Below are positions 1 to 64,000 of a stretch of 64,000 nucleotides of DNA, one piece after another. The DNA is from Gloeocapsopsis sp. IPPAS B-1203 (GTDB lineage Bacteria; Cyanobacteriota; Cyanobacteriia; Cyanobacteriales; Chroococcidiopsidaceae). Under the pieces are notes generated by a model. The model made no database searches, had not been told where the DNA came from, and was given only the letters and a program-made list of their open reading frames with translations. The stretch lies in NCBI RefSeq assembly GCF_002749975.1, contig NZ_PEIG01000001.1:496001-560000 (forward strand), given 5' to 3'. The position numbers and the translations under genes were made by a program. The first letter of the stretch is position 1; every line of letters starts with the position of its first letter.

Positions 1-643
1 AGGTAGAATTAAAGATAGTTATAGGTCAATAGTTAATGGCTAGGGTAGCAATAATTAATAATTAATCATTAACTAGCATAATGCGCGCTGTAAACTACCA
101 TCACAGCGAGTGCATTTTTCTCTACTGTATCTACTACTTGCTTGAATAGTACCAATCTTTTCAGGAATGAATGCAAATAATATTAAACTTCTGTTGGGTT
201 TTAGAAGCAGATATGGCAGATGTGTAGACTAGAGATTATAGACCAAAGACCTCAAGCAATTGCTACACTTTTTTGCGATCGCAGCAGAGCTACTATAAAA
301 GCACCAATTACAACTATCTCATTCACCGCAGACTAATTCTTACATAGAAAAATACTGAATTTATCTGTATCGACAACCTTATGGTTTCAGAGGAAGATAC
401 TGAAGTGAACATGAATGTGAGTTTAACTATTCAGTAAGCGTTGACTAACAATTACAGTACTTTTATTCGATAGATGCTCTCTTAGTTAAACCTAGAAATA
501 AAGCTTCGCTGAATTATTTGCAATACATTTACTAACACATCTTAATCGCATTATTGACTGCGGCTAGTCATGACTTTGTTTGTAAGATCTAAGGTTTTAT
601 TTGTATTTACTCTTTTAAATTACATTGATTAACCAGTGTTGAT
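1..643. other. Intergenic region upstream of the EPS island
   Basis: No convincing open reading frame is present. The stretch is AT-rich, has one HIP1 octamer near 276, and contains copy 1 of the 21-bp EPS-island element at 355-375. It probably holds the promoter and a long leader for the gene starting at 644. Confidence 0.5.
355..375 (-). promoter_or_regulatory. EPS-island 21-bp element, copy 1
   Basis: The minus strand matches the seven-copy consensus GTCGATACaGAaAAgTTCAG. It lies 268 bp upstream of the phosphodiesterase-like gene at 644. Relative to that gene it has the same orientation as the other six copies have to theirs. Similarity to copies 3 and 5 continues some 15 bp further towards the gene, ending in a TTTCAG-like block. 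Function is inferred, not known. Confidence 0.6.
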
Positions 644-2305
644 ATGAAAACTCCTGTTATTGCAATTGGCTTGGATGCAGCTGAACCAGCGTTAATTGAA
701 CAATGGATTTCTCAAGGATACTTAAAAAATCTACGTAGTTTGAAGGAGCAAGGTGCCTATAATCGATTACACAATTTCAATTATTACAGAGCAGAAACGC
801 CTTGGACAACTTTTTTGACAGGGTGTTCGCCCCAGAAGACTGGGTATTGGGCACCTATTAAACTTCGTCAAGGAACTTATGAGATAGACGAAATTGGTGC
901 TTACGATTTTGCTGAGTACCCACCTTTTTATACATTAGGAGATGAGTATAAGGTAGGAATATTTGACCTGCCCCATTCTAGACCCTCCAATCAAGTAAAC
1001 GGCGTACAGGTTTTTGCTTGGGGAGCGCATGCTCCTTTAACATCTAGTGAATCTCAACCATCACAACTACTACAGCAACTGATTGATAAGTATGGAGAAC
1101 ATCCAGCATTGCATAAAGATCATGCAAGTTGTCTGGATGTAGCTGCGTTGAAACGCCTGCAAAAAAATCTTGAGGTTGGGATCTCGCGTCGTTCTGCTAT
1201 TTGTCAAGAGCTATTGCAAAGAGAAGATTGGGACTTATTTTTAACAATCTTTGGTGAAACTCATTCAGCAGGGCACTATTTTTGGCATCTTAGTCAATCA
1301 GATCATCCTTTATATGCGCTATTGAATCGCCCTTCTGGAGATCCTTTACTAGAAGTTTTCCAAGCTATAGACCAAGCCATTGGTGAAATCTTAACTAAAG
1401 CACCAGAAAATGCTCGCATCTTGATTTTTGCCGATCATGGCATGGGTGCCAATGTTATGGATTTACCCAGTATGGTGTTTTTACCAGAGTTGCTCTATCG
1501 ATTGAGTTTCCCAGCACGTGTAGGAATAGCTGCAGGTCAATTGGGAACAACGTTAAAACATCCTTTCACTGGAGTACGTATTCAGCGGGGACCGTTGGGT
1601 ATGCTTTGGAGCTTAAAACATGACTCTAATCCATTGAAAAGAGCGTTGCGCCGCAACACTCCGACTAAATTATTCAATTACCTTGAGCCGCTTTTTGGTA
1701 ATTCTCAACAGTCCGATTTAATTTCTCCCTTCCAATTACAAGCGCAATCAGATCCTTTATACTACCAACCTGCAGTTTGGTATAAACCATTTTGGTCTCA
1801 AATGAAAGCATTTGCGTTGCCAAGTTTTTCAGAAGGTTATATTCGCATCAATTTACAAGGAAGAGAACCTGAAGGAATTGTTGCACCATCAGAGTATGAA
1901 GCCCTTTGCGATCAATTAAGCCAAGAACTTTATGCATTAAGAAATAGTCGAACTGGTACGCCCATAGTCAAAAATATTATTCGCACGCGGCAATCAGCAA
2001 TTGATGTTGATCCTAAGCTACCGGATGCTGACTTAGTAGTTATTTGGCAAGAAGATCATGCTACAGATGTTGTGGATAGTCCTACGCTTGGACGTATTGG
2101 TCCAGTACCCTATTTTCGGACAGGTAGTCATCGTTCGCAAGGTTTCTTAATTGCCAAAGGACCTGGAATTGCTTCTGGTTCTACATTACCCCTGGGACAT
2201 GCGCTAGATCTTGCACCAACAATTTTGAAGCTTATGGATGCTCCAATTCCTGAGTATTGCGAGGGCAAGGCATTACTAGATTTATCTTCAGTCCTTGTTG
2301 GCTAA
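644..2305 (+). CDS. Alkaline-phosphatase-superfamily phosphodiesterase (type I phosphodiesterase/nucleotide pyrophosphatase-like)
   Basis: This 553-aa soluble protein has the metal-binding layout of the alkaline phosphatase superfamily. An N-terminal GLDAAEP (Asp11) is followed by ETPWTTFLTG near residue 51, where a Thr would be the nucleophile. ETHSAGHYFW, FADHGMG near 265 and a C-terminal TGSHR complete the set. Family members hydrolyse phosphodiester, pyrophosphate or phosphonate bonds, usually with two zinc ions. No signal peptide is visible, so it should act in the cytoplasm. It opens the EPS island 47 bp ahead of the chain-length gene and may trim a nucleotide-sugar or lipid-linked intermediate. 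The substrate is unknown. Confidence 0.75.
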   Translation: MKTPVIAIGLDAAEPALIEQWISQGYLKNLRSLKEQGAYNRLHNFNYYRAETPWTTFLTGCSPQKTGYWAPIKLRQGTYEIDEIGAYDFAEYPPFYTLGDEYKVGIFDLPHSRPSNQVNGVQVFAWGAHAPLTSSESQPSQLLQQLIDKYGEHPALHKDHASCLDVAALKRLQKNLEVGISRRSAICQELLQREDWDLFLTIFGETHSAGHYFWHLSQSDHPLYALLNRPSGDPLLEVFQAIDQAIGEILTKAPENARILIFADHGMGANVMDLPSMVFLPELLYRLSFPARVGIAAGQLGTTLKHPFTGVRIQRGPLGMLWSLKHDSNPLKRALRRNTPTKLFNYLEPLFGNSQQSDLISPFQLQAQSDPLYYQPAVWYKPFWSQMKAFALPSFSEGYIRINLQGREPEGIVAPSEYEALCDQLSQELYALRNSRTGTPIVKNIIRTRQSAIDVDPKLPDADLVVIWQEDHATDVVDSPTLGRIGPVPYFRTGSHRSQGFLIAKGPGIASGSTLPLGHALDLAPTILKLMDAPIPEYCEGKALLDLSSVLVG

Positions 2306-2402
2306 ATCAGCTAGTTAAAGTGATTGATATTTCAGTGTACAACAGCGCTACTTGGGGACAAAAATAACTTTTTCCCACTTACTACTCTTCAACAAAAGAA
2401 AG

Positions 2403-3821
2403 ATGGCAGAATCTATTAGAATACCTCACCGCGCTACAAGGCGTCAAAAACTAGACTGGAATGGAAAAAACTACTTATTCTTGGGTTTGGCTGTCAATGC
2501 AGTACTTTGGACGTCAGCGTTTACTTATCTGAGTACTCAACAACCAACCTACACTAGCAGTTGGACAGCCACTTTACCAGGCACAGAGTCAAGAACATCT
2601 GTAAATTTACCTCAAATTGGGCAAACTTCTACTCAGGTACAGTCTCCATATAGCAACACCTCGCAAGACCCCAGAGAGAATTATAAGTTTATTGCAGAGA
2701 GTGAACCAGTTCGTTTAGCTGCTGCCTCTCTAGTTAACATGACTTTAGAAGAGTTTGGTAAGCCGCGAGTTGAGAGAATTGCTAATACCACGCTTGTAAC
2801 TTTCAAGGTTAGTGGAGAAACGCCAGAAGAAGCTCAGGCAAAATCATATGCACTTCATAAAGCGCTTGATGCCAGACTTCGCGAGCTAAGAGTTCAAGAA
2901 TCTACTATCCAAAACACTGGCTTTGAAGCAGTACTAGGTACAGCACGCAAAAAACTACAGGAATCGCAGCAACGCCTGTCTGATTACAAAGCTCGCTCAG
3001 GTCTGAGCGCTAACGAACAAGTTACTCAACTTTCTTCTAGTATTGAACAGCTACGCAAGGAACAAGCTAACATCGCATCTCAACAACAACAAGCTGATGC
3101 TCGTTTGCAGCAGCTATCAGCTAACTTAGGTTTGTCTGCTCAACAAGCTACAGAAGCTTTCAGCTTGCAAACAGATCCTTATTTTCAAAAAGCATTAAGT
3201 GATTACGGAGAAACGAGTGGTATTGTAGCTGATCTCAGCTCTAGATACACATCAGAAAACCCTGCTTTGATCAACCAGGAAGCTAAACGAGATGCTATGG
3301 AAGCAGCCTTGTTAGCTCGAAGTCAGTCTCTATTAGGAAAACCTGTTAGTCTCGGATATGTGGAGCAACTAAGCCTAAACAATAGTGGCGCTCGACAACA
3401 ACTTTTTCAACAGTTAGTTTTAGTTCAAGCAGATAAGCAAGGACTCCAAGCGCAGGCAAAGGAAATCGAACAGCAAATAGCAATACTTGATAACAGGCTC
3501 AAAAACTTAGCTCAGCATCAGTCTGTAGTAGACGATCTTCAGCGAGATGTACTCATTTCTGAGGCAATATTTTCCTCTACACTAGCCAATTTAGATCTTG
3601 GTGGTTCAGACAATTTAGGCTCGTTTCCTCCTATCCAAGTTCTCACAGAACCTAGTCTACCGCAAAGCCCTAGTGCACCAAACAAGCAATTTATTTTGCT
3701 AGGGACAACATTAGGTTCCCTGTTTTTAACTGCTGGTTTATTATCAATTTTTTACCGCAAACATTACAGTTCATTGTTTAAAAAAGCTAAGTCTCTGCGC
3801 ACAAGGGAAATGCCACTATAA
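2403..3821 (+). CDS. Wzz/GumC-type polysaccharide co-polymerase without kinase domain
   Basis: The 472-aa protein starts at an ATG at 2403, preceded by a weak AAGAAAG. The frame also opens at a TTG at 2352, which I reject. It has one membrane segment near the N-terminus (NYLFLGLAVNAVLWTSAF) and a second near the C-terminus (FILLGTTLGSLFLTAGLL). Between them lies a long, Gln/Ala-rich periplasmic coiled-coil region. This is the layout of chain-length determinants that set polysaccharide length with Wzy. There is no Walker A tyrosine-kinase domain after the second membrane segment, so a separate kinase would have to be elsewhere. It sits between the phosphodiesterase and the polymerase genes, co-directional with both. 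Confidence 0.8.
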   Translation: MAESIRIPHRATRRQKLDWNGKNYLFLGLAVNAVLWTSAFTYLSTQQPTYTSSWTATLPGTESRTSVNLPQIGQTSTQVQSPYSNTSQDPRENYKFIAESEPVRLAAASLVNMTLEEFGKPRVERIANTTLVTFKVSGETPEEAQAKSYALHKALDARLRELRVQESTIQNTGFEAVLGTARKKLQESQQRLSDYKARSGLSANEQVTQLSSSIEQLRKEQANIASQQQQADARLQQLSANLGLSAQQATEAFSLQTDPYFQKALSDYGETSGIVADLSSRYTSENPALINQEAKRDAMEAALLARSQSLLGKPVSLGYVEQLSLNNSGARQQLFQQLVLVQADKQGLQAQAKEIEQQIAILDNRLKNLAQHQSVVDDLQRDVLISEAIFSSTLANLDLGGSDNLGSFPPIQVLTEPSLPQSPSAPNKQFILLGTTLGSLFLTAGLLSIFYRKHYSSLFKKAKSLRTREMPL

Positions 3822-3836
3822 GCAGAGACTTTTCCT
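3789..3836 (+). terminator. Hairpin overlapping the end of the co-polymerase gene
   Basis: AAGTCTCTGC (3789-3798) pairs with GCAGAGACTT (3822-3831), followed by a short T stretch. The left arm lies inside the coding sequence and the right arm just after the stop. It could be an attenuating terminator before the polymerase gene. Confidence 0.45.
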
Positions 3837-3871
3837 AAAAAACATAGTACATCGTTCTGCTCTAATATCTC

Positions 3872-5131
3872 ATGAAGCCACAAAATTTTGAAGAAAAAGT
3901 AATTTGGTATTGCATCGTTGGAACGTATGCACTGTACTTTCTAGGAGCACAGTTCATAGTAATACCTGTGATGGCTTGGATTTTAGGGTTATACGCGTGC
4001 AAAAAACTTTGGGAGCAAACAAACGACACACCAGTTGAAAAGAGGCTTACTATTCCTTTTGCCATTTGGATATGGGCTGCTTCCATGTTAGTCATGGAAG
4101 TTGCTCTAATTATGGGTCATCTTGACTTTGACTTAGGAACTGTCAAGATTATCAAATCAACTATAAACTCTTTTGCTAGAACATGGGCTCTTTTCGTCTT
4201 ATTTCCTCTCATTGGCAGCCTTCTTAATATCCGACATCAAATACTATGTAGAGCGATTTGCCTTCTTTGCTTGCAAACTTTAATTATTGTTCCTTTCTCA
4301 TATTTAATAGCACATACAAACTTAGCTGGCTTTACGTATATTTCCCCCTTACAGAAAATAGGAGGTTTAAGCGAGTTATTTTACACTGTAAAGTTATTCG
4401 ATCATGTGCGAGGAAGCCAAATTCGCCTACGTTTATTTGCTCCTTGGTCTCCTGCTTTGGGGCTAGTAGCTAATGTTTACTTTTACCTCGCTTGTTTAGA
4501 ACCTCAAAAGAAGTGGCGGTGGATTGGTATAGCTGCTGCTATTATTATGATTATTGGCTCAGTATCAAGAGCAGCTATTGTTTGTTTGCCAGCTACTTTA
4601 GTTCTAACTTGGCTTCTCGTGAACTTTACTAAACCCCGAGTACAAATTGCCACTGGAACTACTAGCTTCTTTCTAGGTTTTTTAGGCACGCAGTTATTGG
4701 ATGTAGTAGATCATTTCAAAAATTATTTTCATAGCTTTCGTAGTGCATCCTCAGCAACTAGAGACGTATTAAATAGTATGTCTTTATATCGATGGCAACA
4801 AGCACCAATTTGGGGTCATGGAATGGTTGAGTCAGCTGCCTCAGCGATCCTACGTGTACCCCTTGGGACTCACCATACGTGGGTTGGTCTTCTATTTCGT
4901 CATGGAGTAGTCGGTTTTTCTGCTTTAGCTTTTCCTATGTTGTGGAGTTTTCTTGAGCTGGTAGCGCGATCGCAGAAAAATATACTTGCAAGAGTTAGTT
5001 TAAGCATATTAATAACTTTGTTTGTTTTCAGTTTTGTTGAAAATCTAGATCCATTAACTTATCTTTTCTGGCCTGGTTTAGTCATGATGGGTATGGCATT
5101 GAAAGTCAAAACACCTGTAAGTCAAACATAA
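3872..5131 (+). CDS. O-antigen ligase/polymerase family membrane protein (Wzy-like)
   Basis: The 419-aa product is an integral membrane protein with about ten hydrophobic segments. The C-terminal half carries GHGMVE and GTHHTWVGLLFRHGVVGF, the pattern of the Wzy_C/O-antigen-ligase family. These proteins join lipid-linked repeat units, or transfer glycan, on the outer face of the inner membrane. The start ATG at 3872 follows the co-polymerase by 50 bp, so the two are probably co-transcribed. Polymerase is favoured over ligase because this is an EPS cluster with a chain-length protein directly upstream. One HIP1 site lies inside the gene. Confidence 0.75.
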   Translation: MKPQNFEEKVIWYCIVGTYALYFLGAQFIVIPVMAWILGLYACKKLWEQTNDTPVEKRLTIPFAIWIWAASMLVMEVALIMGHLDFDLGTVKIIKSTINSFARTWALFVLFPLIGSLLNIRHQILCRAICLLCLQTLIIVPFSYLIAHTNLAGFTYISPLQKIGGLSELFYTVKLFDHVRGSQIRLRLFAPWSPALGLVANVYFYLACLEPQKKWRWIGIAAAIIMIIGSVSRAAIVCLPATLVLTWLLVNFTKPRVQIATGTTSFFLGFLGTQLLDVVDHFKNYFHSFRSASSATRDVLNSMSLYRWQQAPIWGHGMVESAASAILRVPLGTHHTWVGLLFRHGVVGFSALAFPMLWSFLELVARSQKNILARVSLSILITLFVFSFVENLDPLTYLFWPGLVMMGMALKVKTPVSQT

Positions 5132-5334
5132 TTTGATTTACTTATACTTTTTAACATAAGCAATACCATGCTTTACATCTTGAAAAATAAACCTATTAAA
5201 TTTGCTTCTAATCTGTTGACCTAATTCGATTTTAGCAAATGTTACTTCACAAGTTATTACAAACTCAGTTATGAGAAAATTACTGAGTAAGCACTTAGTT
5301 TGAAAAATAGAAGTTTTAATATTGAGCTTAAATC

Positions 5335-6312
5335 ATGGTAGATGTATCTATTATTATTCCTGCTTATAACGCAGAAAAAACCATTTTAACAACAATTAAA
5401 TCTATTCAGAAACAAACTTGTTCTAATTTTGAGTTAATCGTGATTGATGATGGCTCAACTGACAAAACTTGTGAATTACTTAGTACACTTTCTGAACCAA
5501 AATTAAAAGTTTTTTCTTATAAAAATGGTGGTCTTCCTGTAGCTCGTAATCGTGGTATTACTCACGCAAGGGGAGATTATATTACATTTATTGATGCAGA
5601 TGACTTATGGACACCTGATAAACTAGAACTACAGTTAGCCGCTTTACAAGAGTCTTCTGAGGCAGGAGCTGCATATAGCTGGACTGTTTTTATCGATGAA
5701 GAAGAAAAATTACTATATGCAGGAAAACCACTGTTTTTTGAAGGTAATATTTATCCTCACTTATTAGTTGAAAACTTTATCTGCAGTGGCTCAAATATTC
5801 TTGTTCGTAGGCAATTTATCGAGTCTACAGGAGAGTTTGATGCTTCTCTTAAATCTGCCGAGGATTGGGATTACAATATCCGTCTAGCCCGCCAGTGTCA
5901 TTTTGTAGTTGTTCCTAAGTATCAAATACTTTACCGGAAGTCATCACAAGCTATGTCATCTAAAGTAGATGTAATGGAAAAAGCCATTCTTACCGTCACT
6001 GACAGAGCTTTTTGTAACGCCCCAGCAGAATTACAATTTCTCAAGAACCGCTCCCTAGCAAAAACCTATCAATTTTTTACAAAATTATATCTTGAGTACG
6101 CTTTAGATCGTGATGGGCTTAAGATAGCCAGCCAGCGAATACAAAAGGCATTCCAATTATATCCCAGGATTGCACTAGACAAAGAAACTCAGCGCATATT
6201 TTTTAAACTTTTGCTACTGCAACTGCTTCCATATAGAAAAGCTATGCAGCTTATCAAGTTTTTTGGTGAAAATTTCCCTATAATATCAATCCAAAACAAA
6301 AGTTTAACTTAA
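5335..6312 (+). CDS. Glycosyltransferase family 2
   Basis: This 325-aa cytoplasmic or membrane-associated enzyme has a GT-A fold signature. It starts MVDVSIIIPAYNAEKTI, has nucleotide-binding IDDGSTDKT near residue 39 and the DxD-type metal motif DADDLW at 87-92. It should transfer a sugar from a nucleotide donor onto the growing EPS repeat unit; the sugar cannot be read from sequence. It is the last plus-strand gene of this block, 203 bp after the polymerase, and a hairpin follows it. Confidence 0.85.
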   Translation: MVDVSIIIPAYNAEKTILTTIKSIQKQTCSNFELIVIDDGSTDKTCELLSTLSEPKLKVFSYKNGGLPVARNRGITHARGDYITFIDADDLWTPDKLELQLAALQESSEAGAAYSWTVFIDEEEKLLYAGKPLFFEGNIYPHLLVENFICSGSNILVRRQFIESTGEFDASLKSAEDWDYNIRLARQCHFVVVPKYQILYRKSSQAMSSKVDVMEKAILTVTDRAFCNAPAELQFLKNRSLAKTYQFFTKLYLEYALDRDGLKIASQRIQKAFQLYPRIALDKETQRIFFKLLLLQLLPYRKAMQLIKFFGENFPIISIQNKSLT

Positions 6313-6333
6313 GAATTAAGTGCAAGTGCAAGT

Positions 6334-6359
6334 ATGAGTGGAGTAAATTTTCCACTCAT
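6334..6359. terminator. Bidirectional terminator-like hairpin
   Basis: ATGAGTGGA (6334-6342) and TCCACTCAT (6351-6359) form a 9-bp stem with an 8-base loop. It lies between the convergent GT2 gene (ends 6312) and sulfotransferase gene (ends 6394). The T tract is weak. Confidence 0.5.
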
Positions 6360-6393
6360 TTAACTTCTAAAACTATGGTATTAATTATCCACT

Positions 6394-7440
6394 CTATTGA
6401 CTAAAAGCAAGGCAAAATCGACGCCAAACATAGTTGAAAATATTACTTATCCGGCTTTTGTTAGCAATCAAGGAACGCAATCCAGCAAAAGGTAGAGTTA
6501 TCCAAGAACCAATGATTAGAACAGGTGGAACTGAGATGGGTTCTTGTTCATATCCAACTTTGTTCAATAAACCACCGCAGATATACTGGAAGGTGGCAAT
6601 CTCTGTGGGCTCAAGTTTCTCTCGCCATCTATACGCTGGCTCTTTGGAAAAACCAACTCTTGAAGAGCTTGGCTTATCAGAGTAAGAGCTATTGACTAAA
6701 TTAATTTCAAGCATTGAGGGTTCATAGTCTAAACCTAACCATGATGTTAGGGTACTAAGCGTTGACTCTGGAGCAGTTATGAGGTCTTCAAACCGCTGGA
6801 TATAAACACGCTCTGTACCAAATTGCTCGCGAGCTTGAAGCGCTGCATTGAAAGCTGCTTTCCACATCAGACTAATGATTGTTGGATTGTAAGAGTTGGT
6901 AATTCGACTTTTTTGAGAAGAAGCAGCAACATTCCTCCAGTCACGATATGAAGCAATAACTCCTCCTGGATGGCGAACCATACAAATAACTTTTGCACTG
7001 GGATAGCGAGTTAAAATTTCCGAAAGTTTAAAAATATGCCTGGGTGTCTTTTCACCCCACTGAGTCTTATTATCACGCTGAGCAGATAGCTGGCAAAACG
7101 CTTCAAAATACGAGTCAGTACCATAACCAAGCTTCTGTGCTAACATTCGTAACTCTATTCGATCCATCCATCCTTGTTCTGGAATACCTTCCCCATACCT
7201 TTTATGAGTAAGAGCAAGAAAGTAGTCTTCAGTAAGTTTTATCTCTGCTAAGCTTAGAGCCTGTTGCTCGCGACCAGCCATTTTTACACGTAAATCATCA
7301 AAATAGTGAGTTTCTCTGGGAGTAATATGTACGCCTGAGTGTTTGTTTAGAATTTGCTGGATTAAGGTTGTCCCAGAACGTGACGCACCAACTATAAAAA
7401 TACTTTTTTTACTAGCAACATTCGCTTTATTTGTTGTCAT
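6394..7440 (-). CDS. PAPS-dependent sulfotransferase, paralogue A
   Basis: The 348-aa protein has the P-loop-like 5'-phosphosulfate site GASRSGTTL at about residues 18-26. The 3'-phosphate-binding region is VRHPGGVIASYRDW. Such enzymes move sulfate from PAPS to a hydroxyl or amine; in an EPS cluster the acceptor is most likely a sugar. A C-terminal hydrophobic stretch (IIGSWITLPFAGLRSL) suggests membrane association. It is clearly paralogous to the 348-aa sulfotransferase at 15552-16598, which lies in the opposite orientation. It is transcribed alone, convergent with the preceding GT2. Confidence 0.82.
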   Translation of the reverse strand: MTTNKANVASKKSIFIVGASRSGTTLIQQILNKHSGVHITPRETHYFDDLRVKMAGREQQALSLAEIKLTEDYFLALTHKRYGEGIPEQGWMDRIELRMLAQKLGYGTDSYFEAFCQLSAQRDNKTQWGEKTPRHIFKLSEILTRYPSAKVICMVRHPGGVIASYRDWRNVAASSQKSRITNSYNPTIISLMWKAAFNAALQAREQFGTERVYIQRFEDLITAPESTLSTLTSWLGLDYEPSMLEINLVNSSYSDKPSSSRVGFSKEPAYRWREKLEPTEIATFQYICGGLLNKVGYEQEPISVPPVLIIGSWITLPFAGLRSLIANKSRISNIFNYVWRRFCLAFSQ

Positions 7441-7604
7441 GATTACATCTATGTCAAGTTATTAAAAAAGTATTACTTGCTTACTGAGCTAATGTGTTTA
7501 TCTATGTTAAATAGTTAACTAGATTACAAAACAGTTGGAATTAAATAAAATATTGATATTCAAGCTATCAATTTTTACTATTTAAATTAAACAAATTTTA
7601 TTTT

Positions 7605-8663
7605 CTAATTTAGACTTTTAATCTTACTAGCTAGAAGAATGGATGTAACTGGTTCTTCCCATTCATTTTCCGTAGGATTATATATTGCCCAAGGATGTCC
7701 AGCTTTACCAAAACTATAGTAACACCAAGAAAACCCTTTAGCATTTACTTCTGAAAGAACTGCTTTGATCCATTTCAACCGTAAGTATTGAGGTGCAAAA
7801 TTATTAACTCCAAACTCTCCTACATAGATTGGCTTATTGTGTTTCTTAGACCATTGATATACTTGCTGAAAAGCAACAGCTAACTCTTTATATTCTTTTT
7901 CTGTTCCCCAAAGTAATCCTTTTTTTCTGCCGCTAATACCCTGATGTGTAAAGTTTAATGGTTTATAATAATGAATTTGAGCAATAATATGCCTATCAAA
8001 AGCTGGAAGTTTTAAATTTTTAACAAGTTGCCACCAATTGTTGTAGCCAGCACTACCAATAATAATGTTTCGGTTAGGATTAGTTTTCCGTATTAGAGGA
8101 ACAACATCAGCAATCCATTGGTTCCATATGGTACTATTTAAATTACCGCAAGGCTCATTCAAAATATCAAAAATAAGATTAGCAGAATAATTTTTATAAT
8201 GAGCAGCAATCTGTGCCCAAAAAGAGAGAAAGTAAGCCTTATAGTTGCCTGGCTCATCTATAAACTCTTTATGATTTTTCATAGTGAGAACTACGACTAG
8301 TTTTTGAGAAAGGCAATCATTTATAGCACGATCGAGAGAATCAAAAAAGTCACTCTCTAGCTTAGTTCCCTGAGCATTTCTCATTGGGTACATCCATAAA
8401 CGTACTGAATTAAACCCTGCTTCTTTCACGAGAAAAGGTAACTTTGGGTTCCAAGCTACCCACCAACTAGGATCTTTAGAAGTAATCTGAGATTTTAGAT
8501 TGATGCCTTTACCAATACGCTCATTCATTACCCAAGGATCGACACCATTTTGTTTGTATATTGCTTTAGCATTTATCTGAACAAAACATGAGAATAAAAT
8601 AGTGAAAGTTAGGATAAAGACATAGATTATTCTAACTTTTTGGTTAAAAATAGATATTTTCAT
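7605..8663 (-). CDS. Glycoside hydrolase family 5 (endoglucanase/mannanase-like), exported
   Basis: The 352-aa protein begins with a Lys/Arg-containing segment and a hydrophobic core at about residues 11-30, a signal peptide or anchor. The GH5 catalytic pair is visible: the acid/base Glu170 in FDILNEPCG and the nucleophile Glu283 in VGEFGV. GNNW and HYYKP add the usual active-site aromatics. GH5 members cleave beta-1,4-linked glucans, mannans or related chains with retention. A glycanase inside an EPS cluster usually trims or releases the polymer during export. Upstream, 8664-9031 carries copy 2 of the 21-bp element, so this gene probably has its own promoter. Confidence 0.8.
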   Translation of the reverse strand: MKISIFNQKVRIIYVFILTFTILFSCFVQINAKAIYKQNGVDPWVMNERIGKGINLKSQITSKDPSWWVAWNPKLPFLVKEAGFNSVRLWMYPMRNAQGTKLESDFFDSLDRAINDCLSQKLVVVLTMKNHKEFIDEPGNYKAYFLSFWAQIAAHYKNYSANLIFDILNEPCGNLNSTIWNQWIADVVPLIRKTNPNRNIIIGSAGYNNWWQLVKNLKLPAFDRHIIAQIHYYKPLNFTHQGISGRKKGLLWGTEKEYKELAVAFQQVYQWSKKHNKPIYVGEFGVNNFAPQYLRLKWIKAVLSEVNAKGFSWCYYSFGKAGHPWAIYNPTENEWEEPVTSILLASKIKSLN

Positions 8664-9031
8664 CTTCTCTATATTAAAAATTTGTCAATTATTGCTGAAT
8701 TTAATTTTAAATTTTCCTAGTGAAGCCTGAAATAATTTACGTAGAGTGATAGAAGTAGTCTAGTTAAATTCAGTGATTAGATAATGAGGATGTTTACTAT
8801 GATTTGAGAATTTTTCTCAGATTTTTATCACAATAAAACCATATTTGACTAAAATTCTAAAAGAGTCGATACCGAAAAGTTCAGGTATAAATTATACTTT
8901 CTCAAAAGTTTTGATAGTGTGAAATCTAAGGTTTAGCAAGGATACTTTTACTCGAATTAGAGGTAAAAATCTAGAAAATAATTATTTCTGCCAAGTCATT
9001 ACTTCTTTTTATAAAGTTTACAAGATTGCTC
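8664..9031. other. Intergenic region with element copy 2
   Basis: AT-rich, with no plausible gene. It holds copy 2 of the 21-bp element and otherwise only the presumed promoter and leader of the GH5 gene. Confidence 0.5.
8864..8884 (+). promoter_or_regulatory. EPS-island 21-bp element, copy 2
   Basis: This copy differs from the consensus GTCGATACaGAaAAgTTCAG only in the central C and is followed by GTATAAAT, much as copy 7 is followed by GTATTTAG. It lies 200 bp upstream of the GH5 start, on the strand opposite to that gene. Confidence 0.65.
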
Positions 9032-10867
9032 TTATTTGTGTTGCATCTGATGATATTTCCACAGTTTCCCCTGTTTTCTCAGCAACTCTTGATATCCTCC
9101 TTCTTCTACAATTTTGCCCTGCTCAAGTACTACTACCTTGTCTGCTTGGAAAATGGTAGATAATCGATGGGCGATCGCAATCACTGTTCGACCAGCAGAA
9201 AGTTTCTCTAATGATTCTTGAATCAAATTTTCAGACACAGAATCTAATGCACTTGTAGCTTCATCTAGGATTAAGATATCTGGATTACGCAATAAGGCAC
9301 GGGCGATCGCAATACGCTGGCGTTGACCTCCAGATAACCGTACACCGCGATCGCCTAGCTGAGTTTCAAAACCTTCGGGTAACTCTCGGATAAATTCCAA
9401 AGCATTTGCTTGTCGCGCTACTTCCCAAATTGCCGCTTCGTCTACATCTTCTAAAGCATAAGCAATATTGTTACGCACAGAAGTATTAAAAATGAACGTG
9501 TCTTGACTAACGATAGCGATTTTTTGGCGCAGCGAGTTAAGGTCAAATTTCCGTATATCAACACCATCAATCAAAATCTGACCGCCCATTGGATCGTAAA
9601 ATCTGGGAATTAAGTCTGCTAAAGTACTTTTGCCAGCACCAGAAGCACCAACAAGTGCTGTCATTTGTCCCTGATTGATAGTTAGTGTAATGTCGCGTAA
9701 CACCAATTCACTTTGGTTATATCCAAAGTCTACAGACACAAACTCAATAGTTTGCTGCAATCCAGGAAACTGGGTTTGACCATTCTGGATATAAGCTTTG
9801 TCGTAAGTACGAAGTAGTTTTTTAATATTGCTAATTGACCCTTGGAAGTTACTAAATTTTACTCTAGCTCCATCGAGTTGACGTCGAATTGGCATTAGCC
9901 GTAATAGAACGAACAAAAACGTTAGCAGTGAAGCTGCTTGTAGCTGTCCTCTTGGAATCAAAACAGCGAATGCTAAAATTAACAAGCAAATGAGTATTAC
10001 AGTAGCTACTCCTTCTGAGAGAGGTTCTACTAATGCCTGGGCTGATCTAGATTTAGTAGCAGCTTGCAAAAGTTGTGAACTCGCATGATAAAATCTCTTA
10101 CGCTCAAATTCTTGTGCTGTAAATGCTTGAACAGTACGAATGCCATTAATGAACTCCAGTGACACTGAAACATACCAGCGACTAGCTTTAGATCTGGCAA
10201 AACTTGCTTCTCGTACTTGTTTTAGAAGCGTAGATATCCCTACTGATAGCAGACCAAATAACATCACAGTAATGATTGTTAGCTGCCAAGATAACAAAAA
10301 CATCGACACAACATAAGTTGTCAGAATTAAACCTTTAGTCACAAAAATAGAAATTACCTCAAAAGCTTGGGCAATTTGATTAATTTCAACGGTGAGGCTA
10401 TTAACTAGACTTCCAGTTCTTGTTTTCACAAAGTAGCTTAAGCTAAGTGACTGTAATTGCTCGAATACTCTTAAACTCAGCCGATAAGCTAAAGTAAACT
10501 GAGAAGTGTAGACATAAAGTCGTCCTAAGTACGTCAGGCTTAAACGAAATAGAGTTGTCAGTAGAATTAGCCCTGATATGCGGTAAAGTCGCTCAGTTGC
10601 AGGAGCATTTACTCCCAAGATCCAGATATCAAATACTTGTATCCCTGTTTTGATAGGGGTTGCATTAGGATTAGTCAAGCTTTGGATAAAGGTTAAGATG
10701 AACCCAACGCCAATGCCTTCAAAAACTGCTGCTAAGAGTGTAAATAGTAATGCCAATAAAATAATTCGGCGAAAATGCTTGAATTCTCTGATGATTAAAT
10801 AGTTACCTTGCCAAAAGCTACTAGCTTTTAGCACTACACTGATTTGTTTAGGAAGTTTAAAATACAC
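9032..10867 (-). CDS. hepA: HepA-like ABC exporter (fused membrane and ATPase domains)
   Basis: The 611-aa half-transporter has about six membrane segments in residues 35-330 and a nucleotide-binding domain in the last 250 residues. That domain shows Walker A GASGAGKST, signature LSGGQRQR, Walker B ILILDEATSALD and a His-switch AHRLST. The N-terminus (SFWQGNYLIIREFKHFR) resembles HepA, the ABC protein needed for the heterocyst envelope polysaccharide in Anabaena. Here it more likely exports an EPS or its lipid-linked precursor. The start codon is GTG. No Wzx flippase is visible in this window, so it may take that role. It does not by itself show that the organism makes heterocysts. Confidence 0.8.
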   Translation of the reverse strand: MYFKLPKQISVVLKASSFWQGNYLIIREFKHFRRIILLALLFTLLAAVFEGIGVGFILTFIQSLTNPNATPIKTGIQVFDIWILGVNAPATERLYRISGLILLTTLFRLSLTYLGRLYVYTSQFTLAYRLSLRVFEQLQSLSLSYFVKTRTGSLVNSLTVEINQIAQAFEVISIFVTKGLILTTYVVSMFLLSWQLTIITVMLFGLLSVGISTLLKQVREASFARSKASRWYVSVSLEFINGIRTVQAFTAQEFERKRFYHASSQLLQAATKSRSAQALVEPLSEGVATVILICLLILAFAVLIPRGQLQAASLLTFLFVLLRLMPIRRQLDGARVKFSNFQGSISNIKKLLRTYDKAYIQNGQTQFPGLQQTIEFVSVDFGYNQSELVLRDITLTINQGQMTALVGASGAGKSTLADLIPRFYDPMGGQILIDGVDIRKFDLNSLRQKIAIVSQDTFIFNTSVRNNIAYALEDVDEAAIWEVARQANALEFIRELPEGFETQLGDRGVRLSGGQRQRIAIARALLRNPDILILDEATSALDSVSENLIQESLEKLSAGRTVIAIAHRLSTIFQADKVVVLEQGKIVEEGGYQELLRKQGKLWKYHQMQHK

Positions 10868-11010
10868 TGTTTCTTAGGTTTTAATTTTACTATTAGTTAT
10901 CTAATTGACAAAGCAATGAAGAGCAACACAGATAGTCTTTTTATATGCTTAATAAGCATATAGATTTCATTAAATATACGGTTGAAGCGATCGCTCTTTA
11001 GCTTCAATCT

Positions 11011-12036
11011 TTAGAGAGATCTAGATAGCTCCTGAAGCATATGACGTTTTTGGATAGCTGCTGTCCTTTCTAAAGCAAGCTTTTCCATATGCCAGTAAAC
11101 AGATTGTGGTAAAAGCAATAGCGCGTGTGCAGCCACCCAAGTCAACAATATACGGCGTGGCTCCTGTAGTAGAATTCGCCAGTATGTGAACAGAGTACGA
11201 TAAATAAACTGCGCAGCCATCGTACCTGCTTTAAGACGTACTGCGGTGCGAGCTAAGTACTGTAACTGATAAGCTTTAGCGGGCTTTTCCCACTGCGCGA
11301 TGAACTCAGGTGCATAATCACGCGTTTTGTCTAGCACTGTCTCCCACGACTCTAGCTGTTTGTACAAGTTAGCAGAAAGCCCTCCTGAATTAACACGATA
11401 TAGCGTCAGGACATCTGGAATCCCCTCAATTTGCCAAGTAGTCTGCAGTGCAATTCGTAGCCAGCATTCTACATCTTCTGAGCGATGCAATTGAGGATCA
11501 AAATAGCAATCTTCAGTTGTGCCATTGCGATCGCACTCAAACTTGATTGCTTCAAGTACCGCACGCCGTACCACTGGTGCTGAACCATTGCCAACTGGGT
11601 TGCACAAAACTATAGAATTTGGATTGATGTCTCTCAGCACAGGCATTTGATAGCTATTTAAAGAGTGACCAGCTTCATCAATAAAAGCAGAGCGGCTAAA
11701 ACTGACACCGACATCAGGTGAATTGTGCAAGTGTTCGAGGTGCTTCTCTAGCTTTTGTGGCAACCACAGGTCGTCACCATCAATAAAAGCCATGTATTCA
11801 CCTTGCGCATGACGTATTCCCAGGTTGCGCGCCGCCGCCGGTCCTTGATTGTGCTGACGTAAGATTTTGATGCGCGGGTCACAAATGTTTTGACACACTT
11901 CAACACTCGCATCTGGAGAGCCATCATCAACTATCAGCAACTCAAAATCGCTATATGTCTGCTGCAGTACAGAGCGCACTGTTGCTGCAATGTACTTCTC
12001 TACCTTGTATACAGGAATTATTACCGTTACTTTCAT
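11011..12036 (-). CDS. Glycosyltransferase family 2, tandem copy 1
   Basis: The 341-aa GT-A enzyme is read from an ATG at 12036, matching its neighbour copy; the frame opens nine codons earlier. It has DDGS at 37-40 and DGDDLW at 86-91. It is a duplicate of the gene at 12113-13144. Residues 1-125 and about 158-257 are almost identical between the two, while 126-157 and the C-terminal 80 residues differ strongly. In 350 bp of the 5' part I count three base differences. The variable blocks probably alter acceptor recognition. Both copies lie upstream of hepA and downstream of the priming transferase. Confidence 0.85.
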   Translation of the reverse strand: MKVTVIIPVYKVEKYIAATVRSVLQQTYSDFELLIVDDGSPDASVEVCQNICDPRIKILRQHNQGPAAARNLGIRHAQGEYMAFIDGDDLWLPQKLEKHLEHLHNSPDVGVSFSRSAFIDEAGHSLNSYQMPVLRDINPNSIVLCNPVGNGSAPVVRRAVLEAIKFECDRNGTTEDCYFDPQLHRSEDVECWLRIALQTTWQIEGIPDVLTLYRVNSGGLSANLYKQLESWETVLDKTRDYAPEFIAQWEKPAKAYQLQYLARTAVRLKAGTMAAQFIYRTLFTYWRILLQEPRRILLTWVAAHALLLLPQSVYWHMEKLALERTAAIQKRHMLQELSRSL

Positions 12037-12112
12037 GAGTAATTTTGTTTTATCAGTTAGCATTCACAGCAAAAAAGGCGAGCAGCTTGAAGCACTCAGA
12101 AATTGAAATGGT

Positions 12113-13144
12113 CTATACCGATTCCCCAGATAAGTCTTGAAGAATACGGCGTCTTTGAGTCATTCCTGTAGTCTTTAGAGCAGCAGCTTCCATTTGGTCG
12201 TAAAAGAACTGAGGTAAAAGCAACAGTGCATAGGCAGCCCCCCAAGTCAGCAAAGTGCGGCGTGGCTCCTGTAGTAGAATTCGCCAGTATACGAGCATGG
12301 CACGATGGATAAGTTCCACTGCAATTGAAGCTGCTCGCAGTGTTACTGCTCTCCGTGCTAAATACCTGATCATATAAGCTTTAGCGGGCTTTTCCCACTG
12401 CGCGATGAACTCAGGTGCATAATCACGCGTTTTGTCTAGCACTCTCTCCCAAGCCTCTAGCTGTTTGTACAAGTTGGCAGAAAGTCCTCCTGAATTAACA
12501 CGATATAGCGTCAGGACATCTGGAATCCCCTCGATTTGCCAAGTAGTCTGCAGTGCAATTCGTAGCCAGCATTCTACATCTTCTGGTCCGCGAAATTGAG
12601 GGTCAAAATAGCAATCTTCAGTTGTGCCATTGCGATCGCACTCAAACTTGATTGCTTCAAGTACCGCACGCCGTACTACTAGGGTTGAACCGTTTCCAAT
12701 AGGATTGCGGCAAAGCACATATGCTGGAGTAATATTTTGAAGTTTAGTCGGTAGTTGATAAATGCCTAAAGAGTGACCAGCTTCATCAATAAAAGCAGAG
12801 CGGCTAAAACTGACACCAACATCAGGTGAATTGTGCAAGTGTTCGAGGTGCTTCTCTAGCTTTTGTGGCAACCACAGGTCGTCACCATCAATAAAAGCCA
12901 TGTATTCACCTTGCGCATGACGTATTCCCAGGTTGCGCGCCGCCGCCGGTCCTTGATTGTGCTGACGTAGGATTTTGATGCGCGGGTCACAAATGTTTTG
13001 ACACACCTCAACACTCGCATCTGGAGAGCCATCATCAACTATCAGCAACTCAAAATCGCTATATGTCTGCTGCAGTACAGAGCGCACTGTTGCTGCAATG
13101 TACTTCTCTACCTTGTATACAGGAATTATTACCGTTACTTTCAT
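12113..13144 (-). CDS. Glycosyltransferase family 2, tandem copy 2
   Basis: This 343-aa protein starts MKVTVIIPVYK with GT-A motifs DDGS (37-40) and DGDD (86-89). A shared NGTTEDCYFDP block is followed by EDVECWLR. Compared with copy 1 it is a mosaic: near-identical N-terminal and middle segments, with divergent segments at 126-157 and after 258. Shared bases extend a few nucleotides upstream of the ATG (TTACTC). It should add a hexose-like sugar to the EPS unit; donor and acceptor are unknown. No clear Shine-Dalgarno sequence precedes it. Confidence 0.85.
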   Translation of the reverse strand: MKVTVIIPVYKVEKYIAATVRSVLQQTYSDFELLIVDDGSPDASVEVCQNICDPRIKILRQHNQGPAAARNLGIRHAQGEYMAFIDGDDLWLPQKLEKHLEHLHNSPDVGVSFSRSAFIDEAGHSLGIYQLPTKLQNITPAYVLCRNPIGNGSTLVVRRAVLEAIKFECDRNGTTEDCYFDPQFRGPEDVECWLRIALQTTWQIEGIPDVLTLYRVNSGGLSANLYKQLEAWERVLDKTRDYAPEFIAQWEKPAKAYMIRYLARRAVTLRAASIAVELIHRAMLVYWRILLQEPRRTLLTWGAAYALLLLPQFFYDQMEAAALKTTGMTQRRRILQDLSGESV

Positions 13145-13257
13145 GAGTAAAATCTTGGTTAGTGGCAGAACAAATTACTAAAAAATCCTCCTTAAGCAAT
13201 TACAAAAACTGCTACTTCAGCTCAATCACTTTCAATGCAATTCACAGTTAAAATCAG

Positions 13258-13953
13258 TTAAAAAGCATCATGTTTTTTCTTAAAAAATACTACTAAAGTA
13301 GTAAAAATAATTTTTATATCATAGGCTATACTCCAATTCTTTTGATACCGCAGATCTAGTTCAACTATTTCTTCAAAATTAGAGATTTTAGAGCGACCAT
13401 TAATTTGCCATTCTCCAGTCATACCAGGTTTAACATTTAAGCGTTGCCAAAAAAACTGAGAATATTGAGCAACCTCATCAGGGGTTGGAGGTCTTGTTCC
13501 AACGAGACTCATTTCTCCTTTCAGAACATTCCAAAACTGTGGAAGCTCATCAAGGCTTGTCTTTCTTAAAAAATGCCCTATCCGCGTGATTCGAGGATCA
13601 TTACTATTTTTAAAAATTGGACCTACGGCTTGATTTTCTACTAATTCTTTCATTTTTTCAGCATTAGCTACCATAGAGCGAAACTTCAAAATACAAAATT
13701 TTCTTCCTAGTAAACCACAACGAGTTTGCCTAAATAGTATTGAGCCTGGGCTATCTAACTTAATAGCAATTGCAATAGGAATAAACAAAAATCCTGTAAT
13801 ACATAACCCAATTAGGGAGCCTATAATATCTATGATGCGCTTAGGTGCAGAGTAAACAGAAATATGAACATCTGTAGTCTTTTTAAATTTTGCCTGCTTG
13901 TTAATTGAAGTAATAACTTTTTTTTTGTTAATACTCGTTAATCTATTCATCAC
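13258..13953 (-). CDS. Undecaprenyl-phosphate sugar-1-phosphate transferase (initiating transferase)
   Basis: The 231-aa protein is of the short WcaJ/PglC-like type. One hydrophobic anchor lies around residues 42-65, then [20 protein letters not shown] and [10 protein letters not shown] in the catalytic domain. These enzymes place the first sugar-1-phosphate on undecaprenyl phosphate at the inner membrane and so start the EPS repeat unit. The usual GPRP is GTRP here. The start overlaps the end of the upstream WecG-like gene by 11 bp, which suggests translational coupling, so the first and second steps of the repeat unit are made together. Confidence 0.85.
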
Positions 13954-14710
13954 TTGTTTGTAGGCTATACGAATTTAGTTTTTGATTTAGAATTAATAAA
14001 AAAAATGGTAATCCTTCTACTAAGTATCGCTTCCATAATCTTTTAGGCTCAGACAACAGTCGATGTAGCCATTCAAAACCCATATTACACATCCATTTTG
14101 GTGCTCGCTTTAAGTTGCCTGCTTCAAAGTCAATAGTTGCACCTAGTGCGAGGAAGATTTTAATATTGGGTAAGGAATTCTTGTATCTACACAACCATTT
14201 TTCTTGCTTAGGAGCACCAACCCCAATTGCCAGCACAGTTGCTTCTGACTGATTAATTACTTCGATAATTTTTTTGCACTCTTCGTTATTATGCTCGAAT
14301 CCAAAAGAGGGAGAATAGTAACCTACAATGATATTCCTACCGATTTTTTGATTGATTCTCTGTTGTGCTTTTTTAGCAATTCCTGGTTTTGCACCTAATA
14401 AAAATATTTTTATGTCTTCGTTATTCTTATGATAATTATAAAAAGCAGGGAAAAAGTCAGAACCCGAGATTTTTTCTCTAATTGGTGTATTCAAAAATTT
14501 TGAAGCATACATCAATATTTGGCTATCACAAATTTTGTAGTCAGCCATCAAATAGCTTGTATAGAATTCTTTGTCTTTCTGCAGTTTTATTAAATGATCT
14601 ACATTAGGAGTAAATACAACACCTGATTTAAGTTGTATTAGCAATTCTCTTTTTGTAAGGTTATCTATTTCAATATTCAAGATATTGATTTTTTCTTTTG
14701 CTGCTACCAT
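13943..14710 (-). CDS. WecG/TagA/CpsF family glycosyltransferase
   Basis: The 255-aa protein carries the family pattern: TPNVDHLIKLQKD near residue 34, DSQILMYASKFL, FFLLGAKPGIA-like text and GVGAPKQEKWL. Members transfer N-acetylmannosamine-uronate or a similar sugar onto an undecaprenyl-linked first sugar. The gene overlaps the priming transferase by 11 bp. Copy 3 of the 21-bp element lies 187 bp upstream, so this is probably the first gene of the operon running down to hepA. Confidence 0.85.
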   Translation of the reverse strand: MVAAKEKINILNIEIDNLTKRELLIQLKSGVVFTPNVDHLIKLQKDKEFYTSYLMADYKICDSQILMYASKFLNTPIREKISGSDFFPAFYNYHKNNEDIKIFLLGAKPGIAKKAQQRINQKIGRNIIVGYYSPSFGFEHNNEECKKIIEVINQSEATVLAIGVGAPKQEKWLCRYKNSLPNIKIFLALGATIDFEAGNLKRAPKWMCNMGFEWLHRLLSEPKRLWKRYLVEGLPFFLLILNQKLNSYSLQTSDE

Positions 14711-15551
14711 AAAATTTCAACATCTATTATTTTTTTTAAAGCACAATAAAAACATGAATCTAAGCCATTACATATTTCTTGGTTGATATGTAACTTGATT
14801 TGTACATCTTTGCTAAGCAGCAGATCTATTTGATCCTTATCAAACTTTACGCAAGAACATTTCTGCTTGTCTGGATAATCTTCTGAAAACTAAAGCTTGT
14901 CGATACTGATAAGTTCTGCAGTCTATTAGCTTATTTTTTCAATAAAAATTCAGGGATAACATTATCCTACTTCTGTTTAAATATGATTCTGAGACTAATA
15001 CAGCAAGTACGTAGTTATATGTGTTATTAAACTCACAAACATAACTTTTCTACTTTCTTGTACATCAAGTTCACAAAGAATATTACAGTATAAAGATGTA
15101 GCTGTATAAGAGCCAAACATCACATGCAGCTCTAGCTGAGTAATAAATTTCTACTTGATTGTATATATAAAATAAGCTGAAAAAAACATACACTCAGCTT
15201 AGATATATCTGAACTTATATACATTGAATATTTTTTGAGTGACATGGATTATATAAGTATCAGTAACATATAAAAATTAAAAGTACATGTCCCTGAGAAA
15301 CAGAGAATACCAAGAGATAAAAAAATATCATTAATATTTTTTAAAGAGCAAATTCATCCTCTATTTTTATATTTAAGTTGCGTTATTTAAGTAGTATCAT
15401 TTTATTTTTCTATTAAATTTAGTAGTTTATTCTCAAATAATTGCAGTGCTATTATTAATATCTTTTTTACTAATAGTCTCCAGTTGATCTTGAGTTTTAG
15501 TAGCTAGTTTTATGAGTAGCAAAAAGTATTTATTTTTCGTGATGTGAAATT
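14711..15551. other. Long AT-rich divergent intergenic region
   Basis: About 840 bp separate the divergent WecG-like and sulfotransferase genes. I see no reading frame with coding character. Copy 3 of the 21-bp element is at 14898-14918. The rest is very AT-rich and could hold divergent promoters and leaders. Confidence 0.45.
14898..14918 (+). promoter_or_regulatory. EPS-island 21-bp element, copy 3
   Basis: It matches the consensus GTCGATACaGAaAAgTTCAG at all but three positions and lies 187 bp upstream of the WecG-like gene, on the opposite strand to it. Extended similarity to copy 1 runs on towards the gene (AGTTTTCAGAAGAT against GGTTTCAGAGGAAGAT). Confidence 0.65.
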
Positions 15552-16598
15552 ATGGAAGCAGACAAAGTTAGTATTTCTAATAAGAATATGGTTTTCATTG
15601 TTGGTACACCCCGTTCGGGTACAACATTGATGAGTCAGATTTTAAATAAGCATTCAGATGTGTGGATCGCTAAAGAAACGCATTACTTTGAAGATTTACG
15701 CATGAAGATGGCTGGTCGCGAACAACAAATCTTGAACTCAGAAGAAGTAAAACTTACTGAAGACTATTTTTTAGCTCTCACCCACAAATCTTATGGAGTC
15801 AAGTCCGATCCAGAGCAAGGCTGGATGAAGCGTATAGAGTTACGGACATTAGCTCAGCAAATTGGTCGCGGTACTGACTCATATTTTGAGGCTTTCTGCC
15901 AACTTTGCGCTCAAAGAATGAATAAAACTAGATTCGGTGAAAAAACACCTAGACATATTTTTCAACTATCAACAATTTTTTCTCTTTATCCTAATGCACA
16001 GGTAATTTGTATGGTTCGCCATCCAGGAGGTGTGTTAGCTTCATCTCGTGACTGGAAGAATGTTGCTACTGACTCTTCTCAAAAACGTAGACTTACAGAT
16101 TCCTATAACCTTGCACTTAATAGCTTGCATTGGAGGGCTGCTTTTAATGCAGCAATGGAAGCCCGCAAACAATTTGGTGAAAGCCGCATATTTATTCAAC
16201 GTTTTGAAGACTTAGTCACTGAACCAGAAGCAACGCTCCAAGCTTTAACAGCATGGCTATCGCTAGAATATCAACCTTCTATGTTGGATGTTGATTTAGT
16301 GAACAGTTCCTACTCGTCTGCTTGGAGACAGCCTGGTGTAGGATTATCTTGTGAACCTGCATATCGTTGGCGAGACAAACTTAGTCCTACAGAGATTGGA
16401 AGTTTACAAACCTTTTGTGGCAATCTATTAAGCAAGGCTGGATATGACTATGAACAAGTTTCTGCATCCTATGCTTTGGTTGTATGGTTTTGGATGATTT
16501 TGCCATTTGCAGGGATACGCTCTTTATCTGCTAACCGAAGTCGAATGAGTAATATTCCCAATTATGTTTGGCGTCGACTTCGTTTCACGTTGTCCTAG
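15552..16598 (+). CDS. PAPS-dependent sulfotransferase, paralogue B
   Basis: This 348-aa protein has the 5'-phosphosulfate loop GTPRSGTTL at about 18-26 and the 3'-phosphate motif VRHPGGVLASSRDW. Its length matches paralogue A at 6394-7440 and the similarity runs from end to end, including KTPRHIF and the C-terminal NYVWRR. The two genes are in opposite orientations and bracket the block of GH5, hepA, GT2 pair and priming transferase. It likely sulfates a sugar of the EPS. The next gene, 121 bp on, is another sulfotransferase with a frameshift. Confidence 0.82.
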   Translation: MEADKVSISNKNMVFIVGTPRSGTTLMSQILNKHSDVWIAKETHYFEDLRMKMAGREQQILNSEEVKLTEDYFLALTHKSYGVKSDPEQGWMKRIELRTLAQQIGRGTDSYFEAFCQLCAQRMNKTRFGEKTPRHIFQLSTIFSLYPNAQVICMVRHPGGVLASSRDWKNVATDSSQKRRLTDSYNLALNSLHWRAAFNAAMEARKQFGESRIFIQRFEDLVTEPEATLQALTAWLSLEYQPSMLDVDLVNSSYSSAWRQPGVGLSCEPAYRWRDKLSPTEIGSLQTFCGNLLSKAGYDYEQVSASYALVVWFWMILPFAGIRSLSANRSRMSNIPNYVWRRLRFTLS

Positions 16599-16719
16599 TA
16601 AAAGCGCAGTAATAAATAACACTGCGTATTGACGTAATTAGTTGCAATTTTGCTTTTAGTTTGTCAACTAAAAGTACAAATGACTAATTTAAACTCTTTC
16701 AGCCAGAGGACACAGATCT

Positions 16720-17600
16720 ATGAAGATGCCTAATTTTTTGATTATTGGCGCAAATAAGTCAGGAACAACTACACTCTATAACTATCTTAAACAACACCCA
16801 GAAATTTATCTAAGTTCCTTAAAGGAACCACATTTTTTCTCTTATGGTTATGATGAGCGTTGTCCTATCGCCGAAATTTCACCTATAACCAATCTAAAAG
16901 ATTATTGTGCTTTATTCCGACAAGCTTGTAATGAAACGGCTATTGGAGAAGCATCAACTAGTTACTTAAACCATCCACAAGCAGCGAAACGTATTTATTC
17001 TTGCCTACCAGATGTAAAACTAATTGCTATTCTTCGCGATCCGGTTGAAGGAGCATACTCCAAGTTTTTAATGGAATATCGTAAGCAGTTTGATATCTCT
17101 AGTAAACAAGATCCCATACATGTTTTTGAGCAAGCAGTTCGTACTTCTTCGTCAATTCGGATGAATGGTCTGTATTACAAGAAAATACAACGCTATCTTC
17201 AATTCTTTACTCAAGAACAACTCAAAGTTTATCTATTTGAAGACTTAAAAAGTAATACTGAAAGTTTATTACAAGATGTTTTTCTATTTTTGAACGTAGA
17301 TGAAATTTTCATGTAGATAAGTCACTAGATGTTTATAATGCAGGTGGAATTCCTAAGAATAAAATTATTTATAATTACTTAGAAAAATCAAGAAGACTCA
17401 GTCATACTATCAAACCATTTATCTCGGAAGCTTTGCTCAAGCAAATTTATAATGTTTATGCCAATATACGAAATTTTAATTTTGTGCAACCTCCAAAACT
17501 ACCTTTGGAAATACGTAAACAGTTAATTGATATATACCGCGATGATATATTACACTTACAAGACCTTCTCCACCGCGATCTTTCAACCTGGCTAGAATAA
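16720..17600 (+). pseudogene. Sulfotransferase broken by a single-base frameshift
   Basis: The first frame gives 198 residues starting MKMPNFLIIGANKSGTTT, with the PAPS P-loop and ILRDPVEGAYSKF, and stops at 17316. The -1 frame carries the missing C-terminus: VDKSLDVYNAGGIP from 17313, then LLHRDLSTWLE ending at 17600. Adding one T to the T4 run at 17306-17309 would restore 293 continuous codons reading EIFHVDKS. This is the size and ending expected for a heparan-sulfotransferase-like family member. It may be a recent pseudogene, a phase-variable gene or a sequencing error. The SD AGAGGA is well placed. Confidence 0.8.
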
Positions 17601-18066
17601 TAAAGAGGTACTTAACAAGTGAATAAACATAAGTTTTGCTTTATTAAAACTTTGATAAATCTGTAGAGTAAAGTAAGTATTTTCGTGTTAATAAAAAATA
17701 GTTAGATCAGTTAATTATAATTGGCTAATTAATTTGATAATTATAATAAAATTTTGTGATTACACTCAGATACTTGATGACTCAGCTGTTACCTTTGTTA
17801 CTTGAGTGTTATGTACCTTAACTATAAAAGTTAGCTTTAAAATAAAAATATTTGTGTTTTATCAATGTATCTAAAACGAATGTATGAAGTTTTAGCACTT
17901 ATCTATACTAAGATTTATGACTACAGAAATAAAGTTATTCCTCAATCTAAATTCATATAAAAGCTATATTAATTCAAGTATTTATTATAAATCTGTATGT
18001 TTGACTTAGGAGTTTAATTTACATATAACTGCGATAATGCCCTAGACAAATTCTGAATACATAGTA
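17601..18066. other. AT-rich convergent intergenic region
   Basis: This region lies between the frameshifted sulfotransferase and the convergent GT4 gene. It has no reading frame with coding character, no copy of the 21-bp element and no strong hairpin that I could see. Confidence 0.4.
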
Positions 18067-19185
18067 CTATACACCTTGCTGATAGATTTTGTAAATTTGT
18101 CTACCAATCTTAGACCAATTATACTTCTGTGCTAAGGCATAACTTTGAGTACACATTTGCTGCCAGTGTTCTGCAGGAGTTGATAAGGCACGATTAATTG
18201 CTATTCCTAAATCGCGATCGCGAGGATAACAAAAGCCGTGCTTACCATCAGTAATGATCTCGCTTAGGGAACCCTTACATGGAACGATGACAGGGCGACC
18301 AAAAGAAAGTGCCAATAATGCTCCTCCAGAATTCAAGATTTTTTCGTAAGGTAATACTACCCAGTCGCACGCATTCATGTAAATTTGGATATCTTCATCT
18401 TTGATAAATTCAAGCTGTAGGTGAATTCGGGAATCTGCTTCGGTAGCTTGCTTAATTTCTGCTAGCAGCTCAGGTTCGCGACAGAGTCCAGCAATAATTA
18501 ACACAACATCTGGATCTTTAATCTGCCTAAATACAGCGAGTAGCTGGTTAATACCTTTGTAAGGTTTTATCTTACCTAAATGGAGTAAAACCTTCTGGTG
18601 GGGAGCAATACCAAGTTCCTGGCGGGCTTCTGCACGACTGATCTGATTGGGGTAAGCGCCGATGTAGTTACCATGAGGGACAATATGCACTCGATGGGTG
18701 CGTCCATACATCTGAGCGAATTCCTGCCGACTATACTCACTCATAACTATGATATCGCTGCATAAGCGGCTCAGAATCCAACGAAAGCTTCGCTCAATTA
18801 GCGGAGCACTACAATTATGAGATAGCGTGTTGTGAACTGTCCAGACAAGTTGATAACCTTGAGACTTAAGCAAGAAAAGATGGCGCAGGTTTTTCAGGGT
18901 AGACCATAAGGATTGAGGTATTCTGTTAGGAGTCAAATCATAACAACTTTGAATCCAATGTAAATGAAATACATCCCCTGTTCTCTGATTCGTCTTGAGC
19001 TGGATAACGATTGAGGATAGCTCAATTTGTTCGACTTCTACTCCATAGGAGCGGACAGATGACCACAAACAAGATATGTAGTTATTTTCTAACGGATAAA
19101 CAGGAGGAGTTAGCACTTTAATTGTGGTATGAGGCTTATTTATTTCAGCCAATTTGTACGGTCTATTGACTGTTAGTTTAAGCAT
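18067..19185 (-). CDS. Glycosyltransferase family 4
   Basis: The 372-aa protein has a GT-B fold. The N-terminal half includes DVFHLHWIQS and LVWTVHNTLSH. The C-terminal nucleotide-sugar domain has LHLGKIKPYKGI, IYMNACDWVVLPY and a donor-binding ALSFGRPVIVP. GT4 enzymes are retaining transferases acting on the cytoplasmic face. It lies 54 bp downstream of the frameshifted sulfotransferase and is the last gene of the minus-strand run starting at csaB. A HIP1 site lies inside the gene. Confidence 0.85.
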   Translation of the reverse strand: MLKLTVNRPYKLAEINKPHTTIKVLTPPVYPLENNYISCLWSSVRSYGVEVEQIELSSIVIQLKTNQRTGDVFHLHWIQSCYDLTPNRIPQSLWSTLKNLRHLFLLKSQGYQLVWTVHNTLSHNCSAPLIERSFRWILSRLCSDIIVMSEYSRQEFAQMYGRTHRVHIVPHGNYIGAYPNQISRAEARQELGIAPHQKVLLHLGKIKPYKGINQLLAVFRQIKDPDVVLIIAGLCREPELLAEIKQATEADSRIHLQLEFIKDEDIQIYMNACDWVVLPYEKILNSGGALLALSFGRPVIVPCKGSLSEIITDGKHGFCYPRDRDLGIAINRALSTPAEHWQQMCTQSYALAQKYNWSKIGRQIYKIYQQGV

Positions 19186-19239
19186 AATCTTTGTCCTGCG
19201 CTCAAATAGTTAATAGAATCTTGATTGTGAGTAGCTTAG

Positions 19240-20129
19240 CTACTTTAATTGGTATTTTCTTTGTATAGAATAGTCAAACAATCTTAATCCTGATGCTGTC
19301 AAAAGAGTACCAAGCCACCACTCTTGATGTGATAATTTCTCTAAATAACTACTATCTATTTTTATTTCCTGATTGCCTCTTCTACGCATGCGATTACCAT
19401 AAAGATTGTGATGCTTTAATTTCCAAAACTGTAATTGATCGCTTTCAAATTCCAAACTATTTTTTTCAAGAATTTTAGATATTGTATGTGGGGTATCACT
19501 TACAATATCTTCGTACCTTAGACAAAAGTAGTTAGTAAAATTACTAAAACTCGAGTAATTATTTATATTAAACTTTTGCCAACGTTTTAACACATTGTAA
19601 TAGCTATACTGTGCTTCTTTTTCAGAATGAACTCTTTTTTTTGCCCAGCTATATGCTACTGCGCGACTATCTCTAACAAGATGCAAAATAAAAACTTCAA
19701 ATAATTCTGATTTCAAATAGTTTTTTAATCTAAGAAGATTTTTGGAACTATCACATACTATTTTTTTCCAGATATCTTCAAAACTGCCTTCAGTAGACAG
19801 TAGGTATTTTCATTGATTTCCTCTTTACTATTAAAGCTTGGTACTATACCAAGTTCCTCACAGTTTGCTTCCATTTCATATCTAACTTTACTCCAGTAGT
19901 CACACTCATTGACATGATATCCACAAGTACAACAATCCTTTTCTTCTAACTTTAATGAATTATCAGAAAAAGATTTCCAATATTTCCCAAAAGCCATGAT
20001 CTCTCCCACACTTTCAATCTGGCTATGTGAGCCAAGTATGAGATCTAGCAAAGTACTTCCACTGTGTCCTAAACTCAGTATATAGATAACTTTAATAGGT
20101 GTATTCATAAAAATGCTAATAAATTCCAA
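19240..20129 (-). pseudogene. Sulfotransferase broken by a single-base frameshift in an A7 tract
   Basis: Two minus-strand reading frames make one protein. The N-terminal part (20129 to 19758) has the PAPS loop LSLGHSGSTLLDLILGSH and a CCTCG/C cluster. The C-terminal part (frame ending at 19240) has LHLVRDSRAVAYSW, RYEDI and a conserved end. The first frame stops right after an A7 run (19771-19777 on the plus strand as T7). With eight A it would read ISGKKIVCDSSKNLL straight into the second frame, giving 296 codons. It is a different sulfotransferase subfamily from paralogues A and B. Confidence 0.8.
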
Positions 20130-20199
20130 TATTTGGGGGTGTTAATCGGTTTTACAAAAAAGACAGCTTATAACTGAATGACAAAATGTTCCTTTAGCC

Positions 20200-21342
20200 T
20201 TATGCAAGTGCTTGTCTTAGCGCTTGCTGTATTCCTAACGAGCGTTGACGGTAGTTTTGAATTCCTGTCTCTACATCCTTACGAGCCATCAACGGGTTAG
20301 CCAAGATCTCATCAATACTAGAAAGTAACTGCTTGCGCTCAAAGTACTCTAAAGGAATGGAATGCTGCGCTTGACCAATTTCTTCCATAAATCCACGTAC
20401 TTTAGAATCGTATTCTGCAGCTATGACTGGTACACCTAAACCAGCCGCTAGGATTAGTGAGTGGAGGCGCATACCAATTACTAAGTCCAATTCACTAATT
20501 AGTTGATTGAGGGTATGGAGAGATTCAAAAGAGCGATGAACAACGAAGTGGTTTGAATAACGGCTGTAGCGCAATAGTTCTAAAGTAGCAACGTAGTCAT
20601 CATTGCTTGAGTGATAGCCGGATTTCAGCGCTTGAAATGGTAGAAAATGGACAGTAGCTTCATACTGTTCTACTAAAAGATCTGCGATCGCAGCCATCTC
20701 TTGCTGATATCTCAGATAAATACCTGCATCTGTATATCGTCCGCGTAAATTTAATGGTCGAATAGAAATACCTATCTGAATAGGTCGCTCAACTGGCTGA
20801 TTTGGTAATCTCGTTTCTGGTAAAAACTGCAACGCCAAATCACTGATGATATGAATCGATTTACGTACACCTAGTTTTTCTAGCTTAGATTTGGAATCTG
20901 CGTCGCGGACTGTCAAGAGATCAACTCGGTTGAGAACTTGAGGAATCATGTCTTGGGTTTCCTTTCTCCAAATTTCACCAACACTAATCCCCAACACAAG
21001 AGTGCGACGGCGAAGTCTGATGGCTTGCTGTAGGGGACGCAACCAACCTTTTGCAATAGATTGGTCAACGCCATCTCGCAGCAAATCGCCTCCTCCTAAT
21101 ATGAAAAACTGATTTTGAAGCAGTGCTATATTATGTTTAATTTTTAATTGACTATTTCTGTAATGAACTGCTCTAACAGAATGACGGGCTGTAGTATCTT
21201 GAGTATCTCTAGAAAAAACTGTAATCTGCAGATTATCTTGCAGCTCACGTAATAGCTTAAGCATACCTGCAAGCATTGCCTCGTCACCAAGGTTATAGCT
21301 ACCATAGTACCCACAGATTAAAATGCTTTTCTTTGTGTTCAA
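20200..21342 (-). CDS. csaB: Polysaccharide pyruvyl transferase, CsaB family
   Basis: The 380-aa protein begins after a strong Shine-Dalgarno AAGGAGG (21347-21353) at a TTG codon at 21342; an ATG at 21387 without such a site is possible. It reads KSILICGYYGSYNLGDEAML at the start, then ILGGGDLLRDG, LVLGISVGEIW, and a C-terminal IGMRLHSLILAAGLGVPV. CsaB enzymes add a pyruvate ketal to a sugar using phosphoenolpyruvate, giving a negatively charged acetal on a secondary polymer or EPS. Copy 4 of the 21-bp element is 169 bp upstream. The frameshifted sulfotransferase follows 70 bp downstream. Confidence 0.85.
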   Translation of the reverse strand: MNTKKSILICGYYGSYNLGDEAMLAGMLKLLRELQDNLQITVFSRDTQDTTARHSVRAVHYRNSQLKIKHNIALLQNQFFILGGGDLLRDGVDQSIAKGWLRPLQQAIRLRRRTLVLGISVGEIWRKETQDMIPQVLNRVDLLTVRDADSKSKLEKLGVRKSIHIISDLALQFLPETRLPNQPVERPIQIGISIRPLNLRGRYTDAGIYLRYQQEMAAIADLLVEQYEATVHFLPFQALKSGYHSSNDDYVATLELLRYSRYSNHFVVHRSFESLHTLNQLISELDLVIGMRLHSLILAAGLGVPVIAAEYDSKVRGFMEEIGQAQHSIPLEYFERKQLLSSIDEILANPLMARKDVETGIQNYRQRSLGIQQALRQALA

Positions 21343-21748
21343 GTTTCCTCCTTTTAAGTAATTCGATAGGAGAACAAAGACGGTCATTCAGTACAGATCA
21401 TCAACCTCACTTCAGTTTCATTAATGTAATTTAGATGAAAATGCTGTTTTCAAATTCTGATTCATACATTAGTAAACTTGTTATATGAATACTGCAGTCA
21501 AAACATGATATTTTCAATTCAGAAAAGCTCAGATATCTTCTGTCATTAATCAATGCTAAATAGAACAGCAGTTAACTATTGACTAGCATAAAACGTGTGA
21601 TAGATAACTACGTAAGTCCACTCATAATGTTATAAAATTCTATTGTAAAGCTAGATGTATATTTTTTGTAAACAGTTTTGAATTATTACTATACATAAAA
21701 ATTTTAATAATAAGAAATAAACTCAAAGAAGCTCAGCCGCTTATAACT
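21343..21748. other. Intergenic region with element copy 4
   Basis: It lies between the csaB start and the end of the next minus-strand gene. It contains csaB's ribosome binding site, the less likely alternative ATG at 21387 and copy 4 of the 21-bp element. The remainder is AT-rich with no visible gene. Confidence 0.45.
21512..21532 (+). promoter_or_regulatory. EPS-island 21-bp element, copy 4 (diverged)
   Basis: The right part, AGAAAAGCTCAG, agrees well with the consensus. The left part (TCAATTC in place of TCGATAC) has drifted. It lies 169 bp upstream of csaB on the opposite strand, the same arrangement as the other copies. It is the weakest of the seven. Confidence 0.4.
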
Positions 21749-22492
21749 TCAATCAGCCGACATAAAAACTGAAAAATTGTTTTGACAATGCTGAACAAGT
21801 TTTTCGAGCCGATACTTTAAAGAATCATGAGGTTTTGAGTAAAAGCCACTTAGTTTAGCTATTTGCATATTTACTTTCATTTGAAATCTAAAAATTCTAA
21901 CTTTTAGTTGGCTGAAAGTCGGCTTTTTGTAATACTGACTCATGGGACCAGTATAGTGCCTAACAAAATCATTTAGGTTTGCGTTATCAGTATTGTTCCA
22001 ACGCTGGTCTAAGATCTGTACATGTCTAGATTTTTTAGCGTGATGGATAATATGTCCATTCTCATATGGTGCTTTATCTTCTTCAGGAACATCAATTTCT
22101 ATCGTATTTAAAATTTGCTCAAAAAACTCTTTGGCATCAGCAGTATTCTTAACAATAATTACTCCAGAGTTAATTCTACCGGAATGTCCATGTACTAAAT
22201 AGATAGACTTTTCTGGAACTTCTATAGATTCTATTCTGGGTGTTTGCGGACGAATTTCACCATCTGCATCTATAAAAACAACCCATTCATACCCTCTATT
22301 CAACCCTTTAACAATTAAAGGAATTTTTAGCCAAGCACTTTCTTTAGGAGAGTGAACCCACGAGGGACGATTAACAAGTACGTATTCATAAGAGTTCTTA
22401 CTTGCATATAACTGTTGACTCTTAATACACTTACTATACGTAAACTCATAACCATTTTGAGCAATTGAGAATATTAAAATTTTTGATTGCAT
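21749..22492 (-). CDS. Glycosyltransferase-like protein with DxD motif (GT34/GMA12-like)
   Basis: This 247-aa protein starts MQSKILIFSIAQNGYEFTYS after a good SD (AAGGAGA). It has YEWVVFIDADGEI around residue 70-80, where DAD would bind the metal and nucleotide sugar. RINSGVIIVKN and a late DQRWNNTDNANL block follow. This resembles the galactosyl/mannosyltransferases related to GMA12/MNN10. Donor and linkage are not predictable. It follows the FkbM methyltransferase by 53 bp in the same operon. Confidence 0.65.
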   Translation of the reverse strand: MQSKILIFSIAQNGYEFTYSKCIKSQQLYASKNSYEYVLVNRPSWVHSPKESAWLKIPLIVKGLNRGYEWVVFIDADGEIRPQTPRIESIEVPEKSIYLVHGHSGRINSGVIIVKNTADAKEFFEQILNTIEIDVPEEDKAPYENGHIIHHAKKSRHVQILDQRWNNTDNANLNDFVRHYTGPMSQYYKKPTFSQLKVRIFRFQMKVNMQIAKLSGFYSKPHDSLKYRLEKLVQHCQNNFSVFMSAD

Positions 22493-22545
22493 TGTATCTC
22501 CTTTGAAACAAAATTAGAATACATTAAAGATTTATCAATACATTA

Positions 22546-23418
22546 TCAAGCTCTAATGCAAAGTAGATTTCGGACTTTTCTAGAAGAGATTTCGCTAGGT
22601 GATATTAGTTGACCATTTTCCATAATTTCTTTAGGTATAAAGCCCAAATATTCTAGTTGAGAAATCAGTGTTTTTGCACTATGTCCACCAGCCTTAAGTG
22701 CTTCAGAATTTAGCTCAATTATCATTACTAGTTCTGGATTTCTCCGAACTGTTTCTACCATACCAGCCAGAACCTGAGGTTCTACACCCTCAACGTCGAT
22801 CTTCACAAAGCCCACTGCAGGATTCTTCAATGCAGACATATAAGCATCTACGGTGGTGCATGGAACTCTAACGCTTCCTTCTTCGTTCTGGGTCCATTGC
22901 TCATTTAGACTATGCGTGCAATTTCCCTTAGAAATAAAAAGCTCTACTTCTCCGATACTATCTGAGAGTGCTTGACAAACTGGCTCTGCAACGTGGCACT
23001 CTCTAGCTTTGATATTATGCAATAGTAAGGGGTAGTTTTCAGGACAAGGTTCAAAGGCAATTACTTTTCCATTAGGTCCAACTAAGTCAGAAAATAACCA
23101 GGTGAAATAGCCTATATGAGCACCTATATCTAAGACAAGCATCCCAGGTTTAATCAACTGCTGACACCATTGAACTGTTTCGTATTCGTACCAACCCATA
23201 ATCATTTCCCAGCGCCAGCGCCATGTCCATCGCCAACCACCAGTCGTTCGAGATGGAAACTGAATACCTTGCTTCTTACCACTTATAAGGGCAAGCATTT
23301 TAATAAAGTACCTAAATGCTTTGCGATATAGAGAAATCTGGCTATTACTGTGTAAATAGCTCTCCAACATCTGCAAATATAATCTGTGACTGAGTGATGT
23401 TCTGATATAGTTATTCAT
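22546..23418 (-). CDS. FkbM family methyltransferase
   Basis: The 290-aa protein has a class I S-adenosylmethionine domain: LVLDIGAHIGYFTWLF (motif I), VIAFEPCPENYPLL (motif II) and FVKIDVEGVEPQVLAGM, the FkbM hallmark. Members O-methylate sugars and polyketides. Within this cluster it probably methylates an EPS sugar. It lies 101 bp downstream of another methyltransferase and 53 bp ahead of the DxD glycosyltransferase. Confidence 0.85.
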   Translation of the reverse strand: MNNYIRTSLSHRLYLQMLESYLHSNSQISLYRKAFRYFIKMLALISGKKQGIQFPSRTTGGWRWTWRWRWEMIMGWYEYETVQWCQQLIKPGMLVLDIGAHIGYFTWLFSDLVGPNGKVIAFEPCPENYPLLLHNIKARECHVAEPVCQALSDSIGEVELFISKGNCTHSLNEQWTQNEEGSVRVPCTTVDAYMSALKNPAVGFVKIDVEGVEPQVLAGMVETVRRNPELVMIIELNSEALKAGGHSAKTLISQLEYLGFIPKEIMENGQLISPSEISSRKVRNLLCIRA

Positions 23419-23519
23419 ACTTAGAATTTAGAAGGTTACGGAAGACTATCTCAATAGCAATATCAAAAAGTGTTTGAACCTGTAGCTGTAAAATTTACAA
23501 ACTACCACGAGCAACTGCA

Positions 23520-24281
23520 TTATGCTCTAACAAAATTTTTAAATTTTTTAAACATATTTTTTTTACTCAAAAAAGAAGAGTTTTTTCTTAGTGTTTTTTC
23601 GTAGTTTAATTCTTTCACAATTTTTAGATAGTACGTTGGATGAATTACATCAAGTTGTGTTAAATCAGATTCAACTTTTTCTGCCTCTAATAAAGGATAA
23701 TTGCTCAATAATTCCTTTTTCACAAACAGAAGAATTCCTTGTGAATAACACCACATAACTCTTGGGTTTGACCATAATTTACTTCTAATAACATCAATGG
23801 CTACATACCCTCTGTTACTGAAATGTTTTGCCCAATAAGATGGCCACTGACAATTGATATGCATATTTCCAGGTACAAAAGGAACTGCTGCTGAGAATAG
23901 AATAACTGGAGCTAACTTAATTAAAGACTCAACAAACGTTTCAGCACTATCAGCTGATAAATGTTCAGCTGTTTCAACAGAAATAGCTAAATCAAACTCT
24001 TTTTTAAGACTAAATGTTTGGTTAAGATCGGCAGAAATAAAGTTTTCTTTCGGAATTTTTATTTTTTTTTGATCTACCCAATGTCCATCTACACCAGTAA
24101 CATTTTCAACACCTAATTCTTGAAATACCGATAGCCATACACCAATACCACAACCAAGATCTATTACTGATGTGGGCTGAACAAGCTTGATGACTTCTGG
24201 AATAATCTCTAACGCGCTTGGTCGCGTACTTTGTAAGTGATTATAACTTCCTTCAATATACTGATATGTTTTTAAAGTCAT
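23520..24281 (-). CDS. Class I SAM-dependent methyltransferase
   Basis: The 253-aa protein has VIDLGCGIGVWLSVFQ (SAM-binding glycine loop), NVTGVDGHWV with the ribose-binding acid, and DLAISVETAEHL (motif IV region). It is not an FkbM protein and has no extra domain. The acceptor is unknown, presumably a sugar or a sugar nucleotide. It has a good SD (AGGAAAG). Copy 5 of the 21-bp element lies 155 bp upstream, so it probably leads the transcript that continues through 22546 and 21749. Confidence 0.75.
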   Translation of the reverse strand: MTLKTYQYIEGSYNHLQSTRPSALEIIPEVIKLVQPTSVIDLGCGIGVWLSVFQELGVENVTGVDGHWVDQKKIKIPKENFISADLNQTFSLKKEFDLAISVETAEHLSADSAETFVESLIKLAPVILFSAAVPFVPGNMHINCQWPSYWAKHFSNRGYVAIDVIRSKLWSNPRVMWCYSQGILLFVKKELLSNYPLLEAEKVESDLTQLDVIHPTYYLKIVKELNYEKTLRKNSSFLSKKNMFKKFKNFVRA

Positions 24282-24436
24282 GTTCTTTCCTAGTAGAGAT
24301 GAGATTGATTAAGTTGTAAATTCAGTTTTTGTGAATAGTACAAAGTAGTACAGTTTTTAGTAACACGGATGAAGAAGTTGAGTAAGATGTTAAGTGACAA
24401 AAACTTGCTTATAACCCTCACTCAAAAACTCAAGTA

Positions 24437-24457
24437 TGTCGATACAGAAAATTTCAG
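24437..24457 (+). promoter_or_regulatory. EPS-island 21-bp element, copy 5
   Basis: A very good match to GTCGATACaGAaAAgTTCAG, with T for G at one position. It lies 155 bp upstream of the methyltransferase start at 24281 and on the opposite strand to it. Similarity with copies 1 and 3 continues 15 bp towards the gene. Confidence 0.65.
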
Positions 24458-24483
24458 AGATGATTGTATTGAGTTAAATAAAA

Positions 24484-25377
24484 CTAGTTAACTGGGTAAA
24501 GTAGTCGAGTATCAGTAGGAGTATGCTCCCAGTTCAAGCATGATTCATATCCTAGTTTGAGCAGTAAGTCGTTGTAGTTTGCTTTGAAGAATTGCACATG
24601 TTCTGAATTGAAGTGATTCTTCCAATCACCAGGAACTCCTTTACGATAATGGCTAGTGATATCCTCCTCGCCAAGCCGTCTACCTTGTGACTTGTGTGTG
24701 AAACGGTTGATGTAGACAATTTCTAACAATCTGCTCATCAAAATCCGATCGCAAGTCAATTGAAAAGATGTATACTTGTTAAACGTACGCACTACTGCTT
24801 TTGATAAAAAATACTTTAAACACTTTTGTGTATTGCTTCTAGAATCGTCAATGATTTCTAAAAACTGGAAGATATTTATAAAACTTTCATAGGGATTTTG
24901 GATAATATTTTCCATCCTGAGTTCGAGGACATTAGGCAAATCATAGTTCCAATGATACATCTCCTCTAAAAACTGTCTGCTGAATTCCATCTCTAATAGC
25001 AAACCTTCTTCTTTTGAAGCTTTTTCTAACTGTGCTCGATGTAATATGAGTTTCTCCCAGTTCTCTGTTGAATGGCTATAGCGATGAGAAAAGTAGCCAG
25101 AGACTATAACATCTCTAGGATCTCTAACTACATGAAATCCTTTGAAATTGCTTAACGAACTTACATATCTATAATCTGCATTTACATAAAACAAAAAGCC
25201 TATCTTATTCTGATCTATAAACCTACTTAAATCCTGTTGGAACTTATTAGAATTACTAGCTACAGCGTGTTTTAGCCCTAAGTCAAAACATACTTGTTTA
25301 AGAATATTTATAATCCAAGTAGTAGCTCCTTTATGATGTCCAAAAAATGCTAATGTAGGCTTTATTTTTTTAGGCAT
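24484..25377 (-). CDS. Sulfotransferase domain protein
   Basis: From the ATG at 25377 the protein is 297 aa. The frame extends further upstream only to a TTG at 25482, which I think is not used. LAFFGHHKGATTWIINIL carries the PAPS-binding Lys/Thr pair. FHVVRDPRDVIVSGYFSH is the 3'-phosphate motif. MENIIQNPYESF and KGVPGDWKNHF are typical of the sulfotransfer_1 family. It is distinct from the other sulfotransferases here, so the cluster holds at least three subfamilies. It is 170 bp downstream of the fucosyltransferase-like gene. Confidence 0.75.
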   Translation of the reverse strand: MPKKIKPTLAFFGHHKGATTWIINILKQVCFDLGLKHAVASNSNKFQQDLSRFIDQNKIGFLFYVNADYRYVSSLSNFKGFHVVRDPRDVIVSGYFSHRYSHSTENWEKLILHRAQLEKASKEEGLLLEMEFSRQFLEEMYHWNYDLPNVLELRMENIIQNPYESFINIFQFLEIIDDSRSNTQKCLKYFLSKAVVRTFNKYTSFQLTCDRILMSRLLEIVYINRFTHKSQGRRLGEEDITSHYRKGVPGDWKNHFNSEHVQFFKANYNDLLLKLGYESCLNWEHTPTDTRLLYPVN

Positions 25378-25547
25378 AATTATTGCATTGAAACTCTTTT
25401 TATCTATCAATTTTTTAGCGGTATTATTTTTAGAATAGTTGGAGAATACTGAGTACTTTCTCGCTAGCAGCAACTTACACAAGAGTAAATGCTGTAGTAA
25501 ACTAATCTAGCTTTACCAGTTTCAAAAAAAATATAAACTAGTTGAGA

Positions 25548-26423
25548 TTATCTAGGGCGATCGCAGAAAGTTAGTTTCTGATTTATAGCTTCAACTAGTT
25601 GAGTTTCCCAATCTTCTTGTGCCCTCACTATGGGTTTATTACCAAGCATCGCAGCAAAGCCACCAAATGATGAATAAGGTGTACTTATGACTAAATTAGT
25701 TCTTGCTAATATCAGCAAGTCTATAAGTGCGTCTTGTACGCCCTCTAAAGTATGGCGTTCATTAACTTTCTCCCGTATTTTGCATTTGCCAGTATCAAGT
25801 AGGGGCATCAGTACTTCTTCGTTTCCATCACTAACAAGAATAAAAACTGCACTTGGCCAGAGTTGTGCAAGTAGCCGCACGATCGCAACATAACGTTTTA
25901 CTGGAGGTAATGCGGTGTTGTACTTATTTATAAAATCTCCTTGTCGCACGTGAATCCCCACTGTAGGAGATTTAAACTGAGCCATAAATTGGCTAACTCT
26001 TTCTTCAATTTCAGGTCGAGGTAGAAGACTTTTAAGGACTTCTTGATGATATGAACCAAGCCGAGAACCACCACCTGTAGAGGCTTCTAAATTACTCACT
26101 GATACAACTCTATGCGGTGGATTTATTAGTGACTCAACATTCTCACCATTTGTTAATCTACCCTCTTCAAAAGAGTAACAGTCAAATCGTTTTACACTAC
26201 GAAAAAACAAGCGTTCTCCAAGACCTAACAACTCATAGCTACAAGGTCCTCCAACAAAAAGATCGTGGTAAGTAGCATAGCAATTATTGTTACGCTTCCA
26301 ATTCACAATCAGCTTACGTTTTGTGTTTAATGCATAAGCATAAGCTAAGCAATGTAACCGTAAACGATTTGCCAACCCGTCGCCATTGAAATAAGTCACA
26401 TAGCTGAAATTGGAGGCTATCAT
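25548..26423 (-). CDS. GT11-like alpha-1,2-fucosyltransferase family protein
   Basis: The 291-aa protein starts with VTYFNGDGLANRLRLHCLAYAYAL, a Gly-Asn-Arg motif seen in fucosyltransferases. VGIHVRQGDFINKYN gives the HxRxGDF GDP-fucose-binding motif, with the key Arg. STPYSSFGGFAAMLGNKPIV near the C-terminus is the third conserved motif. It would add L-fucose or a related 6-deoxyhexose to the EPS. It is 48 bp downstream of an FkbM methyltransferase gene. Family assignment is firmer than the sugar. Confidence 0.7.
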   Translation of the reverse strand: MIASNFSYVTYFNGDGLANRLRLHCLAYAYALNTKRKLIVNWKRNNNCYATYHDLFVGGPCSYELLGLGERLFFRSVKRFDCYSFEEGRLTNGENVESLINPPHRVVSVSNLEASTGGGSRLGSYHQEVLKSLLPRPEIEERVSQFMAQFKSPTVGIHVRQGDFINKYNTALPPVKRYVAIVRLLAQLWPSAVFILVSDGNEEVLMPLLDTGKCKIREKVNERHTLEGVQDALIDLLILARTNLVISTPYSSFGGFAAMLGNKPIVRAQEDWETQLVEAINQKLTFCDRPR

Positions 26424-26471
26424 AAATCAAGGATTATTGGAAACTGTTGAGAAGAATAAAACAAAGCTCTT

Positions 26472-27110
26472 TTATCTATCGACTAGATCCAGATTTTTAA
26501 AAAGTACATTCCCTTTATAGTATTCAATATCTTTAAAAGCTGGAATCAAAGACTTTATTCTCTCAATATTTGGCTGACCTTGATATATTTCCTTATTGTA
26601 ATACTCAGTATAAAAGTATCTGGTGCGAGACAATGTTTTAAGCCCTCCTTTAATGAGTTCTTCTTCTGCACCTTGAACATCAGCCCAAATAAAATCAACT
26701 TCACCAATTTGATGCTCTTCAGCCCATGTATCTAGTTTGTAAGTCGGTACTTTAATATTTGTATCAAATGTACACCAAGGATATAGCTTCAAATGCTCTT
26801 TAGGTGCTTTGAGAGAAGATGATGCACTCCAATCATGAATCGAAGTATATTTTGGATGCTGACCACTACTCTGATAAAATTCTGCTTGCCCGTTAGTATC
26901 AGACATAGCTATTTCATATAGCTGACATCTGCTATCTTGTACCCGACTTTTGTGCAATGCTATAGCTCGAGGATCAGGTTCAAAACAATATAGTTGAACT
27001 TGCGAAAACTCCTTCAAAAATTCTAGGGAATCTCCGCCACCAGCAGCTCCTACTTCTAACACAACTGGGTTATCCTTTTGGAGTAGTTTTTTAATTTTTT
27101 GCTTGTTCAT
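26472..27110 (-). CDS. FkbM family methyltransferase
   Basis: The 212-aa protein has VLEVGAAGGGDSLEFL as the SAM loop, LYCFEPDPRAIALH, and DFIWADVQGAEEELIKGG, the FkbM-type acid motif. It is shorter than the FkbM protein at 22546 but complete. A strong AGGAGA SD precedes the ATG. It is the first gene of a minus-strand run continuing with the fucosyltransferase-like and sulfotransferase genes, and copy 6 of the 21-bp element is 269 bp upstream. Confidence 0.82.
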   Translation of the reverse strand: MNKQKIKKLLQKDNPVVLEVGAAGGGDSLEFLKEFSQVQLYCFEPDPRAIALHKSRVQDSRCQLYEIAMSDTNGQAEFYQSSGQHPKYTSIHDWSASSSLKAPKEHLKLYPWCTFDTNIKVPTYKLDTWAEEHQIGEVDFIWADVQGAEEELIKGGLKTLSRTRYFYTEYYNKEIYQGQPNIERIKSLIPAFKDIEYYKGNVLFKNLDLVDR

Positions 27111-28061
27111 ACATATCTCCTATTTCGTATTTTCAAATATAAACATAATTTTTTATACTCAAAGTTGATTAATTGTACTTGTAATGCTTGGACAATAATT
27201 CACAAGCAGCACTTTGATTAATAGTGCTTTGTATATATTTTTTGAATGCTATAGCAATGATTTTCAAAAGCTAATAGATTCTACTTTGAATTATGTTAAG
27301 CAAACTGATGTCCTGGTTGGAGTTAGTGTTACTTAGTATGAGTTCCATCTACTTAAAGCATCTAATAGAGTAGACCATATGTCGATACATAAAAGTGCAG
27401 AATAGTTCAGCTACTTGAGATAATAGAAGTAACCAAGGCTTTTTGCTATTTTCATAAGTTTTCTAGTCATTTTTTTGATTTATTTTTTTTTAAATGCGAT
27501 CGCGTATTCTGAAAGTGCATACCATGCACATTTACAATACATATAATTTGTTTTAAGATATATATGTATTAATATTACAACAATAAATTTTTAAAAATCT
27601 ATTGTTGTTTTGTTTTGCTATTAAATAAACAGAGTAAAATTTCTAGCTATTTTGAGTTTTATTTATGGTGATTGGTAGACGCTACTGAATAGTAGTATGA
27701 TTTACCCTCTATCTCTCCGAAAGTCATTTTTACTTATCTTCTCACCCAGGATTGGGGAAACCGAGAGGAGGACAGGAAAAACCAAACTTTTCAAAATTCC
27801 CCAATTTTAGGAAACAACTGTGTTGCGAAGATTTCCCTCTTTATAGCAAGCAGCATGGATTTAGGGGATTTATAAAAGTGATGTTAGTTAACTATTGATG
27901 TATTAATTATCTATCGATTGCTTTTAACTTATTCTTACTCAGTTAATAAACATCTTTAATAAAGATGCTCAAATCTATCTATACTATAAACGATAGATAA
28001 AGTTTTTTTTGAAGAGTATGTAGCTCGTAAATCTATTTAGATTAAAATTCTTGAGTTGAAA
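27111..28061. other. Long intergenic region with element copy 6
   Basis: About 950 bp without a credible gene. It holds copy 6 of the 21-bp element at 27380-27400 and a HIP1 octamer near 27498. A less AT-rich patch at about 27725-27850 (GGGGAAACCGAGAGGAGGAC) could be decayed sequence from another element. The tract before it is extremely AT-rich. Confidence 0.45.
27380..27400 (+). promoter_or_regulatory. EPS-island 21-bp element, copy 6
   Basis: GTCGATACATAAAAGTGCAG differs from the consensus at two positions (ATA for AGA, GTG for GTT). It lies 269 bp upstream of the FkbM gene at 27110, on the opposite strand. A TAGTTCAG stretch follows shortly after. Confidence 0.6.
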
Positions 28062-29345
28062 CTAAATTTGAGGTAGGACTTGATGTTTCCATAAGGGAAT
28101 TATAAGCCCTTCTGCACGAGCGATCGCAAAGCCAAGACAGTTAGCAAAATATTCGAGAAGCTTCACTTCGTCTCTAGTAAACTTACGCGTAACATAGCTA
28201 CCGACATGAAACACTCCAAGTACTTCACCTTCGGCTTGCAAAGGAATACCAAGCATTGAATGTAATCCCTTATTGCGGAGAATAGGACTCACAACCTCAA
28301 TTGTGGACAGATCTTCTACAATCATCAACTGGCACTCAGCAGCAATACGACCAGCAAAGCCTTGCCTTAGAGGGATTCTAATTCCTGCTGTAATCTCATC
28401 CTCTAACCCAATAGAAGCATGCACTGCTAACTGCTCCTTATCTTGAGTTTGCAGTAAAACTGTAGCAGTGTCCATATTTATAATTTGACGCATTCCATTG
28501 AGTAGCTGATATAGTGGGGTTTCAAGCATTGAATTTCTCAAGTCAGTATTCTGAACTAACTGTTGGGCTTTATGCTGAGTCTTCTCTGTTTCGACTATAT
28601 TGGTATCCGAACAAATAGTTAGGTTATCGTCATTATCTGTATTTTCCTTTGATATCTGAGATGTTGTTATCTGTTCTTGTGTTCTCCGATTTTTAATCAC
28701 CCTAGCAGGTACACCAACAGCAACAGAGTAAGGAGGAATGTTTTTAGTAACAACAGCACCTGCACCAATTACACTACCTTGACCAACAGTAACCCCATCT
28801 AATACTTTAACTCCACTACCCAGCCAACAATTGTCTTCAATGATAATCCCTTCGTAACTGCTTCCCTGCCCTCTAATTGTACGGTTGGGATCGCCAAAGT
28901 TATGATTATTAGCATAAATACCTAAATGAGAAGCAATTCGGCAATCTCTACCAATTTTGATATAGTTACCCGATAGACAGGTGTAAGGACCAATATAAGT
29001 ATTATTACCAATCTCTATATCACCACTCTTATGAGTTTTGATAATAACTCCTAAATCAATCTTGACAAAATCTCTTAGCCGAATTCTACTATTTTGACCT
29101 GTGTTTCGTAAGCAAACCCCTCGATCAATTCTTACCCCATTACCAATTTCAATTCTACTCGTATGAATCAGTTCAACTCCAGATTTAATCTGTACTGAAT
29201 TCCCAAATTGCGCAAAAATACTACTGTAAATTCGTCTTCTTAATGCTCTACCTACCGATAGGGGTACCCATCCCAAAAAAGTAGTTATTACAGCTTCCTG
29301 CCAACGAAAATGTTGTGAGATAAAGGGGAATTTTACAGCATTCAT
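28062..29345 (-). CDS. Hexapeptide-repeat acyltransferase fused to a C-terminal GAF domain
   Basis: The 427-aa protein has two parts. Residues about 50-215 are a left-handed beta-helix of hexapeptide repeats (IEIGNG, IGNNTYIG, IIEDNCWLGSGVKV, VIGAGAVV). ANNHNFGDP supplies the usual catalytic His, as in WcaF/maltose-acetyltransferase-type enzymes that acetylate sugars. After a polar linker with several Thr/Asp residues, residues about 275-415 form a GAF domain (LYQLLNGMRQI, IPLRQGFAGRIAAE, MLGIPLQAEGEVLGVFHVG). The fusion suggests an O-acetyltransferase under small-molecule or redox control. There is no DPCF or Cys-His pair in this GAF. Confidence 0.8.
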   Translation of the reverse strand: MNAVKFPFISQHFRWQEAVITTFLGWVPLSVGRALRRRIYSSIFAQFGNSVQIKSGVELIHTSRIEIGNGVRIDRGVCLRNTGQNSRIRLRDFVKIDLGVIIKTHKSGDIEIGNNTYIGPYTCLSGNYIKIGRDCRIASHLGIYANNHNFGDPNRTIRGQGSSYEGIIIEDNCWLGSGVKVLDGVTVGQGSVIGAGAVVTKNIPPYSVAVGVPARVIKNRRTQEQITTSQISKENTDNDDNLTICSDTNIVETEKTQHKAQQLVQNTDLRNSMLETPLYQLLNGMRQIINMDTATVLLQTQDKEQLAVHASIGLEDEITAGIRIPLRQGFAGRIAAECQLMIVEDLSTIEVVSPILRNKGLHSMLGIPLQAEGEVLGVFHVGSYVTRKFTRDEVKLLEYFANCLGFAIARAEGLIIPLWKHQVLPQI

Positions 29346-29538
29346 ATTTACTGATTAATTTTGTTGAGTGGGATAATTTTTTAAGTAGCGCTATTTGAAA
29401 CAACACCTGCTCGTCAGTTTCTGCTGTTTAGTTATAATATCCTCTACTCAATCATAAATTTTTCAATAATCTTTAAGGTGATTTAAAATGTTTTTATGCT
29501 GAAGTTATAAATTAACTTAAAGACTATTTTTACTTGTT

Positions 29539-30903
29539 TTATTTATTACTTGCTAACAGGTTTTGATAAATAGCTACAGTATCTGCTGCCTCTAAAGACA
29601 TAGTTCGGATCGGCTGGATTCCTTTACGGAGTTTAGACAAGAAATCGATATCTATAGCTAGTAAACTAAGTGCTTCTGCCCAAGCTGGAATATTAGTAGG
29701 AGGTAGTAATAAACCGTCTACATTATGTTTGATTAGTTCATTAACTCCCCCTACATCTGAGCCTAATACAGGCAACCCTAGAGCGTGAGCTTCTAAAACA
29801 GCCATTGGTCTGACATCAAACCATTGTGCCGGTAAAGCTAAAACATCATATTTGGCTAACACTGTAGGTAATTCATCTCTTGTCAAAGTTTGAGCAACAT
29901 GAATTCGAGGTTCATTTTCAATACTCTTGAGGATTTCTTGTCTATATTTTTCTTCATCAACTGCACTACCATGAATTGTTAATTCAATTGGTACACTAGT
30001 GGGTAATGATTTGATTGCTTCTACAATAATATGAATTCCCTTGTTACGATTCCAGCGCCCTAAAAAGACAACTTTTAAAGTCTTATTACTTTCTCGTTCT
30101 TTATTTTGGCTTGATGCTAGGAAAAAATCAGGTACACCTGTTTTACAAATAAGTAACTTTTCTTGAGGAACTCCATTAAGTAATAATGTTTCATATAGTC
30201 GCTCACTCAGCGTAACAATGCGATCTGCAAACTTTGCCATTTCTAACAAGCCATTTCTGCGAGCAACTACGTAAGCTGGTAGAGAAAGTGGAGTTAGCAA
30301 TCCTGTTACATTTGTATTAACTTGAACTGGTACTTTGTCTAATTGATGTATCAGCCCACTTACCAGATTACTGATAAATAAAGGTGTATTAGCCAAGTTT
30401 CTAATTGCTACATCTGAAAGAGATTTTGGCACACCACAACAACGGCTACATCTTACTTCATCGATTTTCCCATCACAAACTTCTTGACCATTTAACATCA
30501 AAGTTTCACGCTGGCAAACAGGAGTCGGTAAGCGAATTGATACAATTGTTGCCATACCAAGTTCTTTCGCAAGGCGTAGATGCGATAAACCACATTTTGG
30601 AGTCCATTGATGTTGATGGTAAATATCAGCTTTCTGCTCTTTTAACCAATGCGCAAAAAACTCAAATTTACCATGCGGTGATTCTCCATGATTTGGTTCT
30701 GCCTTTGGCGTAGGAAACACAGGATAGCGATACACTTCTATTCCGTTATGTATGTAAGTATTTTCGCATTTACTATCTTGAGCTGCTGCTATTTTACTTT
30801 CAACTCCATACGTTTGTAGCAACGGTAAAAGTTCGCTAAGGCGAATTTGAATTCCGCCACATTTTTCTGGTAAGTAACGGGCAACAGCTTGAATAGTTTT
30901 CAT
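29539..30903 (-). CDS. Glycosyltransferase family 4 with Cys-rich insertion
   Basis: The 454-aa GT-B protein has an N-terminal YLPEKCGGIQI and HQHQWTPKCGL. The C-terminal domain has VVFLGRWNRNKGIHII and MAVLEAHALGLPVLGSDVGG, the GT4 donor site. Between residues 130 and 156 there is an insertion with five Cys (130, 143, 152, 155, 156), which may bind zinc or an iron-sulfur cluster. A GAGGAAA SD precedes the ATG. It is likely the first gene of the transcript continuing into the acyltransferase-GAF gene 193 bp away. Copy 7 of the 21-bp element lies 207 bp upstream. Confidence 0.8.
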   Translation of the reverse strand: MKTIQAVARYLPEKCGGIQIRLSELLPLLQTYGVESKIAAAQDSKCENTYIHNGIEVYRYPVFPTPKAEPNHGESPHGKFEFFAHWLKEQKADIYHQHQWTPKCGLSHLRLAKELGMATIVSIRLPTPVCQRETLMLNGQEVCDGKIDEVRCSRCCGVPKSLSDVAIRNLANTPLFISNLVSGLIHQLDKVPVQVNTNVTGLLTPLSLPAYVVARRNGLLEMAKFADRIVTLSERLYETLLLNGVPQEKLLICKTGVPDFFLASSQNKERESNKTLKVVFLGRWNRNKGIHIIVEAIKSLPTSVPIELTIHGSAVDEEKYRQEILKSIENEPRIHVAQTLTRDELPTVLAKYDVLALPAQWFDVRPMAVLEAHALGLPVLGSDVGGVNELIKHNVDGLLLPPTNIPAWAEALSLLAIDIDFLSKLRKGIQPIRTMSLEAADTVAIYQNLLASNK

Positions 30904-31369
30904 AAATTATTTTTCCTCTTAAAATATTGAGGTATGGCAAATAAAAACTGAGTTAGTCTTTTGAAAATATTATTTTTTCAGATTTTCCTCAATAAGAAAT
31001 TGACCAAACAAATTACTAAAACTTACAGTTACTACTAGACAATGAAAAATATCTATTAAATATATAAAACTAATTAGATTCTACATAAACTTATAAAAAG
31101 CCTTATTAATTGTCGATACAGTTAAGTTCAGGTATTTAGAAAATTTACTTTTATAAAGTTTGAGAAAGAATATTAAAAATAAATAGGATAATTTAATAGT
31201 TTTACAGAGCTTTTCTGTAGCATTAATTAAGTTAATCTAGTCAATGTGGATGCGTTAATTATATTCGACTCATACAGTTGGCTGTAAATAACAAGTTATA
31301 TATGGTGGCTGCGATCGCCTCTCAACTCAATAAAAAGCGATCGCCCACTACCCAAACAACGAAGTCCTC
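30904..31369. other. Intergenic region closing the EPS island, with element copy 7
   Basis: No gene is visible. It has copy 7 of the 21-bp element and two HIP1 sites near 31310 and 31338. The latter lie just downstream of the pentapeptide gene and could pair as an inverted repeat. The border between AT-rich EPS DNA and more GC-balanced DNA lies here. Confidence 0.45.
31111..31131 (+). promoter_or_regulatory. EPS-island 21-bp element, copy 7
   Basis: GTCGATACAGTTAAGTTCAG differs from the consensus GTCGATACaGAaAAgTTCAG at two positions and is followed by GTATTTAG, close to what follows copy 2. It lies 207 bp upstream of the GT4 start at 30903, on the opposite strand. Confidence 0.65.
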
Positions 31370-31870
31370 TTAGCAACCCAACGAATCGCGTGTCACCACT
31401 CCTGTTTTTGAATTTATCCCGTTTGCTTGCGCACAGAGTTTTTTAACCACAGTTCTGTCAAGAACTGCATTAGTAAAATCAGCACCAGTAATCTCAACAT
31501 TATTGAATGTGGAACGCAGCATCATAGCCTCTTCCATCACAGCATCACTTAAGTCAGCCCCAGAAAAGTCAACTATATAGGCAATTCCATTTGTAAAATC
31601 GGCTCCACGTAAATTTGCTTTTGTTAACTTTGCACCATTAAAAACCACACCGCGTAAGTCAGCATTACTAAAATTAGCTGCTTCTAAATCTGCATTGGCA
31701 AACTCAGCCGTTTGTAAGTTTTGACCTGAGTAATCTTTGCCGATGACTTCTCCAGTAGCCGCAGCACGAGAAATAGAAGAAGAACTAGCTGCTTGTGCAG
31801 TCATAGGAAAGACTACAAAAAGTAAAAACACAAAAGCAACTACTGCAAGTCGATAGAAACGCTTCATCAT
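31370..31870 (-). CDS. Exported pentapeptide-repeat protein
   Basis: The 166-aa protein starts MMKRF and has a Sec signal peptide (hydrophobic core LAVVAFVFLLFVVF, likely cleavage after AQA near residue 28). Residues about 50-135 are A(D/N)LxX pentapeptide repeats such as ANADL, ANFSNADL and GADFTNG, which build a right-handed beta-helix. A single Cys lies in LCAQA and another at the C-terminus (SLGC), possibly a disulfide. Similar small proteins are common in the cyanobacterial thylakoid lumen or periplasm; function is unknown. An AAAGGA SD overlaps the double ATG start. Confidence 0.8.
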   Translation of the reverse strand: MMKRFYRLAVVAFVFLLFVVFPMTAQAASSSSISRAAATGEVIGKDYSGQNLQTAEFANADLEAANFSNADLRGVVFNGAKLTKANLRGADFTNGIAYIVDFSGADLSDAVMEEAMMLRSTFNNVEITGADFTNAVLDRTVVKKLCAQANGINSKTGVVTRDSLGC

Positions 31871-32022
31871 CCTTTAAGAAAAACAAAATCCACTAATATG
31901 GTGAATAATTTGGATTAGCAGGATACATTTAAAGCCTGCTGTTAGTACAGTAACCTGATTACATTCACAATAGAGATAATCAGAAGGCGTAGTTGTTTCC
32001 TCAATTGAAAACTGCCCCTAAC

Positions 32023-32439
32023 TTACTCAAATAAATCTAACGGTAGATGACCGTACATTTCGTTGATTGCTCCTGATTCTGGGGATTGACAAGAGACAAG
32101 TACACCTCGATGTTCTCCAGAATAAGGATTGAGATAACACAAACTAGTCACTGGATTAAATTTAATATAAACAGGATCTTCAATCAAAGTTAAATCAAGA
32201 TTAGGTTGATAGCCCAAGGCTTTTGCATAACTTGCCAAAGCTGCTATACCCTGGGTTGCTGTATCAGCACAAATTCCCAAAATTTGGTAATCAGAAAAAC
32301 GACTGACAACTAAAACAGCCTGACGAATCAATGCTTTCTCCGATTCAGAAGTGACTTTACCAGCAGTACAATTAAAGTCTTGTAAAAGTGTCTGTGCTGC
32401 TTCGACAGTAAGATGAGATTGCTGTTGTGGGTTAAACAT
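32023..32439 (-). CDS. DUF1824 family protein
   Basis: This 138-aa protein looks like a cyanobacterial DUF1824 protein: a helical N-terminal half (AAQTLLQDFN), then ILGICADTATQGIAAL, LIEDPVYIKFNP and a C-terminal GVLVSCQSPE. No catalytic motif, signal peptide or membrane segment is visible. It is 103 bp downstream of the M3 oligopeptidase gene, with a terminator between them, so it may be transcribed separately. Confidence 0.7.
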   Translation of the reverse strand: MFNPQQQSHLTVEAAQTLLQDFNCTAGKVTSESEKALIRQAVLVVSRFSDYQILGICADTATQGIAALASYAKALGYQPNLDLTLIEDPVYIKFNPVTSLCYLNPYSGEHRGVLVSCQSPESGAINEMYGHLPLDLFE

Positions 32440-32487
32440 AATGTTGGCTATCGACTACTTAATTTTTATTGTGATATCGTTTGCAAA

Positions 32488-32519
32488 TAAAAAAGCGGTG
32501 ACACTGAAGTGTTCCGCTT
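32488..32519 (-). terminator. Rho-independent terminator of the oligopeptidase gene
   Basis: Read on the minus strand, AAGCGGAACACT pairs with AGTGTCACCGCTT (short bulge) and is followed by TTTTTATTT. It lies 24 bp beyond the oligopeptidase stop codon. Confidence 0.75.
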
Positions 32520-32542
32520 GGTTGCAATTAATAATTTCAAGA

Positions 32543-34630
32543 CTAAGCTGCTTTAGTCAAGCCACTGTGTCTCAGTAAAGGTTCAGTACTAGGTTCGCGT
32601 CCTCGGAATGATTGAAAGACTTCCATCGGATGCTTGCTACCACCTAACGCCAGCACTGTATCGCGGAAGCGCTTCCCTGTAGCAGCAATCTTCTCAGGTT
32701 CCAACCCTGATTCCTCAAAAGCCGCAAAAGCGTCAGCACTGAGCACCTCTGCCCACTTATAGCTGTAATAGCCTGCGGCATATCCACCAGCAAAAATATG
32801 ACCAAACGCACACAAAAAGGCATCTTCTGCTAGCGGTGGCAAAATAGTAGTAGACTTAGCGATTTGATTGCGTATATCATTAACTGTTTCACTACCACTA
32901 GGTTGATAGCGATTGTGTAATTCAAGATCAACCAAGCTGAAATGCAGTTGCCGTAACATTGCACTACCACTCATGTAGTTACGCGCAGCAACTAACTTTT
33001 GATAATAATGCTCAGGCAAAGTTTCACCCGTTTCATAATGCTTCGCCATTCCTAATAAGGTATCGCGGTGATAGCACCAGTTCTCCATAAACTGGCTAGG
33101 CAGTTCAACTGCATCCCATTCAACATTATTAATGCCTGCTGCCCCAGCATAGTCTACCTTCGTCAGCATATGCTGCAAACCGTGACCAAATTCATGGAAT
33201 AGAGTTTCTACTTCATTGAAAGTCATTAAACTTGGTTTGCCATCCACTGGGGGTGTTTGGTTGCACACAAGATAAGCTACAGGTTTACGAGTTAAAGTTG
33301 TTCCTGCTTCAGTCATTTTGGCACGACCGATGCAATCATCCATCCAAGCCCCGCCGCGCTTTTCTGCAGGGCGACTGTAGGGATCGAGATAGAAATATGC
33401 GATCGCGCCACTTTCATCTGCAATCTGGAAATATCTCACATCTGGCTGCCATACTGGTGCTTGACCATCCGCAGCAGTCACACTTACACCAAAAACACGC
33501 TCAACTAAGCCAAATAGCCCGTCTAGAACTTGTGGTAACGGGAAATAAGGACGCAACTCTTCTGCCGTAAAGTTAAACTTTTCTTCGCGTTGGCGTTCTG
33601 CCCAATAGCTGATATCCCAATGTTTTAACTCACTATCCGCACCCTTAGCCGCTGCAAATGCTTTTAACTCTTCAAATTCTTGCATTGCTGCATCATAGCT
33701 GGCACTCCGCAATTCCTCTAAGAGGTTTTCTACTGCTTCAATGCTCGGAGCCATTTTACTCGCCAAACTTAACTCCGCATAACTATCAAAGCCAAGTAAT
33801 TTAGCTTCTTCCTGGCGTAGTTGCAAAATCCGTTCAATCAGCGGCGAGTTGTCTAAATCACCTGATGATGCCCGAATAATAAAAGCCCTGTATAATTTCT
33901 CGCGTAAATCGCGGCGAGTACTATGCTGCATGAAAGGACCAAAACTGGGGAAGTCTAAAGTAATCCGCCAGGGACCTGCTTCGGGTGTAGCATTTTCTTC
34001 ACCAGCAGCCCGCGCCGCTTGTGCAGCTAAACTTTTGAGACTCAACGGTAAACCATCAACTTCGTCTTGTTCTGTCAATGTTAGGCTAAAAGCTTTTGTC
34101 GCGTCTAAAACATGATTAGAAAACTTGGTTGAAAGTTCTGCAAGTTCCAGTTGAATTTCGTTAAAGCGCGATCGCTTTTCTCCTTCTAAACCTACACCAG
34201 AAAGCTCAGCATCTCGAATCGCTGCTTCTACAATCCTCTGTTGTGCAACATCTAAACTATCCCAGCGATCGTGTCGTAAAGCGTTAAACGCATCATACAA
34301 GGGTTTACTTTGATTGAGCGTGTTGTAGAACTCTACAACTTTGGGCTGTACGGTTTCGTACGCTTCGCGCAATTCTGGGCTATTTTTTACACCCATCAAA
34401 TGCCCAATGATACCCCAACTCCACCGCAAACGCTCTGTAATCCGGTCTAGTGGCTCTACTAAACCACTCCAAGTTGAACTGACATTCGCTTCTAATGTAG
34501 CAAGTTCGGTTTCCAATTCTCCTAGTAACTGTGTCATTGCTGGCACAACATGTTCAGGCTTGATTTGCTCAAATGGAGGAAGATCTTTACCGATTAGCAA
34601 TGGATTGTCAGTAATTGTGGTTGCACTCAT
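32543..34630 (-). CDS. prlC: M3 family oligopeptidase A
   Basis: The 695-aa cytoplasmic zinc peptidase has the M3 signature VETLFHEFGHGLQHM, with HEFGH giving two zinc ligands and the catalytic Glu. The N-terminus (NPLL..LPPFEQIKPEHVVPAM) is like Escherichia coli OpdA/PrlC. The length fits that family (about 680). It cleaves short peptides, including degraded signal peptides. No signal peptide is present. It appears to be monocistronic, with a terminator directly after it. Confidence 0.9.
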   Translation of the reverse strand: MSATTITDNPLLIGKDLPPFEQIKPEHVVPAMTQLLGELETELATLEANVSSTWSGLVEPLDRITERLRWSWGIIGHLMGVKNSPELREAYETVQPKVVEFYNTLNQSKPLYDAFNALRHDRWDSLDVAQQRIVEAAIRDAELSGVGLEGEKRSRFNEIQLELAELSTKFSNHVLDATKAFSLTLTEQDEVDGLPLSLKSLAAQAARAAGEENATPEAGPWRITLDFPSFGPFMQHSTRRDLREKLYRAFIIRASSGDLDNSPLIERILQLRQEEAKLLGFDSYAELSLASKMAPSIEAVENLLEELRSASYDAAMQEFEELKAFAAAKGADSELKHWDISYWAERQREEKFNFTAEELRPYFPLPQVLDGLFGLVERVFGVSVTAADGQAPVWQPDVRYFQIADESGAIAYFYLDPYSRPAEKRGGAWMDDCIGRAKMTEAGTTLTRKPVAYLVCNQTPPVDGKPSLMTFNEVETLFHEFGHGLQHMLTKVDYAGAAGINNVEWDAVELPSQFMENWCYHRDTLLGMAKHYETGETLPEHYYQKLVAARNYMSGSAMLRQLHFSLVDLELHNRYQPSGSETVNDIRNQIAKSTTILPPLAEDAFLCAFGHIFAGGYAAGYYSYKWAEVLSADAFAAFEESGLEPEKIAATGKRFRDTVLALGGSKHPMEVFQSFRGREPSTEPLLRHSGLTKAA

Positions 34631-34820
34631 AACTTGTTTTAGGTCGCTGTATCTTAATTATCATTAACATTTACAACCCTTGCCGAGTGCAGAAGACCGT
34701 AACCCACATTTCCGCTATGACACACAAAGGTATCACTTGTACAACGTACGTGAATGCTAAAAACCTCTTATCTCCAAACCTTTTTTCAATGTTGACCAAA
34801 AGGGTAGCTTTCTTTTAAAG

Positions 34821-34860
34821 TCCCTCTCTCAAACTTGGGAGAGGGATTTAGGGTGAGGGC
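34821..34860. repeat. Dispersed cyanobacterial hairpin repeat
   Basis: TCCCTCTCTC (34821-34830) pairs with GGGAGAGGGA (34837-34846), one mismatch, followed by TTTAGGGTGAGGGC. This sequence type recurs between genes in many cyanobacterial genomes. Here it sits directly after the stop codon of the GAF-PAS gene and may also act as its terminator. Confidence 0.5.
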
Positions 34861-34880
34861 AAGGATTCATACGCACAAGT

Positions 34881-35885
34881 TTACTGCTCTTTCAAGCTCT
34901 CCTCTAGCTGTCTGCGTCCAATAATTTCCTTTTCTAGTTCTTGTTTGGCAAGTTCAGCCACTGTTGCACGTAGCATTGCCTCTTTCATCTGTTTGAGTGC
35001 AGTAATATCCCTAATCATCACCTGCGTTGCTGGTTGACCCGAATGAATAATTGGTACTTCTGTCATCTCAACATCGATGACTTGGCTATCAAGCCGAATT
35101 AACTTTTCTTGATTGATAGCAATTGCTTGATTGACTTGCACTTGATTTTGTCGCGTTGCTACAGCCGCCCTAGAATCTGGATGGACAAAATCTAAAAGTT
35201 GCTTGCCAATAAGTTGGTCTGGAGTAACTGCACCAAAAAGCCTTGCTCCCGCAGCATTGATATATTCCAGTTTTCCTGCAACATGGACAGCAATTGTTTC
35301 TGAAGAAAGATCCAGCAAACTGCGATATTGTTCTTGGCTTGCTCTAAGAGCTTGTTCGGTTTCTTGGCGTTGTCGGAGTGTTGCTTCTAATTCAGCTATG
35401 TTGCGGCGTAACTTCAGTTGCGTGACAACCTGACGACCTAAAATCTCTAGTGCTTCTTGTTGCTGGGGAGTCAAATTGCGAGGCACATAGTCAATTGCAC
35501 ATAAGCTACCAACAGCAACGTCTTCTGAAGTCAATAATGGCGCGCCAGCATAAAATCGAATCTGAGGACCTGATGTTACCAGAGGATTGTCAGAGAAGCG
35601 CATATCTTGCTGAGCATCTGGAACAACAAACAAATCACTTTGGAGGATTGTATGCGCACAAAAAGCAACGTCGCGAGAGGTTTCTGAAGCATCTAAGCCT
35701 AACTTCGACTTGAACCATTGTCGATCAGAATCGACTAGACTTACTACCGCGATTGGAGTTTCACAAATTTGCGAAGCTAAACGAGTCAAGTCATCGAATG
35801 CTTGTTCGGGATCGGTATCGAGAATTTTATACTCGCGTAGGGCTTTAAGCCTAGCTTCCTCGTTACTAGGTAATGGAGCTTTCAC
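34881..35885 (-). CDS. GAF-PAS sensory protein without output domain
   Basis: The 334-aa protein starts at GTG (35885) behind an AAAGGA SD. A GAF domain occupies residues about 20-165 (IAVVSLVDSDRQWFKS, FCAHTILQ, GSLCAIDY), followed by a short coiled coil. A PAS domain spans about 185-300 (YRSLLDLSSETIAVHV, YINAAGARLFG, IRDITALKQ). It ends in a helical LEKEIIGRRQLEESLKEQ, where homologues usually run on into another PAS or a histidine kinase. So it is either truncated or a bare sensory partner. It is 41 bp behind the CheW-like gene and closes the taxis operon. Confidence 0.75.
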   Translation of the reverse strand: MKAPLPSNEEARLKALREYKILDTDPEQAFDDLTRLASQICETPIAVVSLVDSDRQWFKSKLGLDASETSRDVAFCAHTILQSDLFVVPDAQQDMRFSDNPLVTSGPQIRFYAGAPLLTSEDVAVGSLCAIDYVPRNLTPQQQEALEILGRQVVTQLKLRRNIAELEATLRQRQETEQALRASQEQYRSLLDLSSETIAVHVAGKLEYINAAGARLFGAVTPDQLIGKQLLDFVHPDSRAAVATRQNQVQVNQAIAINQEKLIRLDSQVIDVEMTEVPIIHSGQPATQVMIRDITALKQMKEAMLRATVAELAKQELEKEIIGRRQLEESLKEQ

Positions 35886-35926
35886 TGTTGTATTCCTTTG
35901 TTACTTGATTATACTTAGAGGCAAAT

Positions 35927-36409
35927 TCAGGAAGATGGCAAGAGTTGATCGACATCTAGCAAGAAGACTGTTAAGGACGTTTCGGCTTGCGGAATGTGAC
36001 AAACATGAGTGGCGATCGCTAGTAAATCTGCGTGACGATATGAGTCTGGCAAAACTTGAATTCTCGATAACGGGACATCTATCAAAGTCGGAACGGATGC
36101 AACTGGAATACCATAAAGTTCTCCTACTTTGTTCTCAACAATGATTAAGTATTTCCCTTTGGCTGTAAAAAAGCGCCGATGTAGCTCAACAATGGTAATC
36201 TGGCGATCGCCAAAATGTGCCAGCCCTACACCGTTAAATCCAGATCCGTAAACTGGCACTTGGTTAGTTACTTTAAATACGGCATCGCTGGGTAGTGCTA
36301 AGTTAATATTACCCATGCCAAATACAACTAGTTTTTGGAACTTTACAGCAGTTTGGCTGTGAGAATGCTTTCGGCTATGAAGATTTGAATTGGCAAATGC
36401 GTTTTTCAT
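35927..36409 (-). CDS. CheW-like adaptor
   Basis: The 160-aa protein is a single CheW domain after a 25-residue polar tail (LVVFGMGNINLALPSDAVFKV, GLAHFGDRQITIVELH, YGIPVASVPTLIDVP). It would couple receptors to the CheA kinase. It lies 36 bp after the CheA gene and is a second CheW in the operon, besides the one at 48927-49490; the two are only distantly similar. Confidence 0.75.
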   Translation of the reverse strand: MKNAFANSNLHSRKHSHSQTAVKFQKLVVFGMGNINLALPSDAVFKVTNQVPVYGSGFNGVGLAHFGDRQITIVELHRRFFTAKGKYLIIVENKVGELYGIPVASVPTLIDVPLSRIQVLPDSYRHADLLAIATHVCHIPQAETSLTVFLLDVDQLLPSS

Positions 36410-36445
36410 CTCAAATTACTTGCTTTGTATTTCAGAAACTGATTG

Positions 36446-39400
36446 CTAAACACTTGCTAAGCGGTAGGCATCAATAGTGTCTCTAATTGATGCAACAAAT
36501 TCTTGCTCGATATAAGGTTTAGTAAAGTAATTAGTCGCGCCTAAATGCTTGGCTAACTGTCGATGTTTATCACTACTACGTGATGTCAGCATTACGACTG
36601 GAATCTTGCTCATTTGCGGATCTTGGCGACGATGGCTGAGAAACTCAAAGCCGTTCATATTCGGCATTTCTACATCACAGACAACGAGTTGAATGACTGA
36701 CTGTTGCAATTGCTCTATTGCCTCACGTCCATCGCGTGCTTGCAAAACTCGATAGCCCGCTTTTTGTAATGTGAGAGCTAATGTTTGGCGGAGAGTAATT
36801 GAGTCATCAACAACTAAAACTGTTAGAGTATTATCTCTTTTAACAATTGTTGGAGAATTATCACTAGTGGTCACTATAGATGAATCAGATGGTAATTCAG
36901 TGGGCGTAGTGTTGATTTGACTTCCTGTAAAAGATGCCAGCATTTCTGCGCCATCAATCACTGGAATCAGACTGCCATTACCCAAAATTGTACAACCGTA
37001 AATATAGTTTGGTGGTGCGATCGCTTTACCAAAGGGTTTAATGACTAATTCCTGCTCAGTCACTAAACGGTCAACTTCGACAGCAACAATATTATTTTCT
37101 TGCTCCAGCAACAACATAGGAGAAGCCCAATCTTCTGGAGTTGGAACTGCTTCCAAGTTAAGATTAGGAACTGTCTCAGGCAACGGACAGCTGTATCTAA
37201 TAACTTCAGATAGACGATATATCGGCACAATCCGATCTTGCCAGTGTAAAAAGCGATAACCACTAGAGTGTTTAACTTGATTGGCTTCTGGAACCAAAAT
37301 TTCCGCAATACTGTCCGAAGGCAAAGCATAAGCATTTGTGCCCGCAAAACAAACTAGCAACTTCGCGATTGTTAGTGTTAGAGGAATCCGTAAACTAAAT
37401 ACGCTACCCTGCCCAGGTTCAGAAGTTACAGTAACGTTACCTTTAAGCGATCGCAATTGAGCGCGGACAACATCGAGTCCGACACCTCTACCTGATAACT
37501 CACTCACTTGCTTGGCGGTAGAAAACCCTGGCTCAAAAATCAAATCTAACAAGCGTGCAGTAGAAGCTGTATTAACTTGCTCTGGAGACAACAAACCCAT
37601 TTCTGCAGCTTTAGCACGAATTCGTTCTAAGTTGAGTCCTCTGCCATCATCTCTTACTTCAATAATCGTTTGATTACCCTGATGGTAAGCCCGAATTTCA
37701 ATTTTGCCCTGCGCAGGTTTACCTTGCTCTAAACGGACATCAGAAGTTTCAATTCCATGATCGAAAGCGTTACGTACTAAGTGCAACAAAGGATCGTACA
37801 GCTTTTCTAAAACTGCTTTATCAACTAACACTCCTGTACCGCTTAGCTTTAAATCAACCGGCTTATCATAAGACCGCGATAAGTCGCGTAACATCCGAGG
37901 AAAGCGGTTGAGAACCTCACCTAAAGGCAACATCCGTGCCCACATCAAGTCATCCCGCAAGTGTGCTAGCATTTGGCGCTGTCTTTCGATCGTCTCACTC
38001 GACTGTCCAGCAAGGAGAACAACATCACCTACTGTTTCTTCGAGCTGCACCATGTCTTCGAGAGTAGCTTGCAACAATGAGTAAACTTCACCGTAGCTAT
38101 CCATCTCTAATGAATCAAAAGATGCTAGCGAAGGAAGTTGAGTAGAGGAAGCAACAGAGGAAGAAATCAGCTTCTGTGCTCCTTGAGCAGGTAATATCCC
38201 TGAACGACTTGAATCAAAGCGTGCATAATGCTCAGGTGCAACGACCATTAAGTCAGATAAATCGCGTAATTGCCGCGCCATTGTTTGAAACTTAGTAAAG
38301 CGGCGCAATAGTTCTTGAATCGTTGCTTGTAATTGTTCGTTTTGTAGCGATAGACTGTTACGGTTAATTGCTAACTCACCAACCAAGTTGTTCATTCGCT
38401 CTAAACGATCTAAGTCAACTCGCACAGACAACTGAGCCGTAGGACTGGAATTTGTCGTAACTTCCTGTTTTGGTGGTGCAGATGGCGTTGTCGCAATTTT
38501 TGTTTTTTGGGACGCTGCGGGTACTACTTCAGGAACTACTGTATCTGAAGATTTGGCAACCGTGGAATTGTCAGCGATCGCGGGTGCAAATACTTCTGCA
38601 ATGTTAGTCTGCGAAGTGACTTGTTCTGTAGATCGTGAGTCTGTGCTTGTTGGCGTGCTATCCGCAGCTAAGTTGGCATTGAGATGATTATTACCTTCTC
38701 CAAAGCCACCAAAAATATCATCGAGTGAACTCGCTGAAACTGCTGCAACCTCCAGAGGATTGGTAGCAGGTGTTGTTGGTTCTAGCTCAAAGTTAGGGTC
38801 TGGAGCGCTACTGAACAAGTCATCTAGCATTGAGCCTGCGGTAGAAACAGTGCTAATGTCCAATAATGGCTGTAGGGATTGCGTAGGTGTTGGCTCTAGA
38901 ATACCTTGCGTAGACTGCTTGATAAGTTGGGTTAAAGCTAGAGAAGGAGAACCACCTTGAGTGCGATCGCCTGCGAGAACTGCTAAACGTGCTGCTTGAA
39001 AATCAGCAAATGCCGTTTGAGCAATTTGAACTGCTGCTTTAGGATGGGCATCTAGTGCAGCAAGTGTTGTCGATGCGATCGCTCCAAATCCAGGCAAGTT
39101 TAGTAGTTCTGCAATCCCAGCAAAAACCTCTGCTTGTGCGCGTACTTCTCCTTCTATAATTTCTTGATCCTGTGACCGTGCTAAAACTTGAGCAAGCCGC
39201 TCAATTCCTTGAGCCACGTCTACTTCAAAAATTGATGCTGCAATATCCACACCTAATTCAACCGAACTAGGCATCTCTGTTGAACCTTTAAGGTATTCTC
39301 CTATTTGCGCTTCAATTTGGGCAAATACAGGTTCAGCATTAACCATTGCTTTTTCAGCATCAAACTCTCCCGTATTGAGTTGCTCGATCAATGGGAGACG

Positions 39401-39700
39401 AAGGCAGTCGTATGCTTGAAGTAACAAGTTTTCGACATCAACATTAATTTCTAATTCTGGATTATGCAGACCTTTAAAAATATCTTCGAGACTATGCGCT
39501 AAAGTTTTGATGACGTCTAGTCCAACACTTGCAGCCCCACCCTTAAGCGAGTGCGCAGCACGCATCATGTTATGGATTTTAGCAGTACTGCGATCTTCTC
39601 TTAGTGTTAATAAATCTGTTTCAATTACTTGGAGTAATTCAGGAGCTTCTTGGATAAAAAACTGATAGGCTTGGTCGCGGATATCAGAATCGATTGCCAT
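36446..39700 (-). CDS. CheA-type hybrid histidine kinase (PilL/PixL-like)
   Basis: The 1084-aa kinase has, in order, an N-terminal Hpt domain with phospho-acceptor His50 in RAAHSLKGGAA and a long low-complexity linker to about residue 420. Then come a dimerisation helix (DLDRLERMNNLVGELAINRN) and the ATPase domain with LLHLVRNAFDHGIE, DDGRGLN and GRGVGLDVV. A CheW-like regulatory domain and a C-terminal receiver domain (LVVDDSITLRQTL, VCDVEMPNMNGFE, Lys in FTKPY) finish it. This is the layout of the kinases of cyanobacterial phototaxis and pilus-control operons. It lies downstream of three receptor genes. Confidence 0.9.
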   Translation of the reverse strand: MAIDSDIRDQAYQFFIQEAPELLQVIETDLLTLREDRSTAKIHNMMRAAHSLKGGAASVGLDVIKTLAHSLEDIFKGLHNPELEINVDVENLLLQAYDCLRLPLIEQLNTGEFDAEKAMVNAEPVFAQIEAQIGEYLKGSTEMPSSVELGVDIAASIFEVDVAQGIERLAQVLARSQDQEIIEGEVRAQAEVFAGIAELLNLPGFGAIASTTLAALDAHPKAAVQIAQTAFADFQAARLAVLAGDRTQGGSPSLALTQLIKQSTQGILEPTPTQSLQPLLDISTVSTAGSMLDDLFSSAPDPNFELEPTTPATNPLEVAAVSASSLDDIFGGFGEGNNHLNANLAADSTPTSTDSRSTEQVTSQTNIAEVFAPAIADNSTVAKSSDTVVPEVVPAASQKTKIATTPSAPPKQEVTTNSSPTAQLSVRVDLDRLERMNNLVGELAINRNSLSLQNEQLQATIQELLRRFTKFQTMARQLRDLSDLMVVAPEHYARFDSSRSGILPAQGAQKLISSSVASSTQLPSLASFDSLEMDSYGEVYSLLQATLEDMVQLEETVGDVVLLAGQSSETIERQRQMLAHLRDDLMWARMLPLGEVLNRFPRMLRDLSRSYDKPVDLKLSGTGVLVDKAVLEKLYDPLLHLVRNAFDHGIETSDVRLEQGKPAQGKIEIRAYHQGNQTIIEVRDDGRGLNLERIRAKAAEMGLLSPEQVNTASTARLLDLIFEPGFSTAKQVSELSGRGVGLDVVRAQLRSLKGNVTVTSEPGQGSVFSLRIPLTLTIAKLLVCFAGTNAYALPSDSIAEILVPEANQVKHSSGYRFLHWQDRIVPIYRLSEVIRYSCPLPETVPNLNLEAVPTPEDWASPMLLLEQENNIVAVEVDRLVTEQELVIKPFGKAIAPPNYIYGCTILGNGSLIPVIDGAEMLASFTGSQINTTPTELPSDSSIVTTSDNSPTIVKRDNTLTVLVVDDSITLRQTLALTLQKAGYRVLQARDGREAIEQLQQSVIQLVVCDVEMPNMNGFEFLSHRRQDPQMSKIPVVMLTSRSSDKHRQLAKHLGATNYFTKPYIEQEFVASIRDTIDAYRLASV

Positions 39701-39739
39701 ATTTATAAAGCTTTAAATATAAAAAAATGAAAATAGTAG

Positions 39740-39886
39740 GTAAGAGGTCAGAGATCAGCGTTCAGGGTTCAGGGGGAGCAGAGGGGTAGAGAATAGGCGG
39801 GTAGTTGGGTAGTTGGGTTCTCTCTTACTCGCCTACGCTCCCACACTCTCACTCGTCACTAGCCACTAGTTACTCACCCCTCACCC
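39740..39886. repeat. Spacer with several short tandem repeats
   Basis: The 187-bp gap between the third receptor gene and cheA holds TTCAGGG twice (39761-39774), GGGTAGTT twice and a part (39799-39819), CACTAG twice and TCACCCC twice (39874-39887). Such short tandem repeats are common in the spacers of filamentous and colonial cyanobacteria. It may separate transcription or translation of the kinase from the receptors. Confidence 0.5.
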
Positions 39887-42751
39887 CTAGTTAACTTTGA
39901 ATTGACCAACGCTCGTTTGCAGTTCATCAGCTACGCTCATCAATTGCTTAAATGCAGTTGATACCTGAGTCGCTTCATCTGAAGTTTGACTAGCGATCGC
40001 GGCAACATCATTCATCCGTTGCGTAACTGCCTCAGAAGCTTGCGATTGCACTGCTGATGCTTCACTGATTGCTTGCACCAAGTTACTGATTTCTTCACTA
40101 ATTGCAGTAATTTGATTGAGGCGTTGGCGTGTATTATCAACAAGAACAGTACCAGCAGCAACTTGTTCTGTTCCTGCTTCCATTGCAGCAACTACGGCAT
40201 TAGTTTCTGCTTGAATGTCTAAGACAAGTTTTTCGATTTCTGCGGTAGCTTGAGCAGATTGGCTGGCTAAGACTCGGACTTCATCTGCAAGAACCGCAAA
40301 TCCACGCCCCTCTTCACCCGCACGCGCAGCCTCAATAGAAGCTTTCAGTGCTAACAGGTTTGTTTGTGCGGCGAATCGACCAATCAAGTTGACAACTTTA
40401 GAAATCTTTTGTGATGATTCTCCGAGTTGCTTAACTTTTTTAGCTGTTGCTGATACAGTTTCACGAATCGCCTCAATGCCATTAACTGTACGGTTCATTG
40501 CGTCATCTCCTGCGGCAACAGTGTCGTTTGCTTTTTGAACTGCAACTTCAGCTTGTTTTGCACTGGTAGCAACAGCAGAAATTGAGTGAGACATTTTCTG
40601 AAGTTGCTCTAACGCACTATTAATTTCTTCAGCCTGACGTAAGGCTTCTTGGGATAGAGCTTGTACCGAATCTTCACTATAATTAGTAGTTACAGCTACT
40701 TGTTGAGCTGCAGTTTTCACTTTGCTCACAATTTGCCGGAGACTAGAAATCGTCGCATTGTAAGAGTCTGCGATCGTACCAATTTCATCTTCGGTTACAT
40801 TTGCACGAATTGTCAGATCTCCCTTGTTAAGAGGATCGACTTCTATCAGCAGTTCAAGCGCACGTTGCTGCAGTTTTTCTTTGGCTTGTGTTTGCTGTTT
40901 TAACAGGTTAGCACGGTCTAATGCAAAGCCAACTTGCGTTGTTAACTGAGCAAACAAATCAATCTCACCTTGTTGCCAAGCCCGTGGTGTAGAACACTGG
41001 TGTGCAATTAGTAAACCTAAAAGTTGACCACCTTGAATAATGGGCGCAACTAAGTTAGCTTTTACCGCAAACTGCTCAAGTTGTTTAATGTGGCATTCAG
41101 TTAGACCTGCTGTATAAATATCTTCTGTTGCTTGTACTCGTCCTTGGCGATAGCGTTCCACATATTTGTCTGCAAAACAAGGATCGTTAATATTTGCACC
41201 CAAAGCTTGCGGAAAACCTACAGCTACTGATTCTGCAATTACAGTACCTTGCCACTGCTCGTTGAAAGTATAGACAACTACGCGATCGCTTTGCAACACC
41301 TGACGAACTTCACTCACAGCAGCGTCGAAAATATCTTGTACTTGAGAGTATTGTCCCAAACGTAAGGTAATATCTTTTAAGAATTTTGCTCGCTCGGCTT
41401 CTTGACGACGATTGGCTAAGTTTGTCTCAATACTGTCAGCCATTTGGTTAAAACTTTGAGCCAATTGACCAACCTCGTCTGTGGCAAAGACTTTTGCTCG
41501 TGCGGAGGAATCACCTGTTGTAAATTGCTGGGCAGTTTGCTGTAGTTCTCGAACAGGCTGAGAAAGCGCTCGGGCAATCATGAGTGCTAAACCCAAGTTA
41601 GCCGATATAGCTAGTAAACCGAGCAGTAATTGTGCTGATAAACTTCCGGCAATGACTCCACTGACCTCTGTATCTGGAGTCCCTCGTACTAAAATTGCTA
41701 CTGGATCGGCAGTAGAAACAGGAACAGAACCACTGGCTTCTTCTTTAAAGAGATTAGGTAATGCCTTAGCAGCTAAGGTGTATGACACTCCATCTACTTT
41801 TTTGCGTTGTGTAACTGGTGATCCTTGCGCATCTGCTGCTGCTGCTAGTAAAGATGCATCTGCTAAATTTACTTGAGATTGAGCGCTATCTAAATTTTCT
41901 GATTTCTCTGCTCCCTGATTTAACGAGGTTGCTAAAACAAATTCTCCTGTGGGTTCGCGAAAATAAACAGCACTGTAACCATCTTGAAATGCTTTTAATG
42001 TTCCTTGAACAATGGGCAACTTGTTGTTAACAATGTCTCCAGACACTAAAGCTCCGATAACTGCATTTGTGCCTGGTTCTCTAACTGGTGTCACAGTGTA
42101 GCGGATCAAAGCGTCTGTGTTGTTGAACTGTGCGGGTAAAGGTGGAGCTTCTTTTGTTAGTTCAGCCCAACTGACAACGGCACTAGCTTTAATTTGCTTG
42201 GGCTCGTTGAAAACTTCTTGAACTAAATTATTAGGGTTAAAGATCTCTCCTCTGCGATCAGCATTAGCATTCACAATGATTCGCAGATCTCTTCCTACTA
42301 GTGTGGCATACTCAATATTCCGAGCTTTAATTTCGTTTTGCAAGATCTGCTTGACTTGATTTTGAAGATTTGGTGTCAAGGTTTGAGCTTGAGTAGCAGC
42401 AATAATTGCAGCGTTATCAGCTTGTCCGCGAAAACCAAAACCCATTTGGTTTACTTTAATGTTGTAGTTAATTTCTGTAACAGCTACTTCAGATTCTGCT
42501 TGGTAAACTAATTGAGTTTGTAATCCCTTGATATTGAGCCAAGCCCCGACACCGACAATACTAACAATTGATGTGAGTGAAGTTGCCGCAATAATTAACT
42601 GCTTACGGCTAATGGGTAGGTCATAAAACCATTGCAGTCCAAAGGTACGTGCTACTTGAGGGCGAGCAGACTTGATCTGTGGTAGCTGTACTGATGTTGC
42701 TAATTCTGGTTGCTGCTCTGGAGGAGATTCGTTAAAGCGATAATCTAACAT
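39887..42751 (-). CDS. Methyl-accepting taxis receptor with DXCF-type GAF, third of tandem
   Basis: The 954-aa receptor has membrane segments at about 52-72 and 370-393 around an extracytoplasmic sensor region, then a HAMP domain. A GAF domain follows with DPCF (Cys525) and TECH (Cys553), 28 residues apart. A second HAMP-like stretch ([13 protein letters not shown]) and the signalling coiled coil follow. The hairpin tip reads [27 protein letters not shown]-like, with Lys where nearly all receptors have Asn (LNAAIEAA). The GAF spacing equals that of DXCF cyanobacteriochromes. It is 12 bp behind the second receptor gene. Confidence 0.85.
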
Positions 42752-42763
42752 GGCTATCTCTGA

Positions 42764-45700
42764 TTAATTCACCTTGAATTGGCTGGCGTTAGCTTGGAGT
42801 TTTTGGGCAACGGCTAAGAGTTCTTTGAAGGATTCAGCAACCTGCGTTGCTTCAGTTAGGGTTTTGTTGGCGATCGCAGCTACATCAGACATTGTTTGTG
42901 TGACTTCTTCAGAAGCTTGGCTTTGCTCTACAGCAACTGTAGCGATCGCTTTCACAAGTTCGTTAATTTGGCTACTAACGTCAGAAATTCTGTTCAGGCT
43001 TTGACGGGTTTCATCGACAAGCTGCGTACCTGCTACGACTTGTTCTGTACCAGCTTCCATCGCGGCGACAACTTCATTTGTTTCGACTTGAATGTCTGTG
43101 ACTAGTTTTTCAATTTCTGCGGTAGCTTCAGTTGATTGGCGTGCTAGGGCGCGAACTCGTTCTGCTACAACTGCAAAACCACGTCCTTGTTCGCCTGCGT
43201 TAGCAGCTTCAATCGCTGCATTAAGTGCGAGTAAGTTTGTTTGATCGGCAAACGTACTAATCAAGTTGACGACCTTAGAAATCTTTTGCGAGGATTCGCC
43301 TAAGCGCTTGACTTTTTTTGAAGTTTGTGCAACTGTTTCTCGAATCGCCAAAATTCCGTCAACAGTACGGTTCATTGCCTGATCGCCTTCTGCTACAGTT
43401 TGACTTGCTTGTTGTACCGCAGTTTCTGCCTGTTCAGCGTTAGCAGCAACAGTGCGAATCGAGGTTGCCATTTGTTGAATTCGTACTAAAGCACTAGTAA
43501 TTTCTGCAGCTTGGCGCGATGCTTCTTGAGAAAGTTCAGCAACCGAACTTTCTTTAGTCGTCGTCGTTATAGCAACTTGCTGGGCTGCTTCTTGTACTTG
43601 AGTAACAATTTGTCTTAAGCTAGAGATTGTTGCATTGTATGAGTCAGCGATTGTCCCAATTTCATCCTCAGTCACGCTAGCGCGAATTGTGAGATCCCCC
43701 TGCGTCAGCGGATCAACCTCCATTAAAAGTTCTAAAGCTCTACGCTGTAGTTGTTCTTTTCCTGCTTTTTGCTGTTCTAGAAGGCTGACACGATCTAAAG
43801 CAAATCCGACTTGAGTTGCCAACTGAGAGAATAAATCAATCTCAACTTGTTGCCAAGCACGCGGTGCTGAACACTGATGTGCAATCAGTAAAGCAATTAA
43901 CTTGCCGTTGGTGATAATGGGTGCTACTAAGTTTGCCTTGACTGTAAATTGTTCAAGTTGTTTGATATGACACTCAGTTAAGCCTGCTGCGTAGATATTT
44001 TCAGTTGCTTGAACGCGCCCCCGACGATATTTATCTACATAGCGCTCAGCGAAGCAAGGATCGTCAATTTTAGCTCCCAAAGCTTGCGGAAAACTATCAA
44101 TAACAGCTTCAGAAGTTACAGTACCTTGCCACTTTTCGTTGAAGCTATATACAACCACGCGATCTGCTTGGAGTGCTAGACGAATTTCTTGCACTGCTGT
44201 ATCTAACGTATTTTGCGTACCCAGGGCTTGGCTGATGCGAACAGTAATATCTTTTAAAATCTTGGCTCGTTCTGCTTCTTGGCGACGGGCTTCTAAGTTA
44301 GCTGCAATATTCTGCGCCATGATATTCATTTCGCGGGAAAGTACCCCAATTTCATCTTGGCGATCGCTACCGACATCTAAAACAAGTCCTTCTTCACCCG
44401 ATGCGACCTGTTGGGCAAAACTTGATAACCGCCGCATGGGGCGAGCAAAAGAATTCGCGATCGGAATTGAGAGTAAACCTACAAATAGTAAGATTCCGCC
44501 CCCGATACTGTAAGCAATAAACTGTTGATTTGCTAAGTGGTTTTCAGCGTCTAAGAAAGATTCGCCAACATAGGCAATTCCAACAGGCTTGGCTTGTTCG
44601 GGATTAAGTATTTTCTGATGATCGTAAAGTGGTGTGTAAAACGTGAGATACTGCCTGCCAACAATCCTTGTTTCACCAACAAATTCTTTGCCTTCATTGA
44701 GGACTTTTTCTGCGACTTCACGTGCTACTCGCGTTCCAATAGCTCGCGTTTTATTATCTACATAAGGAACATTAGTAACGACTCGCCAATCTTTAGCAAA
44801 TACAGTTGCTGTAGGCACGTTATAAATCTGAGTAAACTTGTCTACTAAGCCGTAGTTACGATTGAGTAAAGTCCCAATCACAACACTACCGACTATTCTG
44901 TTATTAACTTTGATAGGATGAACTGCCATGCTCATCAAGCCAGCTTTTCCACCATCAATGTCATACGTTCCTTCAGGAAAAGGAGTTTTTGGCTCAGGCA
45001 TATTTCGGTTAGGTTGTTGCCGTATACCAATATCAGCTTGTTGTGCTAAGCCTAGTTTCTGCAGAGCTTGATTTTCAACTAACTCCAAGCCAGACAAAGG
45101 TTGCCCTGTTTTGAGAGCATTTTGAACAATAGGAATATCAGTAAGAGAAATTCCTGTAGGTAAAGATAAACGTTTCTGTTTTGACAGAGTTACTTCCTGA
45201 TCTGGCACAGGTAAAAGTGGCTGGTTAGAAAAGTCATCATCAACAACAAAAATATTTTGGGCGACACTTTTACCTTGAGCATCTGTAATAATTTTAAAGT
45301 TTTTAGTTAGCTCAGGATTTTCTAGATTTTCGTTAATAACTAAATAATTTTCTATAAAGTCGCGACGAGCTGCTACTTGTTCTGGATTATTGAGATCGAC
45401 TTCAGTTGCTTCTATAATATTAGCGATATTTGCTGCTTGGGTTTCAGTGTCTACTTGTGTCCACAGTACATACTCATTTGCAAAAGTTTGTCCTTGCTGC
45501 TGTAAAGTGTGTTTTAGATCTTCTATAGCGCGATCTCTATTTAGAGTAATTAAACCTTGCGTCACAACTAAAACAGGTACAGCTGCGCTACCTACGAGAA
45601 GCAAAGTCAGCTTGGTTCTAAAAGTTAAGTTGTCCCAGCCGCGACGCAGCCAAGAAAATGGATTTTTAGATCGGGACTGAGATTGACTTGGTATGGTAGA

Positions 45701-45814
45701 TGCTGGTTTAACAATGATTACAGATGCTTCTAGCGATTCAGGTTCGATATTGCTAGATGCCGAAGTTTCGCCAATACTATCATTTACAAATTTTTTAGGG
45801 CGGTGATCTAACAT
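42764..45814 (-). CDS. Methyl-accepting taxis receptor with DXCF-type GAF, second of tandem
   Basis: The 1016-aa receptor has membrane segments near 68-90 and 430-450. The extracytoplasmic part contains a Cache-like fold ([30 protein letters not shown]). HAMP, GAF and a signalling domain follow. The GAF carries DPCFAERY and, 28 residues on, [14 protein letters not shown]. The hairpin tip has [20 protein letters not shown] followed by AERV instead of the normal ADEV. It starts MLDHR, like the MLDYR of its neighbour, as expected after tandem duplication. All three receptors end in QFKVN. Confidence 0.85.
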
Positions 45815-45899
45815 AGTTATTGCTAAATATAGGAATTAGAGAGCGGAAATTGGGGAATGACTAAGATAGAAAAGACAACCAGTCATTAGCCCCTCATAC

Positions 45900-48734
45900 C
45901 TAGTTAACTTTGAATTGACCAACACTCGTTCGCATTTCATCAGCCACTGCTAGTAGTTGCTTAAAGGCGGCAGATACTTGAGTTGCGTCATTAGAAGTGC
46001 GATTGGCGATCGCCGCCACATCACTCATCGTTTGAGTAACTTCATCAGAGGCTTGTGATTGCACCACAGATGCTTCACTAATTGCTTGTACTAAAGAGCT
46101 GATCTGAGCACTCACCATCGTGATTTTGTTCAAGCTTTGACGTGTCTCGTCAACTAAACGAGTTCCATTCACAACTTGTTCAGTTCCGGCATCCATTGCG
46201 GCAACTACAGCATTAGTTTCTGCTTGAATTTCTGCAACAAGCTTTTCGATTTCTGCGGTAGCTTCTGCTGATTGTCGAGCAAGAGAACCTACTTCATCTG
46301 CAACAACTGCAAATCCTCGTCCTTCTTCTCCAGCACGTGCAGCTTCAATTGCTGCATTGAGCGACAGTAAGTTTGTTTGCTCTGCAAAAGAACTAATCAG
46401 ACTCACCACTTTGGAAATTTTTTGTGAAGATTCACCCAACTGTCTGACTTTGGCTGATGTTTCTACTACAGTTTCCCGAATTGCTTCGATACCATCAACG
46501 GTGCGGTTCATGGCGCGATCGCCTGCGACTACTGTTTCATTTGCTTGTTGCACGGCAACTTCTGCTTGTGCTGCACTTGTTGCAACAGCTTGAATCGAAA
46601 GTGACATTTGACGAATTTTTTCGAGCACGCGGGCAATTTCTTCAGCTTGGCGTAATGCTTCAGTGGATAGTTCTGCGACAGCTGTTTCGTTATTTGATGT
46701 TGTATTAGCTACCTGCGCTGCTGCATTTTGTACTGTACCTACAATCTGCCGTAAGCTATTAATTGTGGAGTTGTAAGAATCAGCAACTGTACCAATTTCA
46801 TCAGCAGTCACCTTAGCGCGAATAGTGAGATCGCCACGACTAACTGGATCAACTTCTTGCAGTAGATCTAGAGCACGTTGTTGTAGTTGTTCTTTGGCAG
46901 TTTTTTGTTGTTCTAGCAACTTAGCACGGTCTAAAGCAAAGCCAACCTGCGATGCTACTTGAGCAAACAAATCGATTTCAAACTGCTGCCAAGTTCTGGG
47001 TACAGAACACTGATGCGCTATTAATAAACCCAAAAGTTGTCCATCTTGAAGAACAGGAGCAACTAAATTTGCTTTGACGTCAAACTGTTCAAGCTGATTT
47101 ATATGACACTCAGTGAGTCCAGCCGTATAAATGTTATTTGTAGCTTGTACCCGACCTTGACAATAACGTTCTACATATTGATCGGCAAAGCATGGGTCAT
47201 CAATATCTAAACCTAAAGCTTGCGGAAAACCTTCTAAAACTGATTCCGCTGTAACCTTACCTTGCCATTGTTCATTAAACGTATAAACCACGACTCGATC
47301 TACGTTAAGAGCCTGACGAACTTCTCCAACAGCAACATCAAAGATATCTTGGACTTGCGTATACTGTACCAAATTGACTGTAATATCTTTTACCTGGCGT
47401 ACCCGTTCAGCTTCTGCAGCTTGGCTATCTAGTAGTTGTTGCAATCTAGCTGCCATCGAGTTGATATTACTACCAAGAGTAGCAAGTTCGTCATTACCTT
47501 TTACAGGAATCCGACTATTCAGTTGTCCTTGTCCAAGTTGTTCTACGGTATCCGCTGCTGTCAGAATTGGTTTAGTAGCACGGTTAGCTAGATATGCAGC
47601 TAGTAAACCGACAAGAAGTGCGGTAAGTCCTGTTCCCAATATCAGGGTTGCTTCTAAACGTTCTAGGGGAGCAAGTGCTATGGATGTATCTTTAAGTAGC
47701 ACGATTTGCCAGTATAAATCTGGTAGTCCTTCAAGCGTTTGGGTTGGAGTATATGCAGCTATTTCTTCTTCGTCATCTTCGAGATCAGTCACAATTTGTG
47801 AGCCAGATTTTCTCGTAATTAAGGGTTTTGCCAGTTCAGGAAAATGCTCGAAAAATTCTCCACTAAGATGATGCTCTTCGCCACTAGCGATAAACACTTC
47901 TCCAGATGCGTCAAGGATATGATACTCATCTTCGACACCTTCGGTCAGCAGAAAACTTTCGAGTTGCTTAACAGGCATACGTGTACGAAGAATCGCAATC
48001 ATTTCACCTGTATCGCGATCGAGAATTGGTGCAGCAAAATTAATCACTAAATCTTCCGATGACTGTGATTTTGCTGGCAGATCAATGTACGATTTAACGT
48101 TTTTCTTAACAAGCTGAAAATATAGTTGATCTCGATGGTTTGGCAGAGATGCTCCTTCAGACTGAAATAGTACATTACCATTGAGGTCAAAAACAGCAAT
48201 ACTATCGTAGTACTTATAATTCTTGATGAAAGAATCGAGAACTTCTTGCCTTTGTTGCAAAGTTGTTTGCGATCGCAATTGAGAGTCTGTAAAAACTACT
48301 GAATTTGATAGTGTTTGCAAGTCTCCATAGCGTTCAAACATAAAGCCATTGGCTTTGTTGGCAATCAGAGAGGTTTTTTCTACTTGTCCTTGAACAACTT
48401 GTTTGACAAATGCTTGATGCGTGAAGCGATAAGCTGTTGCTCCAATTGCTAATACAGGGAGTGTGCTCAGTGCGATCGCAAGTACTGTTGCTTTATACCG
48501 TAAGCTAATACCCTTAGACTTACGCTGCTTAGTTTCGGGCTGATCTAAATTCAACGTATTGCTTGCTACTTGCTGTGACGATTCGCTTGTGTCTAATGGA
48601 TTTTGTTGAGTAGCTAAGTCATGGCTTAACGATTCTGTTTGGGGTATCTGGTTGTGAATGGCAACTGTGTGCGAGGATTGATGAGGCGCATCACTTTTAG
48701 GGGTCTTTGTATTGGGTTCAGAAGAAGGAACCAT
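45900..48734 (-). CDS. Methyl-accepting taxis receptor with DXCF-type GAF, first of tandem
   Basis: The 944-aa receptor has a 75-residue polar tail, a membrane segment near 82-104, a double-Cache-like sensor region ([32 protein letters not shown]), a second membrane segment and HAMP. Its GAF domain has DPCFADQY and [11 protein letters not shown] with the 28-residue Cys spacing. The signalling domain is standard ([28 protein letters not shown]). Of the three it looks the least altered at the hairpin tip. It lies 192 bp after the CheW gene. It may sense a ligand outside the membrane and possibly a bilin in the GAF. Confidence 0.87.
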
Positions 48735-48926
48735 AGGTAAAAACTAATAAAAATATAGTTATTTACATCAAACCCTTCAAACAAAGGCTTGATATTATGT
48801 ATGACTTAGAGGCTTACTAACATTGCAAGCACACCAATGCTAATTGCTGACTGCGCTAGGCAAGTAACAATTAGCGAGAACCAAAATATAAATGACTTAA
48901 GCTGATTTGAGATGAAATATCACTCG

Positions 48927-49490
48927 TTAAAAATTGAAGTTTTGAGTCATTCCAGCAATAATTGAGTTGCTGTCAAGAACTACGAAAATTTCACCAGTCC
49001 GCTTGAGCCAATAACCACGTAAATAAGGTACTAATTCAGATTTAACTGCAGATTCAGGCGGTGATTGAATGACGTCTGGATTGCACAATTCGAGGTCTTC
49101 TACACGGTTGACTAACAACCCTAGTACTTTGTCACTAGTATTTTGTCCTAGAGTAGCTCTATGTTGCTGAGCATCGCGAATGACAACAGCAGTATAAGTA
49201 GAAGAGTTTGTTGTATGTTGAGATAGGGGAGTTAGTCCTAACAAATGCCCTAAGTCTATAATCCATAAAATATCACCCCGCCAGTTATAGACACCCAATA
49301 CCCAAGCTGGCATATGGGGAATCGGTACAACTTGAGTCATCGGGATAGTCAGCACTTCGCTGATCTGATTCACTGCCAACAGAGCTGTTGTGTCAGGAAT
49401 AAGGTGCAACCGCAAAAATTGTTGAGTTACACCGGTTTGTTCAGTGGAAATGCTAGGTGTAGTGCCTCTAGTCAAAAACTCAGATATCAT
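48927..49490 (-). CDS. CheW-like adaptor (PilI/PixI-like)
   Basis: This 187-aa protein is a CheW domain (FLRLHLIPDTTALLAVNQI, AWVLGVYNWRGDILWIIDLG, VLGLLVNRVEDLEL, GEIFVVLD). It has a strong SD (AGGAGA), is 33 bp after the CheY-like gene and precedes the first receptor gene. It is the canonical adaptor position in Pil/Pix operons. Confidence 0.82.
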   Translation of the reverse strand: MISEFLTRGTTPSISTEQTGVTQQFLRLHLIPDTTALLAVNQISEVLTIPMTQVVPIPHMPAWVLGVYNWRGDILWIIDLGHLLGLTPLSQHTTNSSTYTAVVIRDAQQHRATLGQNTSDKVLGLLVNRVEDLELCNPDVIQSPPESAVKSELVPYLRGYWLKRTGEIFVVLDSNSIIAGMTQNFNF

Positions 49491-49523
49491 GATTCGTCTC
49501 CTGGCGAGGCTAACAATATTGCC

Positions 49524-49889
49524 TTAACCTTGAATAAGTTGCTTAACAGTGCGTACTAATTCTTCTTGATCGACAGGTTTTGCCAAATAAGCATCGGCTC
49601 CCTGTTTTCTACCCCAGAATTTATCCATGTCACTGCCTTTGGTTGAGCAAATCACAACGGGAATTTTGCTGGTACTTGCTTCTGCTTTGAGATCGCGGCA
49701 AAGTTCAAAACCACTTTTGTCTGGTAGAACAACGTCTAAAATGATCGCATCTGGTTTTTGACCACTTAGTTTGTTCATGGCATCACCACCATCACAGGCA
49801 GTAATCACATTCATTCCGCTACGACGTAGACAGCTGCTAATAATTTCGATTTCGGTAATAGAGTCATCAACAACTAAAACTGTACTCAT
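49524..49889 (-). CDS. CheY-like response regulator (PilH/PixH-like)
   Basis: The 121-aa protein is a single receiver domain: acidic pair Asp8-Asp9 (VVDDS), phospho-acceptor Asp52 (IILDVVLPDKSG), Thr/Ser switch ICSTKGS and Lys in AYLAKPVD. It lacks an output domain, so it acts by protein contact, probably on the pilus machinery or as a phosphate sink. A GAGGT SD precedes it. Confidence 0.87.
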   Translation of the reverse strand: MSTVLVVDDSITEIEIISSCLRRSGMNVITACDGGDAMNKLSGQKPDAIILDVVLPDKSGFELCRDLKAEASTSKIPVVICSTKGSDMDKFWGRKQGADAYLAKPVDQEELVRTVKQLIQG

Positions 49890-49986
49890 TGTTTAACCTC
49901 AAAAAAATAATCCGTTGTATTTGTTGTGCTGTTTCCAGCACCAAGTATCTTGTTGTGTTGTTAGGTAAAGTGTGAGAAAAACTCAA

Positions 49987-51141
49987 TTACACCTGTGGGG
50001 TTTTATTAAGGTGCATTTGTGTGACTTCTAGCAACGTTTGAGCATCTACTGGTTTACTCAGAAAATCTGTGGCACCAACAAGTTTGGCTCGAACCCGATC
50101 AATGATGCCGTCATTACCAGTAAGAATGATAATTGGAGTGTCACGAAACACAGAAACTTTGCGTAGCTGACTACAAATTTCATATCCATTCGTGTTTGGC
50201 ATGACTAAATCTAAAAAGATCAAATCTGGCTTGCGGGTAAGTAATGTTGCGATCGCGCGTAACGAGTCTTGAATCGCAACAAATTGATAGCCTGCAGTTG
50301 TTAACATCTTTTCTAAGCTTTGACACACTAACGGACTATCATCAACGCAAGCAATTAAAGTTTTTGATGCAGTTACTGCGGGTTGTGAAACTACTGTCGG
50401 TGGTGTAATTGGTGGTGTAGCATCAGGAATATCAACAAATTCTATTAACCCTGATTGAATGTAAGGTAGTAGTGACGCTGTTACATCCATAACGTCCCGC
50501 TTCATTCCTGCTGCAATATCTCGTAGCGATCGCTGTCCATCTAATAGTTTTGTCAGATTTTGAAAGACTGCGGGAGATACTTGTTGCTGTAATTGCTCAG
50601 GCTCGCGAATGACTGGTGCGCGGTTTGGCGAACGGTCTGCTAGCTTAGCTTTTTGCCAGTTTTGCCATGCGTGCTGAGCTTCGGCGATCGCTTGTCCTGG
50701 ATCGAGTAAGACAAGTTGTGGAACGGAGAGATTTTCTGGTTTTATTTCACAAGTGATGTGTGTTACTTGAGTTACGTCAAATAATACTTCAGCAACAATT
50801 GAAGCAATAATCTTTGCTGCCTGATCGCGAGATATATGTTGTTGTTCAATTGCAGAATACAACAAGAGATATTCCCAAGAAATATCTCTACTGAAACTCA
50901 TACTGCTTTCTGCAATTTTAAGAGTATTGACGTCAACTTGAGGACAGTAAGCAAGTACATTTCTTCGCCAGCGTTTTACAGGATGATGACCTCCTGTCGC
51001 ATATAAAATTCGTCCAAGGAAAAGATAAAGATTCCACTCTTGAGTTTGATCTTTTAGTAATACTCTTCCACTAAATCTCTCTTGCTTTAATATTGCTAGT
51101 TTACCAACAAAATTGGTATTATTGATTGTTTCAGCAAGCAT
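49987..51141 (-). CDS. PatA-type response regulator (PilG/PixG-like)
   Basis: The 384-aa protein has an N-terminal PATAN (DUF4388-like) domain with FSGRVLLKD and LGRILYATGGHHPVKRWRR around residues 20-60. A linker leads to a C-terminal receiver domain at about 260-380 (ACVDDSP, phospho-acceptor Asp311 in FLDLVMPNTNGYE, Lys in FLSKPVD). PatA-type regulators head the pil and pix operons of cyanobacteria and control pilus-driven motility and, in Anabaena, heterocyst pattern. It is the first gene of this operon. Confidence 0.87.
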   Translation of the reverse strand: MLAETINNTNFVGKLAILKQERFSGRVLLKDQTQEWNLYLFLGRILYATGGHHPVKRWRRNVLAYCPQVDVNTLKIAESSMSFSRDISWEYLLLYSAIEQQHISRDQAAKIIASIVAEVLFDVTQVTHITCEIKPENLSVPQLVLLDPGQAIAEAQHAWQNWQKAKLADRSPNRAPVIREPEQLQQQVSPAVFQNLTKLLDGQRSLRDIAAGMKRDVMDVTASLLPYIQSGLIEFVDIPDATPPITPPTVVSQPAVTASKTLIACVDDSPLVCQSLEKMLTTAGYQFVAIQDSLRAIATLLTRKPDLIFLDLVMPNTNGYEICSQLRKVSVFRDTPIIILTGNDGIIDRVRAKLVGATDFLSKPVDAQTLLEVTQMHLNKTPQV

Positions 51142-52019
51142 AATATTAATTTCTCATTATATTTTGGGCATTAAAAAGGTTAGTTTAGATAGTTAGATAG
51201 CATAATTTATCAAAAAACATAAAAATAATGTTTAGGCGAATCAACAATTAGTATTAATAGTGCGATTAGCATCAAAATATAGACTCAATGCCTACAGCTT
51301 AGAGCGTGAAAGCAACCACGATTCTTACACCATATTGATTCCAACAAATACTACGCTGTATTAATTTGAGTTGATCATGACATTGGCATAATTAACTCAG
51401 TAACCGTATCAATACTGAATTTGTTTAGGGAAGAGAAGCTTATATAGGTGTTATCGCGGGATCTTAGAGGAATCAAACGAGTTATCAGTGTGAAACGATA
51501 ACAATAAATTCTAAAAATTAAATTCTTAAGCTAAGATACTCGAAAAATAAATGGTTAAAAACTAAGACGCGAAAAATAATATTAAAATTGAGTCGAAAAT
51601 GGCTGGAACTGTCATGGTAGCTAGTAACACGAAGGAAATAGTTATCTATTACCCATTATCATTACTAGTTCCAATTTGTTGTATAAGCTTTCAATTTTAT
51701 CCGATGTATTCATTACTACTAAAGAAAAGCTCGCAACTAGACAGCTTTGATGACAGTGTTGTTTGCGCTTAGCGTGGACTTCCCATGATCAAGCAATTGA
51801 AACAAAGTACAAAAAATCTTAGCAATGAGCAATCTTTTAAACTGCTAAGGCTAGCATGTAGATCAGCTCAGTTAGCGTTTTTAGATTTTCCCCACAATTT
51901 CCTCAAATTCTTTATATATATATAGATGAGGAAGACACAGCACTTTTGTAGCTACTTAACCTGCAGGACATATGGTAAGTAGGTCACTACAAAGTGAAGA
52001 TACATGGGAGGCAGTCTAG
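51142..52019. other. Divergent intergenic region between taxis operon and usp
   Basis: About 880 bp. The only start-to-stop frame I see is a 52-codon one at 51614-51772 with no SD and no recognisable character, so I do not call it. A TATATATATA run at about 51915-51925 and a GGGAGG SD precede the usp gene. A half-match to the EPS element (AATACTGAATTTG at 51410) is discussed among the rejected items. Confidence 0.4.
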
Positions 52020-52616
52020 ATGTTCGATAGAATTCTCGTTGCAATGGATACCTCTGCAATTGGCAAAGATGTTTTTGAGGAAGCGCTGTGTTTAGCAACA
52101 GTCAGTCATGCAAGATTAATGCTGGTGCACGTTTTGTCAGGAGAAGTTGAAGGAAGTTCAAGTGTACCTATATTTCCTACAATGGGCTACTATCCTGGAG
52201 TGAGCGATCGCACGTTGGAACTTTATCAACAGCAGTGGCAAGAAATGGAAAAATACGGTTTAGAGCTATTGCGATCGTATACTCAACAAGCAACTGCGGC
52301 AGGAATTACGACAGAATTTCATCAGTGTGCAGGAAGTCCAGGTCGCACAATATGCCGTACGGCTGGCGATTGGAAGGCTGATTTGATTGTCATTGGACGC
52401 AGAGGTCTTTCGGGTTTAAGCGAACTACTTTTAGGTAGTGTCAGTAATTATGTTTTGCATCATGCGCCTTGCTCAGTACTCACGGTACAACATCGTGTGA
52501 GTACTCATCCAGAAGCAACCCAAAAAGACGACACAATCGAAAATTTACAGAAAAGGAAGCAAAGCTCACCTCATTCATGGGTGGGATGTGGTGTTGGCAC
52601 TTTTAAGTGCGATTAA
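52020..52616 (+). CDS. Universal stress protein (UspA family), 3' end altered by an insertion
   Basis: The 198-aa protein has a full USP fold up to about residue 165: RILVAMDTSA at the start, MLVHVLSGE, and the ATP-binding GRRGLSGLSELLLGSVSNYVLHHAPCSVLTV (G-2x-G-9x-G-S type). Residues after about 175 (QKRKQSSPHSWVGCGVGTF) look unlike USP sequence and coincide with the left end of the TnpB element, so the tail appears to be read from the insertion. A GGGAGG SD precedes the ATG. Family members bind ATP and respond to stress in the cytoplasm. Confidence 0.85.
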   Translation: MFDRILVAMDTSAIGKDVFEEALCLATVSHARLMLVHVLSGEVEGSSSVPIFPTMGYYPGVSDRTLELYQQQWQEMEKYGLELLRSYTQQATAAGITTEFHQCAGSPGRTICRTAGDWKADLIVIGRRGLSGLSELLLGSVSNYVLHHAPCSVLTVQHRVSTHPEATQKDDTIENLQKRKQSSPHSWVGCGVGTFKCD

Positions 52617-52728
52617 GACCTCTGATTAATTCACGAAGCACGTCATTCAAACTGCGCTCTTTCTCTTTGCAGTACTTGATCAGCAGAGCATACTCCTCAT
52701 CAGAACATCTTATAGTTAGTTTTTTCAT
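52603..52728 (-). CDS. Small ribbon-helix-helix protein of the TnpB element
   Basis: This 41-aa minus-strand gene reads MKKLTIRCSDEEYALL, then a helix (IKYCKEKERSLNDV) and LRELIRGLNRT. A beta strand followed by two helices is the pattern of CopG/Arc-type DNA-binding proteins. It starts 36 bp from the divergent tnpB start. Its last codons overlap the stop of usp by 14 bp on the other strand. Two direct repeats between the two starts are a natural operator, so it may repress tnpB and itself. Confidence 0.65.
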   Translation of the reverse strand: MKKLTIRCSDEEYALLIKYCKEKERSLNDVLRELIRGLNRT

Positions 52729-52759
52729 GCCGTCATATTGCCGTCATTGTGAGATAATA
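52728..52759. promoter_or_regulatory. Divergent promoter/operator between the RHH gene and tnpB
   Basis: TGCCGTCAT occurs at 52728-52736 and again at 52739-52747, an 11-bp period, about one helix turn. GATAATAC at 52752-52759 could be the -10 of tnpB, though it lies very close to the ATG at 52765. The spacing suits binding of two RHH dimers. Confidence 0.45.
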
Positions 52760-52764
52760 CTAGC

Positions 52765-53898
52765 ATGAAAACACTGAAGTTCAAACTGTACAACCACAAA
52801 CGAAATCGGTATCTCAAACGGTCAATTAATGCTGCTGGAGTTATCTACAATCACTGCATTACACTTTACAGACGGTACTACCGGATGTGGGGCAAACATT
52901 TGAGTTGTGCTAAACTTCAGGCTCATATTGCTAAATTGAGAAAACGTAATTCTTTTTGGCAATTGGTCGGATCTCAGGCAGTGCAGGATATCTGCCAACG
53001 GATTGAAAAAGCCTATCAGTTATTCTTTAAACACCACAGTAAAGGAGTTAGACCACCTGGATTTAAGAAAGTTAAAAAGTATAAGTCTTTCACCTTAAAG
53101 CAAGCAGGATACAAGTTTCTAGGAGACAATCGAGTCAAGATTGGGAGCAGAATCTATCAGTATTGGACTTCTAGGGAGATAGAGGGAAATGTTAAGACTT
53201 TAACCATCAAAAGAACTTCGCTTGGAGAGTTATTTATGGTTGTAGTTGTTGACGACCGTAGTGAATCAGAAATTAAGACCACGACTGGTAAAATAGCGGG
53301 TTTCGATTTCGGTTTACGGACTTTTCTCACTTGTTTTGATGGCTTCAATACTGAAAAAATTGAATCTCCTCAGTTCTTCAAGCAACTGCTCAATTCTGTT
53401 CAAAAAGCTTCGGGACAACTCTCAAGAAAATTAAAGGGTTCAACCAACCGCGAACGAGCAAGAAAGCACTTAATCCGCAAGCATGAGACGATCGCGAATT
53501 GCAGACGAGATTGGTTTTGGAAACTGTCCCACGAACTCACAAATAAATTTGATGTGTTATGTTTCGAGACACTAAATCTCAAAGGAATCCAACGTCTTTG
53601 GGGGCGCAAAGTATCGGATTTAGCATTCGGCGAGTTTCTACAAGTACTAGAATGGGTTGCCAAAAAGAAAGGTAAGCAAGTTGTATTCGTAGACAGATGG
53701 CTGCCGTCAAGCAAGACCTGCCACTCTTGCAACCACGTCCTTGAAAGTCTCGAACTATTTATTAGAGAATGGCGCTGCCCATCATGCCAAATAGTTAACG
53801 GTAGAGACGAAAACGCATCTAAGGTAATTCAAGCAGTGGGGGCATCCAGTGTTGGGTTAGGCAATGTCAGACAGCCTTTGGCTGCTATTGCTGTTTGA
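52765..53898 (+). CDS. tnpB: TnpB RNA-guided nuclease
   Basis: The 377-aa protein is a complete TnpB. An N-terminal helix-turn-helix-like region (RYLKRSINAAGVIYNHC) precedes the RuvC-like nuclease, whose three acidic residues are visible in AGFDFGLRT, CFETLNLKG and NGRDENAS. A zinc ribbon CHSCNH...CPSC lies between the last two. TnpB proteins are RNA-guided DNA nucleases related to the ancestors of Cas12; the guide RNA normally comes from the 3' end of the gene and the element's right end. The transposase TnpA is absent here. The gene looks intact. Confidence 0.9.
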   Translation: MKTLKFKLYNHKRNRYLKRSINAAGVIYNHCITLYRRYYRMWGKHLSCAKLQAHIAKLRKRNSFWQLVGSQAVQDICQRIEKAYQLFFKHHSKGVRPPGFKKVKKYKSFTLKQAGYKFLGDNRVKIGSRIYQYWTSREIEGNVKTLTIKRTSLGELFMVVVVDDRSESEIKTTTGKIAGFDFGLRTFLTCFDGFNTEKIESPQFFKQLLNSVQKASGQLSRKLKGSTNRERARKHLIRKHETIANCRRDWFWKLSHELTNKFDVLCFETLNLKGIQRLWGRKVSDLAFGEFLQVLEWVAKKKGKQVVFVDRWLPSSKTCHSCNHVLESLELFIREWRCPSCQIVNGRDENASKVIQAVGASSVGLGNVRQPLAAIAV

Positions 53899-53935
53899 CC
53901 CCAGAATCCCACGAATTCAATTCGTGGGAGTATGT
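53899..53935 (+). ncRNA. Right-end hairpin, presumed omega-RNA 3' part of the TnpB element
   Basis: TCCCACGAAT (53907-53916) and ATTCGTGGGA (53920-53929) form a perfect 10-bp stem with a TCA loop directly after the tnpB stop. In IS605-type elements this region yields the guide RNA scaffold, with the guide taken from the flanking DNA. Here the guide would begin at about 53935 (AAAAATTAGTAGTTAG...). The exact border is inferred. Confidence 0.45.
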
Positions 53936-54033
53936 CAAAAATTAGTAGTTAGCTGCTGTTGGGTAATAGGAAGTTATGAGTCGTGAAGTGTTGAGTTTAA
54001 GAGAGTTAAGAATATTCTTTAATTCAGAATAAT

Positions 54034-54056
54034 TGCCTCCGGCACACTGCGCGAAC
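54034..54056. repeat. Dispersed GC-rich palindromic repeat
   Basis: TGCCTCCGGCACACTGCGCG followed by AAC resembles the short GC-rich repeat family (GCCTTCGGCACGCT...GCGAAC) scattered between genes in many filamentous and colonial cyanobacteria. It stands out in an AT-rich spacer. Confidence 0.4.
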
Positions 54057-54147
54057 AAAACTCAAAATTCAAAACTCTCTTAGGTTTTCATTTCTACATA
54101 TGAGTCGAATCAGTGGTGTGAGATCCTGAAGAAAGAGTGGCAGTTAA

Positions 54148-55119
<972 letters not shown>

Positions 55120-55153
55120 CAAAATCAATTAATGAGGGGTCGAGATCAGGGGA

Positions 55154-55186
55154 GTCTGTCATAGCCCTTAGACTTAAGGGTCAGAC
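55154..55186. terminator. Convergent terminator hairpin
   Basis: GTCTG and CAGAC form the outer stem, with CCCTTA pairing TAAGGG inside (55165-55170 with 55175-55180). It lies between por and the convergent gamma-glutamylcyclotransferase-like gene and could serve both. Confidence 0.6.
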
Positions 55187-55191
55187 AATCA

Positions 55192-55767
55192 TCATCCCCG
55201 ATCCTTCAGTTGTCTTATGCCGATCGCAATATTTGTTGATGCATGAGAGTAGTTCTGTTGCAATTGATGCATATGATTGAATAAGTTCCAGCAGTATTGC
55301 TCGGTTAGCCCACAAGTAACAGCACCTCGGAGAACAACGTTAAAGTACCAATCGTTTGGGGCGAGTTCTTCAGTTAACTTATCAATGACTACGTAAGTAC
55401 GTACGTTTTGATATACGCGATCGCGGCTGGAGACATTGATAGTTTCTTGACGATACCAATTATGAACTACGCCTTCGCGTTCGTCTAAATGCTCACTTAA
55501 TCGCCAAGGTAATTGATACAATACGCCTTCTACAACACCACTTTGATCTTTGATAATATCTAAAACTCCAGAGCGACGCAGCGCTGAATAAGAATAAAAT
55601 CCCAAGCGATATCCTAAAAGCTGAGCAGGTCCAATCACGTAAATATGGGTTTTTTCACCAAGCGATCGCTTGAGGTCTACCGGACACATACAAGAACCGT
55701 AGGCAAAGTAGTAAAACATTGCTTCTTTATGTTGTCGCTGCGTTACTTGTGATGCCGGAAAGCTCAT
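55192..55767 (-). CDS. Gamma-glutamylcyclotransferase-like protein
   Basis: The protein is 191 aa from the ATG at 55767; the frame opens at a TTG three codons before, and another ATG at 55719 is possible. FYYFAYGSCMCPVDL near the start is the GGCT family's YGS substrate-binding loop. VVEGVLYQLPWRLSEHLDEREGV carries the catalytic-type Glu. Members split gamma-glutamyl groups as 5-oxoproline; many cyanobacterial ones are unstudied. It is transcribed towards por. Confidence 0.75.
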   Translation of the reverse strand: MSFPASQVTQRQHKEAMFYYFAYGSCMCPVDLKRSLGEKTHIYVIGPAQLLGYRLGFYSYSALRRSGVLDIIKDQSGVVEGVLYQLPWRLSEHLDEREGVVHNWYRQETINVSSRDRVYQNVRTYVVIDKLTEELAPNDWYFNVVLRGAVTCGLTEQYCWNLFNHMHQLQQNYSHASTNIAIGIRQLKDRG

Positions 55768-55776
55768 AAACTGCAA

Positions 55777-56288
55777 TCAAAGTACTTAATATATTTTATT
55801 CAGCCAATTTTAGCAGAACTACTTGAATCTAAAGTGACGTATTCCGATCAACAAACTGTAGATTAAAATTATGAGTTCCAAGTTGGTATCAACTGAGCTG
55901 CGATCGCCCATGCAACGCACAGATTAAGAGACTGCAATTCTTGAAGAAAAAACAGTATTTTTGCCTGAAAAATTCGATTTTGGCGGGTGTAACCTCAAAT
56001 ACTTGTTTTAAACTTTTACGTGTTTTTACTTAAAAATTTTAGAGAAAAACTATTTATTAATACTCTAAATTAATTTTGCAAAATAAAGAGACCCAAGATA
56101 ACATTTGATAAAATTCGATTTGAGCGGATTTTAAGGAATAAAGCGACTTATACTGGCTTAAATGTGAATTAACGCTTGTTTGTAAGGAAAATCAGATATA
56201 CAGCCAAACATACTTCCTGAGACTTATAGACTGTCGTCATCAAAAACAACATAATACGGGTATCTATATTGCTAATTTAATCACTTCT
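55777..56288. other. Divergent intergenic region upstream of the first GH13 gene
   Basis: No gene is visible in about 510 bp. One HIP1-containing stretch lies near 55902; the rest is AT-rich. No SD precedes the GH13 start at 56289, so a leaderless or weakly initiated transcript is possible. Confidence 0.4.
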
Positions 56289-57944
56289 ATGGCAGCTCCG
56301 ATTGAATTTGAATTGTTTGCTCCATACATCAAAGGAGCAGCCTTGATCGGGGATTTCTCAAATTGGGAAGATATCCCCATGCAAAAAGGTGAAGATGGTT
56401 ATTTCCGCACGCAAGTAGAACTCGAAGACGGAGATTATCAATACAAATTCCGCGTTCAATCCAAATCATGGTTTTTTGAACCGGATCAATGGGTAGAAGT
56501 TGTCGATCCTTATGCTGTTGATATTGATAACCCTACTCAAAATGGAGTAGTGCGGATCAAAGATGGGGAACGTATCGTTGACACCTATGTTTGGCAACAC
56601 GACGATAAGCCTTTACCAGCAGATCGTGAGTTGGTCATTTATGAATTACACGTAGGTGATTTTTCCGGCGGTGAAGACGATCCTTACGCCCGTGGCAAAT
56701 ACAAGCACGTAATTGAGAAACTTGACTATCTGTGTGAATTGGGCGTTAATGCAATTGAACTAATGCCCGTTAAAGAATATCCTGGAGATCATAGCTGGGG
56801 ATACAACCCTCGACATTTTTTTGCTACAGAATCGAGTTATGGTCCAACTGAGGGATTGAAGCGTCTCATCGATGAATGTCATGGGCGAGGGATGCGCATC
56901 ATCATGGATGGTATTTATAACCATTCAGAAGCGTCAGCACCATTAACACAAATCGATCACGATTACTGGTATCACCATGAACCCCGCGATCCTGATAACA
57001 ACTGGGGACCAGAATTTAATTATGAGCATTATGACAAAAAGCTAGAAACATATCCAGCACGACGATTTATTGGAGATAATATCCGTTTCTGGATTCAGGA
57101 GTATCATACAGATGGTATTCGCTTCGATGCGGCACGACAAATTGCTAATTATGACTTTATGCATTGGATTGTGCAAGAAGCTAAAAATACAGCTAGTATG
57201 AAGCCATTTTATACAGTTGCTGAACATATTCCGGAAACACCTACCATCACTAATGCTGATGGACCTATGGATGGTTGCTGGCATGATAGCTTTTATCACT
57301 GTGTTTTAGAGCATATCTGCGGTGACACATTTGATTTAGATCGCCTCAAAGATGTAATTGACTGTAAGCGCCAAGGTTTCATGGGGACAGTTAACGTTGT
57401 CAATTACTTAACGAATCACGATCATAATCACCTAATGGTGGAGTTAGGCGATCGCGAAATTTTTGACGAAGAAGCATTCAAGCGGATCAAGCTAGGCGTT
57501 GCCATTTTAATGACAGCGATCGGTGTTCCACTGGTGTGGATGGGCGAAGAGTTCGGCGAATACAAGCCTAAAACTCCTGATTCTGCCAAAATTGATTGGA
57601 CGTTACTGGGTAATGACCTCAATCGTGGTTTATTTGAGTATTACAAAGGGATGATTGCGCTACGTAAGCACAATCATGCACTTTATACTGAAAATATTGA
57701 CTTCTTCCACGAAAATCCAGAAGCTAAAGTTCTCGCTTACACGCGCTGGAATGATGAAGGTTCCCGCGTTGTTGTCATAGCTAACTTCTCAGAAGACTTC
57801 CTCGGAGGTTATCATGTGTCTAATTTCCCTGCTGCTGGCAAGTGGCACGAGTGGACAGGTGACTATGATATCGAGTCTGGAGAAGATGGCTTGATGCTTG
57901 ACATTGGAGGTTACGAAGCCAAAGTATTCGTCTGGCAACAGTGA
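56289..57944 (+). CDS. GH13 alpha-glucan-acting enzyme with CBM48, paralogue 1
   Basis: The 551-aa protein has an N-terminal CBM48/early-set domain (FELFAPYIKGAALIGDFSNW) in residues 1-100. The GH13 barrel motifs follow: region I DGIYNHS, region II DGIRFDAAR (nucleophile Asp), region III VAEHIPET (acid/base Glu) and region IV TNHDHNHL (transition-state Asp). A C-terminal beta domain ends it. The layout is like branching enzymes, isoamylases or maltooligosyltrehalose hydrolases; I cannot choose. It probably acts on glycogen. A terminator follows. The paralogue at 62139-63803 shares its whole length. Confidence 0.8.
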   Translation: MAAPIEFELFAPYIKGAALIGDFSNWEDIPMQKGEDGYFRTQVELEDGDYQYKFRVQSKSWFFEPDQWVEVVDPYAVDIDNPTQNGVVRIKDGERIVDTYVWQHDDKPLPADRELVIYELHVGDFSGGEDDPYARGKYKHVIEKLDYLCELGVNAIELMPVKEYPGDHSWGYNPRHFFATESSYGPTEGLKRLIDECHGRGMRIIMDGIYNHSEASAPLTQIDHDYWYHHEPRDPDNNWGPEFNYEHYDKKLETYPARRFIGDNIRFWIQEYHTDGIRFDAARQIANYDFMHWIVQEAKNTASMKPFYTVAEHIPETPTITNADGPMDGCWHDSFYHCVLEHICGDTFDLDRLKDVIDCKRQGFMGTVNVVNYLTNHDHNHLMVELGDREIFDEEAFKRIKLGVAILMTAIGVPLVWMGEEFGEYKPKTPDSAKIDWTLLGNDLNRGLFEYYKGMIALRKHNHALYTENIDFFHENPEAKVLAYTRWNDEGSRVVVIANFSEDFLGGYHVSNFPAAGKWHEWTGDYDIESGEDGLMLDIGGYEAKVFVWQQ

Positions 57945-57974
57945 TGCGCTAGCCAAAATCATCAGTCATTCCTT

Positions 57975-58006
57975 AAGTGAGCTACACAAATGCAGCTCAC
58001 TTTTGG
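57975..58006 (+). terminator. Rho-independent terminator of the first GH13 gene
   Basis: AAGTGAGCT (57975-57983) pairs with AGCTCACTT (57994-58002), followed by TTGGTTTT. It lies 30 bp after the stop and would also face the convergent cphA2-like gene. Confidence 0.8.
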
Positions 58007-58073
58007 TTTTACACAGATTATTAAAAGCTCTGAGCTATTTGCAATTAGCACTAAGCTAACAGCTCTTATTTTC

Positions 58074-59984
58074 TTACAAAATTGTGCCAATTTCTTTTAG
58101 ATAAACTCGCGTAAACGGTTCTCCCGCGCCTAAGGTATAATCTTCAATCAAGCCCCGACGACGAATAGAAATGTTGTCTCTTTCTTTGACGACTATGGTT
58201 GAATCTTCAAAAACGTCTCGCGCCAATATCATTTCTGTTTCTGTTGGATCATTGAGCACAACCATATTGCTACCGTAGTAGAATATTCCTTCTTTTTCCA
58301 AAACTTCCTCGTTATACTCGGCAATTAGCAGATCGAGCCTAGGATTACGTAGTAAGTTTTGAATATTGTTGTTGTATTCTTTGTTCAAGACTTTTGGCGA
58401 ACGATTAACAAAAACACCATCTTGACATACCGCCCCAATTGTCCAGTTAGGATGTTGCAAAAGAATGTGATCGATTGTTTCTTGCAATTCGCCTACAGAA
58501 ACACGATTGAACGTGATAATTGGTATTCTAGCGTGATTGCCAGACTCAAAAAAGGTTTCGAGAATGTGTGATGGCACATCCACGCTTTCGCCAACAGCAG
58601 GATTAAGATGCATAAAAATACCTGGCGCTGCATTAATTTCAATGATGCCAAAATTGCCTGATTTCCAGGATTGAGAAAGGCTATGGGTGATGACATCAAT
58701 GCCAAGGCAAGTTAAGCGAAAATGCTGAGCAATGTCTTGCGCCAAAATGATGTTGTCGTGATGAACATCGCGGGTTGCATCAATACTGAATCCGCCAGCA
58801 GAAAGATTAGCAACTTTACGCAGAGACACAGTACGCTCTTGCTCTAGTATGCTATCTAGCGATAAGCCTTGTTCTTCTAGATAAAGTTCCATAGCCTCAT
58901 CGCACTGAATTTTACTCATTGCAGAGGTTGGCGTGTCTAGACGTGCTGGTTTACGATTTTCGCGCTCAATTAACTCAGCAACTGTAGATTCACCATCACC
59001 AATAACGGATGCGGGACGCCGTTCAGTTGCAGCAACAAACCTGCCGTTGACACACAGTAACCGAAAATCTGATCCTGAGATGCTTTTTTCTACAATGATC
59101 CGAATTGGTTGATCTTCTGGAATCGCATTGACTGCTCTATTGTAAGCAGATTTGAGTTCCTCAGAATTTTGCACATCTGCGGTGACACCGATTCCTTTAT
59201 GTCCCACTACAGGTTTCACTGCAACTGGATAACCAATGTCTGCTGCTGCTGCCGTAGCTTCTTTGAGAGAAGTCACAAGATCGCCACCTGGAACAGGAAA
59301 ACCAAGTGTCCCTAAAAAAGCCTTACAGTCATCTTTACGTGTTGTAAAGTCTGAATCGAGGTGACTATCACAATCAAAGGTTGTCGCTACACCGCGTACT
59401 TGTTTGCTACCATAGCCATATTGCATTAACCCTTCATCCCAAAGATAGAATGTGGGAATGCTCTTTTTATCAGCCGTACGTAGTAAAGCATAAACTGTAG
59501 GACCACCGTACACTGATTGGCGAAATTTGTTTTGAAGTATCCTAATTTGCTCTTCGTATACTATTTCGCGGTTTTGGGTAATTGCTTCAAACCAGTCCCA
59601 AACAAAATAAACAACTGCGCGGGCTGTTTTACCATGCAATGATTGTACCGCGATTCTGGCATACTCTGGATGGTACTGAATGCTCCAGTGCTCCAAATGC
59701 AAACCCATATCAAGTTTTCCTACTTCGGAAACTGTACGAGCAAATAGATGTGCATGAGATTGGTACTTTTCTGTGCGCAGTTGCGGGTAGCGATCGCCAA
59801 TTACAGCAACATATTCTTCGATCGATAAGGGCTTTTCGTACTCTGTCAGTGCAATATCAAAGACAATCGCACCGGTTTCTAAATATTGATTGGGACCTTC
59901 GTAATGTTTAAGATTGAAGACATCAAAGACATCAGTTGCTCTAGCATTTACTCTCACGACATCTGTACTTGCGCTTTGTACCAT
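58074..59984 (-). CDS. cphA2: Cyanophycin synthetase of the short CphA2 type
   Basis: Starting at the ATG at 59984, which has GGGAGA at the right distance, the protein is 636 aa; an earlier ATG at 60008 lacks an SD. An N-terminal domain is followed by an ATP-grasp region at about 205-465: TRKDDCKAFLGTLGFP, YPVAVKPVVGHKGIGV, IIVEKSISGSDFRLL and IIEINAAPGIFMHLNP. The Mur-ligase-like C-terminal part is short and has no GKT nucleotide loop. Full CphA1 is about 870 residues with two ATP sites. CphA2 enzymes with one site re-polymerise beta-Asp-Arg dipeptides. It is divergent from the 72-aa gene and cphB. Confidence 0.85.
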   Translation of the reverse strand: MVQSASTDVVRVNARATDVFDVFNLKHYEGPNQYLETGAIVFDIALTEYEKPLSIEEYVAVIGDRYPQLRTEKYQSHAHLFARTVSEVGKLDMGLHLEHWSIQYHPEYARIAVQSLHGKTARAVVYFVWDWFEAITQNREIVYEEQIRILQNKFRQSVYGGPTVYALLRTADKKSIPTFYLWDEGLMQYGYGSKQVRGVATTFDCDSHLDSDFTTRKDDCKAFLGTLGFPVPGGDLVTSLKEATAAAADIGYPVAVKPVVGHKGIGVTADVQNSEELKSAYNRAVNAIPEDQPIRIIVEKSISGSDFRLLCVNGRFVAATERRPASVIGDGESTVAELIERENRKPARLDTPTSAMSKIQCDEAMELYLEEQGLSLDSILEQERTVSLRKVANLSAGGFSIDATRDVHHDNIILAQDIAQHFRLTCLGIDVITHSLSQSWKSGNFGIIEINAAPGIFMHLNPAVGESVDVPSHILETFFESGNHARIPIITFNRVSVGELQETIDHILLQHPNWTIGAVCQDGVFVNRSPKVLNKEYNNNIQNLLRNPRLDLLIAEYNEEVLEKEGIFYYGSNMVVLNDPTETEMILARDVFEDSTIVVKERDNISIRRRGLIEDYTLGAGEPFTRVYLKEIGTIL

Positions 59985-60008
59985 TGAGTTTCTCCCAAGA
60001 ACTATCAT

Positions 60009-60344
60009 GTGGACGCCTAATTGCGTCTTACGTTACTGCTTAGTGATGACTATTAATAAGCCGAAGACTAGGATATACGCGATCGCTGTACCATTTGGTT
60101 TCGTGCGTAAGCTTCCTTGAATAGTGAACCTACACTCTGCCTTAATTCTTTGAGAAAGATTATCTTTAATGCAATTGTTTTGCAGCCATCTCAAGGTATA
60201 GTTTTGTATACTTTAGACTTCATAACTAAAAATTTATTCTCGTTAATCATTTTATTACTGAGATATATAACCTGCGAAAGGTACGCTCTGACTTCTTCTA
60301 TGAGTAAATATAGAAATGATTAAAGAAGTTTAGGAGACAGCATT
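60009..60344. other. Divergent regulatory gap between cphA2 and the 72-aa gene
   Basis: This 336-bp stretch must hold promoters for cphA2 (minus) and the 72-aa gene (plus). A HIP1-like site is near 60079. An AGGAG SD sits before the plus-strand start. No other structure was seen. Confidence 0.4.
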
Positions 60345-60563
60345 ATGCACAATATGGAAGCTGCTCTTCGAGAAGAAATTCGGCAACTAGCAGAAGAAGC
60401 TTTTCATAGAAGACTTATCTCTGGATATGGCGATGGTCCAACCAAGAATGAGTACCAAATTGTCTTTAAAGGAAAACCAAGACATCTCCCTCTTAAGAGA
60501 GCACGTGCCTTTTTAGATAACTTAATTTTGAGAAGTCGTGTTAGAGAAGCTTCATCAGTGTAA
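60345..60563 (+). CDS. Small conserved-looking hypothetical protein (72 aa)
   Basis: The gene has a good SD (AGGAG, 60332-60336) and is followed by a clear terminator, so it looks real. The protein is highly charged and helical (ALREEIRQLAEEAFHRR), then SGYGDGPTKNEYQIVF and basic KGKPRHLPLKRARAFLDNLI. No family is recognised. The Arg/Lys-rich tail could bind a polyanion or nucleic acid, which is a guess. It lies between cphA2 and cphB, so a role in cyanophycin metabolism is possible. Confidence 0.65.
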   Translation: MHNMEAALREEIRQLAEEAFHRRLISGYGDGPTKNEYQIVFKGKPRHLPLKRARAFLDNLILRSRVREASSV

Positions 60564-60920
60564 ATTATAAATAACAATGACTTTGCAATAAAAGCAATCT
60601 TCATAAATAAGGCTTAAAAGTAAAAGACCCCAGTGTAGGGTCTTTTTTGATTATGGTAGTAATTTATACATTGATTTTTACGCATACTAAACAGTAAGTT
60701 GAAAACTTCTGTATATAAATCTACCAAACGGGTAGTAGCACAGATAATATTATTGTGATTTATTTAGTATATAAGTAGGACTTATGTACATTTCCATCAC
60801 CCTCTGTTTAAACTTTTGTAGCTATCAGAGGTAGGTCGGCAAAGAAGTAACAAAGGTTGAAACTTACAATTCCACCAATGGCACTTAAGTCCTAACCCTA
60901 AAAAATAACTTGGAGGGAAT
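60564..60920. other. Intergenic region upstream of cphB
   Basis: Contains the terminator of the 72-aa gene at its left end and the GGAGG SD of cphB at its right end. In between I see no reading frame and no repeat; it presumably holds the cphB promoter. Confidence 0.5.
60623..60648 (+). terminator. Rho-independent terminator of the 72-aa gene
   Basis: AAAGACCC pairs with GGGTCTTT around a CAGTGTA loop and is followed by a run of T. It lies 60 bp after the 72-aa gene and means cphB has its own promoter. Confidence 0.85.
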
Positions 60921-61829
60921 ATGGCGCAGAGCCAAACTAAAGGTCAATTGGTTATTATCGGTGGAGCAGAAGATAAAGAAGGAGAATGCACTATCCTACG
61001 AGAATTTGTGCGTCGTGCAGGAGGAACCAAAGCACGGATTGTCATTATGACAGCAGCGACAGAATTACCAAGAGAAGTAGGAGAAAATTACATCAGAATC
61101 TTTGAACGCTTGGGTGCGGAGGATGTGCGTATAGTAGATACTGAATCACGCGATGATGCTAGTTCTTCAACAGCGTTAGAAGCTATTGATAAGGCAACTG
61201 GTGTATTTTTTACAGGAGGCGATCAATCCCGCATTACAGACATATTAAAAGATACAGAAATTGATACCAAAATTCACAAGCGTTTTCAAGCAGGACTTGT
61301 TGTTGGCGGAACCAGTGCTGGGGCGGCTGTCATGCCAGATGTCATGATTGTAGAAGGGGATTCAGAGACAAATCCTCGGATGGAAATTGTCGATCTTGGT
61401 CCTGGTATGGGTTTTCTGCCAGGAGTTGTCATCGACCAGCATTTTTCTCAACGGGGACGTTTGGGACGTTTAATTGCTGCTTTAGCACAGCAACCTGCTG
61501 TTTTGGGATTTGGTATTGATGAAAATACGGCTATGATTGTCAGTAATGACCAACTGGAAGTTGTGGGAGAAGGTTCCGTTACAGTTGTAGATGATTCAAA
61601 TATTACTCACAGTAATGTAGATGAAATATTAAAAGACGAGGCTTTGGCAGTTTGTGGTGCTAAGTTACATATTTTGCCACATGGATACAAATTCGATCTC
61701 AAAACTAGAAAGCCCATTCTAGATAATATCTCCCCAGCTACTAATCAGTCACAAAATAATAGCTCAGATGCTAACCAAACAGTAGGACAATCTACTGAGG
61801 CACAATTACTAAAGCAATTAGCTACATAA
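60921..61829 (+). CDS. cphB: Cyanophycinase
   Basis: The 302-aa protein is a serine-type exopeptidase of the S51/dipeptidase E group. It starts QLVIIGGAEDKEGE, has ARIVIMTAATELP and GVFFTGGDQSRI. The catalytic Ser lies in VGGTSAGAAV and a His in IDQHFSQRGRLGR. It cuts cyanophycin to beta-Asp-Arg dipeptides. The last 35 residues are a Gln/Asn/Ser-rich tail not needed for the fold. GGAGG lies well before the ATG. CphB plus the neighbouring CphA2-type enzyme would form a break-down and re-use loop. Confidence 0.92.
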   Translation: MAQSQTKGQLVIIGGAEDKEGECTILREFVRRAGGTKARIVIMTAATELPREVGENYIRIFERLGAEDVRIVDTESRDDASSSTALEAIDKATGVFFTGGDQSRITDILKDTEIDTKIHKRFQAGLVVGGTSAGAAVMPDVMIVEGDSETNPRMEIVDLGPGMGFLPGVVIDQHFSQRGRLGRLIAALAQQPAVLGFGIDENTAMIVSNDQLEVVGEGSVTVVDDSNITHSNVDEILKDEALAVCGAKLHILPHGYKFDLKTRKPILDNISPATNQSQNNSSDANQTVGQSTEAQLLKQLAT

Positions 61830-62138
61830 GAGACATTTTATTAGATTAATTATTTAGTAAAATAACTTCATGAAGTAGTAAAAAGCTACTTCTTTTTTAT
61901 GCTCTTCAAAAGCATATATATTTGTCATATGCTAAAAAACATTCACTAAATCACATAGAAAAATACATTTTAAAATTAATAAAAAACATCATTAAAAAAT
62001 ATTTATCCTATTTTTTATCACTTCTAGTAATGTATATGTTTACTTTAAAAAATAATCTCTAATGTAAAACAAAGAAAACGAGCAAAGCAATTATCTAATT
62101 TTTTCAAAATTAATTCGTAAAAAAAAGACCGAGCGTTT
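61830..62138. other. Intergenic region between cphB and the second GH13 gene
   Basis: Holds the cphB terminator, then a very AT-rich tract. No SD precedes the GH13 start at 62139, as for its paralogue at 56289. Confidence 0.4.
61872..61898 (+). terminator. Rho-independent terminator of cphB
   Basis: GAAGTAG (61872-61878) pairs with CTACTTC (61886-61892), followed by six T. It lies about 40 bp past the stop codon. Confidence 0.8.
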
Positions 62139-63803
62139 ATGACCAATAAAATAGAATTCAAGCTTTTTGCACCTCGTAATAAACAAGCAGCATTAATGGG
62201 TTCCTTTTCTAGCTGGAACCAAATCTCCATGACAAAGAATGAGCAAGGTTTTTTTCAGACTGTTATTGAGTTGGAAGATGGCATTTATCAGTATAAATTT
62301 CGGGTTCAACAGCTAAACTCGAATTCTGAAGTAGAGCAGTGGGTAGATGTTATCGATCCTTATAGTACAAATGTGAATGAAGCAGAAGGCACAAGTGTAT
62401 TACAAGTCAAGGATGGAAAGAAAATTATCGATGATTATGTCTGGCAGTACAATAATAAAACGCTACCTGAAAATCAAGAGATAGTGTTGTATGAGATACA
62501 CGTTGCTGATTTTACAAGAGGAGATAATAACTCTGGTAGACAAGGAAAGTATAATGATATCATCACTAAATTAGATTATCTCAGTGACTTAGGAATTAAC
62601 ACTATTCAGTTAATGCCAGTAACTGAATTTACCGGAAGTTATAGTTGGGGTTACAAAGTACGGCATTTCTTCGCTACAGAATCAAGTTATGGTTCAACCA
62701 CGGATTTAAAGCAATTAATTGATGAATGCCATGCCAGAGGTATTCGATTCATCATTGATGGCATTTATAACCATTCTGATGAAGAATGTCCTTTGCTATT
62801 GATTGATCGTGACTACTGGTATTATCATTCAGCCAAAAATCCTGACGATCCAGATAGCTATTGGGGACCTGAATTTAATTATGAGTATTGTGATGAAGAA
62901 CTAGACATTAAACCTGCTTGGCAGTTTGTTGGTGATGTCGTACGTTTTTGGATTGAAGAATATCACATTGATGGTATTCGCTTTGATGCTTTGAAGCAGT
63001 TAGGCAATTATGACTTTCTTGATTGGATTGCACAACAGGCAAAACAAGTAGCTGGGGAAAAATCTTTTTACAACGTGGGAGAACATATCCCAGAAACACC
63101 AGAACTAACTGTTGATTCTGGATCAATGGATGGTTGCTGGCGTGAAAGTTTTCGGATTTTCGTTTTAGATTATGTAAGTGGGAAAACGTTTAATTTAGAG
63201 CAGCTTAAAGAAGTTCTTGATGCAAAACGCCAAGGATTTTCTTATGCAACAAATATTGTTCATTATTTAGCTAGTCACGATCGCAATCACTTGATGGTAG
63301 AACTCGCCGATCGCGGTATATTTGATGCTGCTGCATTCCAACGAGCAAAATTAGCTGTTGTTCTCCAAATGACCGCAGTCGGAATCCCAATGATTAGTAT
63401 GGGGGAAGAATTTGGTCAAGATACACGCCAAACTCCAAATCAACCGAATCCGTTAAAATGGTCATTGCTAGAAAATGCAGCAAACCGTAATTTGTGGGTA
63501 CATTACCAGAAATTAATTAACTTACGATATCAAAATTCTGCCTTACATACAGAAAATATTGAGTTTTTCTACGCAGATCCAGAAGCTAAGTTGCTAGCTT
63601 ACCAACGTTGGAATGACTCAGGTTCTCGTGTTGTCGTTGTGGTGAATTTGGGCGATCGCCATCTGACAAACTACTGTGTGAAAAACTTACCGACTGATGG
63701 AGCTTGGCACGAGTGGATAAGTGATACAGTAGCTCAAGCTTCAGAAAATAACTTGTACGTAGATTTATTAGAGTACGAAGCTAAGGTGTTTGGATCTCAG
63801 TAG
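62139..63803 (+). CDS. GH13 alpha-glucan-acting enzyme with CBM48, paralogue 2
   Basis: The 554-aa protein mirrors the gene at 56289-57944: CBM48-like start (FKLFAPRNKQAALMGSFSSW), region I DGIYNHS, region II DGIRFDALK, region III VGEHIPET, region IV ASHDRNHL, and a similar C-terminal domain. The catalytic Asp, Glu and Asp are all present. Differences around region IV (SHDRNH for NHDHNH) may change specificity. It lies 309 bp beyond cphB, after cphB's own terminator. Function is probably in glycogen or maltodextrin turnover; the exact reaction is not predictable. Confidence 0.8.
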   Translation: MTNKIEFKLFAPRNKQAALMGSFSSWNQISMTKNEQGFFQTVIELEDGIYQYKFRVQQLNSNSEVEQWVDVIDPYSTNVNEAEGTSVLQVKDGKKIIDDYVWQYNNKTLPENQEIVLYEIHVADFTRGDNNSGRQGKYNDIITKLDYLSDLGINTIQLMPVTEFTGSYSWGYKVRHFFATESSYGSTTDLKQLIDECHARGIRFIIDGIYNHSDEECPLLLIDRDYWYYHSAKNPDDPDSYWGPEFNYEYCDEELDIKPAWQFVGDVVRFWIEEYHIDGIRFDALKQLGNYDFLDWIAQQAKQVAGEKSFYNVGEHIPETPELTVDSGSMDGCWRESFRIFVLDYVSGKTFNLEQLKEVLDAKRQGFSYATNIVHYLASHDRNHLMVELADRGIFDAAAFQRAKLAVVLQMTAVGIPMISMGEEFGQDTRQTPNQPNPLKWSLLENAANRNLWVHYQKLINLRYQNSALHTENIEFFYADPEAKLLAYQRWNDSGSRVVVVVNLGDRHLTNYCVKNLPTDGAWHEWISDTVAQASENNLYVDLLEYEAKVFGSQ

Positions 63804-63875
63804 CAACCTTCACATCAAATCAAGCTGTGATAACATGAGAGATTGCTGCATTATATTTATTTAACCGAGTAAATC

Positions 63876-64000
63876 ATGGCTTTGACGCAAGAGCGTAAAC
63901 AAGAGCTAATCTCTAGCTACCAAGTTCACGAAACCGATACAGGCTCAGCGGCTGTTCAAATTGCGATGCTGACTGAGCGAATTAACCGTTTGAGCGAACA
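63876..64000 (+). CDS. rpsO: 30S ribosomal protein S15 (5' part, runs off the window)
   Basis: The reading frame starts [19 protein letters not shown] and continues [19 protein letters not shown], the typical N-terminus of S15 (about 89 residues). Only the first 41 codons are inside the window. S15 binds the central domain of 16S rRNA and starts platform assembly. No clear SD is seen in the 72-bp leader. Confidence 0.95.

Follow-up and report, generated by a model that had tools for sequence, protein, structure and literature searches.

Genes and repeated elements in the EPS cluster

The window, meaning the whole 64-kb stretch of DNA analysed here, contains an EPS/capsule cluster whose polysaccharide is probably sulfated. 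The preliminary description had reported seven copies of a 21-bp element in it, and these are real, each in the gap ahead of an EPS gene block. The copies had been said to share one sequence, which is true of the six found with the pattern GTCGATACNGANAANTTCAG at up to three mismatches (0.16 expected in the window; six reached in 0 of 100 shuffles) but not of copy 4, a degenerate version that lacks GTCGATAC and was missed. We then scanned with a weight matrix whose 43 training sites came from outside this genome (G000) and G001. Its top seven places in the window were exactly the seven copies, at 18.5-33.6 bits, with copy 4 (18.5 bits) barely above the null for the 21-bp core, whose maximum was 17.1 bits over 100 simulated 64-kb sequences. 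A matrix including the spacer and -10 region added an eighth site, overlooked previously, which scored 18.3 bits where the null reached at most 12.9; its 21-bp core alone scored only 10.2 bits, below the core null maximum. Copy 6 scored 16.7 bits in this longer scan. From 31.2 to 64 kb nothing rose above the null, in line with the earlier impression that this half has no copies.

We number the sites as putative operators 1 to 8. Operator 1 (CTGAATTTATCTGTATCGACA; 355-375, + strand; 31.5 bits, 46.1 with the -10) precedes a phosphodiesterase/Wzy-like/GT2 block starting at 644 with a type I phosphodiesterase gene (644-2305, +; Pfam PF01663). Operator 2 (CTGAACTTTTCGGTATCGACT; 8864-8884, -; 28.5 bits) is ahead of genes for a GH5 protein (7605-8663, -; PF00150) and a sulfotransferase (6394-7440). 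Operator 3 (CAGAACTTATCAGTATCGACA; 14898-14918, -; 23.9 bits) is followed by a block for a WecG/TagA/CpsF glycosyltransferase (13943-14710, -; PF03808), a sugar transferase, two GT2 proteins and an ABC transporter. The added site, operator 8 (CTGAACTTATATACATTGAAT; 15209-15229, +), lies 322 bp ahead of two sulfotransferase genes (15552-17316), the first at 15552-16598 (+; PF13469); all 21 of its bases are identical in G001, where the flanks are 85% identical.

The degenerate operator 4 (CTGAGCTTTTCTGAATTGAAA on the gene strand; 21512-21532, -) stands ahead of a csaB-like block led by a polysaccharide pyruvyl transferase gene (20200-21387, -; PF04230), and its orthologue in G001 is one base nearer the consensus. 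Operator 5 (CTGAAATTTTCTGTATCGACA; 24437-24457, -; 30.6 bits) precedes a methyltransferase/FkbM block that begins with a methyltransferase gene (23520-24281, -; PF13489). Operator 6 (CTGCACTTTTATGTATCGACA; 27380-27400, -; 27.8 bits), with a third decamer CTGAACTATT immediately upstream, faces an FkbM/weakly NodZ-like/sulfotransferase block whose first gene encodes an FkbM methyltransferase (26472-27110, -; PF05050). Operator 7 (CTGAACTTAACTGTATCGACA; 31111-31131, -; 33.6 bits) precedes a GT4 and hexapeptide-GAF block starting with the GT4 gene (29539-30903, -; PF00534). The distance to the gene start is 155-269 bp for copies 1-3 and 5-7, as had been described; copy 4 is nearer: the listed open reading frame has its ATG 124 bp away, and a possible TTG start lies farther off.

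The element is a tandem repeat at a fixed distance from a weak -10-like box

On the gene strand the element reads CTGAACTTTTCTGTATCGACA, two 10-bp direct repeats, and relatives have up to four in a row (four in G257, three in G058). In the general form, CTGAACTTTT occurs one to three times and is followed by CTGTATCGACA, with a weak -10 some 20 bp downstream. The orientation towards the gene is fixed. The element had been placed on the strand opposite to the gene, which was merely the strand on which it was written down; on the gene strand, the element is followed by the -10-like box. The similarity of copies 1, 3 and 5 beyond the element, also pointed out before, is that of a partly conserved spacer.

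We built a logo from 52 sites, 25 of them from G009, after removing near-copies (less than 30% different over 121 bp). Of sites with three mismatches, only those at four loci were accepted; the logo excludes copy 4 and site 8 of the window, and L108, L112, L114 and L116-L119 were left out as likely coding or chance matches; L119 was later found beside an HTH gene. Bases 43-44 after the element start, at the -10, exceeded all 500 shuffles across the 52 sites, and among the 27 sites outside G009 base 44 did so and base 43 did not. The -10 itself is poor, the best TATAAT-like hexamer lying 20 bp past the element in 6.8 of 52 sites (weighted count). A class II activator-dependent promoter would have an operator overlapping the -35 and a -10 at a fixed distance; here there is the positional signal at bases 43-44, and the hexamer match is weak. 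The repeat at +10 was part of the pattern used to choose the sites. Upstream decamers carried CTGWA at -11, -10 and -21 in 10, 4 and 5 of 52 sites, with those at -11 almost exclusively from G009; no upstream offset reached two among the 27 others. Judged from this spacing, the element would occupy about -53 to -33, a position like that of an activator's operator and unlike that of a signal in an RNA leader.

The element is conserved ahead of EPS genes in relatives

Copies elsewhere in the genome are few, not the many at random positions that would speak against a regulon. Two of them lie ahead of polysaccharide genes, at C1:488869 (three mismatches) and C4:234353 (one mismatch). Of the proposed cluster-specific regulon, the regulon with a regulator-binding site is well supported, in that the element is kept in relatives and tracks one regulator clade, but the sites are not confined to the cluster.

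In relatives the element is found mostly ahead of EPS genes (downstream genes were named by eye). Among 19 genomes of the family, CTGAACTTNNCTGTATCGACA at up to two mismatches gave 3-25 sites in ten and 0 in nine, the ten representing four genera and few independent events; G006, G008 and G018 are only 65-74% complete. A contig scan with CTGAAYTTNNCTGTATCGACA returned eight stretches: three from Gloeocapsopsis crepidinum LEGE 06123, one each from Coleofasciculus and Pleurocapsales, and three from other phyla, which we took as chance. Separately, CTGAACTCCTCTGTAGCGACA is common to eleven genomes of one genus in another family (f2) and CTGAACTTATCCCTATCGACA to seven genomes of a further genus; we treated both groups, on an unproven assumption, as unrelated to the element. 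A literature text search for TGTATCGACA found, among the matches listed, none that by title concerned a cyanobacterial promoter.

A candidate STAND-type regulator accompanies the element

A gene for a STAND-type regulator (G000:C1:490509-494102, - strand) adjoins the EPS cluster 2 kb to the left of the window. Proteins of its clade combine a sigma-region-4-like HTH with NB-ARC and often WD40, that is, a DNA-binding domain fused to an NB-ARC/NACHT NTPase and a repeat sensor, as in STAND regulators. The protein encoded here has a WD40 match (among the best 25 of 65 families), and the G010 protein, which aligns with its central region at 54%, matches NB-ARC and gave no WD40 match. Its HTH scored 15.6 bits (E=0.013) against Pfam Sigma70_r4_2, below the cut-off of 25.7, and searching PDB sequences with the profile of this domain turned up nothing convincing (the best match, at E=0.0069, was to a repeat protein that looks designed). 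Cyanobacterial proteins in which a single region-4-like HTH is joined to STAND modules have been described as Sigma70_r4_2 proteins with accessory NB-ARC/WD40/AAA_35 domains (families K.3/SigL/SigR), probably the class to which such HTH-STAND proteins belong (PMC11119718). They differ in that the HTH here falls below the r4_2 cut-off, and the available sections of that paper report no target or operator (PMC11119718); searches of one open-access library, judged largely from their listings, likewise showed no targets for this class. HTH matches number 1 to 11 per genome in the family.

Matches to the HTH of at least 140 bits occurred in exactly the ten motif-positive genomes, against a best score of 88.5 bits in the other nine (one-sided Fisher test, 1.1e-5 by genome and 0.03 by genus). 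The STAND gene is 2.0-6.6 kb from a site in all ten; in G002 the HTH match contains two stop codons, and many G009 sites are far from both of its main-clade HTH genes. In G230, from another family, a 58%-identical HTH is encoded between sites on one contig. Among 20 motif loci retrieved from outside the family, nine had such an HTH and eleven, some of them short contigs and including those with the G058 and G298 sites, had none.

The STAND protein as candidate reader of the element

We consider it probable (about 0.7), from comparison of sequences, that this STAND regulator uses the element as its operator, acting probably as a MalT- or AfsR-like activator, with sites ahead of sulfated-EPS blocks. 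The reading draws on the sites, their fixed orientation and spacing, their conservation, the co-occurrence and linkage of the HTH clade, and the covariation of HTH clade and site variant described below; from these we infer that the protein binds directly, that it activates rather than represses, that ATP drives its assembly and that it responds to a signal. The N-terminal HTH would bind the tandem 10-bp repeats. On sensing a signal through the WD40 part, the protein would oligomerise by means of its NB-ARC ATPase, and the row of HTHs over -53 to -33 would stand in for a -35 element in recruiting RNA polymerase, so that the blocks of the cluster come on together. Tandem decamers are what one might expect of ATP- or inducer-driven multimerisation with cooperative binding.

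MalT has a C-terminal DNA-binding domain, a TPR-like sensor and a box sequence unrelated to the element, whereas the STAND protein here has an N-terminal DNA-binding domain and WD40. MalT serves as our working model, being a STAND activator of E. coli that multimerises with its inducer, binds several MalT boxes cooperatively and recruits RNA polymerase (PMC4381067, PMC10427625). AfsR of Streptomyces, a NOD-containing activator, acts at the afs box, whose direct repeats are spaced by one helical turn and overlap the -35, and it contacts sigma region 4 (PMC10936776). It differs in its SARP DNA-binding domain and in its 11-bp repeats centred at -29.5 (PMC10936776), where the element's 10-bp repeats would be centred near -43.

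The main rival to the STAND protein, or its partner, is a small ribbon-helix-helix (RHH)-like protein encoded divergently from the STAND gene (G000:C1:494521-494910). RHH proteins such as MetJ and Arc bind short tandem repeats, and this one could be the direct reader, with the STAND protein acting on it or a mere neighbour. Co-occurrence cannot separate the two because the RHH-like gene has the same pattern, one copy in each of the ten motif-positive genomes and none in the other nine, and copies about 61% identical are also found in G230. Its RHH matches are weak, none above cut-off (RHH_5 at E=0.084 for the G000 protein; RHH_5 at 7.7e-05 and RHH_1 at 0.0069 for that of G010). It is unmatched in the retrieved loci where paralogous HTH genes adjoin motif variants; it therefore leaves the shared site architecture unexplained, which the HTH can explain, and we regard it as an unlikely reader. 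XssQ, whose orthologue lies elsewhere in the genome (G000:C3:290471), would bring the same biology: it is a 783-aa NACHT-type STAND activator of the synechan genes in Synechocystis PCC 6803, acting at several promoters of a sulfated-EPS cluster through a repeated short box, AAGTTXXAC (PMC8205485). We rejected it, as very unlikely, on box sequence and genome distribution. The box is found at the xss promoters of pSYSM but on neither strand of the element consensus, and the XssQ clade, present in seven of ten motif-positive genomes and 0 of nine others, is absent from the motif-positive G013, G014 and G015. Searches with the XssQ HTH, a different one, and the STAND HTH had no matches in common. 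The neighbouring STAND protein has only a weak match to XssQ, over the NACHT region, and was not taken as XssQ-like.

There are two further readings. The element could be the -35 or extended region of promoters for an alternative (group 3 or ECF) sigma factor acting without a dedicated activator, as its fixed orientation and the fixed distance of the -10-like box would allow. SigJ has a role in EPS. It controls desiccation tolerance in Anabaena, and Gloeocapsopsis has an orthologue (PMC6513891). Its J-Box, likewise a promoter motif of cyanobacteria, serves a large regulon of hormogonium genes, but is an extended -10, GGGAATACT, with an invariant GGG (PMC6495340), differing from the element in sequence and position; we rejected it, the 52-site consensus containing neither GGGAATACT nor a GGG trio before the -10. 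Twenty-one conserved bp with 10-bp repeats are also unlike a -35 hexamer, and the element's distribution follows a STAND HTH clade, so that we hold a sigma factor alone to be improbable. The least probable reading is the ops/JUMPstart-like signal suggested initially, acting on elongation from within a long leader. The distance to the start codon, 150-320 bp in 34 of 52 sites, would suit it, but it is disfavoured because the -10-like box lies downstream of the element, and the direct repeats suggest a DNA site.

The regulation of EPS clusters in cyanobacteria is little known, XssQ being, in the literature examined, the only cluster regulator for whose box a gel shift is reported (PMC8205485). 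If the STAND protein does read the element, a probably sulfated EPS would have a defined operator, a candidate regulator and a complete regulon, and this in a genus that includes a desert-dwelling member (PMC6513891). The finding would also give targets to the HTH-STAND class and place apoptosome-like ATPases among the controls of the extracellular matrix.

Paralogous HTH clades pair with variant sites

A paralogous HTH clade with the helix SxSYxTRD pairs with a variant site, CAGAGATTTTCTGTAACGACA. A place within one mismatch of CNGANATTTNCTGTAACGACA was present in 11 of 11 genomes with this clade versus 1 of 8 without it, and lay within 300 bp of the clade's gene in 8 of the 11. Among 50 loci retrieved by the HTH, nine had a core-like site within 1.4 kb, all upstream and divergent, against 0 of 50 with the reversed pattern on the same loci; two of the nine (L235, L236) were already known from the motif searches and seven were new. 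No recognisable site was found within 1.4 kb in the other 41, of which 12 are loci of the main clade, with sites farther off; most of the rest have different helices, and five (L237-239, L246, L251) have S-x-S-Y helices. Sites ahead of other HTH subclades gave nothing firm except a weak one in G162.

We tentatively propose, at somewhat less than even odds, that HTH-STAND proteins form a large cyanobacterial family of immune-like local transcription switches that govern the cell surface, namely EPS as well as RTX-type and other exported proteins, each reading its own variant of one tandem-decamer operator, with a simple helix-to-base code predicting the sites. One candidate rule pairs KHD with T at base 3 but fails for SVSYVKRD, which goes with CATAAC. 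Another, formed after seeing the data, rests on 14 pairs, including the weak G162 match and two pairs 2-6 kb apart: site base 16 is A when the helix has V, L, I or A before S-Y and otherwise T, with A in 7 of 7 versus 0 of 7 pairs (hand-counted; Fisher test run).

The element and its distribution

The window spans positions 496001-560000 on contig C1 of the source genome, G000, and its left 31 kb is an EPS cluster that encodes glycosyltransferases, a weak Wzy match, a pyruvyl transferase, several sulfotransferases, and methyltransferases of the FkbM and other types. With this gene content, a sulfated polysaccharide is the probable product. The preliminary description had placed seven copies of a 21-bp element before gene blocks of this cluster, and pattern and matrix scans of the window recovered all seven. 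An eighth copy (15209-15229) precedes the two sulfotransferases; it rises above background only if the scoring also covers the -10 region. The weight matrix that finds the window copies was trained on a set excluding both the source genome and G001, a genome of the same genus. Between these two genomes, 165 of 168 element bases are the same across the eight sites and the flanks are 85-96% identical; at all three differing bases, G001 is nearer the consensus.

Across the 5.9-Mb source genome, 11 places fall within two mismatches of CTGNANTTNNCTGTATCGACA, against none for the reversed pattern. The tighter CTGAACTTNNCTGTATCGACA at the same tolerance gives seven places, six in the window and one on contig C4 preceding a locus that, judged from its ORFs, is of polysaccharide type. 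A weaker place, with three mismatches, lies outside the window, 7 kb beyond its left edge, and precedes a GT4 gene; at that level the genome holds 39 places versus 12 for the reversed control. Near a contig end, the site CTGAATTTCTCTGTATTGTCA (G000:C23:68145-68165; loci L011 and L036) has a good spacer and -10.

At least one place with up to two mismatches occurs in 53 of 291 genomes of an order-level sample, many of which have one or two, and 3 of 292 genomes in a phylum-level sample match within one mismatch. Within the family, ten of the 19 genomes have dense sets, and so do scattered genomes elsewhere, among them G230 (15), G137 (6), G257 (6) and G174 (5). The genes downstream of the family sites, named by eye from translations (Pfam was run on the window genes only), are mostly EPS genes, including those for glycosyltransferases, a phosphodiesterase, and MetK-like, KdsA-like and export-permease-like proteins. 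The first long reading frame begins 150-320 bp downstream of the site in 34 of 52 cases.

The element has the layout of a putative operator

The 52 non-redundant family sites yield the gene-strand consensus CTGAACTTTTCTGTATCGACAa; downstream of it come a spacer rich in T and then a -10-like box in which A-T at bases 43-44 is conserved. Over all sites, the information at these two bases is 0.74 and 0.82, compared with a tail-shuffle maximum of 0.40; when the 25 sites of G009 are removed, base 44 remains above every shuffle (0.91 versus 0.74), unlike base 43 (0.60). Within the element, CTGWA is directly repeated 10 bp apart, at offset 0 in 42 of 52 sites and at +10 in 37. Since this 0/+10 repeat was part of the pattern used to choose the sites, the independent evidence for repetition is the presence of further upstream copies, which occur at -11 in 10 sites, -10 in 4 and -21 in 5, nearly all of them in G009. 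Further independent evidence comes from other families, where G257 carries four consecutive decamers and G058 three. This layout is that of a putative operator that would lie over the -35 position and be bound by a head-to-tail oligomer. The three element-type sites in G058 (L213 8288-10036) have an extra decamer upstream, and each precedes a short gene judged Nif11-like by eye; no HTH-STAND match was found in the 17 kb fetched.

A STAND protein is the favored reader of the element

Outside the window, 2.3 kb from operator 1, lies a minus-strand gene (G000:C1:490509-494102) for a 1197-aa STAND protein, whose N-terminal HTH bears a faint likeness to sigma region 4. At a cut-off of 140 bits, HTH hits were obtained in all ten family genomes with the element and in none of the nine others, and the distance from the STAND gene to a site is 2.0-6.6 kb in all ten. 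G230, a genome of a different family, has a 58% identical HTH, whose contig also carries five sites with three mismatches or fewer. The sensor part of the protein varies between genomes, since no WD40 match was obtained for the G010 protein.

The adjoining, divergent gene (G000:C1:494521-494910; L032:16522-16914) encodes a 130-aa RHH-like protein that might instead read the element, or act as a partner of its reader. It follows the element as closely as the HTH does, being present in exactly the ten element-bearing genomes of the 19 searched, and also in G230. However, it was not found at the fetched paralogous HTH loci, and we therefore favor the STAND HTH as the direct reader, which would bind the element, with the RHH-like protein perhaps acting as its partner.

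The association of HTH and element could also merely reflect residence in the same cluster, and other members of the HTH family were therefore checked for sites of their own. One clade, with an SxSYxTRD helix, is fused to what by eye appears to be an AAA-type ATPase. CAGAGATTTTCTGTAACGACA places are present in all 11 genomes that have this clade and in one of the eight that lack it; the helix was read directly in ten of the eleven and, for G009, is presumed from score and position. The distance between site and clade gene is at most 300 bp in eight genomes and about 10 kb in G010-G012. Further HTH-site pairs were found in G066, G041, G257, G132, G271 and the G012 plasmid. Among 14 pairs, all seven with an aliphatic residue preceding S-Y have A at base 16, and none of the other seven does (Fisher 2.9e-4); this rule was made post hoc on pairs counted by hand, of which one is a weak match and two are 2-6 kb apart. 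A possible helix-to-base code across this large orphan HTH family is the most interesting part of the finding. Twenty extra loci were fetched for the motif; an HTH of the same kind is present in 9 and absent from 11. A further variant, CAGAGATTTGCTGTAAAGACA, is situated some 1 kb away from a different HTH paralogue, in the source genome (G000:C7:254003) and likewise in G001 (G001:C75:28895).

The STAND protein and the element likely form an operator-regulator pair that is new, though of a known kind, the STAND transcription regulators. The proposed mechanism is modeled on MalT (PMC4381067, PMC10427625) and AfsR (PMC10936776). By this analogy, the NB-ARC ATPase would open in response to a signal, the opened protein would form a multimer, and cooperative binding of its HTHs to the decamers would bring in RNA polymerase; the signal, the binding and the direction of control are each putative here.

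Other features of the window

A sulfotransferase gene at 19240-20129 looks split, by a frameshift or an assembly error, because two neighboring ORFs match consecutive parts of one sulfotransferase family, each slightly below the cut-off. The chemotaxis-like operon adjoining the EPS cluster (34881-51141) encodes CheW, a CheA-type kinase, response regulators and three large similar ORFs, and lacks the element. In a tandem GT2 pair (11011-13144), identity is 97% along one 300-bp stretch and 75% along a second stretch, which points to recent duplication or conversion. Inside the EPS cluster, a GAF domain is fused to a hexapeptide transferase (28062-29345), an unusual combination.
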